From NCBI GenBank assembly GCA_002478885.1, contig DLKC01000076.1, positions 1-64,000 of the forward strand: a stretch of DNA of 64,000 nucleotides, in the 5' to 3' direction. The notes beneath the pieces were generated by a model. It was given only the letters and a program-made list of their open reading frames with translations. It did no database searches and was not told the origin of the DNA. Positions 1 to 64,000 of the stretch are shown here, piece after piece. The position numbers and the translations under genes were made by a program. The stretch comes from Chitinophagaceae bacterium UBA7600. GTDB taxonomy: Bacteria; Bacteroidota; Bacteroidia; Chitinophagales; Chitinophagaceae. The number at the start of each line of letters is the position of its first letter. Position 1 is the stretch's first letter.

Positions 1-88
1 TGGTTGGTAGGGAGTTGGTAAAGCCACCCCAAAACCAATTGTCGCTCGTTCCTCACGCCACGCTCTATGCACGATCCTGCCAATTAAA

Positions 89-1500
89 AGCCAATTTCAC
101 TGGTCAAATTAAATGTGCCCAATATAGTTTTACTGCTGAAGCTACAGTAGCACTAGAGCTCAATCAAGGCGAAAGAAAGAAATGGGCTGTACATCCCTGC
201 CTGCGTGACGCAATCAGGCAGGATTTCTTTCTTGACTTTTTTTCTTGCCCGACTGTCCCGGACAGGCGGGGGTTACTTTTTTGTGTCAAGACAAAAAAGT
301 GACAAAACTTGCGGCAATGCAACTTACTCAACACTGCCAGGTGTTTGAACCATGATTACAGGATTAAATAATTTTCATAATAAACACCAATTTCCACTGG
401 TCAAATTAAATGTACCCAATATAGTTTACCGCTGATGCTATAGTAGCACGAATACTCAATCAGGGCCAACGAGAGAAACGGGCTGTACATCCCTGCCTGC
501 GTGACGCAGGCAGGCAGGATTTCTTTCCTGACTTTTTTTCTTGCCCGACTGTCCCGGACAGCCGGGGGTTACTTTTTTGTGTTAAGACAAAAAAGTGACA
601 AAACTTGCGGCAATGCAACTTAATCAACACTGCCAGCTGTTTGAACCATGATTACAGGATTAAATGATTTTCATGATAAAAACCAGTTTCCACTGGTCAA
701 ATTAAATATACCCAATATAGTTTACCGCTGATGCTATAGTAGCACGAATACTCAATCAGGGCCAACGAGAGAAACGGGCTGTACATCCCTGCCTGCGTGA
801 CGCAGTCAGGCAGGATTTCTTTCTTGACTTTTTTTCTTGCCCGACTGTCCCGGACAGGCGGGGGTTACTTTTTGGTGATGAGACAAAAAAGTGACAAGAC
901 TTGCGGCAATGCAACTTACTCAACACTGCCAGGTGTTTGAACCATGATTACAGGATTAAATGATTTTCATGATAAAAACCAATTTCCACTGGTCAAATTA
1001 AATGTGCCCAATATAGTTTTACTGCTGAAGCTACAGTAGCACTAGAGCTCAATCAAGGCGAAAGAAAGAAATGGGCTGTACATCCCTGCCTGCGTGACGC
1101 AATCAGGCAGGATTTCTTTCTTGACTTTTTTTCTTGCCCGACTGTCACCGGACTGGCGGGGTTACTTTTTGGTGATGAGACAAAAAAGTGACAAGACTTG
1201 CGGCAAAGCAACCTACTCAACACTGCCAGGTGTTTGAACCATGATTACAGGATTAAATGATTTTCATAATAAAGGTCAATTTCCACTGGTCAAATTAGAT
1301 GTGTCCAATATAGTTTACCACTGAAGTTATAGTAGCACGAATACTCAATTAGGGCCACCGGGAGAAACGGGCTGTACATCCCTGCCTGCGTGACGCAGTC
1401 AGGCAGGATTTCTTTCCTGACTTTTTTCTTGCCCGACTGTCACCGGACAGGCGGGGGTTGCTTTTTGCTGTTAAGACCACGAAAGGGACAAGGCATGCAA
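89..1500. repeat. Tandem array, ~4.7 copies of a ~297-bp unit
   Basis: The landmark CACTGGTCAAATTA begins at 98, 395, 691, 987 and 1284, giving a period of 296-297 bp. The fifth copy decays near 1500. Each unit carries two short palindromes (CCTGCCTGCGT/ACGCAGGCAGG, clearest at about 489-513, and CTGTCC-GGACAG) and an inverted pair GTTACTTTTT...AAAAAAGTGAC. Copies 1 and 4 share one sequence type (CTGAAGCTACAGTAGCACTAGAG); copies 2, 3 and 5 share another (GATGCTATAGTAGCACGAATAC or close), so the order is A-B-B-A-B. No reading frame is kept across the units, so the short open frames here are not genes. The left edge lies close to the window edge and the array may have extended further. Confidence 0.9.
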
Positions 1501-1706
1501 AAGGCGAATTTGTGTTTTCACGGGTGCCTGAAAAGAAGCTGTCGAGTACTGCTTCTTCCTTGAATCCGCCGCGCAGCTCACGAACACTTTTTAAAAAAAT
1601 AGCACATTCGTTCGTAATTTTATTGCTTGCCCCACAGTCCTGGTGCAGGCGGGGCCGACTTCCGGCAGAAACCAAACAGCGATTGTTTGATCACAAATGA
1701 ATACAT
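1501..1706. other. Gap with a decayed end of the repeat array
   Basis: This stretch follows the tandem array. It keeps one decayed copy of the GCCC...GGCGGGG palindrome near 1630-1657 but otherwise diverges from the unit. I see no convincing gene in it. Confidence 0.5.
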
Positions 1707-2330
1707 ATGACAAAGACTTTCTGGGACGAACGATATAGCAATGACCACTATGTTTATGGCGAAGCGCCGAACGAATACCTGGAGGAGCAATTGTTAAAGC
1801 TTACGCCTGGTAAGATTTTATTCCCGGCAGAAGGGGAGGGTCGTAACGCCGTTTTTGCGGCAACAAAAGGCTGGCAGGTCTGCGCCTTCGACCAAAGCAC
1901 GGAAGGAAAAAAGAAAGCAGAACAGCTTGCGGCTAAAATGAATGTAACGATCGATTACCAGGCAGGTGAATTTAGCGCGATGCAGTATAAGCCGGCTGAG
2001 TTTGATGCCATTGCGCTGATCTATGCGCACTTTTCCGCAGATACGAAAGCTGCTTATCATAAAACATTGAGCAATTACCTTAAACCGGGTGGCGTAATTA
2101 TTTTCGAGGCATTCAGCAAAGAACATTTGAAATACAACGCTGCCAATGCGAAAGTGGGCGGGCCCAAAGATATAGGCATGCTCTTTTCAATAGATGAAAT
2201 TCGAAATGACTTTGCCAATTATGAGGTGATTGAATTGTGCGAAAAAGTAGTGGATTTAAACGAGGGGCCCCAGCACAGCGGCAAAGGCTCCGTGATAAGA
2301 TTTGTCGGCAGGAAACACCACGATGCCTGA
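1707..2330 (+). CDS. Class I SAM-dependent methyltransferase
   Basis: A 207-residue cytosolic methyltransferase of the TehB-like group. It opens with FWDERY, then has a glycine-containing SAM-binding motif I ([14 protein letters not shown], residues ~39-52), an acidic residue after strand 2 (CAFDQS, ~59-64), and a post-motif with [12 protein letters not shown] (~125-136). Length is normal for the group. The substrate cannot be read from the sequence; tellurite/selenite or thiol methylation are possibilities suggested only by family resemblance. It stands alone on the plus strand between the repeat array and a small DUF4287 gene. Confidence 0.85.
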
Positions 2331-2360
2331 AAGAAGACAACCGCTTCGTTGCTCCTTTAC

Positions 2361-2400
2361 ACTGGTGACGCTGAAGCGTGCGAAGCCGGCAGCAGCAATA
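2361..2400 (-). repeat. Decayed copy of the GCGTCGCAC-core repeat
   Basis: The stretch GCTGAAGCGTGCGAAGCCGGC at 2370 resembles the reverse-oriented core GCTGAAGxGTGCGACGCAA seen elsewhere in the window, with several changes. It lies in the gap between two plus-strand genes. Confidence 0.4.
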
Positions 2401-2440
2401 TGGCAGGTTAAAAAAACATTATCCATTTAAAACGAAACAT

Positions 2441-2683
2441 ATGTCATTCCAGGCTTATCTCGATAATATTCAGCAAAAGACTGGCAAAACCGCTGAAGAC
2501 TTCACAAAGCTTGCGGAGCAAAAAGGTTTTCTAAAAAAAGGCACGCTGGTACCTGGGGTAAAGGCCGGGCAAATTGTTGCATGGCTTAAAGAAGATTTCG
2601 GTTTGGGGCATGGTCATGCAATGGCCATCTTCGCGTATTTTAAAGGGAAAAAGAGTGATGCTGACAAATACCCGGGTTCGTAA
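2441..2683 (+). CDS. DUF4287 domain protein
   Basis: An 80-residue protein beginning MSFQAYLDNIQQKTGKT, the usual start of DUF4287 proteins, followed by FLKKGTLVPGVKAGQIVAWLKEDFGLGHGHAMAI. The ATG at 2441 is chosen because it matches the family start; an in-frame upstream start at 2378 would add an unrelated basic stretch that overlaps a repeat. The function of DUF4287 is not established; these proteins are small, soluble, and often found singly or fused to a DUF5655 domain. Confidence 0.8.
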   Translation: MSFQAYLDNIQQKTGKTAEDFTKLAEQKGFLKKGTLVPGVKAGQIVAWLKEDFGLGHGHAMAIFAYFKGKKSDADKYPGS

Positions 2684-2689
2684 GATTGT

Positions 2690-2724
2690 GTAAATAAAAA
2701 ACCCGGTCCTTAACGAACCGGGCC
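2690..2724 (-). terminator. Rho-independent terminator of the 2739-3122 gene
   Basis: Stem CCCGGT (2702-2707) pairs with ACCGGG (2717-2722). On the minus strand it is followed by TTTTTATT, which fits termination of the minus-strand gene that stops at 2739. The plus-strand side has only a weak T-run, so it may also act weakly on the DUF4287 gene. Confidence 0.75.
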
Positions 2725-2738
2725 TTACACTTTTAACA

Positions 2739-3122
2739 TTAATTGTTTGGAGCACCGCCCGGAGGCCTGTTCCCCATCTGCGCACGAATGCGTGTGTCAC
2801 GGTCTTCGATCATTTTCACCTGGTCATCCGTTAAACCCACTGCCCTGTAGCGCCCCGCAATCTTCATCCTGAGGTCATCCATTTTTGTTTGCCTGTCAGT
2901 GGCATTCATCGTTTGATCCATGAAAATTGTTCGCATCTGTGGCATAAATTCCATACGCACCGCCATTACGGAGTCCACAATAGCATCTGATAACTGCACA
3001 GAATCTTTTAAATAGGCCTTCATTGCCTGCTGCATCTGGCCGCCATTCTGATTTTGTGCAAACAACCTGGCCGACGAACCAACCAGCAAAACAACGGCTA
3101 AACTTACGATGATCTTTTTCAT
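2739..3122 (-). CDS. Small secreted protein of unknown function
   Basis: 127 residues. A clear signal peptide (MKKIIVSLAVVLLVGSSARLFAQ) is followed by a helical, Met/Gln/Asp-rich mature part with MQQAMKAYLKDSVQL and a C-terminal GLTDDQVKMIEDRD segment, then a Pro/Gly-rich tail. The layout (signal peptide, short helical repeat with an LT-x-DQ-like segment) recalls periplasmic Spy/CpxP-type helical proteins, but I cannot assign it to that family with confidence. It is followed by its own terminator. Confidence 0.7.
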   Translation of the reverse strand: MKKIIVSLAVVLLVGSSARLFAQNQNGGQMQQAMKAYLKDSVQLSDAIVDSVMAVRMEFMPQMRTIFMDQTMNATDRQTKMDDLRMKIAGRYRAVGLTDDQVKMIEDRDTRIRAQMGNRPPGGAPNN

Positions 3123-3360
3123 AGAAATAAATTTTTAGTGATAGTGTTAACAACAGCAATAGACATGCAAAAAGCATGCTCATTGTGTCGGGAACGCTTT
3201 TTTTGCCCACAGCCACTTATCTGCAGCCTCGGGCGGCTGGTCAATCTGCGGCCGGTACTGTTGGCTTCCCGGATCTCCGGGAGCTTTTAACCGGGAAACC
3301 CGTTCCTGGGGAAATAGAGGAAACTTGTTATAGCTGCTGGCCGGCAGAAAAGCAAATAGG

Positions 3361-3415
3361 GTACCCGGCTTTGGGTCAAATGGCAGCTGCTGTTGCGTCG
3401 CACACTTGTACAATC
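3361..3415 (+). repeat. GCGTCGCAC-core repeat
   Basis: Box ACCCGGCTTT at 3363-3372 and core TTGCGTCGCACACTTGTAC at 3393-3411. The surrounding 408-bp gap (3123-3530) holds no gene; it also contains a 7-bp hairpin, TCCCGGA/TCCGGGA at 3267-3282. Confidence 0.85.
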
Positions 3416-3530
3416 AGTAGGCTGTTCAGCAAACACAAATGATGCCTCTTCACGAAGAATGAACTACCGAAAAACAGCGGTAAGCCGCAGGCTATATGCC
3501 TGGCACTTAAATATATAATTACTTATACAA

Positions 3531-6371
3531 TTACTCCAGCCCCCAGGTCCTGCCCTTCATTACTGCCGGCACACCCTCCGTGATCCATGTGGGAGGTGCT
3601 GCATCTTTCAGCAGCCAGTCGAAGAATTGCTGTTCGCGGATCTGTATATCTTTCCTGTTCCTTCGCTCTACAAGATTGTGCGCCTCGTTATTGTAGTCGA
3701 GCAGCCACACCGGTTTGTTCAGCCTGCGCATGGCGGTAAATAATTCAATGCCCTGGTACCATGGCACTGCACCATCGGCGTCATTCGACATGATGACCAG
3801 CGGGGTGGTCACTTTGGGTAAATGAAACAAGGGCGAATTGGCGATATACAAATCGGGCCGCTGCCAGATGGTTGCGCCGATCCGGCTTTGTTCTTTTTCA
3901 TACTGCATCTGCCGGTTGAGCCCACTTTCCCAGCGAATGCCGCCATAAGCACTGAACATATTGGCAACAGGAGCGCCCGCCCATGCGGCCTTATAAAGCT
4001 TTGTTTGTGTAATAATAAAAGCGGTTTGGTAGCCGCCCCAGCTCTGTCCCTGCAGGCCAATACGCGTGCTGTCTGCAATGCCTTTGCTGATGAGGGCGCG
4101 GGTGCCACTCACGATATAATCATACGCGCTCTGCCCGGGCTTACCGGTCGTGTACCAGATATCAGGTACAAATACGACATAGCCGCGGCTCACAAAAAAC
4201 GGTATGTTTAACCGCGATGGCGTTGGTGCCGGTGGCAGGTAATTGTGTAGTGTTTCATTGTTGCGTTCATAAAAATAAACGATCATCGGGTATCGTTTGT
4301 TTGCATCATAATCCTCTGGTTTATATAAAATGCCTTCGGTTAATTTACCGGTATAGGCTTTCCATTTAAAGAGCGCTGCCGTGCCCCACGCATAATCTTT
4401 TTGCTGCGGGTTGATCGAAGAAAGACGTTGATCAACCTGGTCTTTCGTAAGCCCTTTACCGGTATGGATATACATATCCGGCGAAGCGCTGAAGGTTTCT
4501 TTTGAATAAGCATACACATCAGCTTTCCTGGCTTTCAGGTATACGTTAACGTTCGCAGGAAGTATGTCAGCTTTTGCTGCGGTGGCATTTGCAGAGGAGA
4601 TAACAAAACTGCTGCCTTTGCTTGTTTCATCAAATACACGGAAAGCAATGGGCTGGCCCGGCTTTATAAAATGCTCATCCTCGTCAAGCGAAATATAGCG
4701 GTATTCCTGCTTTGCTGTACGGCCATCGGTTAACTTCACGGAAGCTGTTTTGCCTTCGGCATCAACTTTCCAAACATCATAGCGGTCGTAAATAAGCACT
4801 GCCGCATCAGCTTCGATCCATTTTGCTATACCGTACGCGGAAGGGTCACCAGGCACATCGTTTTCTTCGTCGAACAAAGGATATGGAATGTCAGCTCCAA
4901 CACGGTAAAGTTTTTGATTTATGCTGTTGTAAATACTATAGCTGCGTTTGGTATTGTCGTACAGCAATAAATACTTCCCGCTGTATGACTCGTACAGGTT
5001 GCCTCTGAAATTCTTTACAACAAGGCTCCGGTTGCCATTACGGGTATCTACTGCATAAACATCGCTGAATGTATAGCCCTGCCACTGTCTTGCTACGCGC
5101 CGGCCGGTATCTGTAGTTGCGTAAAAAACATCACCATCACCTTCCGCGGTTTCTAAAACAGTGCGAAAATCCTTGTCACCCGGTTGCAGCAAGGTTTTGC
5201 TTCCGATGTCGTAAATGGCTGTGTAGTTGCGCTTCGCATCCTTGTCAAGGTTTTTCAATTGAACGGTCATAAGGTCCTCATCTTTATAATTCCACACGTC
5301 AACGGACGAGCGTTCAAACTCCGGCACCGTTGTATCTTTTGGCGGAAGTATCGCCGACACGCCAAACAATAATCTTTTTGCCGATTTACTAAAATGTATT
5401 GCCGGGTTTTCCCCCACTGCATAACCTTGTTTCACGCCTTTGCTGCTGCGGTCAGCAATTGCTGCAGCGCTGTCAAATCCCGGGCGGTAATAATATAGTT
5501 TATAGAATTTCTGCAAAGCTTTGGTGCTGCTGTCACGCTCTGCAATAAAGGCAAGCTGGTTACCGCTGCTGTCCCATGCATAGGCCTTTGCATCATTGTA
5601 TTGATACAGGATCGTATCCTTCTTTGCCGTGCCCGCATGCCATACGATCACGGAAGGTTTTACAGAATCTTTTTTATTGCCGGCGCTCTCCATTAAAACG
5701 TTATTGCCGTTCCTGTCGGCCAGGTATTCCGATATGTCAGGAAAGGAATCTGTTGTTGCCGTTTGCAAATGATACAGCACAAGCATGCTTCCTTCAGCGG
5801 GTTTGTCGTCGTCGCTGCCTGCGCCATCTGCGTCTGTAAAAAATACATCATCATCTTTTTTCTTCGTTGAATCTGTACTCTTTTTTGAACTGCTGTCTTT
5901 GGCTGCAGCTTTTTCGTATTGCCAGGCGAGTAGGCCCGTTGTCTTATCAGGGAGCTGGTACGATTTTACCCTTGCCCATTTTCGGATGCTCCCATTGCTG
6001 ATGTCAATCAGGCAAAGACTGTCCTTTGGCAGCTCGTCTGCTTTTTTCTTTGCAATCTTCGCAGCTCGCGTTTCGTTGTAGGTAGGTTTTATTTTGCAAA
6101 CCACATAACGGTCGTCTGAAGAGATGCGTGCCTCATAGCCGCGTGGGATATCGGCGATATGTTCACCGTTTGTTTTTTGAATGACCAGCATGGCATCGCC
6201 TTGTTGCACATTAATACTATACAGCACAAAAGCGCCATTGCTGCTGATGCGTTTTTCACCGATACTTTGCCACGCATCATACACCGTATGATCGAGTGGT
6301 TTGTGTTGCGCTATAACAGGAAGATATGCGCTAAAAATCAGCGCGGCTGAAAGCAGGTATTTGGTTTGCAT
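3531..6371 (-). CDS. Secreted S9 family (prolyl oligopeptidase-like) peptidase
   Basis: 946 residues. A signal peptide (MQTKYLLSAALIFSAYLPVIAQ) leads into a long N-terminal beta-propeller-like part (~30-690) with a low-complexity Lys/Asp/Ser patch at ~155-195, then an alpha/beta hydrolase domain. The catalytic triad is visible: nucleophile S777 in GQSWGGY, D866 in NDADGAVPW, H898 in NNEAHNL. This is the order and spacing of S9 dipeptidyl-peptidase-like enzymes, which cut short peptides, often after Pro or Ala. In Bacteroidota such enzymes are usually periplasmic or exported and feed on proteins. It is a lone minus-strand gene with a repeat element on each side. Confidence 0.9.
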   Translation of the reverse strand: MQTKYLLSAALIFSAYLPVIAQHKPLDHTVYDAWQSIGEKRISSNGAFVLYSINVQQGDAMLVIQKTNGEHIADIPRGYEARISSDDRYVVCKIKPTYNETRAAKIAKKKADELPKDSLCLIDISNGSIRKWARVKSYQLPDKTTGLLAWQYEKAAAKDSSSKKSTDSTKKKDDDVFFTDADGAGSDDDKPAEGSMLVLYHLQTATTDSFPDISEYLADRNGNNVLMESAGNKKDSVKPSVIVWHAGTAKKDTILYQYNDAKAYAWDSSGNQLAFIAERDSSTKALQKFYKLYYYRPGFDSAAAIADRSSKGVKQGYAVGENPAIHFSKSAKRLLFGVSAILPPKDTTVPEFERSSVDVWNYKDEDLMTVQLKNLDKDAKRNYTAIYDIGSKTLLQPGDKDFRTVLETAEGDGDVFYATTDTGRRVARQWQGYTFSDVYAVDTRNGNRSLVVKNFRGNLYESYSGKYLLLYDNTKRSYSIYNSINQKLYRVGADIPYPLFDEENDVPGDPSAYGIAKWIEADAAVLIYDRYDVWKVDAEGKTASVKLTDGRTAKQEYRYISLDEDEHFIKPGQPIAFRVFDETSKGSSFVISSANATAAKADILPANVNVYLKARKADVYAYSKETFSASPDMYIHTGKGLTKDQVDQRLSSINPQQKDYAWGTAALFKWKAYTGKLTEGILYKPEDYDANKRYPMIVYFYERNNETLHNYLPPAPTPSRLNIPFFVSRGYVVFVPDIWYTTGKPGQSAYDYIVSGTRALISKGIADSTRIGLQGQSWGGYQTAFIITQTKLYKAAWAGAPVANMFSAYGGIRWESGLNRQMQYEKEQSRIGATIWQRPDLYIANSPLFHLPKVTTPLVIMSNDADGAVPWYQGIELFTAMRRLNKPVWLLDYNNEAHNLVERRNRKDIQIREQQFFDWLLKDAAPPTWITEGVPAVMKGRTWGLE

Positions 6372-6427
6372 GCTTTAAAAATATTTACTGTAAGGCAAAT
6401 CGTAAAATGTTTTTGAGCGATCGTTTT

Positions 6428-6626
6428 AGGGGCCGGGCTTTGCTGCACGCATGAAGCTTTTCTTGCGTCGCACACTTGTGCAGTTGGCCCGGAACGCAGC
6501 AAAGACGGAAAGACCGGAAACAATTCCCGCAACGATCAATTGCTGTTGCGCTCTCAGCCCCGGTTGATTTGCTGCAGTACAAGTGTGCGACGCAACCGCC
6601 GATGCCCAAAGAACCGCAGACCGGTA
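6428..6626. repeat. Paired (palindromic) GCGTCGCAC-core element
   Basis: Two core copies face each other: TTGCGTCGCACACTTGTGC at 6463-6481 (plus) and its counterpart GTACAAGTGTGCGACGCAA at 6577-6595 (minus), about 95 bp apart. The outer ends carry GGCCGGGCTTT (6431-6441) and, inverted, AGACCGGTAC (about 6617-6626). It fills the gap between the divergent S9 peptidase and sigma factor genes, so it lies close to both promoters. Confidence 0.85.
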
Positions 6627-6715
6627 CAAAAATATTTTTTCCAAACCTTGTGATTATTCAGACCTTGATGCGAATAATTAATCAGTAAATGATTTGCGAA
6701 CAATAAAAGCTGCGC

Positions 6716-7228
6716 ATGCAACCCACCGGTAAACAGGACCAATTTCTTTCCGTCATACAAAGCAACAGGGGCATTATTTATAAGGTGGCCAACGCTTACT
6801 GCAACAACGCGGAAGACAGGAAAGACATGGTGCAGGAGATCGTGCTGCAACTGTGGCGGGCCTTTGATCGCTATAACGCTGAATATAAATACAGCACCTG
6901 GGTCTATCGCATCGCGCTGAATGTTGCCATATCATTTTACCGCAAAGAAAGCAGCAGGAAGAAAATATCACATGATCTCACCGACGCTGTTTTCGATCTT
7001 GCTGAGGCAGAAGACCCGGCTGCGAAAGAAGCCAATATGCAACTGCTGCAGCAGTTTATTGGCGGACTGAAAGAACTCGACAAAGCCCTTATGCTGCTCT
7101 ATCTCGAGGAGCGCAGCTACAAGGAGATCGCCGGGATCATCGGGATCACCGAAACCAATGTAGCCACAAAACTCAGCAGGATAAAAACCGATCTGAAACA
7201 AAAATTTTCAACGATTCAAAACAATTAA
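6716..7228 (+). CDS. ECF-type RNA polymerase sigma factor
   Basis: 170 residues, the usual size of ECF sigma factors. Region 2 spans ~10-75 (NAEDRKDMVQEIVLQLWRAF, then STWVYRIALNVAISFYR, which binds the -10 element and core polymerase). Region 4 spans ~110-165 and has an HTH (YLEERSYKEIAGIIGITETNVATKLSRIK). It would direct RNA polymerase to a small set of promoters. The next gene starts right after its stop codon and encodes a membrane protein, so the pair is probably co-transcribed and the membrane protein may control or sense for this sigma factor. No typical anti-sigma zinc motif is present in that partner. Confidence 0.9.
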   Translation: MQPTGKQDQFLSVIQSNRGIIYKVANAYCNNAEDRKDMVQEIVLQLWRAFDRYNAEYKYSTWVYRIALNVAISFYRKESSRKKISHDLTDAVFDLAEAEDPAAKEANMQLLQQFIGGLKELDKALMLLYLEERSYKEIAGIIGITETNVATKLSRIKTDLKQKFSTIQNN

Positions 7229-7229
7229 A

Positions 7230-7880
7230 ATGGAAGAACAGGATATTATGCAGCTCTGGAAATCTTACAGCGTAAAGCTGGACGAAAGCCTGCAACTCAA
7301 CCGTAAAAATGCCGAAGATATTACACGCATGAAAGTGCAGTCGTTTCTCTTTTCAATGCGACCGCTGAAAATATTTGCCATCGTTGTGGGTGTTGCGTGG
7401 GTGTTGTTTGCAGACAGCCTTATCATTCGTCTTTTTAATATTGCCACCCCGTTTTTTTTAATTGCCGCAATTATCCAGGTGCTGTTAACCAAACTGGCCA
7501 TAGGCATTTATTTGTACCAGCTTGTGCTTATTCAGCAGGCAGATATCAGCGAACCGGTGCATGCAACACAGCATAAGCTTGCGCAATTAAAATCCTCCAC
7601 ACTTTGGGTGGCAAGATTGCTCTTTTTGCAAATGCCCGTGTGGACTTTCTTTTACTGGAACAAAAGCATGCTGGAAAACGGCAATGCGTTTTTATACATC
7701 GTGCAGGCTGTGGTAACGCTGGCCTTCACCTACATAGCAGTGTGGCTGTTCCTGAACATCAAATACGAGAACAGGAATAAAAAATGGTTCAAGCTCATCT
7801 TCAGCGGAAAGGAGTGGAGCCCTGTAATAAAGTCGATGGAATTACTCAGCCAACTGGATGAGTATGAGCCTTCGCTATAG
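7230..7880 (+). CDS. Membrane protein, candidate partner of the adjacent sigma factor
   Basis: 216 residues with a ~45-residue cytosolic N-terminus (MEEQDIMQLWKSYSVKLDE) and about four membrane spans: ~46-66, ~70-95, ~128-148, ~152-175. The C-terminal ~35 residues are charged and probably cytosolic. The start codon follows the sigma-factor stop by one base, implying translational coupling. The N-terminal segment before the first span could contact the sigma factor, as in membrane anti-sigma factors, but no HxxxCxxC zinc motif is seen. Function is therefore inferred from position only. Confidence 0.7.
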   Translation: MEEQDIMQLWKSYSVKLDESLQLNRKNAEDITRMKVQSFLFSMRPLKIFAIVVGVAWVLFADSLIIRLFNIATPFFLIAAIIQVLLTKLAIGIYLYQLVLIQQADISEPVHATQHKLAQLKSSTLWVARLLFLQMPVWTFFYWNKSMLENGNAFLYIVQAVVTLAFTYIAVWLFLNIKYENRNKKWFKLIFSGKEWSPVIKSMELLSQLDEYEPSL

Positions 7881-7902
7881 CAAATAAAGCCTTGTATTTT
7901 TT

Positions 7903-7956
7903 ACAGCGTTCGCAGGGAGGGAGCAACACAAAATCTCAATTCCATGCGAACGCTGT
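7903..7956. terminator. Perfect 12-bp inverted repeat after the membrane-protein gene
   Basis: ACAGCGTTCGCA (7903-7914) pairs exactly with TGCGAACGCTGT (7945-7956) around a 30-nt loop. It sits 22 bp after the stop of the plus-strand operon and 55 bp from the stop of the convergent amylase gene. Poly-T lies on the minus-strand exit side (TTTTTT complement at 7897-7902 reads as AAAAAA), and TTTCTTATG follows on the plus side, so it could serve as a two-way terminator. The long loop is unusual for that role. Confidence 0.5.
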
Positions 7957-8011
7957 TTCTTATGTGTTTGCAGCGTAAAACATAAAAGCCCGGAAGAAAT
8001 TTAGTGCGTAA

Positions 8012-9346
8012 TTATTTCTTATAAGTGTACACAGCATAACCCCATGGCTCTATATTCCAGGCATTGCCATTCAAAGGTTCATTGGTTCCCATGAATACAT
8101 TGTATGGTTTGCCCCATAGCGATTTGTCTTTAACGGTAATCATCTGTTCTTTGGAAGAAAGATTTAAGATCACCAATATTTTATTGCCGTCTTTTTCTCT
8201 TGTGTAGGCATATACTGAATGCTCATCGCCAACAACTATTTTTTTGAAAGCCGCATTTGCAGCAAGCGCGGGATTGGTGGCGCGCAACTTCAATAATGTT
8301 TTATAAAAACCGGCCCGTTCGTATTTGCCGAACTCAATTGGGTCTTTGTCAAAGAATTTCAGCGACCGCAAAACTGGTTCTTCCTGGCCGCTGTAAACAA
8401 GCGGAACGCTGCCCGCCATGGTTTGCGAGAACACGGCGAATGGTGCATGCACAGGTCCGGGGAAAATACCAAAGTCTGCTTTGTTCCAACTGTTCTCATC
8501 ATGGTTGCTGGTGAAATACATCTGGATAGTGTTCCTGGGATACATCCGGTCATTCTCTGCTTTTATGCTGTCAAGCGCAAATGCAGGGCGGTCGCCACTT
8601 GCCACCTTGCCCATCATTTTAAACATATGCCATGGATACACTGCATCGAACCCGCTTTGTGGCAGGTACGCGCTGTCGCCCTCGGCCAGCATAAAAACAT
8701 TTTTGATCTGCTTTAATTCGGGGATGCATTTTTTCCAGAACGATGCCGGCACATTCCAGGCAACATCACAACGGAAACCATCAATGTCTGTACCCTTTAA
8801 CCAGAACTTCATCGCGTTGATCATGCTGTCTTCCATCACCGGGTTTTTATAGTCGAGTTGTCTCGTATCGTCCCAATCATAGGCAACGGCTGCGTTGCCA
8901 TTTTTATCTTTTACAAAAAAATCAGGGTGCTGGGTTAGCCACCTGTTATCTGCGCCGGTGTGGTTAGGCACCCAGTCGATGATTACTTTCATGCCTTTTG
9001 CATGAATCGTTTTTACCACGGCTTTAAAATCGTCGATACTGCCAAACTCAGGATTCAAAGCGGTATAATCGCTCACGGCATAATAACTTCCCAACGAGCC
9101 CTTGCGGTCAATCTTGCTGATCGGGTTTATCGGCATAAACCAAACCGTTTGCACGCCCATTTCCTTCAGGCGGTCAAGGCTTTTTGCAAAGGCGTTCAGC
9201 GTGCCCTCGGGCGTGTACTGGCGCACGTTCACTTCGTAAATATTTCCCTGCATGATCCAGGCGGGATGGCCGTCGATATTCTTTGCGGATTGTCCGTTCG
9301 CTGCCATGGCTGCTATGACCAGCAGCAGCAATAATGATCTTTTCAT
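8012..9346 (-). CDS. Exported GH13 alpha-amylase family enzyme
   Basis: 444 residues from the chosen start. The ATG at 9346 gives a clean signal peptide (MKRSLLLLLVIAAMAANGQ); the longer open frame upstream runs through a repeat element and is rejected. The GH13 barrel shows all conserved regions: DWVPNHTG (region I), nucleophile D194 in GFRCDVAW (region II), acid/base E222 in LAEGD (region III), and D283 in TSNHDEN (region IV). A small C-terminal beta domain follows. It should hydrolyse alpha-1,4-glucans or maltodextrins outside the cytoplasm. No SusC/SusD pair is nearby. Confidence 0.9.
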   Translation of the reverse strand: MKRSLLLLLVIAAMAANGQSAKNIDGHPAWIMQGNIYEVNVRQYTPEGTLNAFAKSLDRLKEMGVQTVWFMPINPISKIDRKGSLGSYYAVSDYTALNPEFGSIDDFKAVVKTIHAKGMKVIIDWVPNHTGADNRWLTQHPDFFVKDKNGNAAVAYDWDDTRQLDYKNPVMEDSMINAMKFWLKGTDIDGFRCDVAWNVPASFWKKCIPELKQIKNVFMLAEGDSAYLPQSGFDAVYPWHMFKMMGKVASGDRPAFALDSIKAENDRMYPRNTIQMYFTSNHDENSWNKADFGIFPGPVHAPFAVFSQTMAGSVPLVYSGQEEPVLRSLKFFDKDPIEFGKYERAGFYKTLLKLRATNPALAANAAFKKIVVGDEHSVYAYTREKDGNKILVILNLSSKEQMITVKDKSLWGKPYNVFMGTNEPLNGNAWNIEPWGYAVYTYKK

Positions 9347-9435
9347 AACGCAGATTTTTCTGAAGATTAATAAGGCATTCGCCACATTGTTTGTATAAAT
9401 CAGCGTGTAAATATAATCCTGATTTACATGCAGGG

Positions 9436-9622
9436 AATTTTTATGGGCCGGGCTTTTGATGCAGTAATGATGCTTTTGTTGCGTCGCACTCTTGTGCGGC
9501 AGAATATAAGTTGGCAAGAGCGAACGGCTGCAAGCAATCTCTGCTGACTGCCGGTTTTATTGCACAAGTGTGCGACGCAAGAGCCGGTGCCATGAAAAAC
9601 AAAAGCCGGTAACATAAAATGC
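9436..9622. repeat. Paired (palindromic) GCGTCGCAC-core element
   Basis: Core TTGCGTCGCACTCTTGTGC at 9479-9497 and inverted core GCACAAGTGTGCGACGCAA at 9562-9580. The outer ends mirror each other: TTTTATGGGCCGGGCTTTT at about 9439-9457 and AAAAGCCGGTAACATAAAA at about 9601-9619. It is one of the clearest examples of the full element, ~187 bp, placed between two minus-strand genes. Confidence 0.9.
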
Positions 9623-9652
9623 ATACCGGCTCCTGGATAGTTATTGAATCTA

Positions 9653-12600
9653 CTAATTGTGCACGACCAGTTTTGTTTTGAAACTGCTTTGTGCTGTTCT
9701 TATTTCCACAAAATATAAACCGTTCGCCATGGCCCATGTGGGGATGGTTATCTGGCTGTCGGATGTTTTGTTGGCAACACGTTTTACCGTGCGGCCCATA
9801 ATGTCAACGATCGTCACCAGCCGTATGGGTTCGGTGCCCTGGATGATCTTTACAAAACCTGTTGCAGGGTTGGGATACATTAAGGGCGCTTTCGTGTTCA
9901 TAAAGCGGATGGCTACAACAGGCGAATAACTGGTGCGGCCATCCCGGTCAACGATGCGCAACCGGTAATAATTCATGCTCTTGTTGGCGTGGCGGTCCAC
10001 CGTGCTGTACGTTTCTGTATATTCCGCATTGTTCTCTGCGTAAACCGTATCTATCACCTGGTAGTTCATAAAGTTGGTGGTGCGCTCAACCACAAAATAT
10101 TTTGTGTTCGTTTCAAGCGTCGTGATCCATTGCAGCGCCACAGTATTGTCCAGTGTTAGCTGGCCGGTAAAGCTGATGAGCTTAAAAGGAAGCACGCCAC
10201 CGAGTGAATAATTATCAAAGTGAGCGAGTGAAAGATCATCGTTGTCATGACTGGATGAGGCAAGCCCGGCATATACCGGCAGGCCATTCCCAAAACCCGG
10301 ATTAATTGCGGAACCAACCTGTGTCCAGGTAAGTCCGTCCGGTGAAATAAAGCCTTTGAAAGAAGGCCCCGCAATATTTAATTTTAACCAATAAGGCGCA
10401 TTTACAACCGAAGAGGAGTTGCTGATACTGGTAGTGCCATCAGTTTGCAGCCTGCCCTGGAACACAGCGCCTGTGCCGCTGGTAAGCCCGATGAATACAT
10501 TCTTAGACCCGGGCGCTAGACTTTCCCTCACCATGATGCCTGCTTTGTTTTGCGTGTTCACCAGGTCCTGGTCAAACACGCGGGTAATGATGTCGCCATC
10601 GCCGATAAGCGTTTTGTAAGCAAACCGGAACTGGTCGCTTGTTCCGCCAATATCAGCGCCGGAACCTGTTATCGCGAAGGTGCCTGTTGTACTGTTGAAA
10701 CACGCCGAGCCAACAATACCTACATCACCGATGTCCTGTGTGCTCCAGCGTGTGGGCAAAGGATCGCAATTAACATCGCAGACCAGCGTGGTGAACGCGC
10801 CATCGGTTGAATTAACACTGGTATCGCCGACTGAACAAATCGTTTGTACATGAAAAAGATAAGGCGTATTACAGGCGAGGTTGTTTAGCTGCAGGCTGTT
10901 GGTTGTTGTGGTGGCTTGTTGCCAGTTGGCTGCGGTAACGGTTTTGTATTGTACAAGATAACCGGCTATGCCAACAATAGGCGACCAGTTAAGCGACGCA
11001 CCTGTTTCAGTTACTGCTGATGCAGTTAACGCGGTCGGCGCTGGGCAACTGCCTGATTCTTTTTTGCCATAGATCTCAAATTCCCAGATGGAGTAACCGT
11101 AAGGCGTTCCTCTTTGCACGCCGTACATTCTTACATAGCGCGCCGAACCGCTTAATGGGATCGTGTTATCGTAAGACGTATTGCCATCTATGAAAGCGAT
11201 ATTTTTCCAGGTAACGTTGTCATTGGACGTCTGTATCCTGTAGCTGCTTGCCAACGCATACTCCCAATGGATTACTGCCCTGCAAAGTTGGGTCACTTTT
11301 CCAAGATCAACAGTGAGCGACTGCGGATCGCTGTACTGGCTCGACCATCTTGTTGCAAGGCTGCCATCCACTGCGTTAGCCGGGCCAAGGCCTGCATTCT
11401 CATTGGAAGAAGAAGTAGCCGGTCTTTTCAAAGCAAGGTTTACCGTTCCGCAGGTGTCAATCTTTATGGGCTTATTCTTTAATCCGTAAACAACCAGCTG
11501 GTTACTGAAAGTCGCGAGGTATGCTTTCCCGTTGACGATAGTTGGACAATTGAATTTGGCATAGTTGCCGGGAACGTCATCTGCATCCGCATTGGAATTC
11601 CACAATTCTTTCGTTACATCTGATGCATCAATGGCTCTCAATATTCCTGGTCTTACAGATTGGTTGGCATCTCCATTGGCAGCATAACTTGCCCACAGGA
11701 TCGCAGTGGAGTCTGCTGAACCGTTTGAAGAAACAGCGAGCACTGCTCCATTGTTTCCTGTAGGTCCCTGTAGCCCGCTGCTGATGGTGCTGTCAAGGTT
11801 GAACATATTTGTAGTGCGGCTGTAGTGAAATGCCCTAAGCAAAGAGTTTTCACTCCAGGAATACACGAATTCGTTTTGCGTGCCTTTGTAATACGACATA
11901 GATGAACGCTGGTATGCATTTGCACCAACGTTGATGGTTTGTATCACATTATCAGCCGAGCCGTTGTAACCGCCCATATTATCGCGGTTAAGCAAATACA
12001 GCTTGCCATCTTTTACGCCCACAATCGCCCTGTTGGTATTGGGGATCAATAACATTTGTGTAACACCAAAATCAAGGTCAGCGCCTTCGAGTGTTTCGTA
12101 ATTCTTTGGCGTAAAGAAACTGCTGAGTGTAAGTGATGGCGTTAACTTCAGCGCCGATTCAGAGCGGTTTGTTACATCTGCAGCGTTACCATTTTTGCCT
12201 ACGGAGCCGTTGCCTGCGGCGAGATAAATATTGCCGCTCTCATCGGCAGAAGGCCCGCCGCCGCTCATCCAGATACCGCCCCAATAACCATCGGGTGTTG
12301 TATTGTAAACATATTTCTGCAATAAAGAAGTCTTATCATAACCCATCACCCAGCCATGGTATGGTCCCCAGTCGCAATGCGATGACCATGCGATATATAC
12401 AATACCGTTCAGCAATAAAAGCCCGGGCCGTTGATTTTGCTTTTGAGGGTCAAACGTTACCTTGCCGCCAACGCTGCCATCACCATTACCATTCACAGTT
12501 GCGGTGATAAGCACCGGGCTGTTGGCTTTTTCCGCTCCTGTGGTAATATCCAGCGCGTGCAGGTATTGATAGTAGGTATTCGTACTTGTTTTTAAACTTC

Positions 12601-13084
12601 TCGCTACCACGTAAAGCGTATTGGTGGTCGTGTCGATAACAGGTGTGCCCACAATACCCATATTGCCTGAGAAATCGTTGTAGAAACCACCACAGGCGCC
12701 CGTCATATCAGCCTTATTAACCGGCCTGGCGCTGGGAGCTGTAAGACTCACCTGCCAGAAAGCTGCCTGTTCATTGGCAGAGTCGGCATCAAACGCGTAA
12801 ACACTGTTGTTTACTGTAGCTACATACACGACATTTTTAACTCCCTTGCCGGGCATGTTGATCTGAAGCTTCACCAGCGGCTGCGCATAAATTTGGTCGT
12901 CTACTGCCCGGGTAAACAATTTGCCAAAGGTATTTGGCGTTACGTTGCTTTTTTTAAGCACTGTTTCCTGGTCGTACCAGCCCGTACGGTTAAGATCATC
13001 GTGTTGTGTAAGTACGCTTTTCTGGGCGTTGGCAGTGATAGATAAAAAAAGCAGCAGGGTCAGCAGGCCAGCAATAAGTTTCAT
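9653..13084 (-). CDS. Large secreted PQQ-propeller/discoidin/FN3 protein with T9SS sorting domain
   Basis: 1143 residues. Signal peptide MKLIAGLLTLLLFLSITANAQ, then a PQQ-type beta-propeller (~25-540) with repeats such as VVYVATVNNSVYAFDAD and NTLYVVARS. An F5/8 type C (discoidin) domain follows at ~548-673 (NLALKRPATSSS, NAVDGSLATRWSS, VRMYGV), an FN3 domain at ~683-770 (PTALTASAVTETGASLNW), a concanavalin-like DUF1349-type region at ~780-960, and a beta-rich linker. The C-terminal ~75 residues (MYPNPATGFVKI ... ANGLYFVEIRT) are a type A T9SS sorting domain, so the protein is predicted to be secreted or surface-attached by the Por system. The discoidin and FN3 parts suggest carbohydrate binding; an enzymatic role for the propeller is not shown. 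Confidence 0.88.
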   Translation of the reverse strand: MKLIAGLLTLLLFLSITANAQKSVLTQHDDLNRTGWYDQETVLKKSNVTPNTFGKLFTRAVDDQIYAQPLVKLQINMPGKGVKNVVYVATVNNSVYAFDADSANEQAAFWQVSLTAPSARPVNKADMTGACGGFYNDFSGNMGIVGTPVIDTTTNTLYVVARSLKTSTNTYYQYLHALDITTGAEKANSPVLITATVNGNGDGSVGGKVTFDPQKQNQRPGLLLLNGIVYIAWSSHCDWGPYHGWVMGYDKTSLLQKYVYNTTPDGYWGGIWMSGGGPSADESGNIYLAAGNGSVGKNGNAADVTNRSESALKLTPSLTLSSFFTPKNYETLEGADLDFGVTQMLLIPNTNRAIVGVKDGKLYLLNRDNMGGYNGSADNVIQTINVGANAYQRSSMSYYKGTQNEFVYSWSENSLLRAFHYSRTTNMFNLDSTISSGLQGPTGNNGAVLAVSSNGSADSTAILWASYAANGDANQSVRPGILRAIDASDVTKELWNSNADADDVPGNYAKFNCPTIVNGKAYLATFSNQLVVYGLKNKPIKIDTCGTVNLALKRPATSSSNENAGLGPANAVDGSLATRWSSQYSDPQSLTVDLGKVTQLCRAVIHWEYALASSYRIQTSNDNVTWKNIAFIDGNTSYDNTIPLSGSARYVRMYGVQRGTPYGYSIWEFEIYGKKESGSCPAPTALTASAVTETGASLNWSPIVGIAGYLVQYKTVTAANWQQATTTTNSLQLNNLACNTPYLFHVQTICSVGDTSVNSTDGAFTTLVCDVNCDPLPTRWSTQDIGDVGIVGSACFNSTTGTFAITGSGADIGGTSDQFRFAYKTLIGDGDIITRVFDQDLVNTQNKAGIMVRESLAPGSKNVFIGLTSGTGAVFQGRLQTDGTTSISNSSSVVNAPYWLKLNIAGPSFKGFISPDGLTWTQVGSAINPGFGNGLPVYAGLASSSHDNDDLSLAHFDNYSLGGVLPFKLISFTGQLTLDNTVALQWITTLETNTKYFVVERTTNFMNYQVIDTVYAENNAEYTETYSTVDRHANKSMNYYRLRIVDRDGRTSYSPVVAIRFMNTKAPLMYPNPATGFVKIIQGTEPIRLVTIVDIMGRTVKRVANKTSDSQITIPTWAMANGLYFVEIRTAQSSFKTKLVVHN

Positions 13085-13185
13085 GATAATAAATTACAGA
13101 ATATAATAAGCGCCAAGATAGAGCAATTGCGTTCCCTGCGGCTTGCCGCTTCCATTATTTAATGCTTAAATTAATTGTTGTGAGT

Positions 13186-13276
13186 TCTTTTTTAACCCGG
13201 CTTTTGCACAGGCATATTGCTGCCGTTGCGTCGCACACTTGTGCAGCAGAACAGGCATGGGCTAAAAACCGGCAAT
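13186..13276 (+). repeat. GCGTCGCAC-core repeat, short form
   Basis: A single core TTGCGTCGCACACTTGTGC (13226-13244) flanked by AACCCGGCTTTT (13194-13205) and, inverted, TAAAAACCGG (13263-13272). The short form shows that one core can be enclosed by the CCGGCTTTT ends. It lies between two minus-strand genes. Confidence 0.85.
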
Positions 13277-13292
13277 TCGCTGCAGGTAATTC

Positions 13293-13799
13293 TTAAAATG
13301 CAAGCTGCATTACGTAATCGTTCATGAAATAGCCATTGCCAATATCAATATCTTCTTCCGCGATCACCATAAACCCAAGCTTTTCATAAAAACCTTTGGC
13401 TTTGTTATGGCGGTTTACGTTTAGCTGAAGTAATGATATGCCCTGTGGTTTTAGTTCTGCCGATATGTATTGAATAATTTGCTTGCCAATGCCTTTTCCT
13501 TGTTGGTTAGGCAACGCATAAATCTTATGCAGTTTATAAATACCGGGTTTGTAAAAAGCGTAAGAAGCAAAAGCAACATAATCATCAGCGTCTTTTACAA
13601 GCAGGAAGCTGTGGCCCTGTTCCATTTGCTGTTCCAGCGAGGATGTGCTGTACATCATACCAAGCATATAAGAAATTTGTTCACCCGTAAGAATGGCTTT
13701 GTATGTTTCAGGCCACACTTTATAGGTGATTGCCTGTATAACCGGGATGTCGCTGGCAGTTGCTTTAGTGATGGTCAATAGAGAGGTCGGTTTTTCCAT
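13293..13799 (-). CDS. GNAT family N-acetyltransferase
   Basis: 168 residues. The GNAT fold is recognised from the acetyl-CoA binding motif A (KIYALPNQQGKGIGKQIIQYI, ~92-112, with the Q/RxxGxG/A signature QGKGIG) and motif B (LQLNVNRHNKAKGFYEKLGF, ~124-143). The C-terminus IGNGYFMNDYVMQL is typical of GNATs acting on small molecules or protein N-termini. The start overlaps the end of the PrsW-like gene by 35 bp, so the two are co-transcribed. The substrate is unknown. Confidence 0.87.
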   Translation of the reverse strand: MEKPTSLLTITKATASDIPVIQAITYKVWPETYKAILTGEQISYMLGMMYSTSSLEQQMEQGHSFLLVKDADDYVAFASYAFYKPGIYKLHKIYALPNQQGKGIGKQIIQYISAELKPQGISLLQLNVNRHNKAKGFYEKLGFMVIAEEDIDIGNGYFMNDYVMQLAF

Positions 13800-14508
13800 T
13801 GTGCATTTTTTCAGATAGCGTAGTGTGCATTTTTATTGCTTTCAAAGATAGTCGCAAGGCAGTAATATAAGAAGCAAGGCCGCCAATAACCAGGAGTGCA
13901 CCGGAAACATAGGCGGTTACCGTTTCGTTTTCGGCAAGGAAAAGAAAACCATCAAAAAGGCCATGAAACAAAATAGCCAGCAGCAAGCCTTTAGCTAACA
14001 GGCTGCCGCTCCGCTCTTTATTAAATTTTGCCAGGCCTGTATAATAGCCCATCAATATTGCGAAGGCACCGTGGGCTGGCACACTCAGGAACATTCTTAT
14101 GACGCCGGTTGCAAAACCATGTTCAAAAACATAAGCTATGTTTTCAATAGTCGCAAAGCCCATACCCACCATAACGCCGTAAACAATGCCGTCGAACGGT
14201 TCGTCGAAGGCTGGTTTCGGGTAAGCATATTTTTTGAGGACAACATATTTGCAAATCTCTTCTGTAAAGGCAACGACAACAAAAGCCTGCACAATAAGCG
14301 AAAGAAATGCCGGCAGTTGTGAATCGATATAGTCATCGAAAAGGGACGACGCTGCTATTTCAATAAGCGCTGCAGCTGCAGCGCTGACGACGCCCAGTAG
14401 AAAACAAACGAGCAGGTATTTTGGTGGTTCTTTATTGTAACGATCTTTAAAATAAATGTAAAGACTGATGGCAATTCCGGGCGCTATTGCAAGCAGTAAT
14501 AAGTTCAT
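13765..14508 (-). CDS. PrsW family intramembrane protease
   Basis: 247 residues, about seven to eight membrane spans. The PrsW/CPBP-like glutamic-type motifs are visible: EEICKY (~84-89), HGAFAILMGYYTGLA (~146-160), and FHGLFDGFLFL (~184-194). In Bacillus, PrsW performs site-1 cleavage of an anti-sigma factor; in Bacteroidota the substrate is not known. A sigma factor with a membrane partner is encoded ~6.5 kb away, but there is no direct link. It overlaps the downstream GNAT gene by 35 bp. Confidence 0.87.
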   Translation of the reverse strand: MNLLLLAIAPGIAISLYIYFKDRYNKEPPKYLLVCFLLGVVSAAAAALIEIAASSLFDDYIDSQLPAFLSLIVQAFVVVAFTEEICKYVVLKKYAYPKPAFDEPFDGIVYGVMVGMGFATIENIAYVFEHGFATGVIRMFLSVPAHGAFAILMGYYTGLAKFNKERSGSLLAKGLLLAILFHGLFDGFLFLAENETVTAYVSGALLVIGGLASYITALRLSLKAIKMHTTLSEKMHNGKTDLSIDHH

Positions 14509-14770
14509 GAGGGTAAGGTAGGAATTTTTGCCGCGCGGTATAACTGCCGGTTACGTAGCGTTGATAAATTAATATTCTTTCCTTGCGGTGTATAATGGCG
14601 GCAATAAAACCGGCCAGCCCAATATATATTCACCAGCTGAAGGACTGCGGGATGCGAAGGGGCAGTGCACGGCGTAGCCCGGCACCGGAGCGAAGCGTAG
14701 CCCGGAGCAGCCCGGACCAGGCTGGCTGCAGCGGTGTTGCCGACAGCTCCAAATTCTTAACCTGCAGAAT
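14509..14770. other. Gap with degenerate repeat sequence
   Basis: No gene is supported here. The part 14600-14750 is GC-rich with short direct repeats GCGTAGCCCGG (near 14671 and 14696) and a weak similarity to the window-wide intergenic repeat (ACCGGCCAGCCC, CAGCTGAAGGACTGCGGG). It looks like a heavily decayed copy. Confidence 0.4.
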
Positions 14771-15370
14771 TTATTTGAAGATTTTTTTTGTAAGCCAATG
14801 ACTTAAAAATGCGCCGCCGGTTCCGACTATGGCACCTCCGATAACATCGGTGGGATAGTGTTGGCCGAGGTACATTCGCGAATACCCAACGCCTGCTGCC
14901 CATGCATATGCCGGTACAGTGATATACCATTTTTTATATTCCAGCGCCAGCGTAGTGGCGGTTGCAAAAGCAATAGTAGTGTGGCCGGAAGGAAATGATT
15001 TTCCGTTATCGATGCTACCTGCCGGGTAAACATCATCATACTTTTCGTAGGGCCTGGGCCGATTGATCGTGACCTTTAGCCCCTGGGTGATTACAGCAGC
15101 AAATGCAATACTGCCCACCATCTCGTAAGAGTTAATTTTTGTTTTTTTGTCTTTGGATATAACACCTGTTACAAACATGCCTGCCGGCACTCCAACGCCC
15201 GCTACATAAGCGGAGTTTGACATGCCCATCCAAAAACCGGGACCTGCATTTTCGGGGTTGATCTTTCTGAGCAGGTTAATGTCCCAGTTCTGCGCATAAA
15301 GTGCTGTGCTAAATAAAAAGCATCCTGTAAGAATAAGGATGCTCCTGCAAATGGATTTTAAAAAAGTCAT
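14771..15370 (-). CDS. PAP2 family phosphatase
   Basis: 199 residues with a signal peptide or first membrane span (ILILTGCFLFSTALYAQ). All three PAP2 motifs are present: K99-x6-R106P107, P127SGH130, and S164R165-x5-H171-x3-D175. The histidines of motifs 2 and 3 act as acid and nucleophile in dephosphorylating lipid phosphates such as phosphatidic acid, undecaprenyl pyrophosphate or PGP. The position of the signal and four to five spans places the active site on the periplasmic side. The substrate is not determined. It is followed downstream by the valS gap and is on the same strand as valS, 32 bp apart, so it may be read from the valS transcript. Confidence 0.88.
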   Translation of the reverse strand: MTFLKSICRSILILTGCFLFSTALYAQNWDINLLRKINPENAGPGFWMGMSNSAYVAGVGVPAGMFVTGVISKDKKTKINSYEMVGSIAFAAVITQGLKVTINRPRPYEKYDDVYPAGSIDNGKSFPSGHTTIAFATATTLALEYKKWYITVPAYAWAAGVGYSRMYLGQHYPTDVIGGAIVGTGGAFLSHWLTKKIFK

Positions 15371-15402
15371 CTGGAGATCGCTGTTGGTAATGAAATATGG
15401 TC

Positions 15403-18045
15403 TTAAGACAAATGTTTCAGGCTTTCTTCAATAGTACCTATTCTCGCTTCTGCATCGGCCTGTTTTCTGCGCTCCAATTCTACAACTTCAGGTTTCGCAT
15501 TTTGCACAAAACGCTCGTTGCTAAGTTTTTTTATAACCGAGGCAAGAAAGTTTTTCTGGTAATCGAGATCTTTCAAAAGCTCGGCCTTTAATGCGGCGGC
15601 ATCAATCTGTACCTCAGTTTCGATAAAGAATCTGTCTTTTTCAACAGCAACCACTATGGCATTGGCAACAGGTTCATCGGTATAGAAAACGGCTTCGGCG
15701 TTTACCTGCTTGGACAGTATGTTTTCAATTGCCCTGTAGCTTTCGGTGTTGCTGCTTTGAATATGCAGTTTGATGGTGTCTTTCGGTTTCAGCTGGTTTT
15801 TGTTTCGTGCATCACGCAGCGCGGAAATAACCTGCTTTAGCAGTTCGCCTTCTGCCAGGATAATGTTGTCAATATCGGCAACAGGCTCAAATTGCTTTAC
15901 ACACAGATCATCGTGTTGTTCCTTCAGGAGATGATAAATTTCTTCTGTTATAAATGGCATAAATGGATGCAGCAACTGCAGCAGCTTTTCAAAATAGCTG
16001 ACTGTTTTTTCATAAACAGCTTTGTTTACCGGCTCTTCGAATCCAGGTTTAATCCATTCGAGGTACCAACTGCAGAAGTCGTCCCATATCAGCGAGTAGA
16101 TCGTTTTCAGCGCTTCGCTCAGGCGAAACTGTTTCATCAGTATATCTACTTCTTTGATTGCCTGGCTTAACCTGTCGAAAAACCATTCCACTGCAAAATT
16201 GGCTGTATGTTGTTTGAAACCTTGTGCCACGGAATCTTCAGTTTGCCTGGCTTCCCACATTTTCAGCAGTTTTAATGCATTCCACATTTTATTGTTAAAA
16301 AAGCGGCCTTGTTCCAGTGCGCTTTCATCAAATAAAAGATCGTTGCCTGCGGGCGATGCGATCATGATGCCGAATCTTACTGCATCTGCGCCGTACTTAT
16401 CTATAAGTTCTAACAGGTCAGGCGAGTTACCAAGACTTTTGCTCATTTTCCGACCTTGCTTGTCGCGCACCATACCTGTGAAGTAAACATCGCTGAAAGG
16501 TTTTTCATTCTTGAACTGCATGCCTGCCATGATCATTCGGGCAACCCAGAAAAAGATAATATCCTGGCCTGTGACTAACACCGAAGTAGGATAGTAATAA
16601 TTCAGTTCTTCATTATTGGGCTGGGTAATTCCGTTAAAAACTTCAATCGGCCATAGCCAGGAAGAGAACCATGTATCAAGTACATCTACATCCTGTGTAA
16701 GACGTCCATCTGGTTCAGGCGATCCTCCAAACTTTTCACTAAAAGCTTTGTAGGCCAGGGCTTCGTTTTCGGCGACCACGAATTTCCCCTCGGCATCATA
16801 CCAGGCCGGAATACGTTGTCCCCACCAGAGCTGCCTGCTGATGCACCAGTCCTTTACATTCTCCAGCCAATATTTATATGTGGCAAAGAATTTTTCTGAA
16901 GGATGAATTTTTATATCGCCATCAACTACTGCCTTTAGCGCAGGGCCTGCCAGTTCTTTCATGTTTACAAACCACTGCGTGGAGATACGTGGTTCAACCA
17001 CCGCATTGGTTCGTTGCGAAAAGCCAAGACGCGTGGTATATTCCTCTTCTTTTTCAAGTGACCCTTCTGCACTTAATTGTTCAATCGCTCTTTTTCTTGC
17101 TTCAAAACGGTCAAGGCCTACAAAAACTTCAGCAGCTTCACTTAAAGTTCCATCCTCATTGAGGGTATCAATAATTTCGAGGTGATGTTTTAAGCCGAGG
17201 TTATAGTCGTTAATGTCATGTGCTGGTGTTACTTTCAGGGCGCCCGTGCCAAACTCCATGTCAACATATTCGTCAAAGATCAACGGCACTTCGCGGTTTA
17301 CAAGCGGTACGATTATTCTCCGACCTTTCAAGTGTTCAAATCTCCCATCATTTGGATTAACACAAACTGCTGTGTCGCCCATGATGGTCTCGGGACGTTG
17401 TGTAGCAATCGTCAGCGTATCATTGGTTCCGGCAACTTTATATTTTACATAATACAGTTTTCCCTGTATGTCTTTATATTCCACCTCTTCGTCGCTCAGG
17501 GCTGTTTTTGCAGATGGATCCCAATTGATCATTCTTGCACCGCGATAGATCAGCCCCTTTTCAAATAACTCCACGAATACTTTCATTACGGCCTTATAGT
17601 AATGATCGTCCATGGTAAAATTCACGCGGTTCCAATCAACGCTGCAACCGAGTTTTTCTATCTGGCTATAAATGATGTTCCCGTACTTTTCTTTCCATTC
17701 AAACGCGTATTCAAGAAATTTTTCACGGCTCAGGTCATTTTTATCAATGCCTTTTTCTTTTAGCATCTGCACCACTTTCGCCTCCGTGGCGATCGATGCA
17801 TGGTCGCTGCCAGGAACCCAGCAGGCATTGAACCCGCTCATTCTTGCCTTGCGCACGAGAATATCCTGTACTGTTTCATTGAGCGTATGGCCCATATGCA
17901 GCACACCCGTTACATTGGGCGGAGGTATTACCACCGTAAAAGACGGGCGCTCGTCGGGCTTGCTGTTAAAGTATTGCTGCGCTTTCCAGCGTTCATTCCA
18001 TTTCTGTTCCGTTATTTCGGGAACATAATTCCTGCTCAGTTCCAT
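15403..18045 (-). CDS. valS: Valyl-tRNA synthetase
   Basis: 880 residues, the normal size for bacterial ValRS. It charges tRNA-Val with valine in the cytosol. Class I signatures: HMGH at 50-53 ([16 protein letters not shown]) and KMSKS at 533-537 ([13 protein letters not shown]). The editing (CP1) domain lies at ~190-340 ([35 protein letters not shown]), the anticodon-binding domain at ~610-760, and the C-terminal coiled-coil arm at ~815-880 ([21 protein letters not shown]). It is a housekeeping gene and a good phylogenetic marker for the host. Confidence 0.98.
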
Positions 18046-18094
18046 AGTTATAAAAATGGCTGCAAAAGTAAGTAATCAGCGCTGTTTTGGCAGG

Positions 18095-18127
18095 CAAAAA
18101 AAATGCCTCCCAAAACCGGGAGGCATC
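18095..18127 (-). terminator. Strong Rho-independent terminator
   Basis: ATGCCTCCC (18103-18111) and GGGAGGCAT (18118-18126) form a perfect 9-bp stem with a 6-nt loop. On the minus strand it is followed by a run of T (complement of the A-run at 18096-18103), so it ends the small lipoprotein gene 18148-18396 before valS. Confidence 0.88.
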
Positions 18128-18147
18128 GCATTCTTTTTTGTGCGCTG

Positions 18148-18396
18148 CTACCAAAGCATCATATGTGTATCCCAACTGGTAGCGGCGCTTGTACCGGTGC
18201 TTTCCGTATCGTCGTCACTCAGTCCCGCCTCGTTGCTGTTTGCCGCTTTTTCAATGTCCGGGCATATTGATTCTACCTTTTCTTTGCAGGCATTTACTGT
18301 TTCACTCACTTTTTTGCCGGCATATTCGAGGCTGTTCAATTTATTGCCGCATGCGCCTAGCATTGTCATGGAAAGTATCAATATCAGGTTACGCAT
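18148..18396 (-). CDS. Small lipoprotein of unknown function
   Basis: 82 residues from the ATG at 18396, chosen because it gives a typical lipoprotein signal MRNLILILSMTMLGAC with the lipidated Cys at 16. The mature part is short, acidic and Ser/Thr-rich at the C-terminus (LSDDDTESTGTSA), with two further Cys (NACKEKVESICPD). No known domain is recognised. A strong terminator follows. Confidence 0.7.
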   Translation of the reverse strand: MRNLILILSMTMLGACGNKLNSLEYAGKKVSETVNACKEKVESICPDIEKAANSNEAGLSDDDTESTGTSAATSWDTHMMLW

Positions 18397-18511
18397 GTTG
18401 TTCTTTTTTAGCGCTGTAAAATTAGAGAGGAAATACAAACTCAAGGTTAATTAATGTTAATATAAGACGAATGTCTCTCCGTTTCGTTACAACTTCTTAC
18501 AGAAATTTTTT

Positions 18512-18590
18512 TGAACCCCGCTGCCGCCGGGCATTGTGCTCTAATTGCGTCGCACGCTTCAACTGTCACCGCGCAGCCAGGCTTTTCAAG
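18512..18590 (+). repeat. GCGTCGCAC-core repeat (CTTCAAC variant)
   Basis: Core TTGCGTCGCACGCTTCAAC at 18545-18563, preceded by GCCGCCGGGCATTGTG, a variant of the usual CCGGGCTTT box. It lies in the gap 18397-18714, which otherwise holds no gene. Confidence 0.75.
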
Positions 18591-18714
18591 TGGTTGCCTT
18601 ATGAGCAAATGGTCAGGGTTACCGGCACATGACCTAAATCATATAGCCGGCAATACCGGATGTTTAATTTTCAGTTTTATAATTGCCTTTTAACCAGAAT
18701 TATTAACTACACTT

Positions 18715-19800
18715 ATGGCAAAACCTGTTATCGTATGGAAATCGGGTAAACAGTTGTCGGCCCGTTCTGTCTTATCCTGGCGAATTGCGCAAACTGCTGT
18801 ATGGCTCGTTGGCGCATTTATTATGTTTTGCCTTTTCTTTTTCCCTTCACTCGGATTGTTACTGTTTTGGAATATCCTGATTCCCGTTGCTCCGGCATTG
18901 CTGGTTGTTTTCACCGGTTTGTGGCGAAATGTTTGTCCACTCGCAACCACTATTTTATTACCACGCCATCTTAATTTTTCCAGGCGCAAAAAACTTTCAG
19001 CCACGCAACTCGGGCAGCTCAATTTTGCGGCCGTGGTACTGTTGTTCATCATCGTTCCATTGCGGCATGCGATTTTCAACAACAATGGTCCAGCCACCGG
19101 CTTGCTTATTCTTTCGCTTGCGGTAATGGGTATCGGGCTTGGCCTTGTTTACGAATGGAAAAGTGCCTGGTGTTCCGGGTTATGTCCTGTTCACCCTGTG
19201 GAAAAGCTATACGGCGAAAATGTTTTGATGACCTTGCCCAACGCGCATTGCCATGAATGCATGAATTGTGTTATTCCATGCCCTGATTCGACACCAAACA
19301 TTCATCCCCAGTCTTCCAAAAAGACGATATGGGCGTGTATGAGCGGATTTTTAATAACGGGCGGGTTGCCCGGCTTTATCTGGGGTTGGTTTCATGTGCC
19401 CGACGAAACCAGCTTTACCAATATATCCGGATTTCTGGATGTGTACCAACTGCCATTTGCGTGCATGATGGTAACACTCGTGTTGTATGGTCTTCTGTCA
19501 CGCTATTTTAAAGGAACTAACAGCCGCACTCCTGTGAGCATTTTTGCGGCGGCAGGAGTGTCTTGTTATTATTGGTACAGGATACCTTCTTTGTTCGGTT
19601 TTGGCAATTTCGGTCACGACGGGCTTCTTATAGACTTAACGCATATTTTGCCGGCATGGAGTATTAGCGCTATTACTATTGTAACAACGGGTTTCTTTTT
19701 TTACTGGCTGGTTATGAGAAAGAAAAACAACAGCAGCTGGGTTATAAGACCACCATTTGGCGAAAAGCAGGTAAGCGGGAATCAAAAGCTTACTGTTTAA
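18715..19800 (+). CDS. NapH/NosR-like membrane Fe-S protein
   Basis: 361 residues with about eight membrane spans and a cytosolic-type iron-sulfur segment. C153-x3-C157-P (WCSGLCPVHPVEKLYG) is the CxxxCP motif typical of NapH, NosR and FixG-like proteins. It is followed by C179-x2-C182-x2-C185-x3-C189-P (CHECMNCVIPCP), a 4Fe-4S ferredoxin motif. A further Cys-Pro (NVCPLA, ~72-77) sits near span 2. Such proteins pass electrons between the quinone pool and a partner enzyme. No nap, nos or cco gene is in the window, so the partner is unknown. Only one ferredoxin motif is present where NapH has two. Confidence 0.75.
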   Translation: MAKPVIVWKSGKQLSARSVLSWRIAQTAVWLVGAFIMFCLFFFPSLGLLLFWNILIPVAPALLVVFTGLWRNVCPLATTILLPRHLNFSRRKKLSATQLGQLNFAAVVLLFIIVPLRHAIFNNNGPATGLLILSLAVMGIGLGLVYEWKSAWCSGLCPVHPVEKLYGENVLMTLPNAHCHECMNCVIPCPDSTPNIHPQSSKKTIWACMSGFLITGGLPGFIWGWFHVPDETSFTNISGFLDVYQLPFACMMVTLVLYGLLSRYFKGTNSRTPVSIFAAAGVSCYYWYRIPSLFGFGNFGHDGLLIDLTHILPAWSISAITIVTTGFFFYWLVMRKKNNSSWVIRPPFGEKQVSGNQKLTV

Positions 19801-19904
19801 CATCTTCCTCATTTTTATCGGAAAGCTGCTGCAGCCATATACGCAGTACTTTCCTAACGGCAGCTTAATCTTGCAGCGGCAAAATGATGACCATAGTTAC
19901 TTCG

Positions 19905-19957
19905 GCCGAAGAGTGCGACGCAACCGCCGATGCCATGCAATACATAGCCCGGCCCAT
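19905..19957 (-). repeat. GCGTCGCAC-core repeat
   Basis: Reverse-oriented core GAAGAGTGCGACGCAA at 19908-19923 followed by TGCCATGCAA and the box AGCCCGGCCCAT (19946-19957). It occupies the gap between the Fe-S membrane protein and the amidohydrolase, just upstream of the latter. Confidence 0.82.
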
Positions 19958-19993
19958 AATTTCTTTTCTTAAATTGCATGATAACCAACGCTC

Positions 19994-21994
19994 ATGAAAA
20001 ATTTATCTGCCGCTTTGCTGCTTGCCGGCTCCTGCTTTTTTTCACACGCATTGTTAGCACAGGATACCGTTCGCTATTCGGTTGTTCAGGGTAAAGACAT
20101 TAAGGGTGTGCAGAAAATCTGGCGGCATGGTGATAATGAGTATCATTATTTTTTTCAATTCAATGACCGCGGACGGGGCGATAGCATTTTCGAAAATGTA
20201 ACCACCAATGCGAAGGGGTTAATAAGTGCCCTAACTATTGATGGTGTAGACTATTACCGAAATCCATACCATGAAGTTTATTCTGTTCAAGGGGATTCGC
20301 TGGTTTCCGTTGTAAATGATCAGCGGACCGCCAAAAAAAATGCAGGTGAGCTTTATGTAAACTTTAATGCGCCCGGTGTTATTGAACCCGTAATAAAGGC
20401 ATTGCTTAAACAGCCAGGTTACACGGCTGAAGCCTTTAGTGGTGGTAAAGTAAAAGTTGTTCCGCTTCACCAGGTAAATCTTGATTACAAAGACAGTGCT
20501 GTTCACCTTTTTCTTGCCGAATTATATTTTGGAGAGAATTCACCGCCGTCGTTTATCTGGCTTAACAGCAGGCAGGAATTTTTTGCAAGCGTTGCCGATT
20601 GGTTCTCTGTTATTCAAAAAGGTTATGAATCGCTGAATGATCAATTACTCGACCTTCAGGATAAGCAAGGGCTTGTTTATTATGGCGGCCAGGTAAAAAG
20701 TTTGTCTACTGATCTTCCACATGCTTTGGCACTTACTAATGTGAGGCTTTTCGATGCGGAGAATGCAAAGATGCTCGATGATATGACGGTGTTTATCGTC
20801 AACGGTAAAGTTACCAACATCGCTCCCGCATCGTCGGTAAAAGTTCCGAAGATGTATAAAACTATCGACGCAAAAAATAAGACTTTGATGCCCGGTTTGT
20901 GGGACATGCATGGCCACTACGATAAGGCAGAAGGGCTTAACTATCTCGCCGGCGGTGTTACTCATTTACGGGATATGGGAAATTCAGACCGCCTGCCAAC
21001 GGTTCGCGATGCAATAAAGAACAATGAGTTGCTCGGGCCTGACATTAGTTATATAAGCGGTTTTATTGACCAGGCGGGGCCGTTCCAGGGACCCACAGGC
21101 GCCATCGTAAAATCATTACCCGAAGCGATTGAAGCCGTGCGACATTACGCGAAGCTTGGTTATAACCAGGTAAAACTATACAGCTCTGTCGATACAGCGT
21201 GGGTTGCGCCTATAGCTGCGGAAGCACATAAATTCGGATTACGCGTTGCGGGTCATATCCCGTCATTTATGACCGCTGCCGACGCGGTACGTGATGGCTA
21301 CGACGAGATCACACACATGAACATGGTAATGCTTAATTTTCTTGGAGACACCATCGACACAAGATCGCGCGGCAGGTTTTATGCGGTTGGGCAACGCGGC
21401 AATACGATTGATCTCAACAGTAAAGCAGTAAATGATTTTCTCGACCTGCTTGTGAAGAAAAATATTTCGCTCGACCCAACCATGAATGTTTTTGCTGAAA
21501 TGTTTACGTTGTACCCGGGCGATACAAATGCATCCATTAAACCTATTGTTAGCTGGATGCCTGAAAATGAAAGACAAGACCTTGCAACGCAAACAAGTTT
21601 TGCTCCGGTTGAGCAAAAAGAAAACTACCTCGCCTCGTACAGGCAGATGATGGCATTACTGAAAAAAATGTTTGACCGCCACATACTAATCGTCACCGGC
21701 ACCGATGGCGGCGAAGCTTTTGCATTGGAACATGAACTCGAATTGTATGTGCAGGCAGGCATACCAGCGCTAAATGCTTTGCAGGCGGCTACTTATAACC
21801 CGGCCAAAGACTGCAACCTGCTTCAGCAATATGGAATGATAAAGAAAGGTTATGCAGCCGATATGATTCTTATCGATGGTAATCCGGAAACAAACATCAG
21901 CGACATACGCAGGGTTGAATGGGTAATAAAAAACAACCGCATGTACGATCCCAAACAACTCTTTGCCTATCGCGGCTGGAGTTATTATCATTGA
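19994..21994 (+). CDS. Secreted amidohydrolase family protein
   Basis: 666 residues. A signal peptide (MKNLSAALLLAGSCFFSHALLAQ) is followed by a ~230-residue N-terminal region without a recognised domain, then an amidohydrolase domain. Metal-binding residues are visible: H306 and H308 in LMPGLWDMHGHYD, a further His in RVAGHIPSF, one in EITHMNM, and Asp in VTGTDGG. The C-terminus (GYAADMILIDGNPETNISDIRRVEWVIKNNRM) is typical of imidazolonepropionase/prolidase-like amidohydrolases. The substrate, probably a peptide or cyclic amide, is not known. The N-terminal extension is the unusual part. Confidence 0.85.
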   Translation: MKNLSAALLLAGSCFFSHALLAQDTVRYSVVQGKDIKGVQKIWRHGDNEYHYFFQFNDRGRGDSIFENVTTNAKGLISALTIDGVDYYRNPYHEVYSVQGDSLVSVVNDQRTAKKNAGELYVNFNAPGVIEPVIKALLKQPGYTAEAFSGGKVKVVPLHQVNLDYKDSAVHLFLAELYFGENSPPSFIWLNSRQEFFASVADWFSVIQKGYESLNDQLLDLQDKQGLVYYGGQVKSLSTDLPHALALTNVRLFDAENAKMLDDMTVFIVNGKVTNIAPASSVKVPKMYKTIDAKNKTLMPGLWDMHGHYDKAEGLNYLAGGVTHLRDMGNSDRLPTVRDAIKNNELLGPDISYISGFIDQAGPFQGPTGAIVKSLPEAIEAVRHYAKLGYNQVKLYSSVDTAWVAPIAAEAHKFGLRVAGHIPSFMTAADAVRDGYDEITHMNMVMLNFLGDTIDTRSRGRFYAVGQRGNTIDLNSKAVNDFLDLLVKKNISLDPTMNVFAEMFTLYPGDTNASIKPIVSWMPENERQDLATQTSFAPVEQKENYLASYRQMMALLKKMFDRHILIVTGTDGGEAFALEHELELYVQAGIPALNALQAATYNPAKDCNLLQQYGMIKKGYAADMILIDGNPETNISDIRRVEWVIKNNRMYDPKQLFAYRGWSYYH

Positions 21995-22004
21995 TCTTTT
22001 CTTT

Positions 22005-22070
22005 TGTTTCCGGCTTTGGCACTTATGGCATCGCCTGTTGCGTCGCACACTTGTGCGGCAATGTTCCAGG
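22005..22070 (+). repeat. GCGTCGCAC-core repeat
   Basis: TTTCCGGCTTTGGC at about 22007 and core TTGCGTCGCACACTTGTGC at 22038-22056. It is between the convergent amidohydrolase and lipase genes. Confidence 0.85.
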
Positions 22071-22137
22071 CATCAAAATGAAATTGAAACTCCGCGCTGG
22101 TGCAGTTCGGGTATGTCATACACAGCCTGTGTACTAA

Positions 22138-23235
22138 TTACAACTTCAACCTTTCAATAAGATAAATATAGGGTTGGTGAAAATGATTCACAAAGACATT
22201 CGCGCCATCTTTATTGTTGAATTGTTTATAGTAATCTTCATCAGGGGTAAGCACGATGGTATTGCCTGTGCGCACATAGTTATTGCTGGAATAATATTGC
22301 GGCGCTTCAAAACCTTTAAGACTTTTGGCCACCTCCTTCGACACTTTTTCGCCGAGATATTTTTCAAAGCATTCCTGTGCTTTTTCCGGGGGACCGGTTA
22401 AGCGGTTATACAATGTTTTGTAAGCAATTCTTTTAATAAGCGGTTGTTTTTTGATCATGTATTTGATGCTGTCAAAAGGGTTCACCGTATTAAAATCATG
22501 TATCGTTTGAATGGAGAACGGCACTTCCGGAACCCAGTCAGCGGCGTTCACCACGTTGAAAGCCCAGCCACCTTGTGTTGCCGCTTCATATTCATAGGCG
22601 AAATACAGGTTGCCAGGTTTTGGCGCAGCGGAGCAATAAGTTTTAAAACGGATGTCTTTTGGCAAGCCATCCAGCTTCTGTTTGTTTAGCAGGTAGGCTG
22701 TGAGCAGGTAAGCAATACCGCCGCCCTGGCTGTGTCCCGTAATGATGAAATCTTTTATTCCTGTTTTATAGCAGGAGTCAAGCCTTGGCATAAGATCTTT
22801 TGCAATAAACCCTGTCGCCACCAGCCAACCTGCATGCACAGCTGCTCTTGGATCTTCCGCAAGCTGGTAATTAAAAGTGTCTTTATCCGATAAAATTATT
22901 TGCCCTTTTGCGGGCACCATGGCAGCGTACAAATTGGCAAGCCAGCTTTCGCTTTCATTAACCGTTCCACGAATAGTTATCACAGCAGTTTTATCGTACA
23001 CCCAAAGCGACCACATATTCTGTAACCCCATAACGGGTGACCTATATGCCAGTTTGTAATGTTCCGGTTCAGCAATACCGGCGTTGTATGCACTTACGCC
23101 ACCTGTTCTTGCAGACACATGCATTACTTCTATTAACTCTTCACGGTTATAACCTGGTTTTAATTCCTGGGCTGACAATGGGTTAGCTGTCCATAAAACT
23201 GCCAGCAAAAGCAAACTGATAAATTGTTTTTTCAT
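22138..23235 (-). CDS. Exported class 3 lipase family protein
   Basis: 365 residues with a signal peptide (MKKQFISLLLLAVLWTANPLSAQ). The class 3 lipase fold is shown by AVITIRGTVNESESWLANL (oxyanion strand, ~84-102), the nucleophile elbow ITGHSQGGGIAYLLTAYLL with S169, and an Asp in VVNAADWVPEVPF (~230-242). A likely catalytic His is in FVNHFHQPYIYL near the C-terminus. It should hydrolyse ester bonds of lipids outside the cytoplasm. It stands alone between two short gaps. Confidence 0.87.
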   Translation of the reverse strand: MKKQFISLLLLAVLWTANPLSAQELKPGYNREELIEVMHVSARTGGVSAYNAGIAEPEHYKLAYRSPVMGLQNMWSLWVYDKTAVITIRGTVNESESWLANLYAAMVPAKGQIILSDKDTFNYQLAEDPRAAVHAGWLVATGFIAKDLMPRLDSCYKTGIKDFIITGHSQGGGIAYLLTAYLLNKQKLDGLPKDIRFKTYCSAAPKPGNLYFAYEYEAATQGGWAFNVVNAADWVPEVPFSIQTIHDFNTVNPFDSIKYMIKKQPLIKRIAYKTLYNRLTGPPEKAQECFEKYLGEKVSKEVAKSLKGFEAPQYYSSNNYVRTGNTIVLTPDEDYYKQFNNKDGANVFVNHFHQPYIYLIERLKL

Positions 23236-23337
23236 ACATTTTTTATTGCAGGTATAAAGAAGCCGCTACCAGTTTGGTAAACGGCTAAAGGATATTTTGA
23301 ATGGATTTTGCTTATAAGTTCCAACACGACAATGTTG

Positions 23338-24189
23338 TCAGGGTTTCGCCAGTTCAAACCTGGCCAAAGGAGCCATTCTTGCTTTATTCAATGTAAAACT
23401 TGTGTCGGTTGCACTGTAGTTGTCGGACCTTTGTAAGACATCAAGAAAATCTTTTTCCAGTGCCATGTCTTTACACGCCATCATTGTCGACCCTGCTTTA
23501 CCAAAACTGATCCGTGCTCCGTTCTTTATTTCATACGAGCCGAAAATATTATTGCAACCAGCGTTGCCGGAAAAAGTGCCCGTTTCAGCGTCAAGCTGTA
23601 TAAATGCCTGCTTTGTCGTTTGCGATGCGTCTACTTTTTTACCTTTCAGTTCTGCCAGTATCCATCTCTTTCCTTCAATGCGGTCATCTGTTTCATTTTT
23701 CCTCAAAGCATATTTATCTTCATTGCCACCTGTTATGCGTTTGCCGTTTTTGTCTAAAAGAAACAAAACATTTTCTCCCACTTTGTAAACCTGTATTCCG
23801 CCGTCCCGGCCTTTAATGGTAATGTTAGATCCTGTGCTGTCCCAGGTAAAGCTGCCTTTGTCAAAAATGGCCTGGTCGCTCTTGCCTGTATAAACCTGGT
23901 TGCGTGTAAAAGTATTATCCCTGGCCAGTGTAATAGTGGTCGCGATGCCATCGCAATCTGCACACGCAGTCATGCCTTTGTAAACGCCGTACCAGTCCAA
24001 AGCATTTTTGCTGTTGTGTCCGTCACCTGCTTGCGTTGCGGCCATTGCGACGCTTTGCATTGCCGGCTGAGCAGCGGCTTTAGTTGCAGTGTCAGGCACC
24101 TGCGCGGTTTCATCCTGTTGCGGGCTGTTACATGACAAAAGCATGCATGCCGATGCAATGGTTAAAAAAATTGATTGTTTTTTCATCAC
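23338..24189 (-). CDS. NlpE-META two-domain lipoprotein
   Basis: 283 residues. The lipoprotein signal MMKKQSIFLTIASACMLLSC puts the lipidated Cys at 20. After a Ala/Thr/Gln-rich linker comes an NlpE N-terminal domain (~68-165: WYGVYKGMTACADCDGIATTITL, with its CxxC). A META (HslJ-like) domain follows (~175-283: RWILAELKGKK, GNAGCNNIFGSY, TMMACKDM). NlpE senses outer-membrane and lipoprotein stress or copper in enterobacteria; META domains occur in heat-shock-associated HslJ. The fusion is a common exported stress-type lipoprotein in Bacteroidota. The exact role is not known. Confidence 0.88.
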   Translation of the reverse strand: MMKKQSIFLTIASACMLLSCNSPQQDETAQVPDTATKAAAQPAMQSVAMAATQAGDGHNSKNALDWYGVYKGMTACADCDGIATTITLARDNTFTRNQVYTGKSDQAIFDKGSFTWDSTGSNITIKGRDGGIQVYKVGENVLFLLDKNGKRITGGNEDKYALRKNETDDRIEGKRWILAELKGKKVDASQTTKQAFIQLDAETGTFSGNAGCNNIFGSYEIKNGARISFGKAGSTMMACKDMALEKDFLDVLQRSDNYSATDTSFTLNKARMAPLARFELAKP

Positions 24190-24257
24190 TCGATTGTTAG
24201 GTTCACCGTAAGATAAAAAACAATGAGAAGCATTTGATTATTCAGGTAAAAACTTTT

Positions 24258-24320
24258 TTTAGCCCGGCTGTATCAGCGCTGTTATGCTTTGCTTGCGTCG
24301 CACTCTTGTACGGCGTAACA
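24258..24320 (+). repeat. GCGTCGCAC-core repeat
   Basis: Box AGCCCGGCTG at 24261, ATGCTTTG, then core TTGCGTCGCACTCTTGTAC at 24293-24311. It flanks the 3' side of the VOC gene; an inverted copy flanks the other side at 24806-24868. Confidence 0.87.
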
Positions 24321-24386
24321 CTCCGCAGCAACGCAGCACAGCCAATTTGTATAAAAAACCTGTTGACTTATCTGAAGCGCCGGTTT

Positions 24387-24755
24387 CTACCGTGGGCTGA
24401 ACTGGCCAAAATGCCAGAGTATTCCCGATGGGTCATGCAAAAAACATTCACTGCCCCACTCAAGTCTTCTAACCGGGGTTAATCTCACTCCTTTATATTT
24501 TGCAGGGAGATCCAGTGCGAGCAGTTCTTTCCAGTATCGATCAACATCGTCTACTTCTAAAAAGATCATGGTGTTGTCTATCCATTCTTTTACATAAGCT
24601 TTCTGTAGGTAAAACCCAACTTCGCCTGTTTTGAATAAACACATGTTGGGCGACAATTCGATCTCCTCGAAGTTAAGATCGCGGTAAAAATGTCTCGACA
24701 ATTCGTAGTCTGCAGCGCCAATAAACGGCCTTATGGATATTGCGTTATGGTTCAT
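24387..24755 (-). CDS. VOC (glyoxalase/bleomycin resistance) family protein
   Basis: 122 residues, one paired beta-alpha-beta-beta-beta unit set. RPFIGAADYELSRHFYRDLNFEEIELS opens the fold, DDVDRYWKELLALDLPAKYKGVRL is the middle, and GSECFLHDPSGILWHFGQFS is the metal-site end with the usual E/H pattern (DPSGILWHF). Members include glyoxalases, dioxygenases and antibiotic-binding proteins; the specific activity cannot be told. It is bracketed by oppositely oriented repeat copies. Confidence 0.85.
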   Translation of the reverse strand: MNHNAISIRPFIGAADYELSRHFYRDLNFEEIELSPNMCLFKTGEVGFYLQKAYVKEWIDNTMIFLEVDDVDRYWKELLALDLPAKYKGVRLTPVRRLEWGSECFLHDPSGILWHFGQFSPR

Positions 24756-24805
24756 CTGTACTTTATTTTGAGTTTATGAAATGTAAATTGATTTTGTCTA
24801 AACTA

Positions 24806-24868
24806 TTCCCGGCGCTGAAGTGTGCGACGCAACAAAAGCTTAATCGGTTTACTTCAGCCGGGCTCCAA
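24806..24868 (-). repeat. GCGTCGCAC-core repeat (CTTCAGC variant, reverse)
   Basis: Reverse core GCTGAAGTGTGCGACGCAA at 24814-24832, then ACAAAAGCTTAATCGG and the box AGCCGGGCTCC at 24857-24866. Together with the copy at 24258-24320 it encloses the VOC gene as an inverted pair. Confidence 0.85.
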
Positions 24869-24883
24869 AAAATGTATCCGCAC

Positions 24884-27187
24884 TTATGCTTTATATATTT
24901 TAACGATAACTGATTTTGAAGCAGGAGTATTACTCGTATGCGCAACCGCATCAATATGCACCAATGCATTCGCTTCGGGAAAATAAGTCGCTACACATCG
25001 CTTTGCGATCGGCACAGGCACTACAATAAAATTTTGCACGCTGCGCATTTCTCCGTTAAAATGGCTGCTGATGTTTACTACGTCGTGCCTTTGAAAACCT
25101 GCTTCCTTCATGTCATTTTCATGCATCATCACCACGCGCCGTTCGTTATGGATGCCACGATAGCGATCGTTCATACCATATACAGTGGTGTTAAACTGGT
25201 CGTGGCTTCGTATTGTCATCATGATGTATTCGCCGGTCTTCAGATTATTGCTGTTCATGGGCAAAGCACTGAAATGTGCCTTGCCCGTTACGGTGTTAAA
25301 TACCCGTTGTTTTGCGGCGTTAGGTAAGTAAAACCCGGATGGCTGTTTTATCCGCTCATTATATTTTTCAAAACCCGGAATCGTTTTTTCCACCAAATCA
25401 CGTATTAGGTTGTAGTCGTTTTCCAATGCACGCCAGTTCACGTTAAACCTGTCGCCCAGTGTGGCATGGGCAAGCCTGCAAACGATCGATACTTCACTCA
25501 ATAAGTGTTTCGATGGCGGATTCAACACGCCCTTGCTCATTTGCACAACACCCATGGAATTTTCGCAGCTTACAAATTGTGGCATGCCTTGTTGCATATC
25601 CGTGTCGGTACGACCCAAACAGGGCAATATAAGCGCCTGTCTTCCGTGTATTAAATGGCTACGGTTCAGTTTTGTAGAAACGTGCACTGTAAGGTTTGTT
25701 TTGCGTAAGGCATCGGCAGTATAAAGAGTATCTGGCGCGGCAGACAAAAAATTACCGCCCATCGCGAAAAAAAGTTTCAGCCTGCCATCGTGCATGGCAT
25801 TTATGCTGTTCACTACATCATAGCCATGATTTCTTGAGGTTTTAAATTGAAAGACGTCTTCGAGTTTGTTGAGAAAACTATCCGGCGCAGATTCCCAAAT
25901 GCCCATGGTTCTATCGCCCTGTACATTGCTATGGCCGCGTACCGGGCAAACACCGGCACCCGGCTTTCCTATGCTTCCTTTTAGCAGCAACAGGTTTACG
26001 ATCTCTTTGATATTATCAACGGCATTCTCATGCTGCGTTAATCCCATTGCCCAGCAAATGATAATCTTTTCTTTTTGCGCAATCATCTCCGCTGCTGCTT
26101 CAATCGCCGCTTTATCAACACCTGTTTGTGCTATGCAGGCATCAACTGAATGTTGTTTCAGCGATTTAATAAAATAGTCATAACCTGAAGTATGCGCCTC
26201 TATAAATGCACGATCGAAAACTGTTCCCGGCTGTTGTGTTTCTGCTTCCAGCATCATCAGCATAATGGCTTTCAGCAGGGCAACATCTTCATTGATGCGC
26301 ACCTGCAAAAAAAGATCTGCAAGTGCTGTTCCTCCTGATAACAATTTCCCCGGGTTTTGCGGGTTTGTGAAATGTAGCAGTCCCGGCTCTGGCAACGGAT
26401 TTATTGCAATGATCTTTCCCCCGTTCTGTTTACATTTTTCCATTGCCGTTAACATGCGCGGATGATTGGTGCCGGGGTTTTGCCCGATCACGATCAGGAG
26501 TTCAGCATCATGAATGTCGTCGAGCGTTACTGTTCCTTTGCCTACACCGATCGTTTCGCTTAAAGCTTTGCCGCTGCTTTCATGGCACATGTTGCTGCAG
26601 TCGGGCAGGTTGTTTGTGCCCGTCATACGGACAAACAACTGGTACAGGAATGCAGCTTCGTTGCTCGTTCTGCCCGATGTATAAAACGCAGCCTCATCAG
26701 GGTTTGACAAGCTATTTATTTCAGCCGCGATCATTTTAAAAGCATTATCCCAGCCGATGGCAGTATAATGAGTAGCTCCTTCTTTTAGCAATAGCGGCTC
26801 CGCAAGCCGCCCTTTTTTACCGAGCTCAAAATCAGTCCATGTACCCATTTCTTCAACACTGTGCGTAGCAAAAAAATCAGCACCGATCGCTTTCTGCTGG
26901 GCTTCTTCCGCGATTGCCTTAATGCCATTTTCGCAGTATTCTCCTATTCGCGATCGCTCATCATCGGGGTCGGGCCAGGCGCAGCCCGGGCAATCGAAAC
27001 CTCCTTTCTGGTTCAATGCGAGGGAGCTTTTCAATGCATTGGCAACCGACATATACTGCAGCATTTGTTTCATAGAAGAAAATACGGCAGGCAGTCCCGC
27101 CGCCTTGTTTTTAAAAGGAGTCTGGTGCAGCTTTTCCAAATGCAGAGGTGTAAGCGCTATATCGTTAAAATTTTTTTTAGCGGACAT
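24884..27187 (-). CDS. FdhF/YdeP-type molybdopterin oxidoreductase
   Basis: 767 residues, the usual size of YdeP-like molybdopterin oxidoreductases related to formate dehydrogenase H. Residues ~60-95 carry NQKGGFDCPGCAWPDPDD, where two Cys replace the full N-terminal 4Fe-4S motif of FdhF. The Moco region includes NMCHESSGKALSETIG, VIGQNPGTNHPRML and a GVCPVRGHSNVQGDRTMG segment. The C-terminal domain (MMTIRSHDQFNTTVYGMNDRYRGI) is the molybdopterin-dinucleotide binding barrel. The physiological substrate of YdeP proteins is unsettled. FdhD (28633-29445) and the Moco cluster nearby supply its cofactor. Confidence 0.9.
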   Translation of the reverse strand: MSAKKNFNDIALTPLHLEKLHQTPFKNKAAGLPAVFSSMKQMLQYMSVANALKSSLALNQKGGFDCPGCAWPDPDDERSRIGEYCENGIKAIAEEAQQKAIGADFFATHSVEEMGTWTDFELGKKGRLAEPLLLKEGATHYTAIGWDNAFKMIAAEINSLSNPDEAAFYTSGRTSNEAAFLYQLFVRMTGTNNLPDCSNMCHESSGKALSETIGVGKGTVTLDDIHDAELLIVIGQNPGTNHPRMLTAMEKCKQNGGKIIAINPLPEPGLLHFTNPQNPGKLLSGGTALADLFLQVRINEDVALLKAIMLMMLEAETQQPGTVFDRAFIEAHTSGYDYFIKSLKQHSVDACIAQTGVDKAAIEAAAEMIAQKEKIIICWAMGLTQHENAVDNIKEIVNLLLLKGSIGKPGAGVCPVRGHSNVQGDRTMGIWESAPDSFLNKLEDVFQFKTSRNHGYDVVNSINAMHDGRLKLFFAMGGNFLSAAPDTLYTADALRKTNLTVHVSTKLNRSHLIHGRQALILPCLGRTDTDMQQGMPQFVSCENSMGVVQMSKGVLNPPSKHLLSEVSIVCRLAHATLGDRFNVNWRALENDYNLIRDLVEKTIPGFEKYNERIKQPSGFYLPNAAKQRVFNTVTGKAHFSALPMNSNNLKTGEYIMMTIRSHDQFNTTVYGMNDRYRGIHNERRVVMMHENDMKEAGFQRHDVVNISSHFNGEMRSVQNFIVVPVPIAKRCVATYFPEANALVHIDAVAHTSNTPASKSVIVKIYKA

Positions 27188-27236
27188 TGCACTAAGTTAA
27201 ATATTGAATGCCATCTAATTTGCAGGAAGAAATTAT

Positions 27237-27305
27237 TAGGGGCCTGGCTACATAGCTGCCATTAGGCTTTGCTTGCGTCGCACCCTTCAACGGAGGTGCC
27301 GCTGT
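27237..27305 (+). repeat. GCGTCGCAC-core repeat (CTTCAAC variant)
   Basis: Box GGGGCCTGGCTAC at about 27239, GGCTTTG, core TTGCGTCGCACCCTTCAAC at 27273-27291. With the reverse copy at 28098-28157 it encloses two small genes. Confidence 0.83.
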
Positions 27306-27345
27306 GAAGCAGAGTGAGGTTGTTTTTGCTCAACCTTGTTATTGG

Positions 27346-27639
27346 TTATTTTTTAAAGTCCAATCCCGCTGCCTTAAGTGCCTCGCGCAATTTGGGGATA
27401 GAAGAAGGACCGATGCCATGCAGTGATAATATTTCTTTTTCTGTGTAGGCGGCAAGCTGTGCTACATTGCCAATGCCTTTGTTCTCCAATGCACGCCTTG
27501 CCGGGGCACCTAATAGAGACAATAATCCATCCGCCGGTTTTCTTTCCTGCTCACATACCGGGCACACCGGGCAATCGCTGCTTTTATAATATTGATGCCC
27601 TTTGCTACAGGTGCGTAATTGTTTTTTTGTGGTTGGCAT
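27346..27639 (-). CDS. Zinc-ribbon plus helix-hairpin-helix (alpha-CTD-like) protein
   Basis: 97 residues. The N-terminus has a zinc-ribbon-like Cys/His set, C11-x3-H15 and C23-x2-C26-x2-C29. The C-terminus resembles the RNA polymerase alpha-subunit C-terminal domain, a helix-hairpin-helix fold: APARRALENKGIGNVAQLAAYTEKEIL, then LHGIGPSSIPKLREALKAAGL. Proteins of this kind are annotated as alpha-CTD domain-containing and may bind DNA. The role is unknown. It is the first of two small genes between two repeat copies. Confidence 0.72.
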   Translation of the reverse strand: MPTTKKQLRTCSKGHQYYKSSDCPVCPVCEQERKPADGLLSLLGAPARRALENKGIGNVAQLAAYTEKEILSLHGIGPSSIPKLREALKAAGLDFKK

Positions 27640-27693
27640 TGTTCACGGTTGAAGATTTCTGTACAGGAGCAGGTAATAATGAGTTGATAATGA

Positions 27694-28065
27694 TCATTTT
27701 TTCTTTACTGCCTTCGCATCAACTTGCTGTAAACGGTACTGTACCATCTTTTTCACGAGAGCGGTAGGAATTTTTCTGTCATAAGGAAATTGCACAGCGC
27801 CTTTCGATGACTGATACGAAGAAAGCTCTTCTGCAAAAGCTTTTAGCGGCCCCGGAGTGGGGTAAAAGCCCGTGTGTTCCTTGTTGGCTGCGTAATACAC
27901 AAGCACGGCGCCCTGTTTAAAAGCGGGCATGTTATAGCTGATGACTTCCTCTGCCTTCGGCACTACTTGCTTTATTGTCTTCCTGAGACCTTCGAGGATA
28001 GCTTTGATATTTTCCGGCTGATCGGATAGGTATTCATCAACGGTGAGATATTTCTTTGATTGCAT
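27694..28065 (-). CDS. DUF1801 (YdhG/Fra-like) protein
   Basis: 123 residues. The family pattern is clear: VDEYLSDQPENIKAILEGLRKTIKQVVPKAEEVISYNMPAFKQGAVLVYYAANKEHTGFYP, then FPYDRKIPTALVKKMVQYR at the end. DUF1801 proteins include YdhG and the Bacillus Fra iron chaperone; a general role is not settled. It lies 54 bp upstream of the zinc-ribbon gene on the same strand and may share its transcript. Confidence 0.85.
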   Translation of the reverse strand: MQSKKYLTVDEYLSDQPENIKAILEGLRKTIKQVVPKAEEVISYNMPAFKQGAVLVYYAANKEHTGFYPTPGPLKAFAEELSSYQSSKGAVQFPYDRKIPTALVKKMVQYRLQQVDAKAVKKK

Positions 28066-28097
28066 GGCAGTGATTATTTATTGCTCAGAATTGTTTA

Positions 28098-28157
28098 AAC
28101 GCTGAAGAGTGCGACGCAACCGGCGTTGCCACGGTTACTGCAGCCCGGATCAAAAAA
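28098..28157 (-). repeat. GCGTCGCAC-core repeat, reverse
   Basis: Reverse core GCTGAAGAGTGCGACGCAA at 28101-28119, then GGCGTTGCC and the box CAGCCCGGATC at 28141-28151. Confidence 0.85.
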
Positions 28158-28158
28158 G

Positions 28159-28536
28159 TCAACAGGCGTTGTTGGTATTCTTACCGGCCAGTTCGGCAAA
28201 CGTATCACTCTTATCTTCGTCGGTCCTGTCTTTACTGGGAAAGTCTTTTTCAATACTCATCTTTAACTTTTCGTCGCCAAACTGCACGGTGTGGTAAATG
28301 CCAACCTCATCCGTTGTCATCCACGTTGAAGCGATGCCTGCAGGAATGCCCACCATCACCGAGTTGCCCGAGAATGTTGCTGTTGGTTCCTGTGTGTTGG
28401 TAATCCGGAGTTCAAAAGTTAGCGCGGCACCGGGGAACGAAATGGATCTTTTTACAGCATTCTTATGCTGCAGTTTTTCAATATCTGATTTGCGAAGCCT
28501 GTAGCGAATGGAATTTTTATCGATGCGCACTTTCAT
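28159..28536 (-). CDS. Conserved hypothetical protein (DUF7009-like)
   Basis: 125 residues, starting MKVRIDKNSIRYRLRKSDIEKL and rich in beta-strand-like segments (ALTFELRITNT, TATFSGNSVMVGIPA, EVGIYHTVQFGDEKLKMSIEKDF), ending DKSDTFAELAGK. I recognise it as a small Bacteroidota family, possibly DUF7009, with no known function. It lies in the same direction as fdhD and 96 bp downstream of it, between the molybdenum genes. Confidence 0.65.
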   Translation of the reverse strand: MKVRIDKNSIRYRLRKSDIEKLQHKNAVKRSISFPGAALTFELRITNTQEPTATFSGNSVMVGIPAGIASTWMTTDEVGIYHTVQFGDEKLKMSIEKDFPSKDRTDEDKSDTFAELAGKNTNNAC

Positions 28537-28632
28537 AGAAAAATATTTGTGGCAAGTTATAATAAATGTGTTTTCGATTTAATTTTTAATTGTTGGTACC
28601 CGTGTCTCAAAATTGTATGCCCGCATTGTTCT

Positions 28633-29445
28633 TTAGCCAATGATTTCTTCTATTCGGTTGTAAACATTAAAGCCTGTTTCTTTCATAAATCCAATAACCG
28701 CAATGCTATTTTCTTTTGCGATCGCAATGGCGAGGCTCGTTGGCGCACCGATCGATACAATTGCCGGAATGCCTGCTGCCACTGCTTTCTGCACAAGTTC
28801 GTAACCTAGCCTTCCGCTGAATAATACGATGTGATGGGAGAGTGGCAACACATGCTGCTGCAGCATGGCGCCCACAAGTTTATCCATCGCGTTATGCCGC
28901 CCAACGTCTTCGCTTATGTGCAGCAGCGTTCCGTTTGAAGTAAATAAAGCGACGGCATGTGCGCCGCCCGTTGTTGCAAAAAGGCTTTGTGCATTGTTTA
29001 ATTGCGGCAGCATTTTTTTTAAAACAGCTGTGTGAAGCCTGAAGTCATTGCCCGCTGCATTTTGTGATTGACCGGGAACAGCAATAACTGCTTTTCCGCA
29101 ATAGCCGCATGCCGATGAAGTAACAAAATTTCGCTTCTGTGTAACCGTGTCAAACACTACATGTGGTGCTAGTGCTGCAATCAAAGTATTCTCATCGGTA
29201 TGTTTTAACGATGCGATATCGCTGGCTTTTGTTATAATGCCTTCGCCAAAAAGAAAACCGGCTACAAGATGTTCATCGTCGCCGGGTGTGCGCATAGTTA
29301 CCGAAAGAGTTTCTGTTTTGCGTTCGTGCTCCGGGCCATGAACCAACAAAATCTGCAGCGGTGTTTCCTCGATCAACACATCTTCTTTTTGTGAAAAAGA
29401 TGTTGCATTGAAACGGGTTATATAAATGCGTTTTGTTCCTTCCAT
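28633..29445 (-). CDS. fdhD: FdhD, sulfurtransferase for formate-dehydrogenase-type enzymes
   Basis: 270 residues. FdhD moves sulfur from the cysteine desulfurase IscS to the Mo-bis-PGD cofactor, which activates formate dehydrogenases. The two working cysteines are C113 and C116 in SACGYCGK. Other family blocks are TPGDDEHLVAGFLFGEGII (~53-71), GGAHAVALF, HISEDVGRHNAMDKLVGAML, and FSGRLGYELVQKAVAAGIP. The likely client in this window is the FdhF/YdeP-type oxidoreductase at 24884-27187. It lies next to the CoxE/CoxD-like genes, all on the minus strand. Confidence 0.95.
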   Translation of the reverse strand: MEGTKRIYITRFNATSFSQKEDVLIEETPLQILLVHGPEHERKTETLSVTMRTPGDDEHLVAGFLFGEGIITKASDIASLKHTDENTLIAALAPHVVFDTVTQKRNFVTSSACGYCGKAVIAVPGQSQNAAGNDFRLHTAVLKKMLPQLNNAQSLFATTGGAHAVALFTSNGTLLHISEDVGRHNAMDKLVGAMLQQHVLPLSHHIVLFSGRLGYELVQKAVAAGIPAIVSIGAPTSLAIAIAKENSIAVIGFMKETGFNVYNRIEEIIG

Positions 29446-29457
29446 GTGATTTTAAAT

Positions 29458-29522
29458 TTTTAGCCGGGCAGTTGAACAGTAATAATGCTTTGCTTGCGTC
29501 GCACAGTTGTACTGTTGTGCTT
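29458..29522 (+). repeat. GCGTCGCAC-core repeat
   Basis: TAGCCGGGCAG at 29461, AATGCTTTG, then core TTGCGTCGCACAGTTGTAC at 29494-29512. It fills the gap between the CoxE-like gene and fdhD. Confidence 0.86.
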
Positions 29523-29527
29523 CGTGG

Positions 29528-30652
29528 CTACAACCAATTGCCGAGCCGCTTCAGGCTTTCAGCGTTATGAACTGCAGCAAAAATATCGGTAAAAGGTAAT
29601 GCTGCACGCATGCCCGCCACTTGTGGCTTGTAATCTTCATAACCAGCCAGCGGATTAAGCCAGATCAGTTTTCTGCATATTTTATGAATGCGCTCCATGC
29701 TCTCTTTCAGCAGTTCAGTATCGCCGGCATCCCACCCGTCGCTCATCATAATAACGATTGTTTTTTTGTCAATTACCCTGGGCGCAAACTCCTGTACAAA
29801 CTCGTGAAGGCTTTTGCCAATTCTTGTGCCTCCGTTCCAACCTTCGTTTTTATTACTTAATATTTTCAAGGCGTCGTGAAAATCATTTTGCCTCAACAAC
29901 GCAGTAATATGATGCAGTGATGTGCTGAACGCAAATGTTTCAACGCGTCGGTATACATGTTGAAACGCATACATAAACTGCAACAGAAAGCCGGCATACA
30001 ATTCCATCGACCGGCTGACATCACATATCAAAACAAGTTTTGTGCGGTTACGTTTTGGGTTGCGGTAGGCTAGTTCAAGTAATTCGCCGCCGCGGCGCAT
30101 GTTACGCCTGAGTGTTCTGCGCAGGTCAGGCAGATTTATTTTATTGCTTTTTTCATAACGCCTGCCTGCTTTGGCCGCAAGTTTTTTTGATAAAGCTTTG
30201 ATCAGCCTGAGCAGCTCGTCTATTTCATCATCAGGTATGTTTGCAAAGTTTTTTTTCGATAAACTTTCATTGCTGCTGTACGAGGCCACTTTCTCCTCTT
30301 CGTCGTTTTTGTTGCCGTTGAGCCATGCTTTAAGAGATTTAAAAGAAGCATCTTTATCTTTTGGTTTCAGCACTTGTTCCCGGACAGTTTTTACTTTGGA
30401 ATCAACTGCCTCACCGATTTGTTTCCAATACGAATTAAAAAGCTGCTCAAATTCCTGTAGCTGGCTTTTGGTTTTGCATAACACCGATTTTAAAGCAAGC
30501 CTGAAAATGTCTCTGTTGCTGTAGTCGATAAAGGTCAAGGCCTCCAGTGCTGTTGCCTCATCCTGGACACCCAATACAAATCCTTTTTGCCGCAGGTAAC
30601 GGCAAAACTGAACAATGTTCTTTGATAGAGATGTCTGGCGTGTAATAAGCAT
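29528..30652 (-). CDS. CoxE-like von Willebrand A domain protein
   Basis: 374 residues. The N-terminal half is the CoxE-type helical region (FCRYLRQKGFVLGVQDEATALEAL, ~17-40) with a Lys/Glu-rich linker at ~90-130. The C-terminal VWA domain has the MIDAS motif LICDVSRSMELY (D-x-S-x-S), a TAGT-like loop in GGTRIGKSLHEF, and VIMMSDGWDAGD. In Oligotropha CoxE works with the AAA+ protein CoxD in maturing the active site of CO dehydrogenase. Here it sits downstream of a CoxD-like ATPase and the CoxMLSG genes, so it probably helps mature that molybdenum hydroxylase. Confidence 0.87.
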   Translation of the reverse strand: MLITRQTSLSKNIVQFCRYLRQKGFVLGVQDEATALEALTFIDYSNRDIFRLALKSVLCKTKSQLQEFEQLFNSYWKQIGEAVDSKVKTVREQVLKPKDKDASFKSLKAWLNGNKNDEEEKVASYSSNESLSKKNFANIPDDEIDELLRLIKALSKKLAAKAGRRYEKSNKINLPDLRRTLRRNMRRGGELLELAYRNPKRNRTKLVLICDVSRSMELYAGFLLQFMYAFQHVYRRVETFAFSTSLHHITALLRQNDFHDALKILSNKNEGWNGGTRIGKSLHEFVQEFAPRVIDKKTIVIMMSDGWDAGDTELLKESMERIHKICRKLIWLNPLAGYEDYKPQVAGMRAALPFTDIFAAVHNAESLKRLGNWL

Positions 30653-30706
30653 TTTACCAGTATGAATAGTTTGTTGCCAGTTAATGGCAATAGATGTTAC
30701 TACAGT

Positions 30707-31594
30707 CTAACCAATTTTAGAAATAATGCCTGTCTTTTCCATCAACTCGCTGAGCGACATTTGCACATGTCTTGTATCTCTCCAATCTTTCAAAACAACA
30801 CCGAGCGTTTGTTCAATAATGGTTTTGTCGAGGTGGTCAATATGCAAGCCAGACAATGCCAAAGCCCAGTCCAATGTTTCTGCAACGCCGGGCGTTTTCT
30901 CGAGCTGTAATTTTCTAAGCTCCTGCATGAATGAACAAATTTGTTCTCCAAGCTTATTGTCAATCTCAGGTACTTTGCTTTTTACAATCAGCCATTCTTT
31001 TTCAAACTCAGGGTAATCGATATACAGGTAAAGACAGCGCCGGCGCAACGCCTCACTTAATTCCCTTGTGCGGTTGCCGGTCAAAATCACCTGCGGAATA
31101 TTTGTTGCTTTTATCGTGCCAATCTCCGGAATAGTTATTTGCCAGTCGCTCAGCACTTCAAGTAAAAAGCTTTCAAACTCTTCGTCGCTTCGGTCAATCT
31201 CGTCGATAAGCAGCACGGGCCTTTTGTCATGTGTTATGGCCTGCAGCAGCGGCCGTTTCATCAGGAATGCATCGCTAAAGATTGTTTTCTCTTTGTCGCC
31301 AACACTCTCGTTGTTATGTTCAACCATTTTTAAATGCAGTAATTGCCGTTGATAGTTCCATTCATACAAAGCGTGCGTGGCATCGAGCCCTTCATAACAT
31401 TGTAGCCTTATCATATCAGTTTGCAGGGCTTTTGCCATCACTTTTGCGATCTCTGTTTTACCAACGCCCGCCGGGCCTTCTACAAGCAATGGCTTGCTTA
31501 GTTGAATGGAGAGGTACAACGACATTGCCACTGCATCATCCGTAATATAGCCCTGCTCGTTCAGCATTTTTTTTATGTCGGTCAATTGTATCAT
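30707..31594 (-). CDS. CoxD-like MoxR AAA+ ATPase
   Basis: 295 residues, the MoxR/CoxD size. Walker A is GPAGVGKT (40-47), Walker B LLIDEIDRSD (~127-136), sensor 1 VILTGNRTRELS, and an arginine finger region SEALRRRCLYLYIDYP. MoxR ATPases are chaperone-like and pair with VWA proteins; the VWA partner lies 54 bp downstream. With the Cox-type hydroxylase upstream, the pair most likely remodels the molybdenum enzyme for cofactor sulfuration. Confidence 0.9.
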   Translation of the reverse strand: MIQLTDIKKMLNEQGYITDDAVAMSLYLSIQLSKPLLVEGPAGVGKTEIAKVMAKALQTDMIRLQCYEGLDATHALYEWNYQRQLLHLKMVEHNNESVGDKEKTIFSDAFLMKRPLLQAITHDKRPVLLIDEIDRSDEEFESFLLEVLSDWQITIPEIGTIKATNIPQVILTGNRTRELSEALRRRCLYLYIDYPEFEKEWLIVKSKVPEIDNKLGEQICSFMQELRKLQLEKTPGVAETLDWALALSGLHIDHLDKTIIEQTLGVVLKDWRDTRHVQMSLSELMEKTGIISKIG

Positions 31595-31629
31595 TCGGTC
31601 GTTATTTTTCCAGGCAATAAATATAATTT

Positions 31630-31690
31630 TTTTGTCCCGGCTTTAAAGCATTACATCAGCTTTCGTTGCGTCGCACTCTTGTACTTTTTG
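31630..31690 (+). repeat. GCGTCGCAC-core repeat
   Basis: TCCCGGCTTTAAAGC at 31635, core TTGCGTCGCACTCTTGTAC at 31666-31684. With the reverse copy at 32645-32705 it encloses coxM. Confidence 0.86.
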
Positions 31691-31779
31691 AACAATGGGC
31701 GGCACGGAAACCATGCGAACAAAAACAAAACAAGGCGGTATCAATACCACCTTGTTTTGGATGTTTTGCAGCAAGTGCT

Positions 31780-32589
31780 TTATGCAACAGCCTCCAAAGC
31801 TTTTCTCAAATACACTTTGGCCAGATGTTTACGGTATTCTTCTGAAGCGAAATGATCGCTCATGACAGTGATGCCTTCTGCTGCCGCTGTAACTGCAGCT
31901 TCAATTGACGCGGCTGATTCTGCGGCTGAATCCCGGAAGGGAACTTCTCCGACACCCGTAAAAGCGATGTTGATTTTGCCATCTGCCTTTTTCATTATAG
32001 CACAACCAACAATCGCAAATCTTGAGGCGGGCTGTGAAAATTTCTGGTAGCTCGTTTTGGTGCCTTCAGCAGGAACAGGTATGCGGACTTCTGTGATGAT
32101 CTCGCCATCTTCCAGCGCAGTAGTAAACAAGCCCTGGAAAAAATCCACGGCGGCAACTCTGCGGCTGCCGCTGCTACCTTTGGTTATGATGGCAGCATCT
32201 GCTGCCAGTACTAACGCGCCCCAATCGGCAGCGGGATCTGCATGGGCAAGGCTTCCACCGATGGTGCCGTGATTGCGGACCTGCACATCGCCAATGAGTG
32301 CAGCGGCTGTTGCGAAAAATGGCAGTTTACTTTTAATAAGATCATCGGAGGCTATAGTGCCATGTGTTGTGCCGGCACCGATAACTATTTCTCCATCTTC
32401 TTCTTTAATGCCTTTCAACGCATCGATCTTTGAAATGTCAACCAATTTTGCAGGTTGGTTTAAACGGAGTTTCATAGCTGGAAGCAGGCTATGCCCACCG
32501 GCCAGTATTTTTCCATCACCTGATGACAGGGCTGCAATTGCCTCATCAACGGTGACTGCTCTTTGATAATCGAATGCAACTGGTATCAT
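31780..32589 (-). CDS. Molybdenum hydroxylase FAD-binding (CoxM-type) subunit
   Basis: 269 residues. FAD subunit of a xanthine dehydrogenase/CoxM-type heterotrimer. The FAD motifs are AGGHSLLPAMKLRLNQP (~32-48) and TIGGSLAHADPAADW (~110-124), with VRNHGTIGG before it. It carries electrons from the Fe-S subunit to an acceptor. In transcription order it follows the large subunit but is separated from it by ~140 bp containing a repeat copy. The C-terminal CODH_FAD domain is complete. Confidence 0.92.
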   Translation of the reverse strand: MIPVAFDYQRAVTVDEAIAALSSGDGKILAGGHSLLPAMKLRLNQPAKLVDISKIDALKGIKEEDGEIVIGAGTTHGTIASDDLIKSKLPFFATAAALIGDVQVRNHGTIGGSLAHADPAADWGALVLAADAAIITKGSSGSRRVAAVDFFQGLFTTALEDGEIITEVRIPVPAEGTKTSYQKFSQPASRFAIVGCAIMKKADGKINIAFTGVGEVPFRDSAAESAASIEAAVTAAAEGITVMSDHFASEEYRKHLAKVYLRKALEAVA

Positions 32590-32644
32590 AATAACTGAAT
32601 AATTAAAAATGAATAATTACAATTTTAAAAGCTGAATAATGAAC

Positions 32645-32705
32645 TGCGAGTACAAGAGTGCGACGCAACGATGTTTAATGCCTGCACTGTTGCCCGGCCC
32701 ATTAT
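32645..32705 (-). repeat. GCGTCGCAC-core repeat, reverse
   Basis: Reverse core GTACAAGAGTGCGACGCAA at 32650-32668, then TTTAATGCC and the box GCCCGGCCCATTATG at 32692. It sits inside the hydroxylase operon, between the large and FAD subunit genes. Confidence 0.86.
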
Positions 32706-32730
32706 GATTCAACTTTATTTTAAAGAACTG

Positions 32731-35106
32731 CTATTGCTGCATAGCACGCCAAACTCTTTCTGAAGTAAGTGGCATGCGTATATCTTTTACTTTATGGCCG
32801 CCGCTCCACAACGCATCGATGACTGCGTTTACGACCGCCGGCGTTGAGCCGATACAACCTGCTTCGCCTGCACCCTTTACCCCAAGCGGGTTGTGCGGAC
32901 ATGGCGTTACCTGGCTGGCCGTTTCAATCATCGGGAAATCGTCTGCACGCGGCATGCAATAGTCCATATAAGAGCCATTGGTAAGCTGGCCGTTTTCGTC
33001 ATATTCAGCACCTTCGAATAGTGCCTGTCCAACCCCCTGAACAACGCCGCCGTGAATTTGCCCTTCTACGATCATGGGGTTTATTATGTTACCCACATCA
33101 TCCACTGCAACAAAGCGTGTTAATTGCACCTTGCCTGTTTCTTTATCTACTTCTACCACGGCGATATGGCAACCGAAAGGATAAGTGAAATTGGCGGGAT
33201 CGTAGAAACTGCTGAAGTCGAGACCAGGCTCAAGGCCAGCGGGGTAATGGTGCGGCACATAAGCTCTTAATGCAATATCACTGAACGGCGCCGAATGGTG
33301 CGTGCCTTTAACTACAAACCGGCCTTCGACAAAATCTACGTCTTCAGGGTTTGCTTCGAATTTGTGCGCTGCGATTTTTTTACCTTTTTCAATTACTTTC
33401 TCCAGGCTCTTTATAATGGCAGAGCCACCAACGGCAAGGCTTCTTGAGCCATAAGTGCCCATGCCAAATGCAACAGCTTCACTGTCGCCATGCACAATTT
33501 CCACGTCTTCCATTGGTAAACCGAGTTTATCGGCGACTACCTGCGCAAAAGTTGTTTCGTGGCCCTGGCCATGGGAATGAGCCCCGGTATAAACGCTGAT
33601 TTTTCCACTGGGCTGCACACGTACGTGTCCTACTTCATACAACCCGGCTCTTGCGCCAAGTGACCCCACCACTGCGGAAGGTGCTATACCGCAAGCCTCT
33701 ATGTAAGTTGAAAAACCGACACCCAGCAATTTACCGTTATTAGCTGCTTCCTTTTGTGCTTTGCGGAAATCTTCATACCCAAGCATCGCCAATCCCTTTT
33801 CTAATACGCCATGATAATTTCCACTATCGTATTGCAAGGCAACCTGGGTTTGGTAACCAGGTTGGGTTACACCATCGAAAGGCGGAATAAAGTTTTTAAA
33901 GCGGAGCTCGGCAGGGTCCATATTCATTTCATGAGCTGCGAGGTCGAGCAGTCTTTCGAGCAGGTAAGTGGCTTCAGGCCTGCCCGCACCACGATATGCA
34001 TCCACTGCAGTTGTATTGGTAAATACGGCAACGAGATCGATGTTGATTTTTGGAGTGGTATATAAGCCCTGTAACAACGTACCATGCAGGTAACTGGGCA
34101 CACAGGATGCAAAAGTTGATAAGTAGGCGCCCAGGTTTGCATAAGTCTTCACTCTTAGAGCGGTAATGTTTCCACTGGCGTCAAAACCCATGTCAGCTTT
34201 TGTTATATGGTCGCGGCCATGCGCATCAAGCAAAAAACTTTCACTCCTCGTGGATGTCCATTTCACCGGGCGGCGCAACTTATGCGTGCACCAGGTAAGT
34301 AATGCTTCTTCAGTGTAGTGGAAAATTTTGCTACCGAAACCACCACCAACATCGGGGCCGACGACCCTCACCCTATGTTCAGGAATACCAAGTACGAAAG
34401 CGCACATCAGTAACCTGATAAGATGCGGGTTCTGTGTACTGGTATATAAAGTGTATTTATCGTTGTACTGGTCATAGCTTGCGTTATAAGCCCTGGGTTC
34501 AATTGCATTTGGAACAAGACGCTGGTTAACAAAATCAAGCGTTGTAACATGCGCTGATGCTGCAATGGCTGCATCAACTTCTTCAATCGGGTTACCCAAC
34601 GCCCAGTCAAAGCAAATGTTGTTGGGCGCGCTGTCGTGTACCTGAGGAGCCCCGTCTTCCACCGCTTTTGAAGCATCAACAATGGCTGGCAGCTCTTCAT
34701 ATTCCACTACTATGGCTTCTGCAGCGTCTACCGCCTCGGCCTGTGATTCTGCAATCACTATAGCAATGGCATCGCCCACGTGTTTTGCTTTGTCAGCCAC
34801 GAGCAATGGGTGCTTTGGTTCCTTCATGTGGTGGCCATTTTTAAAGTTGACCTGCCATCCGCAAGGCACACCATTTACATTCTCCACATCTGCGCCAGTG
34901 AAAATGGCTACCACGCCGGGCATGGATGCCGCTGCATTGGTATCAACACTCAATATTTTGGCGTGGGCATATGGGCTGCGAACAAAACTTGCATAGGTCT
35001 GCCCTGGTAAAATAATATCGTCTGTATACTTCCCATGCCCTGTGATGAAACGTCTGTCTTCAACTCTTTTTACTGATTTCCCTATCAGTCCATGTGTAGT
35101 ACTCAT
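32731..35106 (-). CDS. Molybdenum hydroxylase large (CoxL-type) subunit
   Basis: 791 residues, the molybdopterin-binding subunit. The loop next to the active site reads AYRGAGR at 370-376. The aerobic Cu-Mo CO dehydrogenase (form I) has an AYxCSFR loop with a Cys that binds copper; AYRGAGR is the form II/general hydroxylase type. The catalytic Glu is E748 in [13 protein letters not shown]. Other cofactor segments are [34 protein letters not shown] and [10 protein letters not shown]. It should hydroxylate an aldehyde or N-heterocycle; the substrate is unknown. The start overlaps the small subunit's stop by 4 nt. Confidence 0.92.
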
Positions 35107-35585
35107 ACAGTAACCTCCTTCATTTTATGGGCAGCATACTGCACAGATTTAACAATATTGTGATAGCCCGTACAGCGGCAGAAGTTTCCTTCAAGACCTA
35201 CCCTTATTTCTTCTTCTGATGGGTTGGGGTTGTTTTGTAAAATGTCTGCAGCAGTCATAATCATTCCCGGCGTACAAAAACCACATTGCAGGCCATGGCA
35301 TTCCCGAAAACCTTCCTGTAGCGGGTGAAGTTCGTCATCGCTGGGCGCTATGCCTTCAATGGTGGTTATTTCGCAGCCATCTGCCTGAACGGCCAGCATG
35401 GTGCAGCTTTTGGTGGCTTTGCCATTTACATGAATAGTGCAGGCGCCGCAACTGCTTGTATCGCAGCCCACGTGAGTACCGGTCAGGCGAAGCACATCGC
35501 GCAAATAATTCACCAGCAATAATCGTGGCTCAACCTCGTGGCTAAAAGCCACTCCGTTGACAGTAACATTGATTCTAATGCTCAT
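35103..35585 (-). CDS. Molybdenum hydroxylase 2Fe-2S (CoxS-type) subunit
   Basis: 160 residues with the two expected 2Fe-2S sites: a ferredoxin-type one ([22 protein letters not shown], ~39-60, cut here only as C-x4-C-x2-C...C) and a four-helix type one ([10 protein letters not shown] and [10 protein letters not shown] at ~100-140). The HECG-like segment CHGLQCGFC is intact. It passes electrons from the Mo site to FAD. Its stop codon overlaps the start of the large-subunit gene by 4 nt (ATGA), so they are coupled. Confidence 0.94.
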
Positions 35586-35643
35586 GGATTTTTTATTTTA
35601 AAAATTTGTGTGAGATTAAACAACGGGTATAAAAATTTTCGAA

Positions 35644-35695
35644 TACCGGCTTTTTGTTTTCATGGCATCGCCTGTTGCGTCGCAATCACTTCATC
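35644..35695 (+). repeat. GCGTCGCAC-core repeat, degenerate
   Basis: TACCGGCTTTTTG at 35644, CATGGCATCGCC, then TTGCGTCGCAATCACTTCA from 35674, a core with a small insertion. It lies between coxG and coxS. Confidence 0.72.
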
Positions 35696-35705
35696 GTCCT
35701 GTTTT

Positions 35706-36146
35706 TTATGGCAACAATTCCTTTTCCATATTGCTGAAAAATTGTTTGCTGAGTGTGTTGGCCACACCGCCAATCAAACGCTGGCCCATGGTCGCCAGCA
35801 TTCCCGATAATTTTACATCCCCGTTAAAAGCTATCGCCGTTTTGGTCTCTTCCAAAGGAGTAAGACTTATTTCTATTGCCGCACTGGCATTGCCTACTTT
35901 GCTGTTTTGCTGAATTTTTAAGGTAAACCCTTTTTCCTCCATCACATTTTCCATCTGAAGATTTCCGTTAAAAGCCGCACTTACAGGACCGAGTTTAACA
36001 CCAAGAGTAGATTTAAATGTTGTATCGTCAATCTTTTCCAGTTTCGTTACTCCTGGTACAATGCGTGCAAGCGTATCTGTGTCCATTAACAATGCCCACA
36101 CCTTCGCCGGTGAAGCTTCAACAACATGATTCCCTGTTAGCTGCAT
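35706..36146 (-). CDS. CoxG-like SRPBCC domain protein
   Basis: 146 residues of the CO dehydrogenase subunit G/SRPBCC family: VVEASPAKVWALLMDTDTLARIVPGVTKLEKID opens the START-like cavity fold and GMLATMGQRLIGGVANTLSKQFFSNMEKEL closes it with the C-terminal helix. CoxG has been proposed to anchor the enzyme to the membrane or to help its recruitment. It is the first gene of the minus-strand hydroxylase group. The C-terminal membrane-binding extension of longer CoxG proteins is missing. Confidence 0.9.
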   Translation of the reverse strand: MQLTGNHVVEASPAKVWALLMDTDTLARIVPGVTKLEKIDDTTFKSTLGVKLGPVSAAFNGNLQMENVMEEKGFTLKIQQNSKVGNASAAIEISLTPLEETKTAIAFNGDVKLSGMLATMGQRLIGGVANTLSKQFFSNMEKELLP

Positions 36147-36401
36147 AATTAAACATTTGAATAATAAAAACCTGGCAGAATTAAGCCCGGCAGAACAATC
36201 GTTTTTATTTTTAAAAAGGGCTATTAAGGTAGCGAAAAAGTTTATCGGCGTTTATTTTTTTTCTTATTATTCCTTTTATTTTATCTCAAACGCTTAAACT
36301 CTGAAGTTGGAAATTTAATAAATAAAAAGCCGCGGGATCTCTAAAGACCGCCGCGGTTGTTTGTACCCCGGGAGAAAAATATATCAGCTGTTGGCTTGTT
36401 A
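36147..36401. other. Gap upstream of the hydroxylase group
   Basis: No gene. It contains AAGCCCGGCAG at 36183, a partial repeat box without a core, an AT-rich stretch (36196-36320) likely to hold the coxG promoter, and the terminator listed separately. Confidence 0.5.
36312..36356 (-). terminator. Rho-independent terminator of the 36402-36752 gene
   Basis: CCGCGG at 36330-36335 pairs with CCGCGG at 36351-36356. On the minus strand it is followed by CTTTTTATTTATT, a good T-run. It separates the small lipoprotein gene from the coxG group. Confidence 0.75.
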
Positions 36402-36752
36402 TTAATTGTTGCTTGCGCCGGCGTCTATCCAGCAAACAATCGCATTTTTTTGTGTGTTGGTAAGCGTGGTGTTTTCCGGCATGCCTCCACTGATCACTTC
36501 AGACCTTATGGTTCCTCTTGCGCTGTAAACTGCAGCGTAACTGGTCAATGCGCCGGGCCCCTCATGGCTTCCCGTACCATGGCAACCTGAATTGGTTGCA
36601 CAATAGGTATTAATAAGCGGTTCCACATTAGTTGTATAGGTTTTTTCGGTGCTGCAATCTTCTGTAAAAGTGGTCGACGTTGAGGAAATTGACTTGCTGC
36701 ACGCATAAAGCGCTAGGCAAAATAATACGGTTGCTGTTCTTCTTTTGTTCAT
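36402..36752 (-). CDS. Small lipoprotein with a cytochrome-c-like CX5CH motif
   Basis: 116 residues from the ATG at 36752, which gives a lipoprotein signal (TATVLFCLALYAC, lipidated Cys ~17). The mature part resembles the c-type cytochrome domain proteins of Bacteroidota (VEPLINTYCATNSGCHGTGS ... MPENTTLTNTQKNAIVCWIDAG), but the heme motif reads C-ATNSG-CH, with five residues between the cysteines instead of two. It therefore may not bind heme in the usual way. The Met in GGMPEN could be the distal ligand. It sits between the hydroxylase group and the divergent moa genes. Confidence 0.72.
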   Translation of the reverse strand: MNKRRTATVLFCLALYACSKSISSTSTTFTEDCSTEKTYTTNVEPLINTYCATNSGCHGTGSHEGPGALTSYAAVYSARGTIRSEVISGGMPENTTLTNTQKNAIVCWIDAGASNN

Positions 36753-36927
36753 GCTCTTTATTTTAAAATATAACGGCAAGTTGCAGACAGAATTTCGCCT
36801 AACCGCAGCGCTGCCCTGCCTTTGAGGTAAACGATCGATTTTTTGAGGTTATTAACGTAAGTGTTAAATGTGTTTAAAAACGGACGCGTTGGTATAGTGA
36901 ATTGTTACCTGTGCTTTAAATAGTGCG

Positions 36928-36961
36928 TTTGTTAAATTTAAAAGTGCTGCAGTTATAATTG
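36928..36961 (+). promoter_or_regulatory. Possible Bacteroidota-type promoter for moaA
   Basis: TTTG at 36928-36931 and TATAATTG at 36954-36961, separated by 22 bp, resemble the Bacteroidota -33 TTTG and -7 TAnnTTTG elements with one mismatch. The moaA start is 57 bp further on. This is a visual match only. Confidence 0.3.
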
Positions 36962-37017
36962 GTGATAAAACCAGGGAGCGTTAATTTCATTGTTTATAAC
37001 CGGCAAAAATTCTGGTC

Positions 37018-38007
37018 TTGCTTACAGATAATCATGGAAGAAAAATAAATTATGTAAGGCTTGCAGTAACCGACAGGTGCAACCTGCGCTGTTTCTACTG
37101 CATGCCCGAAGAGGGCATTGATTGGCTTGCCCGAACCGAATTGATGAGTTACGAAGAAATGCTCCGCATTTGTTCCCTGCTTGTTAGTATGGGTATTGAA
37201 AAGATCCGCATCACCGGTGGCGAACCATTTGTGCGCAAAGACATCTTGCAATTATTGACCGCTTTATCCAAGCTCCCCGGGCTTCAGCATCTAACACTTA
37301 CAACCAACGGTGTGCTTACAGCACCCCACGTTCCGGAGTTGAAAAAAATAGGCGTTCGATCTGTTAACCTTAGTATGGATACGCTTGACCGTAACCGTTT
37401 TTTTTCCATAACGCGAAGAGATGAGTTGCCTGCCGTTATTGAAACTCTCGAACAACTGCTGCGCCACGACATTGAGGTAAAGATTAATGCCGTTGTGATG
37501 GACCGGAGAAACATTGAAGATATTATTCCATTGGTTCAACTTACAAAAGAGTTGCCTGTTTCGGTGCGCTTTATTGAAGAGATGCCGTTCAACGGCGAGG
37601 GAAACCACTACGACCACCTGCACTGGCATTATATGCGTATTCACCGAAAAATCGAAGAAGCTTTTCCCGATATTCAAAAACTGCCCGATCCGCCACATTC
37701 CACGGCTTATAATTATCATATCCCCGGGCACAAGGGCAATATTGGTATTATCGCTGCTTACTCCAGGACCTTTTGCGGAACGTGCAACCGTATAAGGCTT
37801 ACACCGCAGGGAATGCTTAAAACATGCCTGTACGACGAAGGTGTGCTAAATGTAAAGGATCTCATGCGAAACGGCCTTGCCAATGATGCAATCGCCGCAC
37901 AATTGATCACTGCCATTCAACACCGGGCAATCAATGGCTTCGAGGCCGAACGCTTACGAAAAGAAAAAAAATCTGCGCACGAAAGCATGGCTACCATCGG
38001 CGGATGA
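37018..38007 (+). CDS. moaA: MoaA, GTP 3',8-cyclase
   Basis: 329 residues. A radical SAM enzyme for the first step of molybdopterin synthesis. The N-terminal 4Fe-4S cluster is bound by C21-x3-C25-x2-C28 (DRCNLRCFYCMPEEG), the C-terminal one by C253-x2-C256-x13-C270 (FCGTCNRIRLTPQGMLKTC). The chain ends in GG (MATIGG), as active MoaA proteins do. The start is a TTG at 37018 because MLTDNHGRKINYVRLAVTDRC matches the family N-terminus; no better ATG exists in frame. It opens the plus-strand Moco biosynthesis group. Confidence 0.96.
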   Translation: MLTDNHGRKINYVRLAVTDRCNLRCFYCMPEEGIDWLARTELMSYEEMLRICSLLVSMGIEKIRITGGEPFVRKDILQLLTALSKLPGLQHLTLTTNGVLTAPHVPELKKIGVRSVNLSMDTLDRNRFFSITRRDELPAVIETLEQLLRHDIEVKINAVVMDRRNIEDIIPLVQLTKELPVSVRFIEEMPFNGEGNHYDHLHWHYMRIHRKIEEAFPDIQKLPDPPHSTAYNYHIPGHKGNIGIIAAYSRTFCGTCNRIRLTPQGMLKTCLYDEGVLNVKDLMRNGLANDAIAAQLITAIQHRAINGFEAERLRKEKKSAHESMATIGG

Positions 38008-38065
38008 TTTTTATGGGTCCGGCTTTTACACATGCATGTGACTTTCATTGCGTCGCTCCATTTAA
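38006..38065 (+). repeat. GCGTCGCAC-core repeat, degenerate core
   Basis: It starts at the moaA stop codon: TTTTTATGGGTCCGGCTTTTAC (box at 38015-38025), then TTGCGTCGCTCCATTTAAC at 38048-38066. The gap to moeA holds no gene. Confidence 0.72.
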
Positions 38066-38181
38066 CCACATCGCTCCGTGCAGCTAAAGACGGCTTATGC
38101 AGCAGCCGTCGGTCAATAAATGCAGCGCAGTTCAAATCAATTATTTCGGCATAAATTCACCCTTTACTATTCATCATTCCA

Positions 38182-39384
38182 ATGACAACAGTTGAGCAGG
38201 CAGAGAAAATAGTTTTAGCTACCGCAAAACGGTACGGCACAGAAAATATCTATTTTGAAGATGCAGTCGGACGTGTACTCGCCGAAGACTTGGAAGCAGA
38301 CAGGCAACTCCCGCCTTACAACCGTGTAACCATGGATGGCATCGCTGTTAAACATGCCGCGATCGAAAACGGCATTAAAGCATTCAATATAATCGCAACG
38401 CAGGCAGCGGGCGAGGTTCCCATCGAAACAGAGAACGACGGCGATTGCGTGGAAATAATGACTGGCGCTGCTTTGCCTGACTTTGCCGACACTGTTATTC
38501 AATATGAATGGCTGCAAATCGAAGGCAATTGCGCAACTATTAAAGCGGATACACCCGGCATAAATAAAGGAGCTAACATACATTGGAAAGGACGTGATAA
38601 AAAGCAGGGCGAAGCAGTAGCGTCTGCCAATACGGTTATTAGTCCGGCACTTATCAGTATGGCGGCTTCAGTTGGTAAAGCACACCTGGCAGTCAAAAAA
38701 CTACCAAGAGTAGTGATCATTTCTTCAGGCGACGAGTTGGTTGAGGTGAACAGCACACCATCAGATTTCCAGGTTCGCCGTTCCAATAATTACACGATCA
38801 AAACCGCACTGCTGCGTTACGGGCTGCATGCCGATATGATCCATATTCCCGACGATCCACATATTACCCGGCAACAGGTGGCCGACTGTCTTGGCAAGTA
38901 CGATGTGATGATGCTCAGCGGTGGCGTTTCAATGGGTAAATTCGATTATATACCTCAGGCGTTGGAAGACAGCCAGGTTAAAAAGCTGTTTCATAAAGTG
39001 CAGCAACGGCCGGGAAAACCATTCTGGTTTGGCAGTCACGAAAATGGGACGCTGGTTTTTGCTTTTCCCGGCAACCCTGTGTCAACATTCATGTGCCTGC
39101 ACCGTTTCTTTTTTACCTGGCTTGACCAGTCGCTCGGCATAATCAAAGAGCCGCAATATGCGGTGCTTTCACAGGACTATACATTCATGCCATCGCTTCA
39201 GTATTTTCTGCAGGTTAAACTCAGCATGCAGAATGATGCACGGTTGTATGCCCGGCCGGTGACAGGCAATGGCTCCGGCGATTTTTCCAATTTACTCGAT
39301 ACGGACGCATTCATGGAACTTCCGATGGAACGGAATAATTTTACAAAGGGAGAAGTGTTCAGAATATGGCCTTTTGCCAAGTAG
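38182..39384 (+). CDS. moeA: MoeA, molybdopterin molybdenumtransferase
   Basis: 400 residues, normal size. MoeA inserts molybdate into adenylylated molybdopterin. Family landmarks: LPPYNRVTMDGIAV (~40-53), the GDCVEIMTGAALP segment (~89-101), VVIISSGDELV (~175-185), the MoCF-binding core LSGGVSMGKFDYI (~245-257), QQRPGKPFWFG, and VFAFPGNPVSTFMC (~292-305). The adenylylating partner MoaB/Mog is not in the window. It follows moaA after a repeat copy. Confidence 0.96.
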   Translation: MTTVEQAEKIVLATAKRYGTENIYFEDAVGRVLAEDLEADRQLPPYNRVTMDGIAVKHAAIENGIKAFNIIATQAAGEVPIETENDGDCVEIMTGAALPDFADTVIQYEWLQIEGNCATIKADTPGINKGANIHWKGRDKKQGEAVASANTVISPALISMAASVGKAHLAVKKLPRVVIISSGDELVEVNSTPSDFQVRRSNNYTIKTALLRYGLHADMIHIPDDPHITRQQVADCLGKYDVMMLSGGVSMGKFDYIPQALEDSQVKKLFHKVQQRPGKPFWFGSHENGTLVFAFPGNPVSTFMCLHRFFFTWLDQSLGIIKEPQYAVLSQDYTFMPSLQYFLQVKLSMQNDARLYARPVTGNGSGDFSNLLDTDAFMELPMERNNFTKGEVFRIWPFAK

Positions 39385-39420
39385 GGAATAACAGTGACTT
39401 TTTGAACCAAACACTTGAAC

Positions 39421-39568
39421 AGGTATTAAACATTCTTGCGTCGCACGCTTGTACTTCAGTGCTAAGCTCAGCAAGATTAACACTGAAAGCATCTTAGCAT
39501 GTTCGTAGTCATTTCAATATTCCGGTTTTGACGAGGTTTAGGAAGACCTTGAAGTGAGTGACACAACA
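39421..39568. repeat. Paired GCGTCGCAC-core repeat, right arm decayed
   Basis: Core TTGCGTCGCACGCTTGTAC at 39436-39454. About 95 bp on, CTTGAAGTGAGTGACACAACAAAGC (39549 on) is a decayed inverted core. It lies in the 222-bp gap between moeA and moaC, which has no gene. Confidence 0.7.
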
Positions 39569-39606
39569 AAGCTTAATAGTAGTAACACAGCCAAGTACAA
39601 AAACAC

Positions 39607-40083
39607 ATGAACGATTTTACGCATTTAGATGACAAGGGAAAAATAAACATGGTCGACGTAGGTGCAAAAACTGTTTCGCACCGCACGGCTACTGCAAGAT
39701 GTATTGTGCATCTGCCCGCCGAAGTGCTTAGTAAACTTTCCGGGGGCGATATTCAAACAAAAAAAGGTTCGGTGTTTCAAACAGCGATCATTGCAGGTAT
39801 TATGGCGGCCAAAAAAACGGGCGACCTTATTCCCTTGTGTCATCCGCTTGGGTTGGAGCATTGTAATGTGCATATATCAATGAATGGACAAAATGAGCTG
39901 GTGATCGATTGCACGGCAAGCATTACAGCGAAAACGGGTATTGAGATGGAAGCGCTTGTTGGCGCATCCATTGCCGCGCTAACGGTGTACGACATGTGTA
40001 AGGCTTTGAGCCACGATATTGTGATAAAGGAAACAAAGCTGATTGAAAAAACAGGAGGTAAACATGATTTCAAACGAGCATAA
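39607..40083 (+). CDS. moaC: MoaC, cyclic pyranopterin monophosphate synthase
   Basis: 158 residues, the single-domain size. It turns the MoaA product into cPMP. Landmarks: THLDDKGKINMVDVGAK (~5-21), KKGSVFQTAIIAGIMAAKKTGDLIPLCHPL (~54-83, with the substrate-binding KT-DLIPLCHP stretch), and GIEMEALVGASIAALTVYDMCKALSHDI (~117-144). The next gene starts inside its 3' end, 20 bp before the stop. Confidence 0.97.
   Translation: MNDFTHLDDKGKINMVDVGAKTVSHRTATARCIVHLPAEVLSKLSGGDIQTKKGSVFQTAIIAGIMAAKKTGDLIPLCHPLGLEHCNVHISMNGQNELVIDCTASITAKTGIEMEALVGASIAALTVYDMCKALSHDIVIKETKLIEKTGGKHDFKRA
40053..40059 (+). promoter_or_regulatory. Strong Shine-Dalgarno site AGGAGGT
   Basis: AGGAGGT lies 4 bp before the ATG at 40064. 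Such a full match to the anti-SD is uncommon in Bacteroidota. It decides the start of the MobB/MobA-like gene over the earlier in-frame ATG at 40043. Confidence 0.7.
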
Positions 40084-41218
40084 AAAGCACAGTGATATTG
40101 CCCGGCCTTCGTTGGGGAATTTTGGCCGGAACGAGTTCGCTATTGTGGGAACAACCTGTGGCAATATACAGGCGCTTGCGGGCGATGTGATGAAAGCGCT
40201 GTCGCCAAAATATAAATGCGCTTATATAGATGCCGAGCACAGTGACAAGAACGACGCGCTTAAATCGCAGGACGCTTTTGTGAAATACACAGACAAAATA
40301 AGCTTCAGGGAACTGCAATATAAAAATGAACCGGATAAATTTCAATTTCACCAGCTATTCAACGAGACCGATCTTATATTAGTGAACGGCAATCATAACG
40401 AGGCTGCTGCACAAATAGTGGTGATCGATAAAGTGAAAGAGGCCTCCTTGCTAAAAAGAGTGAAGCAACTGAACAATGTGCAACTGATACTGCTCAACGA
40501 TAACGTGGATGGCATTTTTGATTTTGTAAAACAAGCCGTTCCGGGCTGGCAGTCGCTACCCATGTTAAGCCTGTATGAAACAAGTAATATTATTGATTTC
40601 TTTCAAAACCGGTTGACTAAGAATTTACCTGTATTGAACGGACTTGTTCTCGCCGGAGGCAAAAGCGTGCGTATGGGTTTTGATAAAACATCTTTAGAGT
40701 GGCATGGCAAAGCGCAGCGTAACTATATTGCGGATATGATTAGCCCACTTTGCAGCAATGTTTTTATTTCATGCCGCGAAGACCAGCGGGAAGCAATAAT
40801 GGGTTATGAGACGATCACCGATAGTTTTGCAGGGCTGGGGCCCTATGGGGCCATACTTTCCGCCTTTCGCTCAAACCCCGATGCAGCCTGGCTTGTAGTG
40901 GCAAGCGATCTTCCGCTGATGGATGAGGCAACGCTGCAATACCTCGCCGACCGCCGCGATGCTTCTGCAATAGCCACCACATTCGAAAGCCCGTTTGATG
41001 GTTTCCCGGAACCGCTGATCACTATATGGGAACCGAAAGCTTACGCAATTCTTTTGTCATTCCTGGCGCAGGGTTACTCTTGCCCGAGAAAAGCGTTGCG
41101 AAACAACAATGTTCATATTATTAAAGCCGAACACCCGGAAAAGCTGATGAATGTAAATACACAAGACGAATTAGAGAAAGCGACGGCATTGTTGCAAACC
41201 AAAATATCTTCGTTATAA
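40064..41218 (+). CDS. MobB-like/MobA fusion, Moco guanylyltransferase
   Basis: 384 residues from the ATG at 40064. Residues ~1-185 resemble the NTPase MobB (FAIVGTTCGNIQALAGDVMKAL, KYKCAYIDAEHSD), but the P-loop lacks the GK[ST] residues, so ATP/GTP hydrolysis is doubtful. Residues ~190-384 are a MobA-type nucleotidyltransferase: GLVLAGGKSVRMGFDKTSLEW from 193, VVASDLPLMDE, and GFPEPLITIWEPKA. MobA attaches GMP to make Mo-bis-PGD, needed for the FdhF-type enzyme. The gene overlaps moaC by 20 bp and the next gene by one base (TAATG). Confidence 0.88.
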   Translation: MISNEHKKHSDIARPSLGNFGRNEFAIVGTTCGNIQALAGDVMKALSPKYKCAYIDAEHSDKNDALKSQDAFVKYTDKISFRELQYKNEPDKFQFHQLFNETDLILVNGNHNEAAAQIVVIDKVKEASLLKRVKQLNNVQLILLNDNVDGIFDFVKQAVPGWQSLPMLSLYETSNIIDFFQNRLTKNLPVLNGLVLAGGKSVRMGFDKTSLEWHGKAQRNYIADMISPLCSNVFISCREDQREAIMGYETITDSFAGLGPYGAILSAFRSNPDAAWLVVASDLPLMDEATLQYLADRRDASAIATTFESPFDGFPEPLITIWEPKAYAILLSFLAQGYSCPRKALRNNNVHIIKAEHPEKLMNVNTQDELEKATALLQTKISSL

Positions 41219-42285
41219 TGAATGCAGATCTCCTGCGATATAGTTGCCAGATAAACCTGCCTGGCTTTGAAGAAGCAGCACAGCGAAAATTGCAAAATGC
41301 GAAAGTGCTGGTGATCGGAGCCGGCGGACTGGGATGCCCCGCCGCTCAATACCTCGCCGCCACAGGTGTGGGAACATTGGCGATCGCTGATGATGATGCT
41401 ATTTCTATTGGTAATCTGCACAGGCAAATACTGTATACCCCCAATGAAGTTGGACAGAAAAAAGTGCTTGTTGCCGTTGAGAAACTGCAACAGCAAAACC
41501 CACAGATAAAAATATTGGCGATCAGCTCCCGGATAAATTCCGACAATGCGTTGGACATCCTCAAAGACTTCGATGTTATACTCGACGGGACTGACAATTT
41601 TGAAACCAGATACCTTGTTAACGACGCATGCGTCTTGCTCGGGAAGCCGTTGGTGTACGGAGCGATCTATCAATACGAAGGGCAGGTAGCCGTCTGGAAC
41701 CTGGCAAATGCTGATGGCACAAGAACGCCCCATTACCGTGATGTTTTTTCCGATGTGGATGCTGCTCAAATTCCTAATTGTGCAGAAGGTGGTGTTATAC
41801 CAACACTCGCAGGTATTATCGGTTGCATGCAGGCGAATGAAGTGATCAAATACATAACCGGCACCGGCGAAATACTTGCCGGCAAAATATTAATGTTCGA
41901 TGCGCAGAATATGCAAAGCCGCATTGTGAAGATCGGGAGCGTGAGTAAAACCAAAGTGACTGCTATAGCTAAAACTCAAACTGTCCCGCTCGTTTCGGTT
42001 AATGAGTTTAAAGCATTGATGAACGATAATAATATCGAACTGGTGGATGTGAGAATGGATGAGGAAAGGTTGCGCTTCAATATTGGCGGAAAACATATTC
42101 CCATTGCCTTATTGGAAGAACGCTTTCACGAAATCGATGCCACTAAAAAAGTGCTGTTCTATTGTGCTTCAGGCAAACGAAGTGCTGAAGCCGTAAAAAA
42201 AATGATGAAGTATAACAGCAATGCTGATGCTTATTCTTTAGATGGCGGTATGAAGGCGTGGCAGGAAAGCGAATACGTAAAATGA
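41218..42285 (+). CDS. MoeB/ThiF-like adenylyltransferase with rhodanese domain
   Basis: 355 residues. N-terminal E1-like domain (~1-245): nucleotide motif GAGGLGCPAAQYLAATGVGTLAIADDD (~36-62), NLHRQILY, LDGTDNFETRYLVNDACVLLGKPLVYGAI. C-terminal rhodanese domain (~260-355) with active-site CASGKRS. It should adenylylate and possibly load sulfur on the MoaD C-terminal GG, feeding molybdopterin synthase. The two CxxC zinc pairs found in MoeB, ThiF and Uba4 are absent. Last gene of the plus-strand Moco run; its start overlaps the previous stop by one base. Confidence 0.9.
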   Translation: MNADLLRYSCQINLPGFEEAAQRKLQNAKVLVIGAGGLGCPAAQYLAATGVGTLAIADDDAISIGNLHRQILYTPNEVGQKKVLVAVEKLQQQNPQIKILAISSRINSDNALDILKDFDVILDGTDNFETRYLVNDACVLLGKPLVYGAIYQYEGQVAVWNLANADGTRTPHYRDVFSDVDAAQIPNCAEGGVIPTLAGIIGCMQANEVIKYITGTGEILAGKILMFDAQNMQSRIVKIGSVSKTKVTAIAKTQTVPLVSVNEFKALMNDNNIELVDVRMDEERLRFNIGGKHIPIALLEERFHEIDATKKVLFYCASGKRSAEAVKKMMKYNSNADAYSLDGGMKAWQESEYVK

Positions 42286-42320
42286 AAATTGCTAATGCCT
42301 GCTTCGTTTAGCCCGCTGAT

Positions 42321-42740
42321 TTACGGATGTGCGGCAACCCAAACCTCTCCGTCTTCAAATATTTCCTTTTTCCAGATGGGAACAGTTTGTTTCAGCGTGT
42401 CAATAATATAGCGGCAGGCTTCGAAGGCCGCATCACGGTGCGCAGCTGCAACAGCAATTACTACGGGTACTTCGCCAACGTTAAGCACACCCGTTCTGTG
42501 ATGTACGACAACGCTATGCAAAGGCCAGCGATCAAAAGCATGGTCTGCGATCTTTTGCATTTCACTTATCGCCATTTTTTCGTACGCTTCAAACTCGAGC
42601 CGTAACACAGTTTTGCCTTTTGTTTTATTCCGAACCGTTCCGATAAATACGTCAATGCCGCCACACTCAGGCGACATAACGCTTTCAATGCAATACGAAA
42701 TATCCAAAGCGACATCCAGAATCTTTATTTCTGCTTTCAT
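42321..42740 (-). CDS. moaE: MoaE, molybdopterin synthase catalytic subunit
   Basis: 139 residues, normal size. It transfers sulfur from MoaD thiocarboxylate to cPMP. Landmarks: GGIDVFIGTVRNKTKGKTVLRLEFEAYEKMA (~27-57, with the RN-x-G-x-V... LEYE block), VHHRTGVLNVGEVPVVIAVAAAHRDAAFEACRYIID (~79-114), and the C-terminal PIWKKEIFEDGEVWV with the catalytic Lys. It follows moaD by 2 bp. Confidence 0.95.
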   Translation of the reverse strand: MKAEIKILDVALDISYCIESVMSPECGGIDVFIGTVRNKTKGKTVLRLEFEAYEKMAISEMQKIADHAFDRWPLHSVVVHHRTGVLNVGEVPVVIAVAAAHRDAAFEACRYIIDTLKQTVPIWKKEIFEDGEVWVAAHP

Positions 42741-42742
42741 TT

Positions 42743-42982
42743 TTAACCTCCGCTTACAGGTGGAATAATGGCAACCTCATCGTGCATGTTTATGGGCTGT
42801 TCCGCGCCAGCATATTCATTGTTTACCGCGATCATGTAAGATGCGATCTGTTTCAGCCGTGGATATTTTTGTTCCAATAATTTTTTAAGCGCGGCAACAG
42901 ATGGCTCATCGAGTTCCACAGGCATTGATGATCTGCCGAAAATGTCTTTTACAATGCCAAATGCCAATACCTCAATTGTCAT
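42743..42982 (-). CDS. moaD: MoaD, molybdopterin synthase sulfur carrier
   Basis: 79 residues from the ATG at 42982. Ubiquitin-fold protein ending in IPPVSGG; the final GG is adenylylated and thiocarboxylated. MTIEVLAFGIVKDIFGRSSMPVEL opens the beta-grasp fold. The longer open frame upstream runs into a repeat copy and is rejected. It is two bases before moaE, so the two subunits are coupled. Confidence 0.92.
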   Translation of the reverse strand: MTIEVLAFGIVKDIFGRSSMPVELDEPSVAALKKLLEQKYPRLKQIASYMIAVNNEYAGAEQPINMHDEVAIIPPVSGG

Positions 42983-42989
42983 GTTGTTT

Positions 42990-43060
42990 TTTTTGTACCG
43001 GGCTGCGGCAACAGAATGCTTCTTTTGTTGCGTCGCACACTTGTGCTGCATAACAGCATG
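42990..43060 (+). repeat. GCGTCGCAC-core repeat
   Basis: TACCGGGCTGCGGC at 42996, GAATGCTTCTTTTG, then core TTGCGTCGCACACTTGTGC at 43028-43046. It sits just upstream of the moaDE start and pairs with the reverse copy at 43749-43805 across the MocA-like gene. Confidence 0.86.
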
Positions 43061-43156
43061 CAGCAAACCTGCAACAGCCTAAACAAAACTAAATAAACAT
43101 CACAAAGTGAAGCAGGTTAAATTTTCCCTTCGTTTATTTGGCATAATTTCATCAAT

Positions 43157-43747
43157 ATGATAACGGCCATTGTTCTTGCTGCAGGTCTTTCAAAGCGCAT
43201 GGGTAAGGCGAACAAAATGCTGTTGCCCTACAAAGGCAAACCGGTTATTGCAGTCACGGTTGACAATATTGTTGCGGCAGGCGTCAGCGATATAGTTGTT
43301 GTAACCGGTTTTGAACAAGAGAAGATACAGGAAGTGCTTAATACACGTCCTGTGCGAATTATGAGCAACCCCGACTATGAAAAGGGTATGACAACGTCCA
43401 TACAAAAGGGCATCGCACATGCTAAAGGCAATGGCTACATGATTTGTCTTGGAGACATGATCCATATCATGCCGGGGGAATACACATTGCTTACACACCG
43501 GTTTAACCAGGCTTACACCGCAAATAGTGCTTGTATTGTTGTGCCGTTTTACAAGGCCGGAAAGGGTAACCCGGTAATTTTTTCCCGGCATTATCATAAT
43601 GATATTATGAGCAACACTGATATGGAAGGTTGTAAAAACATCGTACAGGCCAACAAGCAAAACATCGTTGCAGTGGAAATGGAAAACGCCCATATTCTTA
43701 GCGACCTTGATTACCCCGAAGACTATGCTAAGCTCAATAATGAATAA
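43157..43747 (+). CDS. MocA-like nucleotidyltransferase (molybdenum cofactor cytidylyltransferase type)
   Basis: 196 residues. Nucleotidyltransferase with the LAAGLSKRMGKANKMLLPYKGKPVI signature (~7-31), DIVVVTGFEQEKIQ, and GYMICLGDMIHIMPGEY. The MocA group makes the cytosine dinucleotide form of Moco used by xanthine-dehydrogenase-type hydroxylases. With a CoxSLM-type enzyme in the neighbourhood, that is the likely role. A MobA-like NTP transferase of another kind cannot be ruled out from the sequence. It is bracketed by repeat copies. Confidence 0.82.
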   Translation: MITAIVLAAGLSKRMGKANKMLLPYKGKPVIAVTVDNIVAAGVSDIVVVTGFEQEKIQEVLNTRPVRIMSNPDYEKGMTTSIQKGIAHAKGNGYMICLGDMIHIMPGEYTLLTHRFNQAYTANSACIVVPFYKAGKGNPVIFSRHYHNDIMSNTDMEGCKNIVQANKQNIVAVEMENAHILSDLDYPEDYAKLNNE

Positions 43748-43748
43748 G

Positions 43749-43805
43749 GCGTTGAAGCGTGCGACGCAACAATTGTTGCCCTGTTGGTAAAAGCCGGGAT
43801 CAAAA
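43749..43805 (-). repeat. GCGTCGCAC-core repeat, reverse
   Basis: Reverse core GTTGAAGCGTGCGACGCAA at 43751-43769, CAATTGTTGCC, and box AAGCCGGGATC at 43790-43800. It starts right after the MocA-like stop codon. Confidence 0.87.
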
Positions 43806-43840
43806 AAATATGTATCGCTGTACTGGGGTAACAATAAATC

Positions 43841-43870
43841 TTGGTTTTTTAATTTAAATAAATACTTTAG
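43841..43870 (+). promoter_or_regulatory. Possible promoter of the histidine kinase gene
   Basis: TTG at 43841-43843 and TACTTTAG at 43863-43870, 19 bp apart, match the Bacteroidota -33/-7 pattern (TTG and TAnnTTTG) with one mismatch. It is a visual match only. Confidence 0.35.
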
Positions 43871-43911
43871 TTTAGACATTGATTAATTCCCTTACCCCCA
43901 AGGCAAAACCG

Positions 43912-45996
43912 ATGTTTTTGAAAATTAGAACGCTCGTACTCCTATCCCTTTTATTTTTTTATGCGGGTGCACAAACGCCTGAAACAGTTCTGTCGGCAGG
44001 TGCCGGTGTGGTTGTTTCCCAGGGTCAATATTATGTCGACCATTCCTGTTCTTTCAGTTTCGATAAAATAAGCGATACAACTTCCCGGAAAATATTGTTA
44101 AGCGGCCAGTTGGAGAACGTGGCCGTGCAGGACGATATTGATTGTTACTGGATAAAATTTGTACTGGCCAACAAGGATAATAACAACAACGAGTGGCTGG
44201 TTGACTTTGGCAGCTGGACACATGTTCAGGCTTACTATGGTGATGATGTGCGGGGTTACCGGCAAAAGACCGCCGGGGTAGTGTTGCCCTATTCGCAGAG
44301 AGACTATGCCATTGGTGGAAGAAGTCTTGTTATGCTTGACATTCCCAAAGGCAGCGAGCTAACGATGTACGTGCAATTAAAAACAGGCATTGATTATATG
44401 GAAAGGCCGGTAAACCTGTCCTGCTCGGTTTACTCAAAATCAGCCGTGATCGATACCGAGAACATAAAACAAAATGCACTCTACTTTTTTACAGGTCTTT
44501 ACATTGTGATGTTTCTCTATAACCTTTTTGTGTACTTTACTATCAGGGAAAAGAGTTATCTCTATTATCTATTCATTATCTTTTTTGCATTGGGCGCCTG
44601 CTGGCAAAATACAGGGTACTCGATTGTTTTCTTAAAAGATATTAGCTCATTTCCGGCGCAAAAAACAAATGCAGATGTTGTGGTGTCTTCGATATTTGGT
44701 ATTGTGCTTATATTGTTTACACGCATATCGCTGAACGCGCAACAAAGCTCGCCGCGTATCAATAAAATATTTTCGGGCATTATTGTGGCGTTGGTGCTGG
44801 TAGTAATACCTGTTTTTTGGGGCAACTCCTTGCTGGCAACCAATCTTTCTTCTTTGCTTGGACTTATAACAACAGCGCTTATTATTGTAACATCTGTAAG
44901 AGCTTACAGGCAAAAGTATCCTTCATCAGGGCTTTTTCTTTTGGCCAACGGTATTTTTATGATCAGCATTTTTGTCTACCTTTTGTTGCTGATGATTGGC
45001 GTAGGCAACACGGTGCTGGTGGGTTTTTTGCTGCCATTGGGATCTGCGCTGCAGATTATATTTTACTCAATGGCCCTCGGTAACAGCATCAATGTATTAA
45101 AAAGGCAAAATGCGGAAAGCCAGGGCAAGATAATTGAACAATTAAGGCTTTACAGCGAGTTGCAGGATAAGATCAATAAAGAGCTCGAACAAAAAGTAGA
45201 GGAGCGAACCCGTGAGTTGAAAGAATCGCAGCAGCAAATGCTCCAGCAGGAAAAACTGGCCTCGCTTGGTGAGGTAACCGCCGGTGTTGCCCATGAAATT
45301 CAGAACCCGCTTAATTTTATTATGAATTTTTCTGAGCTGAACGATGAGCTTATTGAGGAGATGGACACTGAGGTTAGTGACGGTAATCTTGACGCAGCCA
45401 GGCAACTGTCAGGCGAAATAAAAGAAAATATGGAAAAAATCCTGGTCCACGGCAAAAGGGTTGATTCCATTGTGAAAGGTATGCTGCAGCTTACCAGGAC
45501 AGATCCCGGGCAAAAAGAAATGACCGACGTTAACGCAATGTGTGAAGAATTTATCGGACTTAGCTTTCACGGGTTGAGGGCGAAAGACAAAAGCTTTAAT
45601 GCTTCTATGGAAAAGCACTTTGACTCCGCAGCGGGCAATGTTAGCGTGAACAAACAAGATGTAGGCCGGGTGCTGCTGAATCTTTTTACCAACGCATTCT
45701 ATGCCGTTAATGAAAAACAACAAGACCACCGGGAGGGCTACACGCCACTGGTTACGGTAACAACAAAACGAAACACCGACAGCCTTGAAATAGTGATACG
45801 CGATAATGGAAACGGCATTCCTCAAAAAGTGCGTGATAAAATTTTTCAACCATTTTTTACCACAAAACCAACAGGTAATGGCACCGGCCTCGGGCTCTCC
45901 ATCAGTTACGAAATTATTAAGGAGCACGGGGGAAGCATCAAATTCAATACAGAAGAAGGCAGCTTTGCGGAGTTTATTATTACGCTTCCGGTGTAG
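43912..45996 (+). CDS. 7TMR-DISM sensor histidine kinase
   Basis: 694 residues from the ATG at 43912, chosen for its signal peptide (MFLKIRTLVLLSLLFFYAGAQ). Domains: 7TMR-DISMED2 sensor domain in the periplasm (~25-170), seven membrane spans (~187-385, starting FTGLYIVMFLYNLFVYFTI), a coiled coil (~390-440), HisKA with phosphorylated H461 (GVAHEIQNPLNF), and HATPase (~560-690: NLFTNAFYAVNE, DNGNGIP, GTGLGLSIS). The sensor part probably binds a carbohydrate-like ligand. There is no receiver domain and no response regulator beside it, so it is an orphan kinase. It is transcribed alone. Confidence 0.9.
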   Translation: MFLKIRTLVLLSLLFFYAGAQTPETVLSAGAGVVVSQGQYYVDHSCSFSFDKISDTTSRKILLSGQLENVAVQDDIDCYWIKFVLANKDNNNNEWLVDFGSWTHVQAYYGDDVRGYRQKTAGVVLPYSQRDYAIGGRSLVMLDIPKGSELTMYVQLKTGIDYMERPVNLSCSVYSKSAVIDTENIKQNALYFFTGLYIVMFLYNLFVYFTIREKSYLYYLFIIFFALGACWQNTGYSIVFLKDISSFPAQKTNADVVVSSIFGIVLILFTRISLNAQQSSPRINKIFSGIIVALVLVVIPVFWGNSLLATNLSSLLGLITTALIIVTSVRAYRQKYPSSGLFLLANGIFMISIFVYLLLLMIGVGNTVLVGFLLPLGSALQIIFYSMALGNSINVLKRQNAESQGKIIEQLRLYSELQDKINKELEQKVEERTRELKESQQQMLQQEKLASLGEVTAGVAHEIQNPLNFIMNFSELNDELIEEMDTEVSDGNLDAARQLSGEIKENMEKILVHGKRVDSIVKGMLQLTRTDPGQKEMTDVNAMCEEFIGLSFHGLRAKDKSFNASMEKHFDSAAGNVSVNKQDVGRVLLNLFTNAFYAVNEKQQDHREGYTPLVTVTTKRNTDSLEIVIRDNGNGIPQKVRDKIFQPFFTTKPTGNGTGLGLSISYEIIKEHGGSIKFNTEEGSFAEFIITLPV

Positions 45997-46039
45997 TTTA
46001 TTTTTCTGGTCAGCAGATATTGTATTAGTGTTGAAATAA

Positions 46040-46271
46040 TTTGGTAGCCGGCTGTTTGCGATGCGGTCATCGCCTGTAGCGATTGTGCAGGCTTGTCCGG
46101 CATCAACCACTTCGGCGGTTGGGCCATAAGTCAGCAGGGAGGGAATACCGGGAGTATTTGCAATATTGTAAAACACTTTCGGTTGAAGTACTGCGATGTT
46201 CCTGGTTTGTTCTGCAGTACAAGAGTGCGACGCAAGTGCAGCTGCCCAAAGCATCAAAGCCGGCTACCAAA
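46040..46271. repeat. Paired repeat element with perfect 14-bp terminal inverted repeats
   Basis: TTTGGTAGCCGGCT (46040-46053) and AGCCGGCTACCAAA (46258-46271) are exact inverted ends. Inside, the right core GTACAAGAGTGCGACGCAA (46217-46235) is intact and the left one is decayed (GCGATTGTGCAGGC near 46078). Length 232 bp. The sharp ends suggest the boundaries of a mobile unit. It lies between the kinase and the VioB-like gene. Confidence 0.82.
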
Positions 46272-46324
46272 ACGTTAAAAACGCAAAGCATTTTATTCAT
46301 CATTCATAAACAACCTCACATTTT

Positions 46325-48472
46325 ATGAGCCAGTTTGACTTTCCCCGCATTAACTTCCATGGCAAAGCGTTTCTTGATACGCCAACGGCAAACAATGGAT
46401 ACATACCTTTTATCACTATGTTCGATCAGAGTGAATCAGGTGTGTTCGTGCCTCCAAGAATTTATTTTGACGACCAGCATCAACCTCCACAGGGTTTTCC
46501 CATCCTTAAAGACAATAATAATGTGCCGTATGTGCCCATCCCTATAACGCTTGATGACTTTCAACAATGGGCAACAACGCCCCTTGGTTCATACCCTGCG
46601 GATGCCGGCTATTTGGATTATTACAAAACGCTTGGTAACTATAATATGAACCCTGGTTACTGGAATTATTATGGCGATTTAAGTATAGCCACAAAAGATG
46701 TGTTTGTAACGGGGTTAACCATTAATAATGCCGATAACAAACCCGTTACATATACAAAAGACAATATTGCCGATTGCACCGACCCCATTGCATCACTTTT
46801 TGGTGCAGAGTTTTCATTCAATGATGACTACTTTTCTCCCAAAGCAAGAACTACCGCCTATATGTGCGATGTTGATTCTGAAGGGCAATTGTGCACGCAA
46901 ATATTTTGCAGCCAGGCTGGTTTATACTTGGCGAACAACAATAGTAATACTACCTTTTTTAAAGGAAGGCCAGTAAAATCGACTGTTCATTTTATGAACA
47001 TTAACCGGGTGCTGAACTACGCCGAAAAAATACCAATGGGTGGCTCCGCAACCTTTTATTCGATGTTGGAAGTGGATTCAGACAGCGAGATAATGCAGTT
47101 GATTAAACCACATGTGAAAGGCGAAGTAGGGGGACTTTTTATTAAGCTGATGATTCACGAAGTTTTTGAGGTGAGAAATCCTGACTATTCAACAATGCCG
47201 GTTAAGCAAATCAATACTGTAAGGGGCAATAAAATTCCTGTTCCCAAAAACCCTGCGAAAGTTTCCATTACCGGTTCCATTACGCCATGGTTCAGCGGCG
47301 ATATGAAAACAAATTCTATCAGCAGGATCATGAAAAATGCGGCTGCTGATATATACAATATTGATTTTAGCAATAACAAAATAGATCCGGCCTACCCAAT
47401 ACCTAAGGGCAGTCCTGCACTGGGAATTCCAACATCGGTAAATTTAGGGCCGGTGCCCTTTGTAGTGCAGCCTTTCTTGTCTTTGCTTACGCTTGATCTA
47501 TCCAATATGCTTACGGAATACGGCGCTGACCCGGGAGAGATACCTTCCTTTGCCGGGGCTACCGATATACCACCCTTTGAAACTTTTCATACCTACGATT
47601 ATGGGCAGTTGGATATTTACTTTCAGCCCGATTCCGGAGGTACTCCTGTGTTAATGGGCAGTGTAACGCATGGCGATAACTATAGCATGGATAGATTCCT
47701 GGAGAACGCAGGGATGATTGATCTGCCGTTAACTGCAATAAATTATATGCAAGGCTATTTTTATATGCAAACCGGAACAAAAAGGCTGCTTACAGAAAAC
47801 GACCTGTACATACTCACGGACCAGCAAGGAATGTATGCAGAACAAAACCAGCAACAAGCCAATCTTTATATGGTTGACGGGCTGCCACTGGTACCGTGCA
47901 CAATTAGAGCATTTAATAGGGGAGTGCCCATAAGTGCCCTGGAACCCGTAACAATAACGGTACAGGGAGCAAACATGAGTACGGGTAATGTGACCAATTA
48001 TCCGAATACGCAAATTTATGACGGCTTGCAATATACCTTCCCGGTTGATACGGAAGGTTGCACCACGTACGTGTTCCCCACCAACACCGATGAAAACTTT
48101 CCCACAGCACCTGGTACGGCCCCCTTTGTCTATTTTGCCATGAATGCGCCGATTTTCGTTTGCCGTGTGCTATCTGCCGAGCCCGAACTTGAGCCGTACT
48201 TAAGTGGTCAGCAACCGGTAACATGGGAGGTTATATTTAACTATGTTCTGCAGTTGTACAAAACCGTATACCCGATAATGGATGCTGAGTTACCAATAGA
48301 AGAATCTGTCTGGAATGATGCGTTTATTCAAAGTAAAATAAGCGAGTTAACCAATTTGAACAACTGGAATGAACCCATGTTTATGCCATTGACCCGCGAT
48401 ATGTCGGCAACACAGCGGCAACTGTTGCAAATGTGGATCGCCCAGTCTCAGCAAATAAATAATCAATTTTAA
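46325..48472 (+). CDS. VioB N-terminal-like protein, unknown function
   Basis: 715 residues without a signal peptide. The N-terminus DFPRINFHGKAFLDTPTANN (5-24) and the C-terminal FMPLTRDMSATQRQLLQMW (686-704) match, from memory, the N-terminal and mid regions of VioB/RebD, the iminophenyl-pyruvate dimer synthases of violacein and rebeccamycin synthesis. In those ~1000-residue enzymes a ferritin-like catalytic domain follows, and here it is missing. No VioA-, VioE-, VioC- or VioD-like gene is nearby. It may form part of a different pathway or a structural protein. It is 10 bp upstream of the kelch-like gene and co-transcribed with it. Confidence 0.6.
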   Translation: MSQFDFPRINFHGKAFLDTPTANNGYIPFITMFDQSESGVFVPPRIYFDDQHQPPQGFPILKDNNNVPYVPIPITLDDFQQWATTPLGSYPADAGYLDYYKTLGNYNMNPGYWNYYGDLSIATKDVFVTGLTINNADNKPVTYTKDNIADCTDPIASLFGAEFSFNDDYFSPKARTTAYMCDVDSEGQLCTQIFCSQAGLYLANNNSNTTFFKGRPVKSTVHFMNINRVLNYAEKIPMGGSATFYSMLEVDSDSEIMQLIKPHVKGEVGGLFIKLMIHEVFEVRNPDYSTMPVKQINTVRGNKIPVPKNPAKVSITGSITPWFSGDMKTNSISRIMKNAAADIYNIDFSNNKIDPAYPIPKGSPALGIPTSVNLGPVPFVVQPFLSLLTLDLSNMLTEYGADPGEIPSFAGATDIPPFETFHTYDYGQLDIYFQPDSGGTPVLMGSVTHGDNYSMDRFLENAGMIDLPLTAINYMQGYFYMQTGTKRLLTENDLYILTDQQGMYAEQNQQQANLYMVDGLPLVPCTIRAFNRGVPISALEPVTITVQGANMSTGNVTNYPNTQIYDGLQYTFPVDTEGCTTYVFPTNTDENFPTAPGTAPFVYFAMNAPIFVCRVLSAEPELEPYLSGQQPVTWEVIFNYVLQLYKTVYPIMDAELPIEESVWNDAFIQSKISELTNLNNWNEPMFMPLTRDMSATQRQLLQMWIAQSQQINNQF

Positions 48473-48482
48473 ACCATCACAC

Positions 48483-49940
48483 ATGAACAGATCAGTTTTA
48501 AATAACCTGCTCTTTATCGTTTTCATTGGTCTTTTGTGCCAGTGCAACACGCCAGCCAAAGAAACTGCAGCAAAGCCAAAGCCGAGGCTTGATGCACTTC
48601 AGTTAAAAAGCGTAAAGCCTTCCAGCCTTGGCATAGACACAATGCCGTTATATTACACATTCGAGCCTTTGCAACTCAATTGCCCCATACCCGCATTACA
48701 GTCATTTGTATTTGCGCATGCCAATGGATACTGGATCTTCATTGGTGGAGAGAAGAAAGGTTTTCATGGTACCGATAATGATCCCCCGCCATTCAAAGCA
48801 AAAGTGGCGAATGATTCTATATGGGTGATCGATCCCGGCGGGCAGCATAGCTGGAGCACGGTGGTGCCTTCGTCACTCAGCATGGTGCTGAGCGCTACCA
48901 ATGCAGCGTATACGCAAAATGGACAATCCCTCTACATATGTGGTGGCTACACCCGCAGCGATCCTGATGCGCCAAATTTTAATACCACCTCCAATACTTT
49001 TCTTGAGATCAATCTGAGTGCGTTAATAGGTTATGTGCAAACGGGCGGTAATGGCAACCCGCTAAGCAGCGTAATCACCAAACAAATTCAAAGTCCGTAT
49101 GTGCAGGTAACGGGTGGCGCATTAATGCAGGTTGGTAGTTATTTTTATCTTATCGGTGGACAGAATTATAATGCGGAGTATAATGCCGGAACTACCGGGG
49201 ATTACACCAATGCTATCCGCCGGTTCAGCCTGCAGCAGCAGGGCGGGAATTGGGTTATCGCCGATACGGCCTCTTTAATCGATCCTGTAAATCTTCACCG
49301 CAGGGATATGAATGTTGTGCCCGGCCCCGGCTCAAACAATTTTGATGCAGTGTTATATGGTGGGGTATTTACAAAAAATGATCTTGCTTACAGGAATGCC
49401 GTTTTTATTGGCGGGCTCACAACGGGCAATCCAACCATCAGCATAGATTCTACCGAGCAGATGGCCAATCAATATACCTGCGCATTTGCGACCTATGCCA
49501 CCAGCGCATATTCCCTTGTGTTTACATCGTTTTTTGGGGGCATCAGTTACGAGATCTACAATAAAGACAGTGGCAGGATAGTGGTGGGAGATCAAGGTGT
49601 GCCAATGCCATTCTCCAATATTGTTTCAACCGTTGTGTCAGATGGCGTACATGGTTCTTATGAGTTATTGCAGGTACCCCCGGCAGGCCCCTTGCTGCCC
49701 GGCTACATAGGGGCCAATGCCTGCTTTATTCCGGTGCCGGCTTTTGAAATGCAAAACAGGGCTGGTTTACTCGATCTCGATAAGATCAACAGCGATACAA
49801 CATATAAGTGCCATATCGGCTACCTGTTTGGCGGCATTGTTTCCGACGGGCCAACGTCAGGCACAACGCCTGACAAATATGTGCCTACCTATGCCAACCC
49901 GGTATTGTATAAGGTTTATTTGAATTTTCCACCGATGTGA
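48483..49940 (+). CDS. Exported kelch-like beta-propeller protein, probable lipoprotein
   Basis: 485 residues. An N-terminal membrane/signal segment (NLLFIVFIGLLCQC) with a weak lipobox is followed by a Lys/Pro linker and a repeat region with kelch-type blades: WIFIGGEKKG, SLYICGGYTRSD, FYLIGGQNYN, AVLYGGVFTKND, YLFGGIVSD. Such propellers bind partners or sugars; galactose oxidase-like activity is possible but no Cys-Tyr site can be seen. It is 10 bp after the VioB-like gene. Their products would be in different compartments unless the first one is exported by another route. Confidence 0.62.
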   Translation: MNRSVLNNLLFIVFIGLLCQCNTPAKETAAKPKPRLDALQLKSVKPSSLGIDTMPLYYTFEPLQLNCPIPALQSFVFAHANGYWIFIGGEKKGFHGTDNDPPPFKAKVANDSIWVIDPGGQHSWSTVVPSSLSMVLSATNAAYTQNGQSLYICGGYTRSDPDAPNFNTTSNTFLEINLSALIGYVQTGGNGNPLSSVITKQIQSPYVQVTGGALMQVGSYFYLIGGQNYNAEYNAGTTGDYTNAIRRFSLQQQGGNWVIADTASLIDPVNLHRRDMNVVPGPGSNNFDAVLYGGVFTKNDLAYRNAVFIGGLTTGNPTISIDSTEQMANQYTCAFATYATSAYSLVFTSFFGGISYEIYNKDSGRIVVGDQGVPMPFSNIVSTVVSDGVHGSYELLQVPPAGPLLPGYIGANACFIPVPAFEMQNRAGLLDLDKINSDTTYKCHIGYLFGGIVSDGPTSGTTPDKYVPTYANPVLYKVYLNFPPM

Positions 49941-50131
49941 TTTTTTATGAACCAGGCATAAGTTTTTCATAGCATCGACAGTTGCGTCGCACTCTTGTAC
50001 CAAAGAAATGCCCTGAGCTTTTAAATAAAATAAAGTTGGTGCAGGGTTTACGGTTCACGCATTGACGCCCTGGGTTTTGCAGTACAGGAGTGCGACGCAA
50101 CGATGCCTGGTAAAGAGATAAAGCCGGGAAC
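49941..50131. repeat. Paired (palindromic) GCGTCGCAC-core element
   Basis: Core TTGCGTCGCACTCTTGTAC at 49982-50000 and inverted core GTACAGGAGTGCGACGCAA at 50082-50100. It starts 1 bp after the kelch-like gene's stop codon (TTTTTTATGAACCAGG) and ends with AAGCCGGGAA at about 50121. It separates convergent genes. Confidence 0.86.
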
Positions 50132-50174
50132 GCATATCCTTAAAAAACGAAACATGAGAGGTTGCCTGCAATCG

Positions 50175-52076
50175 TTATCCTTCTTTTTTTACAAACACTA
50201 TTTTGCTGCGATCTGCTTTAAACATGTCATCAAAAAATTTTACCAGTACCTGGTAATCTGAAGCAGGAAAGCGCCCTGCTTTTTGCTGGTATCGCCTTGT
50301 GCAACTGATGGAGGTTTCCGTTACATTAAACCTGATGCTGTAACTACCGAACTGGTTATCGACATCAACATTCTTTGGCATGGATTCAACTTTAAAGCCG
50401 GCCGGTATGGTTATGTCGACTGTGTCGATGCTTATAAAAGCATATTTATAATCAACCGGGTAAACCCTTTGATCGAGATTTTTAAATTTGCCGTTGCTTT
50501 TTGAAAGTATGTTGGGCATTACAAAAATCCGCTTGCCCGATACAGAGGCATAATTATTAGCCACCAGTTCTAATTGCTCGTCAATATAAGGTTTCTCAGA
50601 CTTTACTTCGGTATAGTTGAAGCTGGATACATCGTAGTCGGGCAGGTCTATACTCTTTTTAAGATATTCCAGTTGCTTATCTTTTGGATAGAAATTGATC
50701 ACGTCATGCAGGTCTTCCTGCTCCATGCAGGTGTAGCGTGCTGTTACGCTGGCCTTAAGCTTTCCCGCTTCATCGAGCTGTGCGCTTATATGCCGCACAT
50801 CGGTATTGTCAGCTCCTTCATATCGCGTAGTTGCTACCACATGGCCACCTTTTTCATCAATAAGAATAGCGTGGCGATTACCGGTGAAAGAGCCGATAAA
50901 ACCAGCAGCCCTTGTTTGACTGGTGCACTCAAGCCATACACTGTCTTTACCCGTGATTACGCAAACCGTGGCATGGTTAAACTGGTTGCTGGGGAAGTCG
51001 GTGATAATATCATTCTCGTCTTCGCCACCCCTGATTAAAACATACCTGGCATTTAACCCCGCTTCTTTTAATATGGCTACCATGTAGTTCGATAAGGCTT
51101 TGCAATCACCATATCTTTTTGTAAAAACGTAATTGGCATCAAAAGGCTGCCAGCCACCAATGCCTAACTGAACACTTATATACCTTGTGTTCTGCTGCAA
51201 AAAATTGTACAGCACTTTTATTTTTTCTTTTTCGTCTTTAATACCATCGGTGAGTTGGTGCACCTGTTGTTTTACAGCATCGGGCAATACATCCCGGCCT
51301 TTGAGTAGCGAGTTAATAAAAATGCCAAAATTCTCCCATGAACTCATATTGCCTTTATAACCCTGGATCTCGAAATCGGATGGTGCAACCAATACGGAAG
51401 GCCTCAATTCCTTCCACTTCGGTGCAACAGGCTCAGCCACTTTCGCAGTAATGTTTTTTATTTCCCAGGTATAGGTTCTTTTATCACCACTCTCGGTTAT
51501 TACCGGCTGTTGGGTAATATTGTTTAGTTTGTACCTGAGTGCATAATTCTTTGGGGCAACGATCACAAATTTGCTATAGGCAACACTCAAAATATTGCTT
51601 TGCTGTGGCGTCCAGTCGGGAATATCAAACATGCCATCGAGATCGTCTTCTTCTTCATATTCCACGGTGTAAGGATAACTGCGATAATAAAAATTGTGCA
51701 CTTTAAATCTTGTATCAACCATCAGGCTTTCGTCATCGTTGCCGCTCAGGTCTTCAATATCTTTTTTCTTTACATTTTTTAGTGTTTTGCCGGAAGCGTC
51801 GAACAGGTTACCATCGATGTAATTTATATCGTGAAACTTGTCGTAGTAAGTGGCGTACGCCGCGTATCTTTCTCCTTCTTCATTCAATATGCTGTATGCT
51901 GTTTTGCTGTACACTTTAGCCCTGCCGGGTTCCTTTATTTCGAAACGCAATTCTTCATAACGCTTTACTGCATTGGCATTTTTTAAAAGCGAATCAGGAA
52001 TAAGTGAAATGCTGTAGTTCTGTGCAAACAGTTGAAACGGCAGCGCAAATAACAACGGGGAAATAATCTTTCTCAT
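50175..52076 (-). CDS. Secreted DUF3857 protein with transglutaminase domain (Cys present)
   Basis: 633 residues with a signal peptide (MRKIISPLLFALPFQLFAQ). A DUF3857 beta domain (~55-215) is followed by a transglutaminase-like domain (~265-360) with C325 in RYGDCKALSN, a His in NHATVCVITGKDSVW, and an Asp/Glu pair after it. A DUF3858-like C-terminal beta domain closes it. The role in Bacteroidota is not known; members may act as peptidases or cell-envelope cross-linking enzymes. It pairs with the gene upstream (52382-54367), which has lost the Cys. Confidence 0.85.
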   Translation of the reverse strand: MRKIISPLLFALPFQLFAQNYSISLIPDSLLKNANAVKRYEELRFEIKEPGRAKVYSKTAYSILNEEGERYAAYATYYDKFHDINYIDGNLFDASGKTLKNVKKKDIEDLSGNDDESLMVDTRFKVHNFYYRSYPYTVEYEEEDDLDGMFDIPDWTPQQSNILSVAYSKFVIVAPKNYALRYKLNNITQQPVITESGDKRTYTWEIKNITAKVAEPVAPKWKELRPSVLVAPSDFEIQGYKGNMSSWENFGIFINSLLKGRDVLPDAVKQQVHQLTDGIKDEKEKIKVLYNFLQQNTRYISVQLGIGGWQPFDANYVFTKRYGDCKALSNYMVAILKEAGLNARYVLIRGGEDENDIITDFPSNQFNHATVCVITGKDSVWLECTSQTRAAGFIGSFTGNRHAILIDEKGGHVVATTRYEGADNTDVRHISAQLDEAGKLKASVTARYTCMEQEDLHDVINFYPKDKQLEYLKKSIDLPDYDVSSFNYTEVKSEKPYIDEQLELVANNYASVSGKRIFVMPNILSKSNGKFKNLDQRVYPVDYKYAFISIDTVDITIPAGFKVESMPKNVDVDNQFGSYSIRFNVTETSISCTRRYQQKAGRFPASDYQVLVKFFDDMFKADRSKIVFVKKEG

Positions 52077-52140
52077 AATCGGTTTGGTTCAGTGCTCAAA
52101 TGTGAATTGCACAGGATACATGCTGTTCACGGTTAAATAT

Positions 52141-52340
52141 TTTTATGTGCCCGGCACCTGTAAAACAATGAAGCTTTCGTTGCGTCGCACTCTTGTACCG
52201 CAGAACATAGGTCTTAAAGACCAGGGTACAGGAGTTCAATCGTTTCGATATTGCCCTAAGCCTCTTCCGGGCTCCGTTGTTTGCAGAATGCCAGGCCGGG
52301 AATTGAAATGTGTGATGCCGGATTAGCCGGGCACTATCGC
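52141..52340. repeat. GCGTCGCAC-core element with 9-bp terminal inverted repeats
   Basis: GTGCCCGGC (52147-52155) and GCCGGGCAC (52326-52334) are exact inverted ends. The left core is TTGCGTCGCACTCTTGTAC at 52180-52198. The right half is replaced by the REP-like hairpin TGCCGGATTAGCCGGGCA (near 52317). It lies between the two DUF3857 genes. Confidence 0.8.
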
Positions 52341-52381
52341 ACAACCGGCGATACCATGCGTATTGCAGCCTTACACAAGAA

Positions 52382-54367
52382 CTATTGCTTTTTAAATACG
52401 ATCTGTTCAGCCTGTTTTTTTACAACGTAAGCAAAAAAATCTCTCAACGTTTGGTAATCGCCGGGTTCAAAGTTTGCCTTCTTTATAACAGTGCGGCACC
52501 GCAATTGAATTCTATCGCCCGACACCGCGATGATGTATTCAAACATGCCTTCGTCTTCGTTTAATTTTACCCGGGCAGATTTCGGTAATTCATCAATGAC
52601 ATAACCTTTGGGAACTTCCATGTTAAGTATATAGGTCTCATCAGAACAATAAGGCATTTCAACCGGGTACAAACGTTCAGCTGCTTTAAACGGATTTTCC
52701 TTATACGCTTCGGCAAGCAGTGGGTTGAAATAGAAAATATCGTCGTCGCCGGGGCTTATCTTAATATCGTATTTAACAGTAATGGGCTCAGCAGGAATTT
52801 TGAGTGAATCGATCTCTGTGTTGCTTAATTCAACATCAATAGAGTAGGCTTTCTTTATTTCCTGGAAATAATCGTTCTCTTTGGTCGACTTCAGCTTTTG
52901 GCGCATATCCTGCGATTCAAATTTTCCCAATTGGGTGCTGAAGGCGGCAACGATTCCGTTGTATTTTCCGGTGCTGTCGACATCGTTTGTCATAAAAACG
53001 GTAGTTAGTTTTGACTCCATCAGCGAATCGGCTGACAGGTCTACGATTACCGGCAATTCAGCAATAACCCTTGCGTTACCATTGTAACATTTTGCCGGCA
53101 ATTCTTTAAAAGACATATCGGGGTCTGAGGCATCGAGCAGGCACGATTTCCCGTCAATAATCACCTGCGATATAACGTAATTGAATTTGTTCATGATGGG
53201 ATAGAGGTCGTATGTTTTTCCATGTTTTCGGGTGCTGAGCAATACTGGGTGTGCTTCAAAGCCGGCGGAAAGCATCATGGCAGTGAGCAGCATATTAATG
53301 TCGGCCACATTTCCTTTTTTTGCCTGGTAAGTTTTTTTGATGGGCTGTGAAATATATACTGCATAATTATCGGTGCAGGTAAAATGATCCCTTACAAATT
53401 CAAATATTTTTTTCCCTTTTTCCTCGTTTGTTGTTGCGCCTGCTGTAGCTTTTTTTATATCATCATTCAGCCAGTTATTTTCCTTTTGAAGGTCGGCTGC
53501 AAAATCCTCGTCTTTCAGTAGTTCATCTGCTACTTCCTGCCAGGAACTCATAATGGTTCTCATTGGCGCATTGGGAAACCTTATTGCTGCAAGCTGGAAT
53601 TCCACTTTTGCGATATGATTGGAAAGCGTCGTGGTAAACTCTTCTTCTTTAAGTGAAGGCACATTTTCAATAGCCCACGTATGATGTATGGTTTGGCTAT
53701 TGAAACGATAGCTATTAAAATTATCGTTGGTAATATAAGATGTGTCTGTTGCTAATTGTAAATAGCCTTGCTGGAATTGTACAAAGTCGTAAAATTCCGG
53801 GAGTGCCACGCTATATTCAGACCAAAGTTTGGGATAATCCTTTTGGAAATACCATGGTTCAATGAAATAGGCAGAAGGGGAAGTAACTTTATACTTAAAC
53901 TCTACAATCGATCCTTCTTTTAAATTTGGGAAAGTGAATTTATAAACGATCTCGTTATCGTCCTTATCTTTAAAAAGGCTGCCTTTATCGACTTTTGTCA
54001 CCATCACATTCCCATTTTCGATATTATAAGTAGCTGCGCTAAAATCATCAAGTCTTTCCTCAAAATTTTTGCTTTGGTAGATGGGGATCTCTACGGTTGC
54101 AAGATCAAAGCCATTTTTGTTCATCAGCCTTATTCGTGCATGCCTGCTGAAAACAACCGATAGGCCCCCTGTATTTTCTTCGTAGTGTGAATCGCCCACA
54201 TCAAATAAATAGAGAGCATTGGCGGAAGAATCAACAGAATAAACAATTGGCGCAAAATCGGTGGGCTTGACATCCCCATATTTTATCGCCGGGCGATATG
54301 GGTTGGCATATGTGGCAAGATGGAGCAGTACCAGGGCAAGAGAAAATACAACGGGGGTTGTTTTCAT
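52382..54367 (-). CDS. Secreted DUF3857 protein, transglutaminase Cys lost
   Basis: 661 residues from the ATG at 54367, which gives the signal peptide TTPVVFSLALVLLHLATYANP; the longer frame upstream overlaps the queG promoter and is rejected. The same DUF3857 plus transglutaminase layout is seen, but the catalytic segment reads KKGNVADIN (~350-358) with V354 where the paralogue has Cys, and the His-containing strand is also changed (FNYVISQVII). It is probably non-catalytic and may bind a substrate or partner. It lies ~300 bp upstream of the paralogue in the same direction. Confidence 0.83.
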   Translation of the reverse strand: MKTTPVVFSLALVLLHLATYANPYRPAIKYGDVKPTDFAPIVYSVDSSANALYLFDVGDSHYEENTGGLSVVFSRHARIRLMNKNGFDLATVEIPIYQSKNFEERLDDFSAATYNIENGNVMVTKVDKGSLFKDKDDNEIVYKFTFPNLKEGSIVEFKYKVTSPSAYFIEPWYFQKDYPKLWSEYSVALPEFYDFVQFQQGYLQLATDTSYITNDNFNSYRFNSQTIHHTWAIENVPSLKEEEFTTTLSNHIAKVEFQLAAIRFPNAPMRTIMSSWQEVADELLKDEDFAADLQKENNWLNDDIKKATAGATTNEEKGKKIFEFVRDHFTCTDNYAVYISQPIKKTYQAKKGNVADINMLLTAMMLSAGFEAHPVLLSTRKHGKTYDLYPIMNKFNYVISQVIIDGKSCLLDASDPDMSFKELPAKCYNGNARVIAELPVIVDLSADSLMESKLTTVFMTNDVDSTGKYNGIVAAFSTQLGKFESQDMRQKLKSTKENDYFQEIKKAYSIDVELSNTEIDSLKIPAEPITVKYDIKISPGDDDIFYFNPLLAEAYKENPFKAAERLYPVEMPYCSDETYILNMEVPKGYVIDELPKSARVKLNEDEGMFEYIIAVSGDRIQLRCRTVIKKANFEPGDYQTLRDFFAYVVKKQAEQIVFKKQ

Positions 54368-54427
54368 AAATAAATCACGTTTGGTTGTAGGGGAATCGTG
54401 CCCCGCAATTAAATAAATAAGGTTATT

Positions 54428-55375
54428 TTGACAAAAATTATTTTGATTCCCGATAATATACATAGTCTTTTTGTAAAATCAAAGGCCCGGCAGCTGGGTT
54501 TTGATTTTTGTGGTATCGCAAAGGCGGTTAAGCTTAACGATGACGCAAGAAGGCTGGAATCCTGGCTTACAAAAGGAATGCATGGAAGCATGCACTACAT
54601 GGAAAAATATTTCGATCAGCGCGTCGACCCTGCCGTGCTGGTACCCGGTGCCAAATCGGTAATAACACTTATGCTGAATTATTTTCCATCGGTAACACAA
54701 AACCCTGCAGCTCCTAAAATTGCTAAATACGCATACGGCAAAGACTATCATGAAGTGATCAAAGAAAAACTCAATCAGTTCTTGTTTGAACTGCGTGAAA
54801 ATATCGGGGAAATAAATGGCCGCGGTTTTGTTGATTCCGCGCCTGTGTTGGAGCGTAGTTGGGCAAGGCGAAGCGGCCTTGGCTGGATTGGCAAAAACGG
54901 CAACCTTATCAGCAGGCAGAGCGGTTCTTTCTTTTTTATTGCGACGCTTATCGTAGACATAGCGCTGCAATACGATGACGTATTTGCAAAAGATTATTGC
55001 GGCACGTGCCGTAAGTGCATCGATGCATGTCCGACCGATGCCATTCTGGAAAACAAAATTGTCGATGGCGGTAAGTGTATCAGCTATTTCACTATCGAAC
55101 TAAAAGACCAATTGATTCCTTCCGGAATGCAGGGCAAATTCCAGGATTGGATGTTTGGGTGCGATATATGCCAGGACGTTTGCCCATGGAACCGTTTCAG
55201 TAAGCCCCACCACGAACCAGCATTTACGCCAATCCCGGAAATACTCGACCTCTCTACTTCAGACTGGGAGGAGATGACCGAAGAAGCTTTCCGCAAGATT
55301 TTCAGGCATTCGCCACTCAAGCGTGCGAAGTTCGCCGGCCTTCAAAGAAACCTGAAATTCATAAAAGGAAAGTAA
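54428..55375 (+). CDS. queG: QueG, epoxyqueuosine reductase
   Basis: 315 residues. It makes queuosine from epoxyqueuosine in tRNA, using cobalamin and two 4Fe-4S clusters. Cluster motifs: [16 protein letters not shown] (~196-211) and [11 protein letters not shown] (~245-255). Other landmarks: [21 protein letters not shown] and [25 protein letters not shown] (~136-160). The start is a TTG at 54428, since no ATG fits; the exact start is not certain. It is divergent from the DUF3857 gene, with 60 bp between. Confidence 0.95.
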
Positions 55376-55381
55376 TCTGTT

Positions 55382-55450
55382 GAGCCGGGCTGCAGTAAAA
55401 CAACTAAGCCATTATTGCGCGACGTGCCGGCTTATCTGGCATCGCGCTGT
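55382..55450. repeat. Variant repeat with REP-like hairpin
   Basis: GAGCCGGGCTGCAG at 55381, then GTGCCGGCTTATCTGGCATCGCGCTGTTGTAC (55423-55453), which is the inverted form of the hairpin near 56320. It overlaps the end of the low-confidence small gene. Confidence 0.7.
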
Positions 55451-55641
55451 TGTACTGAAGTAGAATCGGGATCGGTATCCGAACCTGTAAAGTTCTTTCC
55501 GCCCAGGACTACAATCATTGCTTGCGCCTTACTTCGCAGATACCCGGTAGATACCCGGTAGATAAGCCGTAGTAAAAGCGCACAAACTGCAGGCTGAATT
55601 CGTCTTATTTTCTTTTTTAATAGCGTCTCTCTTGTATCCAT
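55432..55641 (-). CDS. Possible small hypothetical protein
   Basis: A 69-residue open frame from the ATG at 55641: a Lys/Arg-rich start (DTRETLLKKKIRRIQP), a hydrophobic stretch (AVCALLLRLIYR) and a Gly/Asp/Ser tail (GGKNFTGSDTDPDSTS). The composition looks protein-like, but the last ~20 residues fall in a repeat element, and an 11-bp tandem (AGATACCCGGT at 55538-55559) falls inside the frame. I am unsure that it is a gene. Confidence 0.3.
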   Translation of the reverse strand: MDTRETLLKKKIRRIQPAVCALLLRLIYRVSTGYLRSKAQAMIVVLGGKNFTGSDTDPDSTSVQQRDAR

Positions 55642-55781
55642 ATCCTCCGCATTCAATTATTCCTTAATTTAACCGGATGCTTTTGATGAGGGGCCTGGCG
55701 TGAATAAGAACAGCAGCATAAAAGGAGTGATCCATAAAAATAGTAAAATTTCTAATCATTAATATTCACTAAACACTACCC

Positions 55782-56219
55782 ATGAACCAGCAGGAGTATC
55801 TTCAAAACCGCGTTTACGACCAGGTTAAGTGGCTGGATGCTAAAAGCGCATTCAACCAGAAAATGTACAAGCGTTTCAGGCTTGGCGAAATTGTTGCCGC
55901 CGCAGCTATCCCGTTCCTGGTTGGCTATCACGACCTGAATCCCGTTTTCCCATTTGTCACCGGGTTTCTTGGTGTGCTCATCGTTGTGCTGAAAGGTATT
56001 GAACAATTGTATAAATTTCACGAGAACTGGCTTTCTTACCGTACAACCAACGAAGCCTTAAAGCGCGAAATGTTTCTGTTCGAATCGGGCACAGATCCAT
56101 ACAACGGCACCGATGCTTACCCCATATTTGTAAAAGCAATAGAAGGAATATTGCAGCAGGAGAATAACACGTGGAAAGTAAACGTATCTGTTAAGCCCGA
56201 TGCGCCACAGGCCGAATAG
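55782..56219 (+). CDS. SLATT (DUF4231) domain membrane protein
   Basis: 145 residues. The DUF4231/SLATT pattern is clear: EYLQNRVYDQVKWLDAKSAFNQKMYKRFRLGEIV, two membrane spans (~38-54 and ~62-82), then LYKFHENWLSYRTTNEALKREMFLFESGTDPY and FVKAIEGILQQENNTW. SLATT proteins are predicted pore-forming effectors that join nucleotide-signalling and other conflict systems. Two further conflict-type genes follow on the same strand, at gaps of 239 and 223 bp, with repeat-like sequence in between. It may be the effector of that group. Confidence 0.8.
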   Translation: MNQQEYLQNRVYDQVKWLDAKSAFNQKMYKRFRLGEIVAAAAIPFLVGYHDLNPVFPFVTGFLGVLIVVLKGIEQLYKFHENWLSYRTTNEALKREMFLFESGTDPYNGTDAYPIFVKAIEGILQQENNTWKVNVSVKPDAPQAE

Positions 56220-56300
56220 TTTTTAAGGGGTTACAGCGTTAACAAATTAATTATGGTTGCCGTAAGCATTTCCGGGTTTTCATTCTTTTTCTTGCTGATC

Positions 56301-56345
56301 TGTATGCTGCAGTACAAGCATGCGATGCCGGATAGGCCGGCACTT
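56301..56345. repeat. Variant repeat with REP-like hairpin
   Basis: CTGCAGTACAAGCATGCGATGCC, then TGCCGGATAGGCCGGCA (56326-56342, stem TGCCGG/CCGGCA). The same hairpin type recurs near 52317 and, inverted, 55423. It lies between the SLATT and patatin genes. Confidence 0.72.
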
Positions 56346-56458
56346 TGCGCAAGAAAAGCCGCATTGAAATAAATAGCCCGGTCAACAATTGCTTTCTTAT
56401 GGCAGTAACGCGCAGTGCCAGTCACGCATAAATTCATTCACCATCTAAAAATATCATT

Positions 56459-57631
56459 ATGACAAAAGCAGATCACCTCAGCAATAAGACCGCTCCCAAA
56501 CGTATACTCGCACTGGATGGCGGCGGCATACGCGGCGCACTCTCGCTTGGTTATCTTCAGCGGATTGAAGATGTGCTGCGCCTGCAACATGGCGGCAGTA
56601 AGAACTTTCGCCTGAGTGATTACTTCGACTTAATAGGGGGTACGAGCACGGGTTCTATCATTGCCTCCTGTCTTGCCACTGGTATGTCGGTCGCAGAGAT
56701 CAAGTCGATGTATATGGATCTCGGCGATAAGATCTTCGGTAAGAAATACAAATGGTGGAAAATCTTTGAAATAGATGATGTAATAAAAGCGGGCTATAAA
56801 TCGCAACCGCTGGAAGAACAGTTGCAGAAAGTGTTTGGCACCGATACTACCCTGGCAAGCGATAAAATTTTAACCGGCCTCTGCATTGTTGCCAAGCGTG
56901 CCGATACCAACAGCGTGTGGCCCCTCATCAACCACCCCGATGGTAAATATTATAATAGCGCCGAAGGCACCAACAAAGATATTTTGCTGTGGAAAGCCGT
57001 TAGGGCAAGCGCTGCTGCGCCTACTTATTTTCTGCCGCAGATGATCGAAGTGGGCGGCGGCATGCATGAAGCTGCTTTTGTGGATGGCGGCGTAAGCATG
57101 GCAAATAATCCCGCATTGCAATTGCTGATGGTGGCAACTTTAAACGGCTTTCCGTTTAAATGGAAATGGGGAGCAGACAACATCCTGCTGGTTTCTGTGG
57201 GCACAGGCATGAGCCGCTGGAAAAAAATTCCTGCCGATGTAAAAAAGAACAACTTGCTTAACTGGGCGTCTCAGTTGCCCGACATGCTTATGCAGGATGC
57301 AAGCTGGCATAACCAGGCTTTGCTGCAGTGGTTCTCTAACTCGCCCACCGCCTGGGAAATAGACGGCGAGATCGGTAAACTCGAAAATGATTTTATCGGC
57401 GCTGTAAAAAAAGACAAGGGCCTCATCAGCTACCTGCGTTACAACACATGGCTCGATGCCGGCACGCTAAGCCCGCTCATGAATAAGCAATACACGCAAA
57501 AAGAGATCGACGGACTGGTCGAAATGAGCAATGCCGATAGCCGCTTCGAACTCTATGACATTGGGGTCAAATCAGCGGCAACGCAGGTTGATGAAACCCA
57601 TTTCCCCGATTCCTTTAAGCTGGTAGTTTGA
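56459..57631 (+). CDS. Patatin-like phospholipase (CapV-like)
   Basis: 390 residues. Oxyanion motif DGGGIRG (20-26), nucleophile S63 in GGTSTGSI, and catalytic D209 in FVDGGVSMANNPAL form the patatin Ser-Asp dyad. It should hydrolyse membrane phospholipids. The N-terminal layout, right at residue 13 (PKRILALDGGGIRG), matches CapV-type effectors that are switched on by cyclic nucleotides in CBASS, but I see no CD-NTase nearby, so the trigger is unknown. It is flanked by the SLATT and TPR genes on the same strand. Confidence 0.85.
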   Translation: MTKADHLSNKTAPKRILALDGGGIRGALSLGYLQRIEDVLRLQHGGSKNFRLSDYFDLIGGTSTGSIIASCLATGMSVAEIKSMYMDLGDKIFGKKYKWWKIFEIDDVIKAGYKSQPLEEQLQKVFGTDTTLASDKILTGLCIVAKRADTNSVWPLINHPDGKYYNSAEGTNKDILLWKAVRASAAAPTYFLPQMIEVGGGMHEAAFVDGGVSMANNPALQLLMVATLNGFPFKWKWGADNILLVSVGTGMSRWKKIPADVKKNNLLNWASQLPDMLMQDASWHNQALLQWFSNSPTAWEIDGEIGKLENDFIGAVKKDKGLISYLRYNTWLDAGTLSPLMNKQYTQKEIDGLVEMSNADSRFELYDIGVKSAATQVDETHFPDSFKLVV

Positions 57632-57727
57632 CCGGAAACAGTTGAATACGGCAATAAATATCGACGACGGTCGTAGTTGATCGGCTGCCTGGTATTTGCT
57701 GTGCACTACGGTCGCCGGTTGGACATG

Positions 57728-57790
57728 AGATGGTGGGCCCTGCTCCTGAGCAATGGGCATCGTCCCTTGCGTCGCACACTTCAACTTTTG
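57728..57790 (+). repeat. GCGTCGCAC-core repeat (CTTCAAC variant)
   Basis: GGGCATCGTCCC and core TTGCGTCGCACACTTCAAC at 57767-57785. It lies in the gap upstream of the TPR gene. Confidence 0.8.
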
Positions 57791-57854
57791 TAACTTTATG
57801 CAACTTGTTTGTGAGCAGAAAATACATTTACACAAAGATTTAAACGAATAACCT

Positions 57855-59210
57855 ATGGCAGATAAATCCTGTTTCGTGGTAATGGGCTTTGGAATAAAAA
57901 CCGATCTTGCTACAGGCCGTAAACTCAATCTTGATAAGTCTTACGAAGCGTTGATAAAACCTGTTATAGAAGCCAAAGGCATACGCTGCCTTCGGGCAGA
58001 TGAGATACGGCATTCGGGTTCCATTAACCTGCAGATGTTCCAGCAGTTGCTGTCTGCCGACATAGTAGTGGCCGACATCTCCACCGCCAATGTGAATGCG
58101 TTTTATGAACTTGGCCTTCGTCATGCGCTGAAGCCGAAAACTACCATCATTATATCAGAATCTCAATATGGGTATCCCTTCGACCTCAATGGCATAAACA
58201 TAAGCAGCTACACCCATCTCGGCGAGAATATTGACTATTTTGAAGTAATGCGTTTTCAAAAACTGCTCGGCGAAATGCTCGACAGTATTTTAAAAGATGC
58301 CACACCGGATAGCCCCGTGTATACACTGATAACAGATCTTATTCCACCAATGCTTAACGACCAGGCCGCTAATCTTGTCGACAGGATCGGCGATGTGCTC
58401 ACGGCAAGAACGCAGGCAATGGAAGCAGAACAGGATCCGGACATACAAACCCTTTCACTAAAGATCAAGCAGGCCGAAGCATTTTTAAAGGCTAAAAATT
58501 TTCCCGAAGCAAAAGCCGCATTTGCCAATGCACTTCGCATGCTTTCTGAAGAAGACAATCCAAAGCTGCTTGCCAACAATGCTTATCTCGTTCAGCGGTT
58601 GGCATTGTCCACATACCAGGCCAAGCAACCAGATGAAATATCAGCGTTAAAAAAAGCGCTGGTATTGTTAAAACAGATCGATCTCGACCATACCAACGAT
58701 ACAGAAACTGTTGCGCTGGCCGGTGCTATTGAAAAACATTTGTACGAGCTCGGCGACGGTATTGATCACCTCGAAAATGCGGTGCTTAGTTTTCAACGTA
58801 GTTACTACCTGTTGCATAACCGTTATCACGCCATCAATCTTGCCTATCTTTTTCACCTGCGCGCTTCAACGGAATTGGATACGACCGAAGAAGAAAGAAT
58901 TGCCGACAGGGTTTGGGCAAACCGTATGCGCCGCGATGTGTTGGAACTTTGCACTGCCGATGAAGCAAAATTGGCAGAAATGGAAAAGCAGCTTACAACC
59001 TCAACAGGCCTGGCCAGCGACGATCAGCATAAAATGATCGCAGAACAAAGATTCTGGATTAATGTAAACAGGGCCGAAGCATGTTTCGGGCTTGGAGATA
59101 CGCCCGGCTTCCAGGCTGCCATTGCAAATGCCATTCTTATTCCCCATGAAGACTGGATGATGAAAAGTTTTACCGACCAGCTTGAACAGCTAAGGAAACT
59201 GGTGCAGTAA
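57855..59210 (+). CDS. Nucleoside deoxyribosyltransferase/TIR-like domain with TPR region
   Basis: 451 residues. The N-terminal ~140 residues start CFVVMGFGIKTD and contain VVADISTANVNAFYELGLRHALKPKTTIII, a signature of the deoxyribosyltransferase/TIR-like fold found in conflict and NAD/nucleotide-processing proteins. The remaining ~310 residues are helical and TPR-like (FLKAKNFPEAKAAFANALRML, ALVLLKQIDLDHTNDTETVALAGAIEKHLYEL). The family is usually annotated as TRAFs-binding/TPR domain protein, a sensor-type module. It may sense or make a nucleotide signal for the patatin or SLATT effector. The link is inferred. Confidence 0.75.
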   Translation: MADKSCFVVMGFGIKTDLATGRKLNLDKSYEALIKPVIEAKGIRCLRADEIRHSGSINLQMFQQLLSADIVVADISTANVNAFYELGLRHALKPKTTIIISESQYGYPFDLNGINISSYTHLGENIDYFEVMRFQKLLGEMLDSILKDATPDSPVYTLITDLIPPMLNDQAANLVDRIGDVLTARTQAMEAEQDPDIQTLSLKIKQAEAFLKAKNFPEAKAAFANALRMLSEEDNPKLLANNAYLVQRLALSTYQAKQPDEISALKKALVLLKQIDLDHTNDTETVALAGAIEKHLYELGDGIDHLENAVLSFQRSYYLLHNRYHAINLAYLFHLRASTELDTTEEERIADRVWANRMRRDVLELCTADEAKLAEMEKQLTTSTGLASDDQHKMIAEQRFWINVNRAEACFGLGDTPGFQAAIANAILIPHEDWMMKSFTDQLEQLRKLVQ

Positions 59211-59277
59211 CTGCGGGCATCGGTAATAAAGAATAACACCGGTGTAGAGTTAATCCTGTGCATGTTCCGCAGTGTTA

Positions 59278-59338
59278 TTCAGCTGAAGTGTGCGACGCAA
59301 GTAAAGCCGCCATAGAAAGCGAATGCCAGGCTCCAAAA
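59278..59338 (-). repeat. GCGTCGCAC-core repeat, reverse
   Basis: Reverse core GCTGAAGTGTGCGACGCAA at 59282-59300, then AGCGAATGCC and the box AGGCTCCAAAAAA at 59328. It separates the TPR gene from the convergent MATE gene. Confidence 0.83.
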
Positions 59339-59340
59339 AA

Positions 59341-60699
59341 TTAAATCACCTTATTTTTCCATCTTCCGCTTCGCATGTATAAGTAGGCGCAGGTGAAAAT
59401 GAACAGCCAGTAGATCCACTCGGCCATCCATCCAATCGCGAGTGACAGGTTCAGGTATTCCAGCACATAATAGGCGTACAACGAGTATAGGATGATAGCC
59501 ACGATTTCTATTGCGAGGTTAATTTTTGAATTGCCGGTACCAAGTACGGCATTCAGGTACACCGTTGAAAAAGACATGATGATGAGTGCCGTGGAAACCA
59601 CGCGCACCACCGGGATAGCTTCGTTAATAAATGTTTCGCCCTGGCCATACACCTGCAAAAAATAGCCAGCCGTAGTGTTGAGCAGTATAAAAATAAGGAT
59701 GCTGAAACCCGTGCTGAGTTTGATAATTTTCATCATAAGTTCCGGCACCTTGCTTTGTAAGCCCTGCCCGATAATATTACTCACCATCGAAGTGGTAGTT
59801 GATGCGAATGCCCAGGTGATGCAGCCAAACAAACCAAAAATATTTCTCATGGTGTTAGAGATGGCTAGTTCTCTTGCACCATGGTGCTCGACAAGTATGT
59901 AAAAAAACTCCCACGATGCAAGGCTGATTACATATTGAAGTATGACGGGGGATGATTGTTCGAAAATCAATTTTACTTTGGCAGCATCATAGGCATATTT
60001 TTTAAATAGCTGTAATTGTTTGCCAACTCCTTTTCGCTGCATTACAAAGAACACCACCACAAGCCCGGTTATTTCTGAAAGTATGGATGCATATGCTGCG
60101 CCGTCGAAACCGAGAGCCGGCAAGCCGAAATGCCCGAAGATTAAACCATAGTCAAGCACAATGTTGGCAATGGTTTCAGCAAGTGTACCCGACACAAGCA
60201 GTTTGCTTTGATTGGTGCCCACAAGCAACGCGTTGCGCATCTGGTAAATGTACAGGAAGGGGAGGCCCCATATCCTGATGCGAAGAAACTGAATCGCGAT
60301 TGCAACATCTGTTGGATTGTGCAACGATACGCTGAGCAGGGGCGGTGCAAGTAAGTAAGTTACCACGATGCTGAAAGCGGCAAAGAACAAAGAAATGCGA
60401 ACGCCCTGGTTAAAAATATTTCCGATCTCTCCTGCACGGTTTTCGCCGGCCCGTCGCGAAATAAGTGCCTGCAATCCGTTATTAAGACCAAAGCCAATGG
60501 TTGCAAACACGAGGTAATAAACACCTGTTATGCCCGCAATAGCGAGTTGCTGTTCACCAATACGGCCAAGGAAAATATTGTTGGTGATAAAGTTTAACTG
60601 GGGTATTAAAATAGCAAAAGCAACCGGCAACGCAATCCGGAGAATATGTTTATTGCTGATACCAACCTTAAGCTCAATATTTGATGCATCCTGCGCCAT
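59341..60699 (-). CDS. MATE family efflux transporter
   Basis: 452 residues from the ATG at 60699, chosen because MAQDASNIELKVGISNKHILRIALPVAFAILIPQLN is the usual short cytosolic start; the longer frame is rejected. Twelve membrane spans in two homologous halves are seen, with the DinF/NorM-type segments NNIFLGRIGEQQLAIAGITGVYYLVFATIGFGLNNGLQALISRRAGE and GLPALGFDGAAYASILSEITGL. It should export drugs or metabolites by cation antiport. No regulator is adjacent. Confidence 0.92.
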   Translation of the reverse strand: MAQDASNIELKVGISNKHILRIALPVAFAILIPQLNFITNNIFLGRIGEQQLAIAGITGVYYLVFATIGFGLNNGLQALISRRAGENRAGEIGNIFNQGVRISLFFAAFSIVVTYLLAPPLLSVSLHNPTDVAIAIQFLRIRIWGLPFLYIYQMRNALLVGTNQSKLLVSGTLAETIANIVLDYGLIFGHFGLPALGFDGAAYASILSEITGLVVVFFVMQRKGVGKQLQLFKKYAYDAAKVKLIFEQSSPVILQYVISLASWEFFYILVEHHGARELAISNTMRNIFGLFGCITWAFASTTTSMVSNIIGQGLQSKVPELMMKIIKLSTGFSILIFILLNTTAGYFLQVYGQGETFINEAIPVVRVVSTALIIMSFSTVYLNAVLGTGNSKINLAIEIVAIILYSLYAYYVLEYLNLSLAIGWMAEWIYWLFIFTCAYLYMRSGRWKNKVI

Positions 60700-61244
60700 A
60701 GAGGGTTGCAAATGTACAATGCTGCAGGCCGATAGGCAAAACTGGTATGGGTGAACATACATTCAGTGGCCGCTGAAAATTGTTTGAAGGTTAAAAAAGC
60801 AACACGTTCATCTCTGGTGCATCGTTTTTCTTGATACATTATTTTTAATGCGGTTTGTTTTCCACTATGCAATTAAAGGATATGCCGGTGCCAATCGGTG
60901 GCGTAACACACCCATCATTCCTTCGATAGTTGTTCGATCTTCAACATCGAACAACTGCTGTTCAAATGCCGGTTAATTATTATAGTACGATCTATACCAA
61001 TGATGCCTCAGGCTTTCGTAGTGCAGCTGGGTTGGTTGTGTTATTCACCTTATATGCAAAACCATTATTGAGCATGGTTGTTATGGAGCAGGAATACTAT
61101 ATATCATCAATTCAACTTTTGTGCATGAATGCCGTATCGCCCTTCCTGAAAGACTTTGAAGGAACAGAAAAAAATCAGGTAGCTTTAATAAAATATCAGG
61201 CATCCATTACTGCATCATGCAGTTGTTAAACAAAAAAAGAAAGT
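60700..61244. other. Gap between MATE and DoxX genes with a perfect inverted repeat
   Basis: No convincing gene. AGTTGTTCGAT (60928-60938) and ATCGAACAACT (60946-60956) are an exact 11-bp inverted repeat around a 7-nt loop. It has no T-run, which points to an operator or RNA hairpin more than to a terminator. The short open frame 60930-61229 is not supported. Confidence 0.55.
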
Positions 61245-61667
61245 ATGGCCCTACAGGTACAAACCACAGTCTTGCAAAATATATTCAGAATATTGTTAGG
61301 TGCATTTATGATATTGGCAGCCATCGGCCATTTAAGTTTTCAGCGCGCAGAATTCCAGGCACAGGTTCCGGATTGGATACCATTGAACAAAGACTTTGTG
61401 GTAATTGCATCCGGTATTGTAGAGATGGCATTGGGACTAAGCATCATCTTCTGGAAAAAGCAACGGGCTAGCACAGGCATCGCACTCGCCGTATTTTACG
61501 TATTGATCTTCCCCGGAAATATTGCACAGTATATCAACCACACGAATGCTTTTGGTCTCGATACAGATACAAAAAGGCTGGTGCGTTTATGCTTTCAGCC
61601 AGTATTAATAATATGGGCATTGTGGTGCACAGGTGCATTAACAAAGCTTACCCGCAAACATGCATAA
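61245..61667 (+). CDS. DoxX family membrane protein
   Basis: 140 residues with four membrane spans: VLQNIFRILLGAFMILAAIGHL (span 1), DFVVIASGIVEMALGLSIIFW (2), TGIALAVFYVLIFPGNIAQYI (3), and LCFQPVLIIWALWCTG (4). This is the DoxX-like (DoxX/SURF4) pattern. Members work in quinone oxidation or membrane stress; the role here is unknown. Confidence 0.85.
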   Translation: MALQVQTTVLQNIFRILLGAFMILAAIGHLSFQRAEFQAQVPDWIPLNKDFVVIASGIVEMALGLSIIFWKKQRASTGIALAVFYVLIFPGNIAQYINHTNAFGLDTDTKRLVRLCFQPVLIIWALWCTGALTKLTRKHA

Positions 61668-61683
61668 TAAAAAATATTGTGTA

Positions 61684-61740
61684 ACAGGCTGTAGCATTTC
61701 ATAGCATCTTCGTTGTGTCACTCACTTGTACGCCATAGCT
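61684..61740 (+). repeat. GCGTCGCAC-core repeat, degenerate
   Basis: TAACAGGCTGTAGCATTTCATAGCATC, then TTGTGTCACTCACTTGTAC at 61713-61731, a core with two changes. It is between the DoxX and amidohydrolase genes. Confidence 0.65.
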
Positions 61741-61940
61741 TTTTTCGGCGACTTTACCTATACGGTTGGTTGGTTGGGAGCAGGAATGTGATGCTCTGTA
61801 ACTATTATTTGTGTTAAGGGGAAAGATAAGTAACGCATAGGCGCCGGTCAGATACCCGCGCCAGCGTGTGAATAGGGATATTCTTCGACCAACCGGTGCT
61901 TATAAGTATAATTTTCAATATTTTGTGTACAAATACAGGC

Positions 61941-63674
61941 ATGAAAAAAATACAATATTTTTTTATTGCGTTATTGCTGATGGCTTGCATCAGTTGCAAC
62001 AACGCAAACACAACAACCTCTGCAACAGGCAGCACCTCTAACGCAGTCGTATATTATAATGGCGACATTATTACAATGGAGGGTGATTCTGCAAAATACG
62101 CAGAAGCCATCGTTGTAAAAGATGGTAAAATCGCATTTGTTGGAAGCAAGGAGGGTGCTGTTAAAGAGGCGGGTGATGGACATACAATGACTGACCTGCA
62201 AGGCAAAACAATGTTACCTGGTTTTATTGATCCGCATGGGCATTTTATTAATGCGCTTTCTATGGCATCGCAGGCAAATTGTTCGCCGCCGCCGGTCGGC
62301 CCTGCGTCAGATGTTAGTGGAATAGTTGCATCGTTAAAAGATTTTCAGACAAAGAAAAATATCCCAAAAGGCCAACTCATCATGGGTTATGGCTATGATG
62401 ATACCCAAATGCCCAATGGAAAATTACTCAACCGTGATGATCTTGATGCTGCCTTTCCCGATAATCCCGTAATGGTGATACATGTTTCCTTACATGGCGC
62501 TGTATTAAATTCAATGGCATTAAAACAATTCAACTTTAGCGATAAAACAGTAACCCCGCCCGGTGGTGTTATTGTGAGAAAACCAGGTACCAATGAGCCT
62601 TATGGCTTAATCATGGAAACCGCTTTCCTGCCTGTGTTTGCCAATCTTCCCAAACCTACGCCAGAACAGCAATTGCAGCAATTGAAAGAGGGACAAATGA
62701 TCTATGCAGAAGCGGGTGTAACAACGGCACACGAAGGCGCCACACATAAATCTGATTTTGAGATCATAGAAAATGGCGCAAAACAAAATGCATTATTTAT
62801 TGACGTAGTTGCTTATCCTTTTATCACTGACATAAAGTCAATTTTACCTGGTCATCCATTCGCTGAATTTGGGTCTTATAACAATCACCTGAAATTAGGA
62901 GGCGTAAAGATCACTACAGATGGATCCCCGCAAGGGAAAACGGCTTTTTTTACCACACCTTATTTAACAGGCGGACCTTCAGGTGAAAAAAACTGGAAAG
63001 GCGAGCCTACATTTCCGCAGGACTCATTAAATGAATGGGTTAAATGGTTATACGAAAATAAAATACAACTGATCATTCATGCAAATGGAGATGGCGCGAT
63101 AGACATGGTACTGAAAGCACATGAAAATGCATGCAAAGCATTAAATCAGCCACTTGATGCCGACAGGAGAACAACAGTGATTCATTCGCAGTTTGTGCGT
63201 AAAGATCAATTAGAAAAATACAAGCAATACAATATTATTCCGTCTCTGTATGCAGAACATACCTTCTTCTTTGGGGATGCTCACATTATGAACCGTGGTA
63301 TGCAACAAGCTTCTTTTATAAGCCCGTTAAACACAACTTTGAAGATGGGTATTCCGGCAACCAATCATACAGATTTTAACGTGTTGCCAATTGATCAGAT
63401 GATGGTCATATGGTGTGCTGTAAACCGTACAACCCGCTCCGGTGTTGTGCTGGGGGCAGATGAGCGCATTACGCCATTCCAGGCTTTGAAGTGTATTACC
63501 ATTAATGCGGCGCATCAATATTCAGAAGAAAACAGCAAGGGTTCTTTAACTGCCGGCAAACTTGCAGACCTTGTTTTACTTGATAAAAATCCTTTAAAAG
63601 TTGATCCGCAATCGATAAAAGATATAAAGATTGTAGAAACGATTAAAGAAGGTAAAACGATCTATAAGAAATAA
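61941..63674 (+). CDS. YtcJ-like amidohydrolase, lipoprotein
   Basis: 577 residues from the ATG at 61941, chosen for its lipoprotein signal (KKIQYFFIALLLMACISC). The YtcJ/amidohydrolase_3 domain follows: metal motif GFIDPHGHF with H99 and H101, AGVTTAHEGATHK, LIIHANGDGAIDMVL, VIHSQFVRKDQLEKY, and ATNHTDFNVLP. The C-terminus (GSLTAGKLADLVLLDKNPLKVDPQSIKDIKIVETIKEGKTIYKK) is typical. The substrate is unknown. As a lipoprotein it acts in the envelope. Confidence 0.88.
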   Translation: MKKIQYFFIALLLMACISCNNANTTTSATGSTSNAVVYYNGDIITMEGDSAKYAEAIVVKDGKIAFVGSKEGAVKEAGDGHTMTDLQGKTMLPGFIDPHGHFINALSMASQANCSPPPVGPASDVSGIVASLKDFQTKKNIPKGQLIMGYGYDDTQMPNGKLLNRDDLDAAFPDNPVMVIHVSLHGAVLNSMALKQFNFSDKTVTPPGGVIVRKPGTNEPYGLIMETAFLPVFANLPKPTPEQQLQQLKEGQMIYAEAGVTTAHEGATHKSDFEIIENGAKQNALFIDVVAYPFITDIKSILPGHPFAEFGSYNNHLKLGGVKITTDGSPQGKTAFFTTPYLTGGPSGEKNWKGEPTFPQDSLNEWVKWLYENKIQLIIHANGDGAIDMVLKAHENACKALNQPLDADRRTTVIHSQFVRKDQLEKYKQYNIIPSLYAEHTFFFGDAHIMNRGMQQASFISPLNTTLKMGIPATNHTDFNVLPIDQMMVIWCAVNRTTRSGVVLGADERITPFQALKCITINAAHQYSEENSKGSLTAGKLADLVLLDKNPLKVDPQSIKDIKIVETIKEGKTIYKK

Positions 63675-63675
63675 G

Positions 63676-63743
63676 GCCCGGTTTGTTAACAGGCACTTGT
63701 ATTTTTAACGCGGCCTGATTTGCCGGCCTCGCTGCCGGCGTCA
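63676..63743. other. Gap with a partial repeat box
   Basis: GGCCCGGTTTGTTAACAGGCAC at 63676 resembles the start of the dispersed repeat, and GCCGGCCTCGCTGCCGGC is a small hairpin. There is no core motif. Confidence 0.35.
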
Positions 63744-63956
63744 TCACCCCGGTATATGTTCAGCATTCCCGATTCTTATTCTTTGGGGACTGATTTGGGG
63801 ACCCTTGTTTGTAGGAATACTGTCTGTTTTTCCTTCTGACGATTCATCAGAAACATTTATTGGCACGGGCTTCAACATAAAGGCGCTGTGTTCCTTGCTG
63901 CAGGAAATGATTGCAGCGCTCATTGCAGGAATTAATAACCGGAATACTTTTTTCAT
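63744..63956 (-). CDS. Small lipoprotein of unknown function
   Basis: 70 residues: the signal KKVFRLLIPAMSAAIISCS has a lipobox with the lipidated Cys at 19. The mature part is short and polar (EGKTDSIPTNKGPQISPQRI). No domain is recognised. It converges with the YtcJ-like gene. Confidence 0.6.
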   Translation of the reverse strand: MKKVFRLLIPAMSAAIISCSKEHSAFMLKPVPINVSDESSEGKTDSIPTNKGPQISPQRIRIGNAEHIPG

Positions 63957-64000
63957 GATTAATAATTTTACGGATTAAAGTTGTCTAAAGATGCACAGGT

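Follow-up and report, generated by a model that had tools for sequence, protein, structure and literature searches.

The stretch examined here, which we call the window, comprises 64,000 nucleotides of contig DLKC01000076.1 from Chitinophagaceae bacterium UBA7600. Scanned with a profile that spans positions −36 to +40 and was trained on source-genome copies, it yields 29 copies of one repeat at a threshold of 8 bits (18 on the + strand, 11 on the − strand), every one outside called genes, the calls coming from a simple hexamer script instead of a standard annotator. The exact core, TTGCGTCGCAC, occurs 25 times in the window, and sites with at most two mismatches number 37, against 20.2 ± 3.6 in shuffled sequence, none of 100 shuffles reaching 37. 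The original prediction of a repeat family sitting in gaps on both strands is therefore borne out, with its positions correctly placed.

Several copies form inward-facing pairs: cores at 6,463 (+; unit 6,425–6,504; 55 bits) and 6,577–6,595 (−; 6,554–6,633; 61 bits); at 9,479 (+; 9,441–9,520; 42 bits) and 9,562–9,580 (−; 9,539–9,618; 57 bits); at 39,436 (+; 39,398–39,477; 43 bits) and 39,548 (−; 39,525–39,604; 39 bits; the TTGTGTCACTC variant); and, between convergent genes, at 49,982 (+; 49,944–50,023; 41 bits) and 50,082 (−; 50,059–50,138; 35 bits). Other + copies have cores at 3,393–3,411 (3,355–3,434; 63 bits), 13,226 (13,188–13,267; 55 bits), 18,545 (18,507–18,586; 38 bits; CTTCAAC ending), 22,038 (22,000–22,079; 60 bits), 24,293 (24,255–24,334; 51 bits), 27,273 (27,235–27,314; 45 bits), 29,494 (29,456–29,535; 41 bits), 43,028 (42,990–43,069; 59 bits), 52,180 (52,142–52,221; 54 bits), 57,767 (57,729–57,808; 55 bits) and 61,713 (61,675–61,754; 42 bits; again the TTGTGTCACTC variant), along with a weak one at 35,675 (35,637–35,716; 10 bits). 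Further − copies lie at 19,905 (19,882–19,961; 55 bits), 24,814 (24,791–24,870; 52 bits), 28,101 (28,078–28,157; 60 bits), 43,751 (43,728–43,807; 56 bits), 46,217 (46,194–46,273; 59 bits) and 59,282 (59,259–59,338; 47 bits). Two copies, at 31,666 (+; 31,628–31,707; 66 bits) and 32,650 (−; 32,627–32,706; 46 bits), are matched on the same side and in the same orientation at the orthologous genes of another genus (genome G058), and the copy at 38,048 (+; 38,010–38,089; 32 bits) has equally oriented counterparts behind the orthologous genes of both G058 and G069.

Anatomy and reach of the family

As judged from 83 exact-core copies, the unit is some 80 bases long (about −38 to +42) and surrounds a 19-bp core, with a run of T residues as its upstream end; core conservation is overstated, the copies having been chosen partly by their core. 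The core contains an odd dyad, G-Y-G-T-C-R-C, and has boxes on its flanks. Of the anatomy first proposed, a CCGG-type box holds up (24 of 29 window copies by a loose pattern), but the ATGCTTT spacer motif does not (4 of 29, and 15 of 659 overall). Cores end in CTTGT[AG]C in 414 of 659 copies and in CTTCA[AG][CG] in 81, and these endings had been proposed to mark two subfamilies; they do not, because in 339 copies from the source genome the ending is only weakly associated with positions beyond the core (z ≤ 5). Core type as defined by CG/TA at +3/+7, however, does go together with left-box positions −29 and −30 (z 19–22) as well as +11 (z 18) and −1 (z 14).

No conserved hairpin rises much above column-shuffled controls on either strand between −45 and +65, RNA or single-stranded DNA structure gives no clear consensus, and the best REP-type stem (GCAC/GTGC-type) is fully paired in 14% of the 659 copies. 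The search of the window against Rfam, the family database covered, returned no match at gathering score, in keeping with the first impression that the repeat was not recognizable as a named element. A small-peptide reading (an ATG...LRRTLV frame in which the variable base would fall at a wobble position) was dropped because, by eye, the distance from ATG to core and the frame differ between copies.

The family is far from confined to the window. Across the source genome there are 798 exact cores and none of the reversed pattern, and extrapolation gives about 2,150 copies, or one per 2.5 kb, a very high density among bacterial repeats. Exact cores also occur in other Chitinophagaceae genera: they are present in 42 and absent from 56 of 98 genomes (one per genus), with patchy counts from 0 to 1,337 and 1,871 in a further congener of G069. 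In a sample of the phylum, 6 of 296 genomes were positive, all six Chitinophagaceae. Three genomes, totalling 1.66 Mb, gave 659 profile copies, and reversed-sequence controls of the same size gave no match at 8 bits or more; 654 of the 659 lie outside genes, which argues against a repeat of coding sequence.

Genomes lacking the core do not appear to carry a disguised form of it. No intergenic word similar to the core turned up in 100 kb from each of five zero-core genomes (G018, G066, G055, G014 and G065), and a divergent dialect of the repeat was accordingly rejected. This finding and the 56 genomes without an exact core indicate that the function of the repeat is dispensable. Other intergenic words occur 12–24 times each in G018, G055 and G065, and G065 has a single profile match of 11 bits in its scanned 100 kb; G027, with 41 exact cores genome-wide, has no profile match in its own 100 kb.

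Spacing, direction and seat relative to genes

The arrangement of copies follows a rule of orientation, described here from one set of 659 copies that underlies the likeness, unit-distance, gap, flanking-gene, occupancy and simulation analyses alike and that pools three genomes, so that its events are dependent. Among pairs less than 1 kb apart only 2 of 172 are on the same strand (0 of 113 below 200 bp, 1 of 18 at 200–500 bp and 1 of 41 at 500–1,000 bp); the share rises to 17 of 69 at 1–1.5 kb and 26 of 84 at 1.5–2 kb and reaches about half from 3 kb. This same-strand avoidance within 1–2 kb is independent of how alike the copies are: same-strand to opposite-strand counts below 1 kb are 0/68 for alike and 2/102 for unlike copies, and at 1–2 kb they are 21/49 and 22/61. 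When + and − neighbors up to 2.5 kb apart are first merged into units, 4.4% of unit-to-unit distances fall below 1 kb, against 25.9% expected.

Opposite orientations, by contrast with same-strand copies, are placed in gaps independently of each other. A + copy is present in 318 of 873 gaps, a − copy in 327 and both in 126 (119 expected), and no gap has two copies on the same strand. Where both occur, the + copy stands left and the − copy right in 118 cases, with the order reversed in 8. No strand bias was detected in 13 stretches (lowest p 0.26).

Occupancy grows with the length of the gene on the T-run side (logistic coefficient 0.41 ± 0.05), whereas the gene on the core side has no such influence (0.01 ± 0.05; n = 1,610); the stricter gene set gives 0.32 ± 0.06 against 0.01 ± 0.05 (n = 1,456). 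It therefore looks as if each copy answers to something that comes in from the side of its T-run. Simulations in which sites look back on the T-run side reproduce the asymmetry, and reversed and symmetric versions fail; the simulated slope (0.30–0.47) is weaker than the observed one (0.22–0.57), and once the preceding same-strand copy is more than 6 kb away, occupancy declines again (0.46, then 0.34). Taken together, these regularities point to a process with a range of 1–5 kb that travels along the DNA in a single direction.

Where the T-run end faces the end of a gene, core starts lie a median of 49.5 bp after the stop codon, or 54–60 bp with stricter genes, so the T-run begins about 12–22 bp past the stop, which agrees with the earlier remark that some copies start near stop codons. 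Sense slots are filled in 355 of 828 cases and antisense slots in 290 of 918, and in the source genome convergent gaps have the highest occupancy (27 of 34).

Copies are partly conserved between genera: 32 are shared at orthologous gene sides, against 19.6 by chance (four tables summed), and 38 of 134 side-and-orientation cells are filled in one genome only. Copies have also swapped arms, the breakpoints lying within or at the core. A 44-kb island integrated in a yifB/comM-like gene holds no copy, where about 18 would be expected at that genome's density.

A proposed directional signal and its rivals

We tentatively read the repeat as a DNA signal on the host chromosome that is specific to strand and direction, similar to Chi or to an uptake sequence and kept by recombination, and give this reading a probability of a little over one in three. 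The reader would most probably be a protein that binds the core and flanking boxes in DNA that is double-stranded or locally opened, and each copy would act on a machine that reaches it by way of the T-run side. Any further copy of like orientation within the next 1–2 kb downstream would then be redundant and lost, and one in the opposite orientation would serve traffic from the other side and so be independent. The more DNA separates a site from the previous signal, the greater the need for another would be, equally for sense and antisense and irrespective of replication direction, a pattern expected of a Chi-like stop or reset for an end-processing helicase–nuclease or of a directional uptake signal. 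Copies are kept at some orthologous sites, and recombination at the core probably both spreads and repairs them, a form of molecular drive. Several observations count against this signal: it has far more conserved letters than the cores of Chi or uptake sequences, its function is dispensable, its turnover between genera is considerable, the simulated slope is too weak and occupancy declines beyond 6 kb. Nor does a Chi or uptake role explain why the T-run sits so closely behind stop codons or why + copies stand left and − copies right in a gap.

More specifically, the repeat might serve natural transformation as a DNA uptake sequence whose directional entry would carry in the DNA on the core side, an option that we consider unlikely but worth weighing. 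Two papers (PMC1939737, PMC2397512) put the Haemophilus and Neisseria sequences (USS/DUS) at 1,471 and 1,965 copies per genome, regularly spaced at distances that match conversion fragments, without chromosomal orientation bias, with some close inverted pairs and under-represented in acquired DNA. Copy number, spacing, lack of orientation bias and scarcity in recent acquisitions here run parallel, and one-sided redundancy would suit directional coverage. However, the orientation of the Haemophilus sequence is described in PMC1939737 as having no effect, whereas the two orientations here do not replace each other, and our literature search found no competence data for these bacteria.

About equally unlikely is a non-autonomous mobile repeat of the REP/BIME or MITE type that inserted in gaps and is mostly inactive now, with the spacing produced by copy loss. 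Such an origin would fit the patchy numbers among the 98 genomes and in the congener of G069, the intergenic seats and inverted pairs, the near-identity of some left arms within one genome and the association between core type and left box, which common descent would predict. It fits poorly with the lack of a conserved hairpin and the incomplete REP-type stem, and the flanks of copies average 37–40% identity. The two halves of 114 close inverted pairs resemble each other no more than randomly chosen copies do (left-arm identity 0.425 and 0.449, respectively), and 60%-alike left arms are rarer among them (0.9% against 6.8%); a MITE with terminal inverted repeats was rejected on this ground. The suggested link to a RAYT-type transposase was not supported (Spearman 0.10, p 0.33, for copy number against Y1 count in 98 genomes), 5 of 18 genomes with at least 15 copies have no Y1 match, and the model offers no place for directional occupancy.

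A degenerate second half beside the 239 lone copies was rejected, a reversed left box above 9 bits occurring at 0.24 downstream and 0.25 upstream; above 11 bits there is a small excess (0.11 against 0.05). An autonomous parent was likewise rejected: among 98 genes lying between + and − copies 300–2,000 bp apart, no transposase was recognized by eye in the first 70 residues. By the same inspection, many of these genes look housekeeping-like and one resembles a XerD-type recombinase.

A roadblock-type terminator, in which a U-tract followed by a bound protein halts spurious transcription, sense or antisense, that runs out of a gene, is improbable, even though it would account for the T-run lying on the strand of arrival just past stop codons, the directional dependence on the T-run-side gene, the + left, − right order and the fullness of convergent gaps. 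Sense copies nevertheless sit in the 87-bp hisA–hisF gap and between trpB and trpA; short tandem gaps (80–110 bp, n = 68) are not depleted, with 11 sense and 5 antisense copies; and sense copies flank both sides of genes shorter than 600 bp in no case, against 9.4 expected. Strong hairpin terminators are about as frequent with a copy as without one at the top cut-off (convergent 22% against 26%, tandem 17% against 17%), and at the lowest cut-off convergent ends have them in 35% against 46%. The tests also speak against related candidates: an intrinsic terminator, since the unit has no conserved hairpin and carries its T-run upstream; a strong terminator, given sense copies within a trp/his gene cluster; and a replacement for Rho, which was found in 92 of 98 genomes, including the copy-rich G058 and G069, though not in the G000 assembly.

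Weakest of all, and very improbable, is the proposal that direct repeats recombine and delete the intervening gene: it suits the marked scarcity of directly repeated copies less than 2 kb apart and the exchange of arms at the core, but homology-driven deletion was rejected because the depletion does not depend on how alike the copies are, and under this proposal occupancy would not be expected to follow the length of the T-run-side gene alone. A site-specific recombinase could possibly act on direct copies.

It is conceivable, though somewhat less probable than the directional signal as such, that the repeat represents a new kind of genome feature, a one-way, strand-specific punctuation of about 2,000 marks per chromosome that would reset a translocating DNA machine every few kilobases on each strand. 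An end-degrading nuclease, for example, could in this way tell own from foreign DNA, host DNA bearing the marks and newly arrived DNA none. A search of the literature on Bacteroidetes and Chitinophagaceae repeats, uptake sequences and REPs returned no description of it by title or abstract opening, the core letters appeared only under titles on unrelated subjects, and we found this 80-base intergenic signal described nowhere. We know of no bacterial repeat that combines a same-strand exclusion zone with one-sided gene-length dependence, and the literature search likewise yielded none. The repeat offers a direct handle on the responsible machine in Chitinophagaceae, be it one of end repair, uptake, defense or transcription.

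Comparison with known systems

Roadblock terminators such as Reb1 and TTF-I place a T-rich stretch before a protein-sized site in one orientation, and the repeat likewise has a T-rich stretch, then a protein-sized conserved site, in one orientation; unlike them, it also stands in sense orientation within a gene cluster that resembles an operon. Chi sites are directional and needed at intervals on each strand, with a load proportional to length, and the repeat would resemble them in being directional, recurring at intervals per strand and having a need that scales with length. It differs in being about 80 bases long and intergenic, whereas Chi sites are a few bases long and not intergenic. With REP/BIME elements and their RAYTs, as described in PMC3733652, the repeat shares high copy number, intergenic location and oppositely oriented pairs, and its commonest core includes CGTC, the tag of one REP class; it has, however, neither a conserved palindromic hairpin nor an association with Y1 transposases, and REP units are reported there as shorter (20–40 bp). 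Neisseria DUS and Haemophilus USS, as described in PMC1939737 and PMC2397512, have cores of 9–12 bases, with 65% of the Haemophilus copies within reading frames, whereas the repeat is an 80-bp unit with several boxes that lies nearly always outside genes, and its repulsion is one-sided and confined to the same strand below 2 kb, so that orientation matters. Like these uptake sequences, the repeat is present in high copy number, regularly spaced and free of chromosomal orientation bias.

Copy number, carriers and anatomy

The original prediction of a dense intergenic repeat family was borne out, as the window holds 25 exact occurrences of TTGCGTCGCAC and 29 copies by a profile spanning positions -36 to +40 relative to the core (18 on the plus strand, 11 on the minus), all of them outside called genes. 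A search of the window against Rfam returned 0 matches at gathering score. In the window's own genome (G000, 5.47 Mb), the exact 19-base core occurs 798 times (392 + 406 on the two strands) and the reversed pattern 0 times; a profile scan of 0.86 Mb found 339 copies, one per 2,536 bp, which extrapolates to about 2,150 per genome. Two copy-rich genomes of other genera in the family, G058 and G069, gave 73 profile copies in 0.2 Mb and 247 in 0.6 Mb, and reversed-sequence controls of all three scans gave 0 at 8 bits or more.

An exact core occurs at least once in 42 of 98 genomes of the family and at least 15 times in 18 of them (maximum 1,337), and two more species of G069's genus carry 954 and 1,871. 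A phylum sample yielded exact cores in 6 of 296 genomes, all six from the same family, and a search of 2.9 million viral contigs found only 25 matching stretches, several sharing one contig. Among 26 contigs retrieved via one neighbouring gene, three carry the element (Chitinophagaceae bacterium UBA4407, another Chitinophagaceae MAG and, in variant form, Segetibacter sp. 3557_3); it was not found in the stretches around that gene from two Niastella species, two Sediminibacterium and one Puia MAG.

In 83 exact-core copies, conserved sequence extends from about -38 to +38, with a T-run (-38 to -33), a CCGGC-like box (-30 to -24), a variable module (-12 to -1), the core and a CAGCAA-like box (+33 to +38). 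The 659 copies pooled from the three genomes include the core variants TTGCGTCGCAC (462), TTGTGTCACTC (109) and TTGCCACGCTC (33). Positions +3 and +7 covary from C-G to T-A inside an odd dyad, G-Y-G-T-C-R-C, and are complementary in 98%. Among the 339 own copies, core type is loosely linked to the left box (z 19–22 at -29 and -30), with weaker ties elsewhere, and core ending shows no association beyond z 5 with positions outside the core. Because folding all 659 copies on both strands gave no consensus pairing clearly above a column-shuffled control (the strongest, at +7 to +18 on the antisense strand, reached 0.27 versus 0.20), we interpret the element as a signal in duplex DNA, not a hairpin. 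When pairs were selected for resemblance of their left arms (224 own, 168 from G069), similarity dropped to background, or close to it, inside the core or shortly past it; pairs selected for right-arm resemblance (7 own, 64 from G069) are mostly dissimilar on the left. Some of the pairs belong to tandem gene duplications. This break in similarity shows that arms have been exchanged between copies around the core.

Two looser related elements, with cores TGGCATCGCGCTGTTGTAC and CGGCATCGCATGCTTGTAC, face each other across a gene at window positions 55437 (+) and 56312 (-); they are not among the 29 profile copies and possibly form a sister family whose left arm is longer. At window positions 83–1465, a unit of about 296 bp is repeated four to five times in tandem, the repeats being 66–97% alike by stretch. 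Other intergenic words, differing from the element by eye, occur at 12–24 per 100 kb in four family genomes, G027 (L262–L266), G018 (L227–L231), G055 (L237–L241) and G065 (L257–L261); the words are TGTACTTCCAT / GTCCATTTTTT, GTGCATCCATTGGC, AGCTATCAGCT and ATTTGAGATTT.

Placement and a one-sided spacing law

The first copies were intergenic in 359 of 360 cases, and stricter gene calls placed 654 of 659 outside genes. In the first own-genome set, gaps of at least 80 bp held a copy in 27 of 34 convergent, 99 of 174 tandem and 25 of 51 divergent cases. In the full set, which comprises 873 gaps of this kind, no gap has more than two copies or two on the same strand, and gaps with both strands have the plus copy on the left in 118 cases and the reverse order in 8. 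The T-run end faces the near gene, with a median distance to the core start of 49.5–60 bp from a stop codon and 115–131 bp from a gene start.

In each of the three genomes, successive copies alternate in orientation, with 103, 44 and 49 alternations against 80.6, 31.5 and 38.0 expected (2,000 permutations, of which fractions of 0, 0 and 0.005 reached the observed value). Same-strand pairs make up 2 of 172 at <1 kb, 43 of 153 at 1–2 kb and roughly half at 3 kb and beyond. Likeness of the paired copies had no effect on this depletion, and homologous recombination or slippage is therefore rejected as its cause.

The spacing law acts from one side. When slots are classed by the length of the T-run-side gene, their occupancy climbs from 0.22 to 0.57; classed by the core-side gene, it is flat (0.36 to 0.39). 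A logistic regression that included gap length and boundary type, on stricter gene calls, gave 0.41 ± 0.05 versus 0.01 ± 0.05. With each slot made to look toward its T-run side for the last same-strand copy, a simulation reproduces the asymmetry with a shallower slope (0.30 to 0.47); reversed and symmetric simulations fail to give it. As the distance from the last same-strand copy grows, occupancy goes from 0.01 at 0.5–1 kb up to 0.60 at 4–6 kb and then declines to 0.46 and 0.34, perhaps owing to copy-poor regions. Genes of <600 bp had same-strand copies on both flanks 0 times, against 9.4 (sense) and 6.2 (antisense) expected. The element is not tied to replication direction, since strand counts are balanced in all 13 stretches.

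Age, upkeep and acquired DNA

Orthologues of different genera share side and orientation of the element in 32 cases, where the marginals predict 19.6 (four tables summed), and in 38 of 134 orthologue cells only one of the two genomes has it. In one example (75% protein identity), the two flanking cores survive, one with a single changed letter and one with none, and the remaining gap sequence has drifted. UBA4407 retains an inverted pair at another locus, one core being of a different type. At L033 (G000:C2 49726–49776 and 51375–51425), an inverted pair is duplicated 1.65 kb apart with 90% identity over 126 bp, probably a recent local duplication.

The element is absent from a 44-kb GC-poor island in G069 (C1 59175–103425, loci L156–L159) that splits a YifB/ComM-like gene; the island encodes a CcrB-like serine recombinase, below the model cut-off, and a second recombinase-like reading frame. 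Rho had no match at E ≤ 1e-50 in the G000 assembly (rated 98.7% complete) and is present in 92 of 98 family genomes; an assembly gap is a possible reason.

Possible mode of action

A pattern that is one-sided, strand-specific, length-dependent and common to sense and antisense copies is what one expects of a stop or reset signal. A copy would stop or reset traffic arriving from its T-run side, and would be redundant shortly after another such signal. A rival reading is a roadblock terminator, best argued from the close seat of the element after stop codons, which a Chi- or uptake-like role leaves unexplained. A strong terminator is unlikely, because short tandem gaps show no shortage of sense copies and because sense copies lie within a trpF-like/trpB/trpA/hisH/hisA/hisF cluster, inferred to be a single operon (in the 87-bp hisA–hisF gap, in the trpB–trpA gap and after the trpF-like gene). 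The missing conserved hairpin and transposase link argue against a REP, and the unlike arms of 114 close inverted pairs against a MITE.

We favor, with modest confidence, a DNA-processing signal of Chi or uptake type, which recombination would spread and a putative reader protein would recognize, because end-processing traffic fits the pattern and uptake sequences share several traits of the element, though not its dependence on orientation. In Chi-type end-processing at breaks, traffic begins at any point, at a rate proportional to length and equally on the two strands; such traffic could also fit directional DNA uptake. The element resembles uptake sequences in its high copy number, in its spacing and in being rare in acquired DNA (PMC1939737, PMC2397512); it differs in that the orientation of uptake sequences is reportedly irrelevant.
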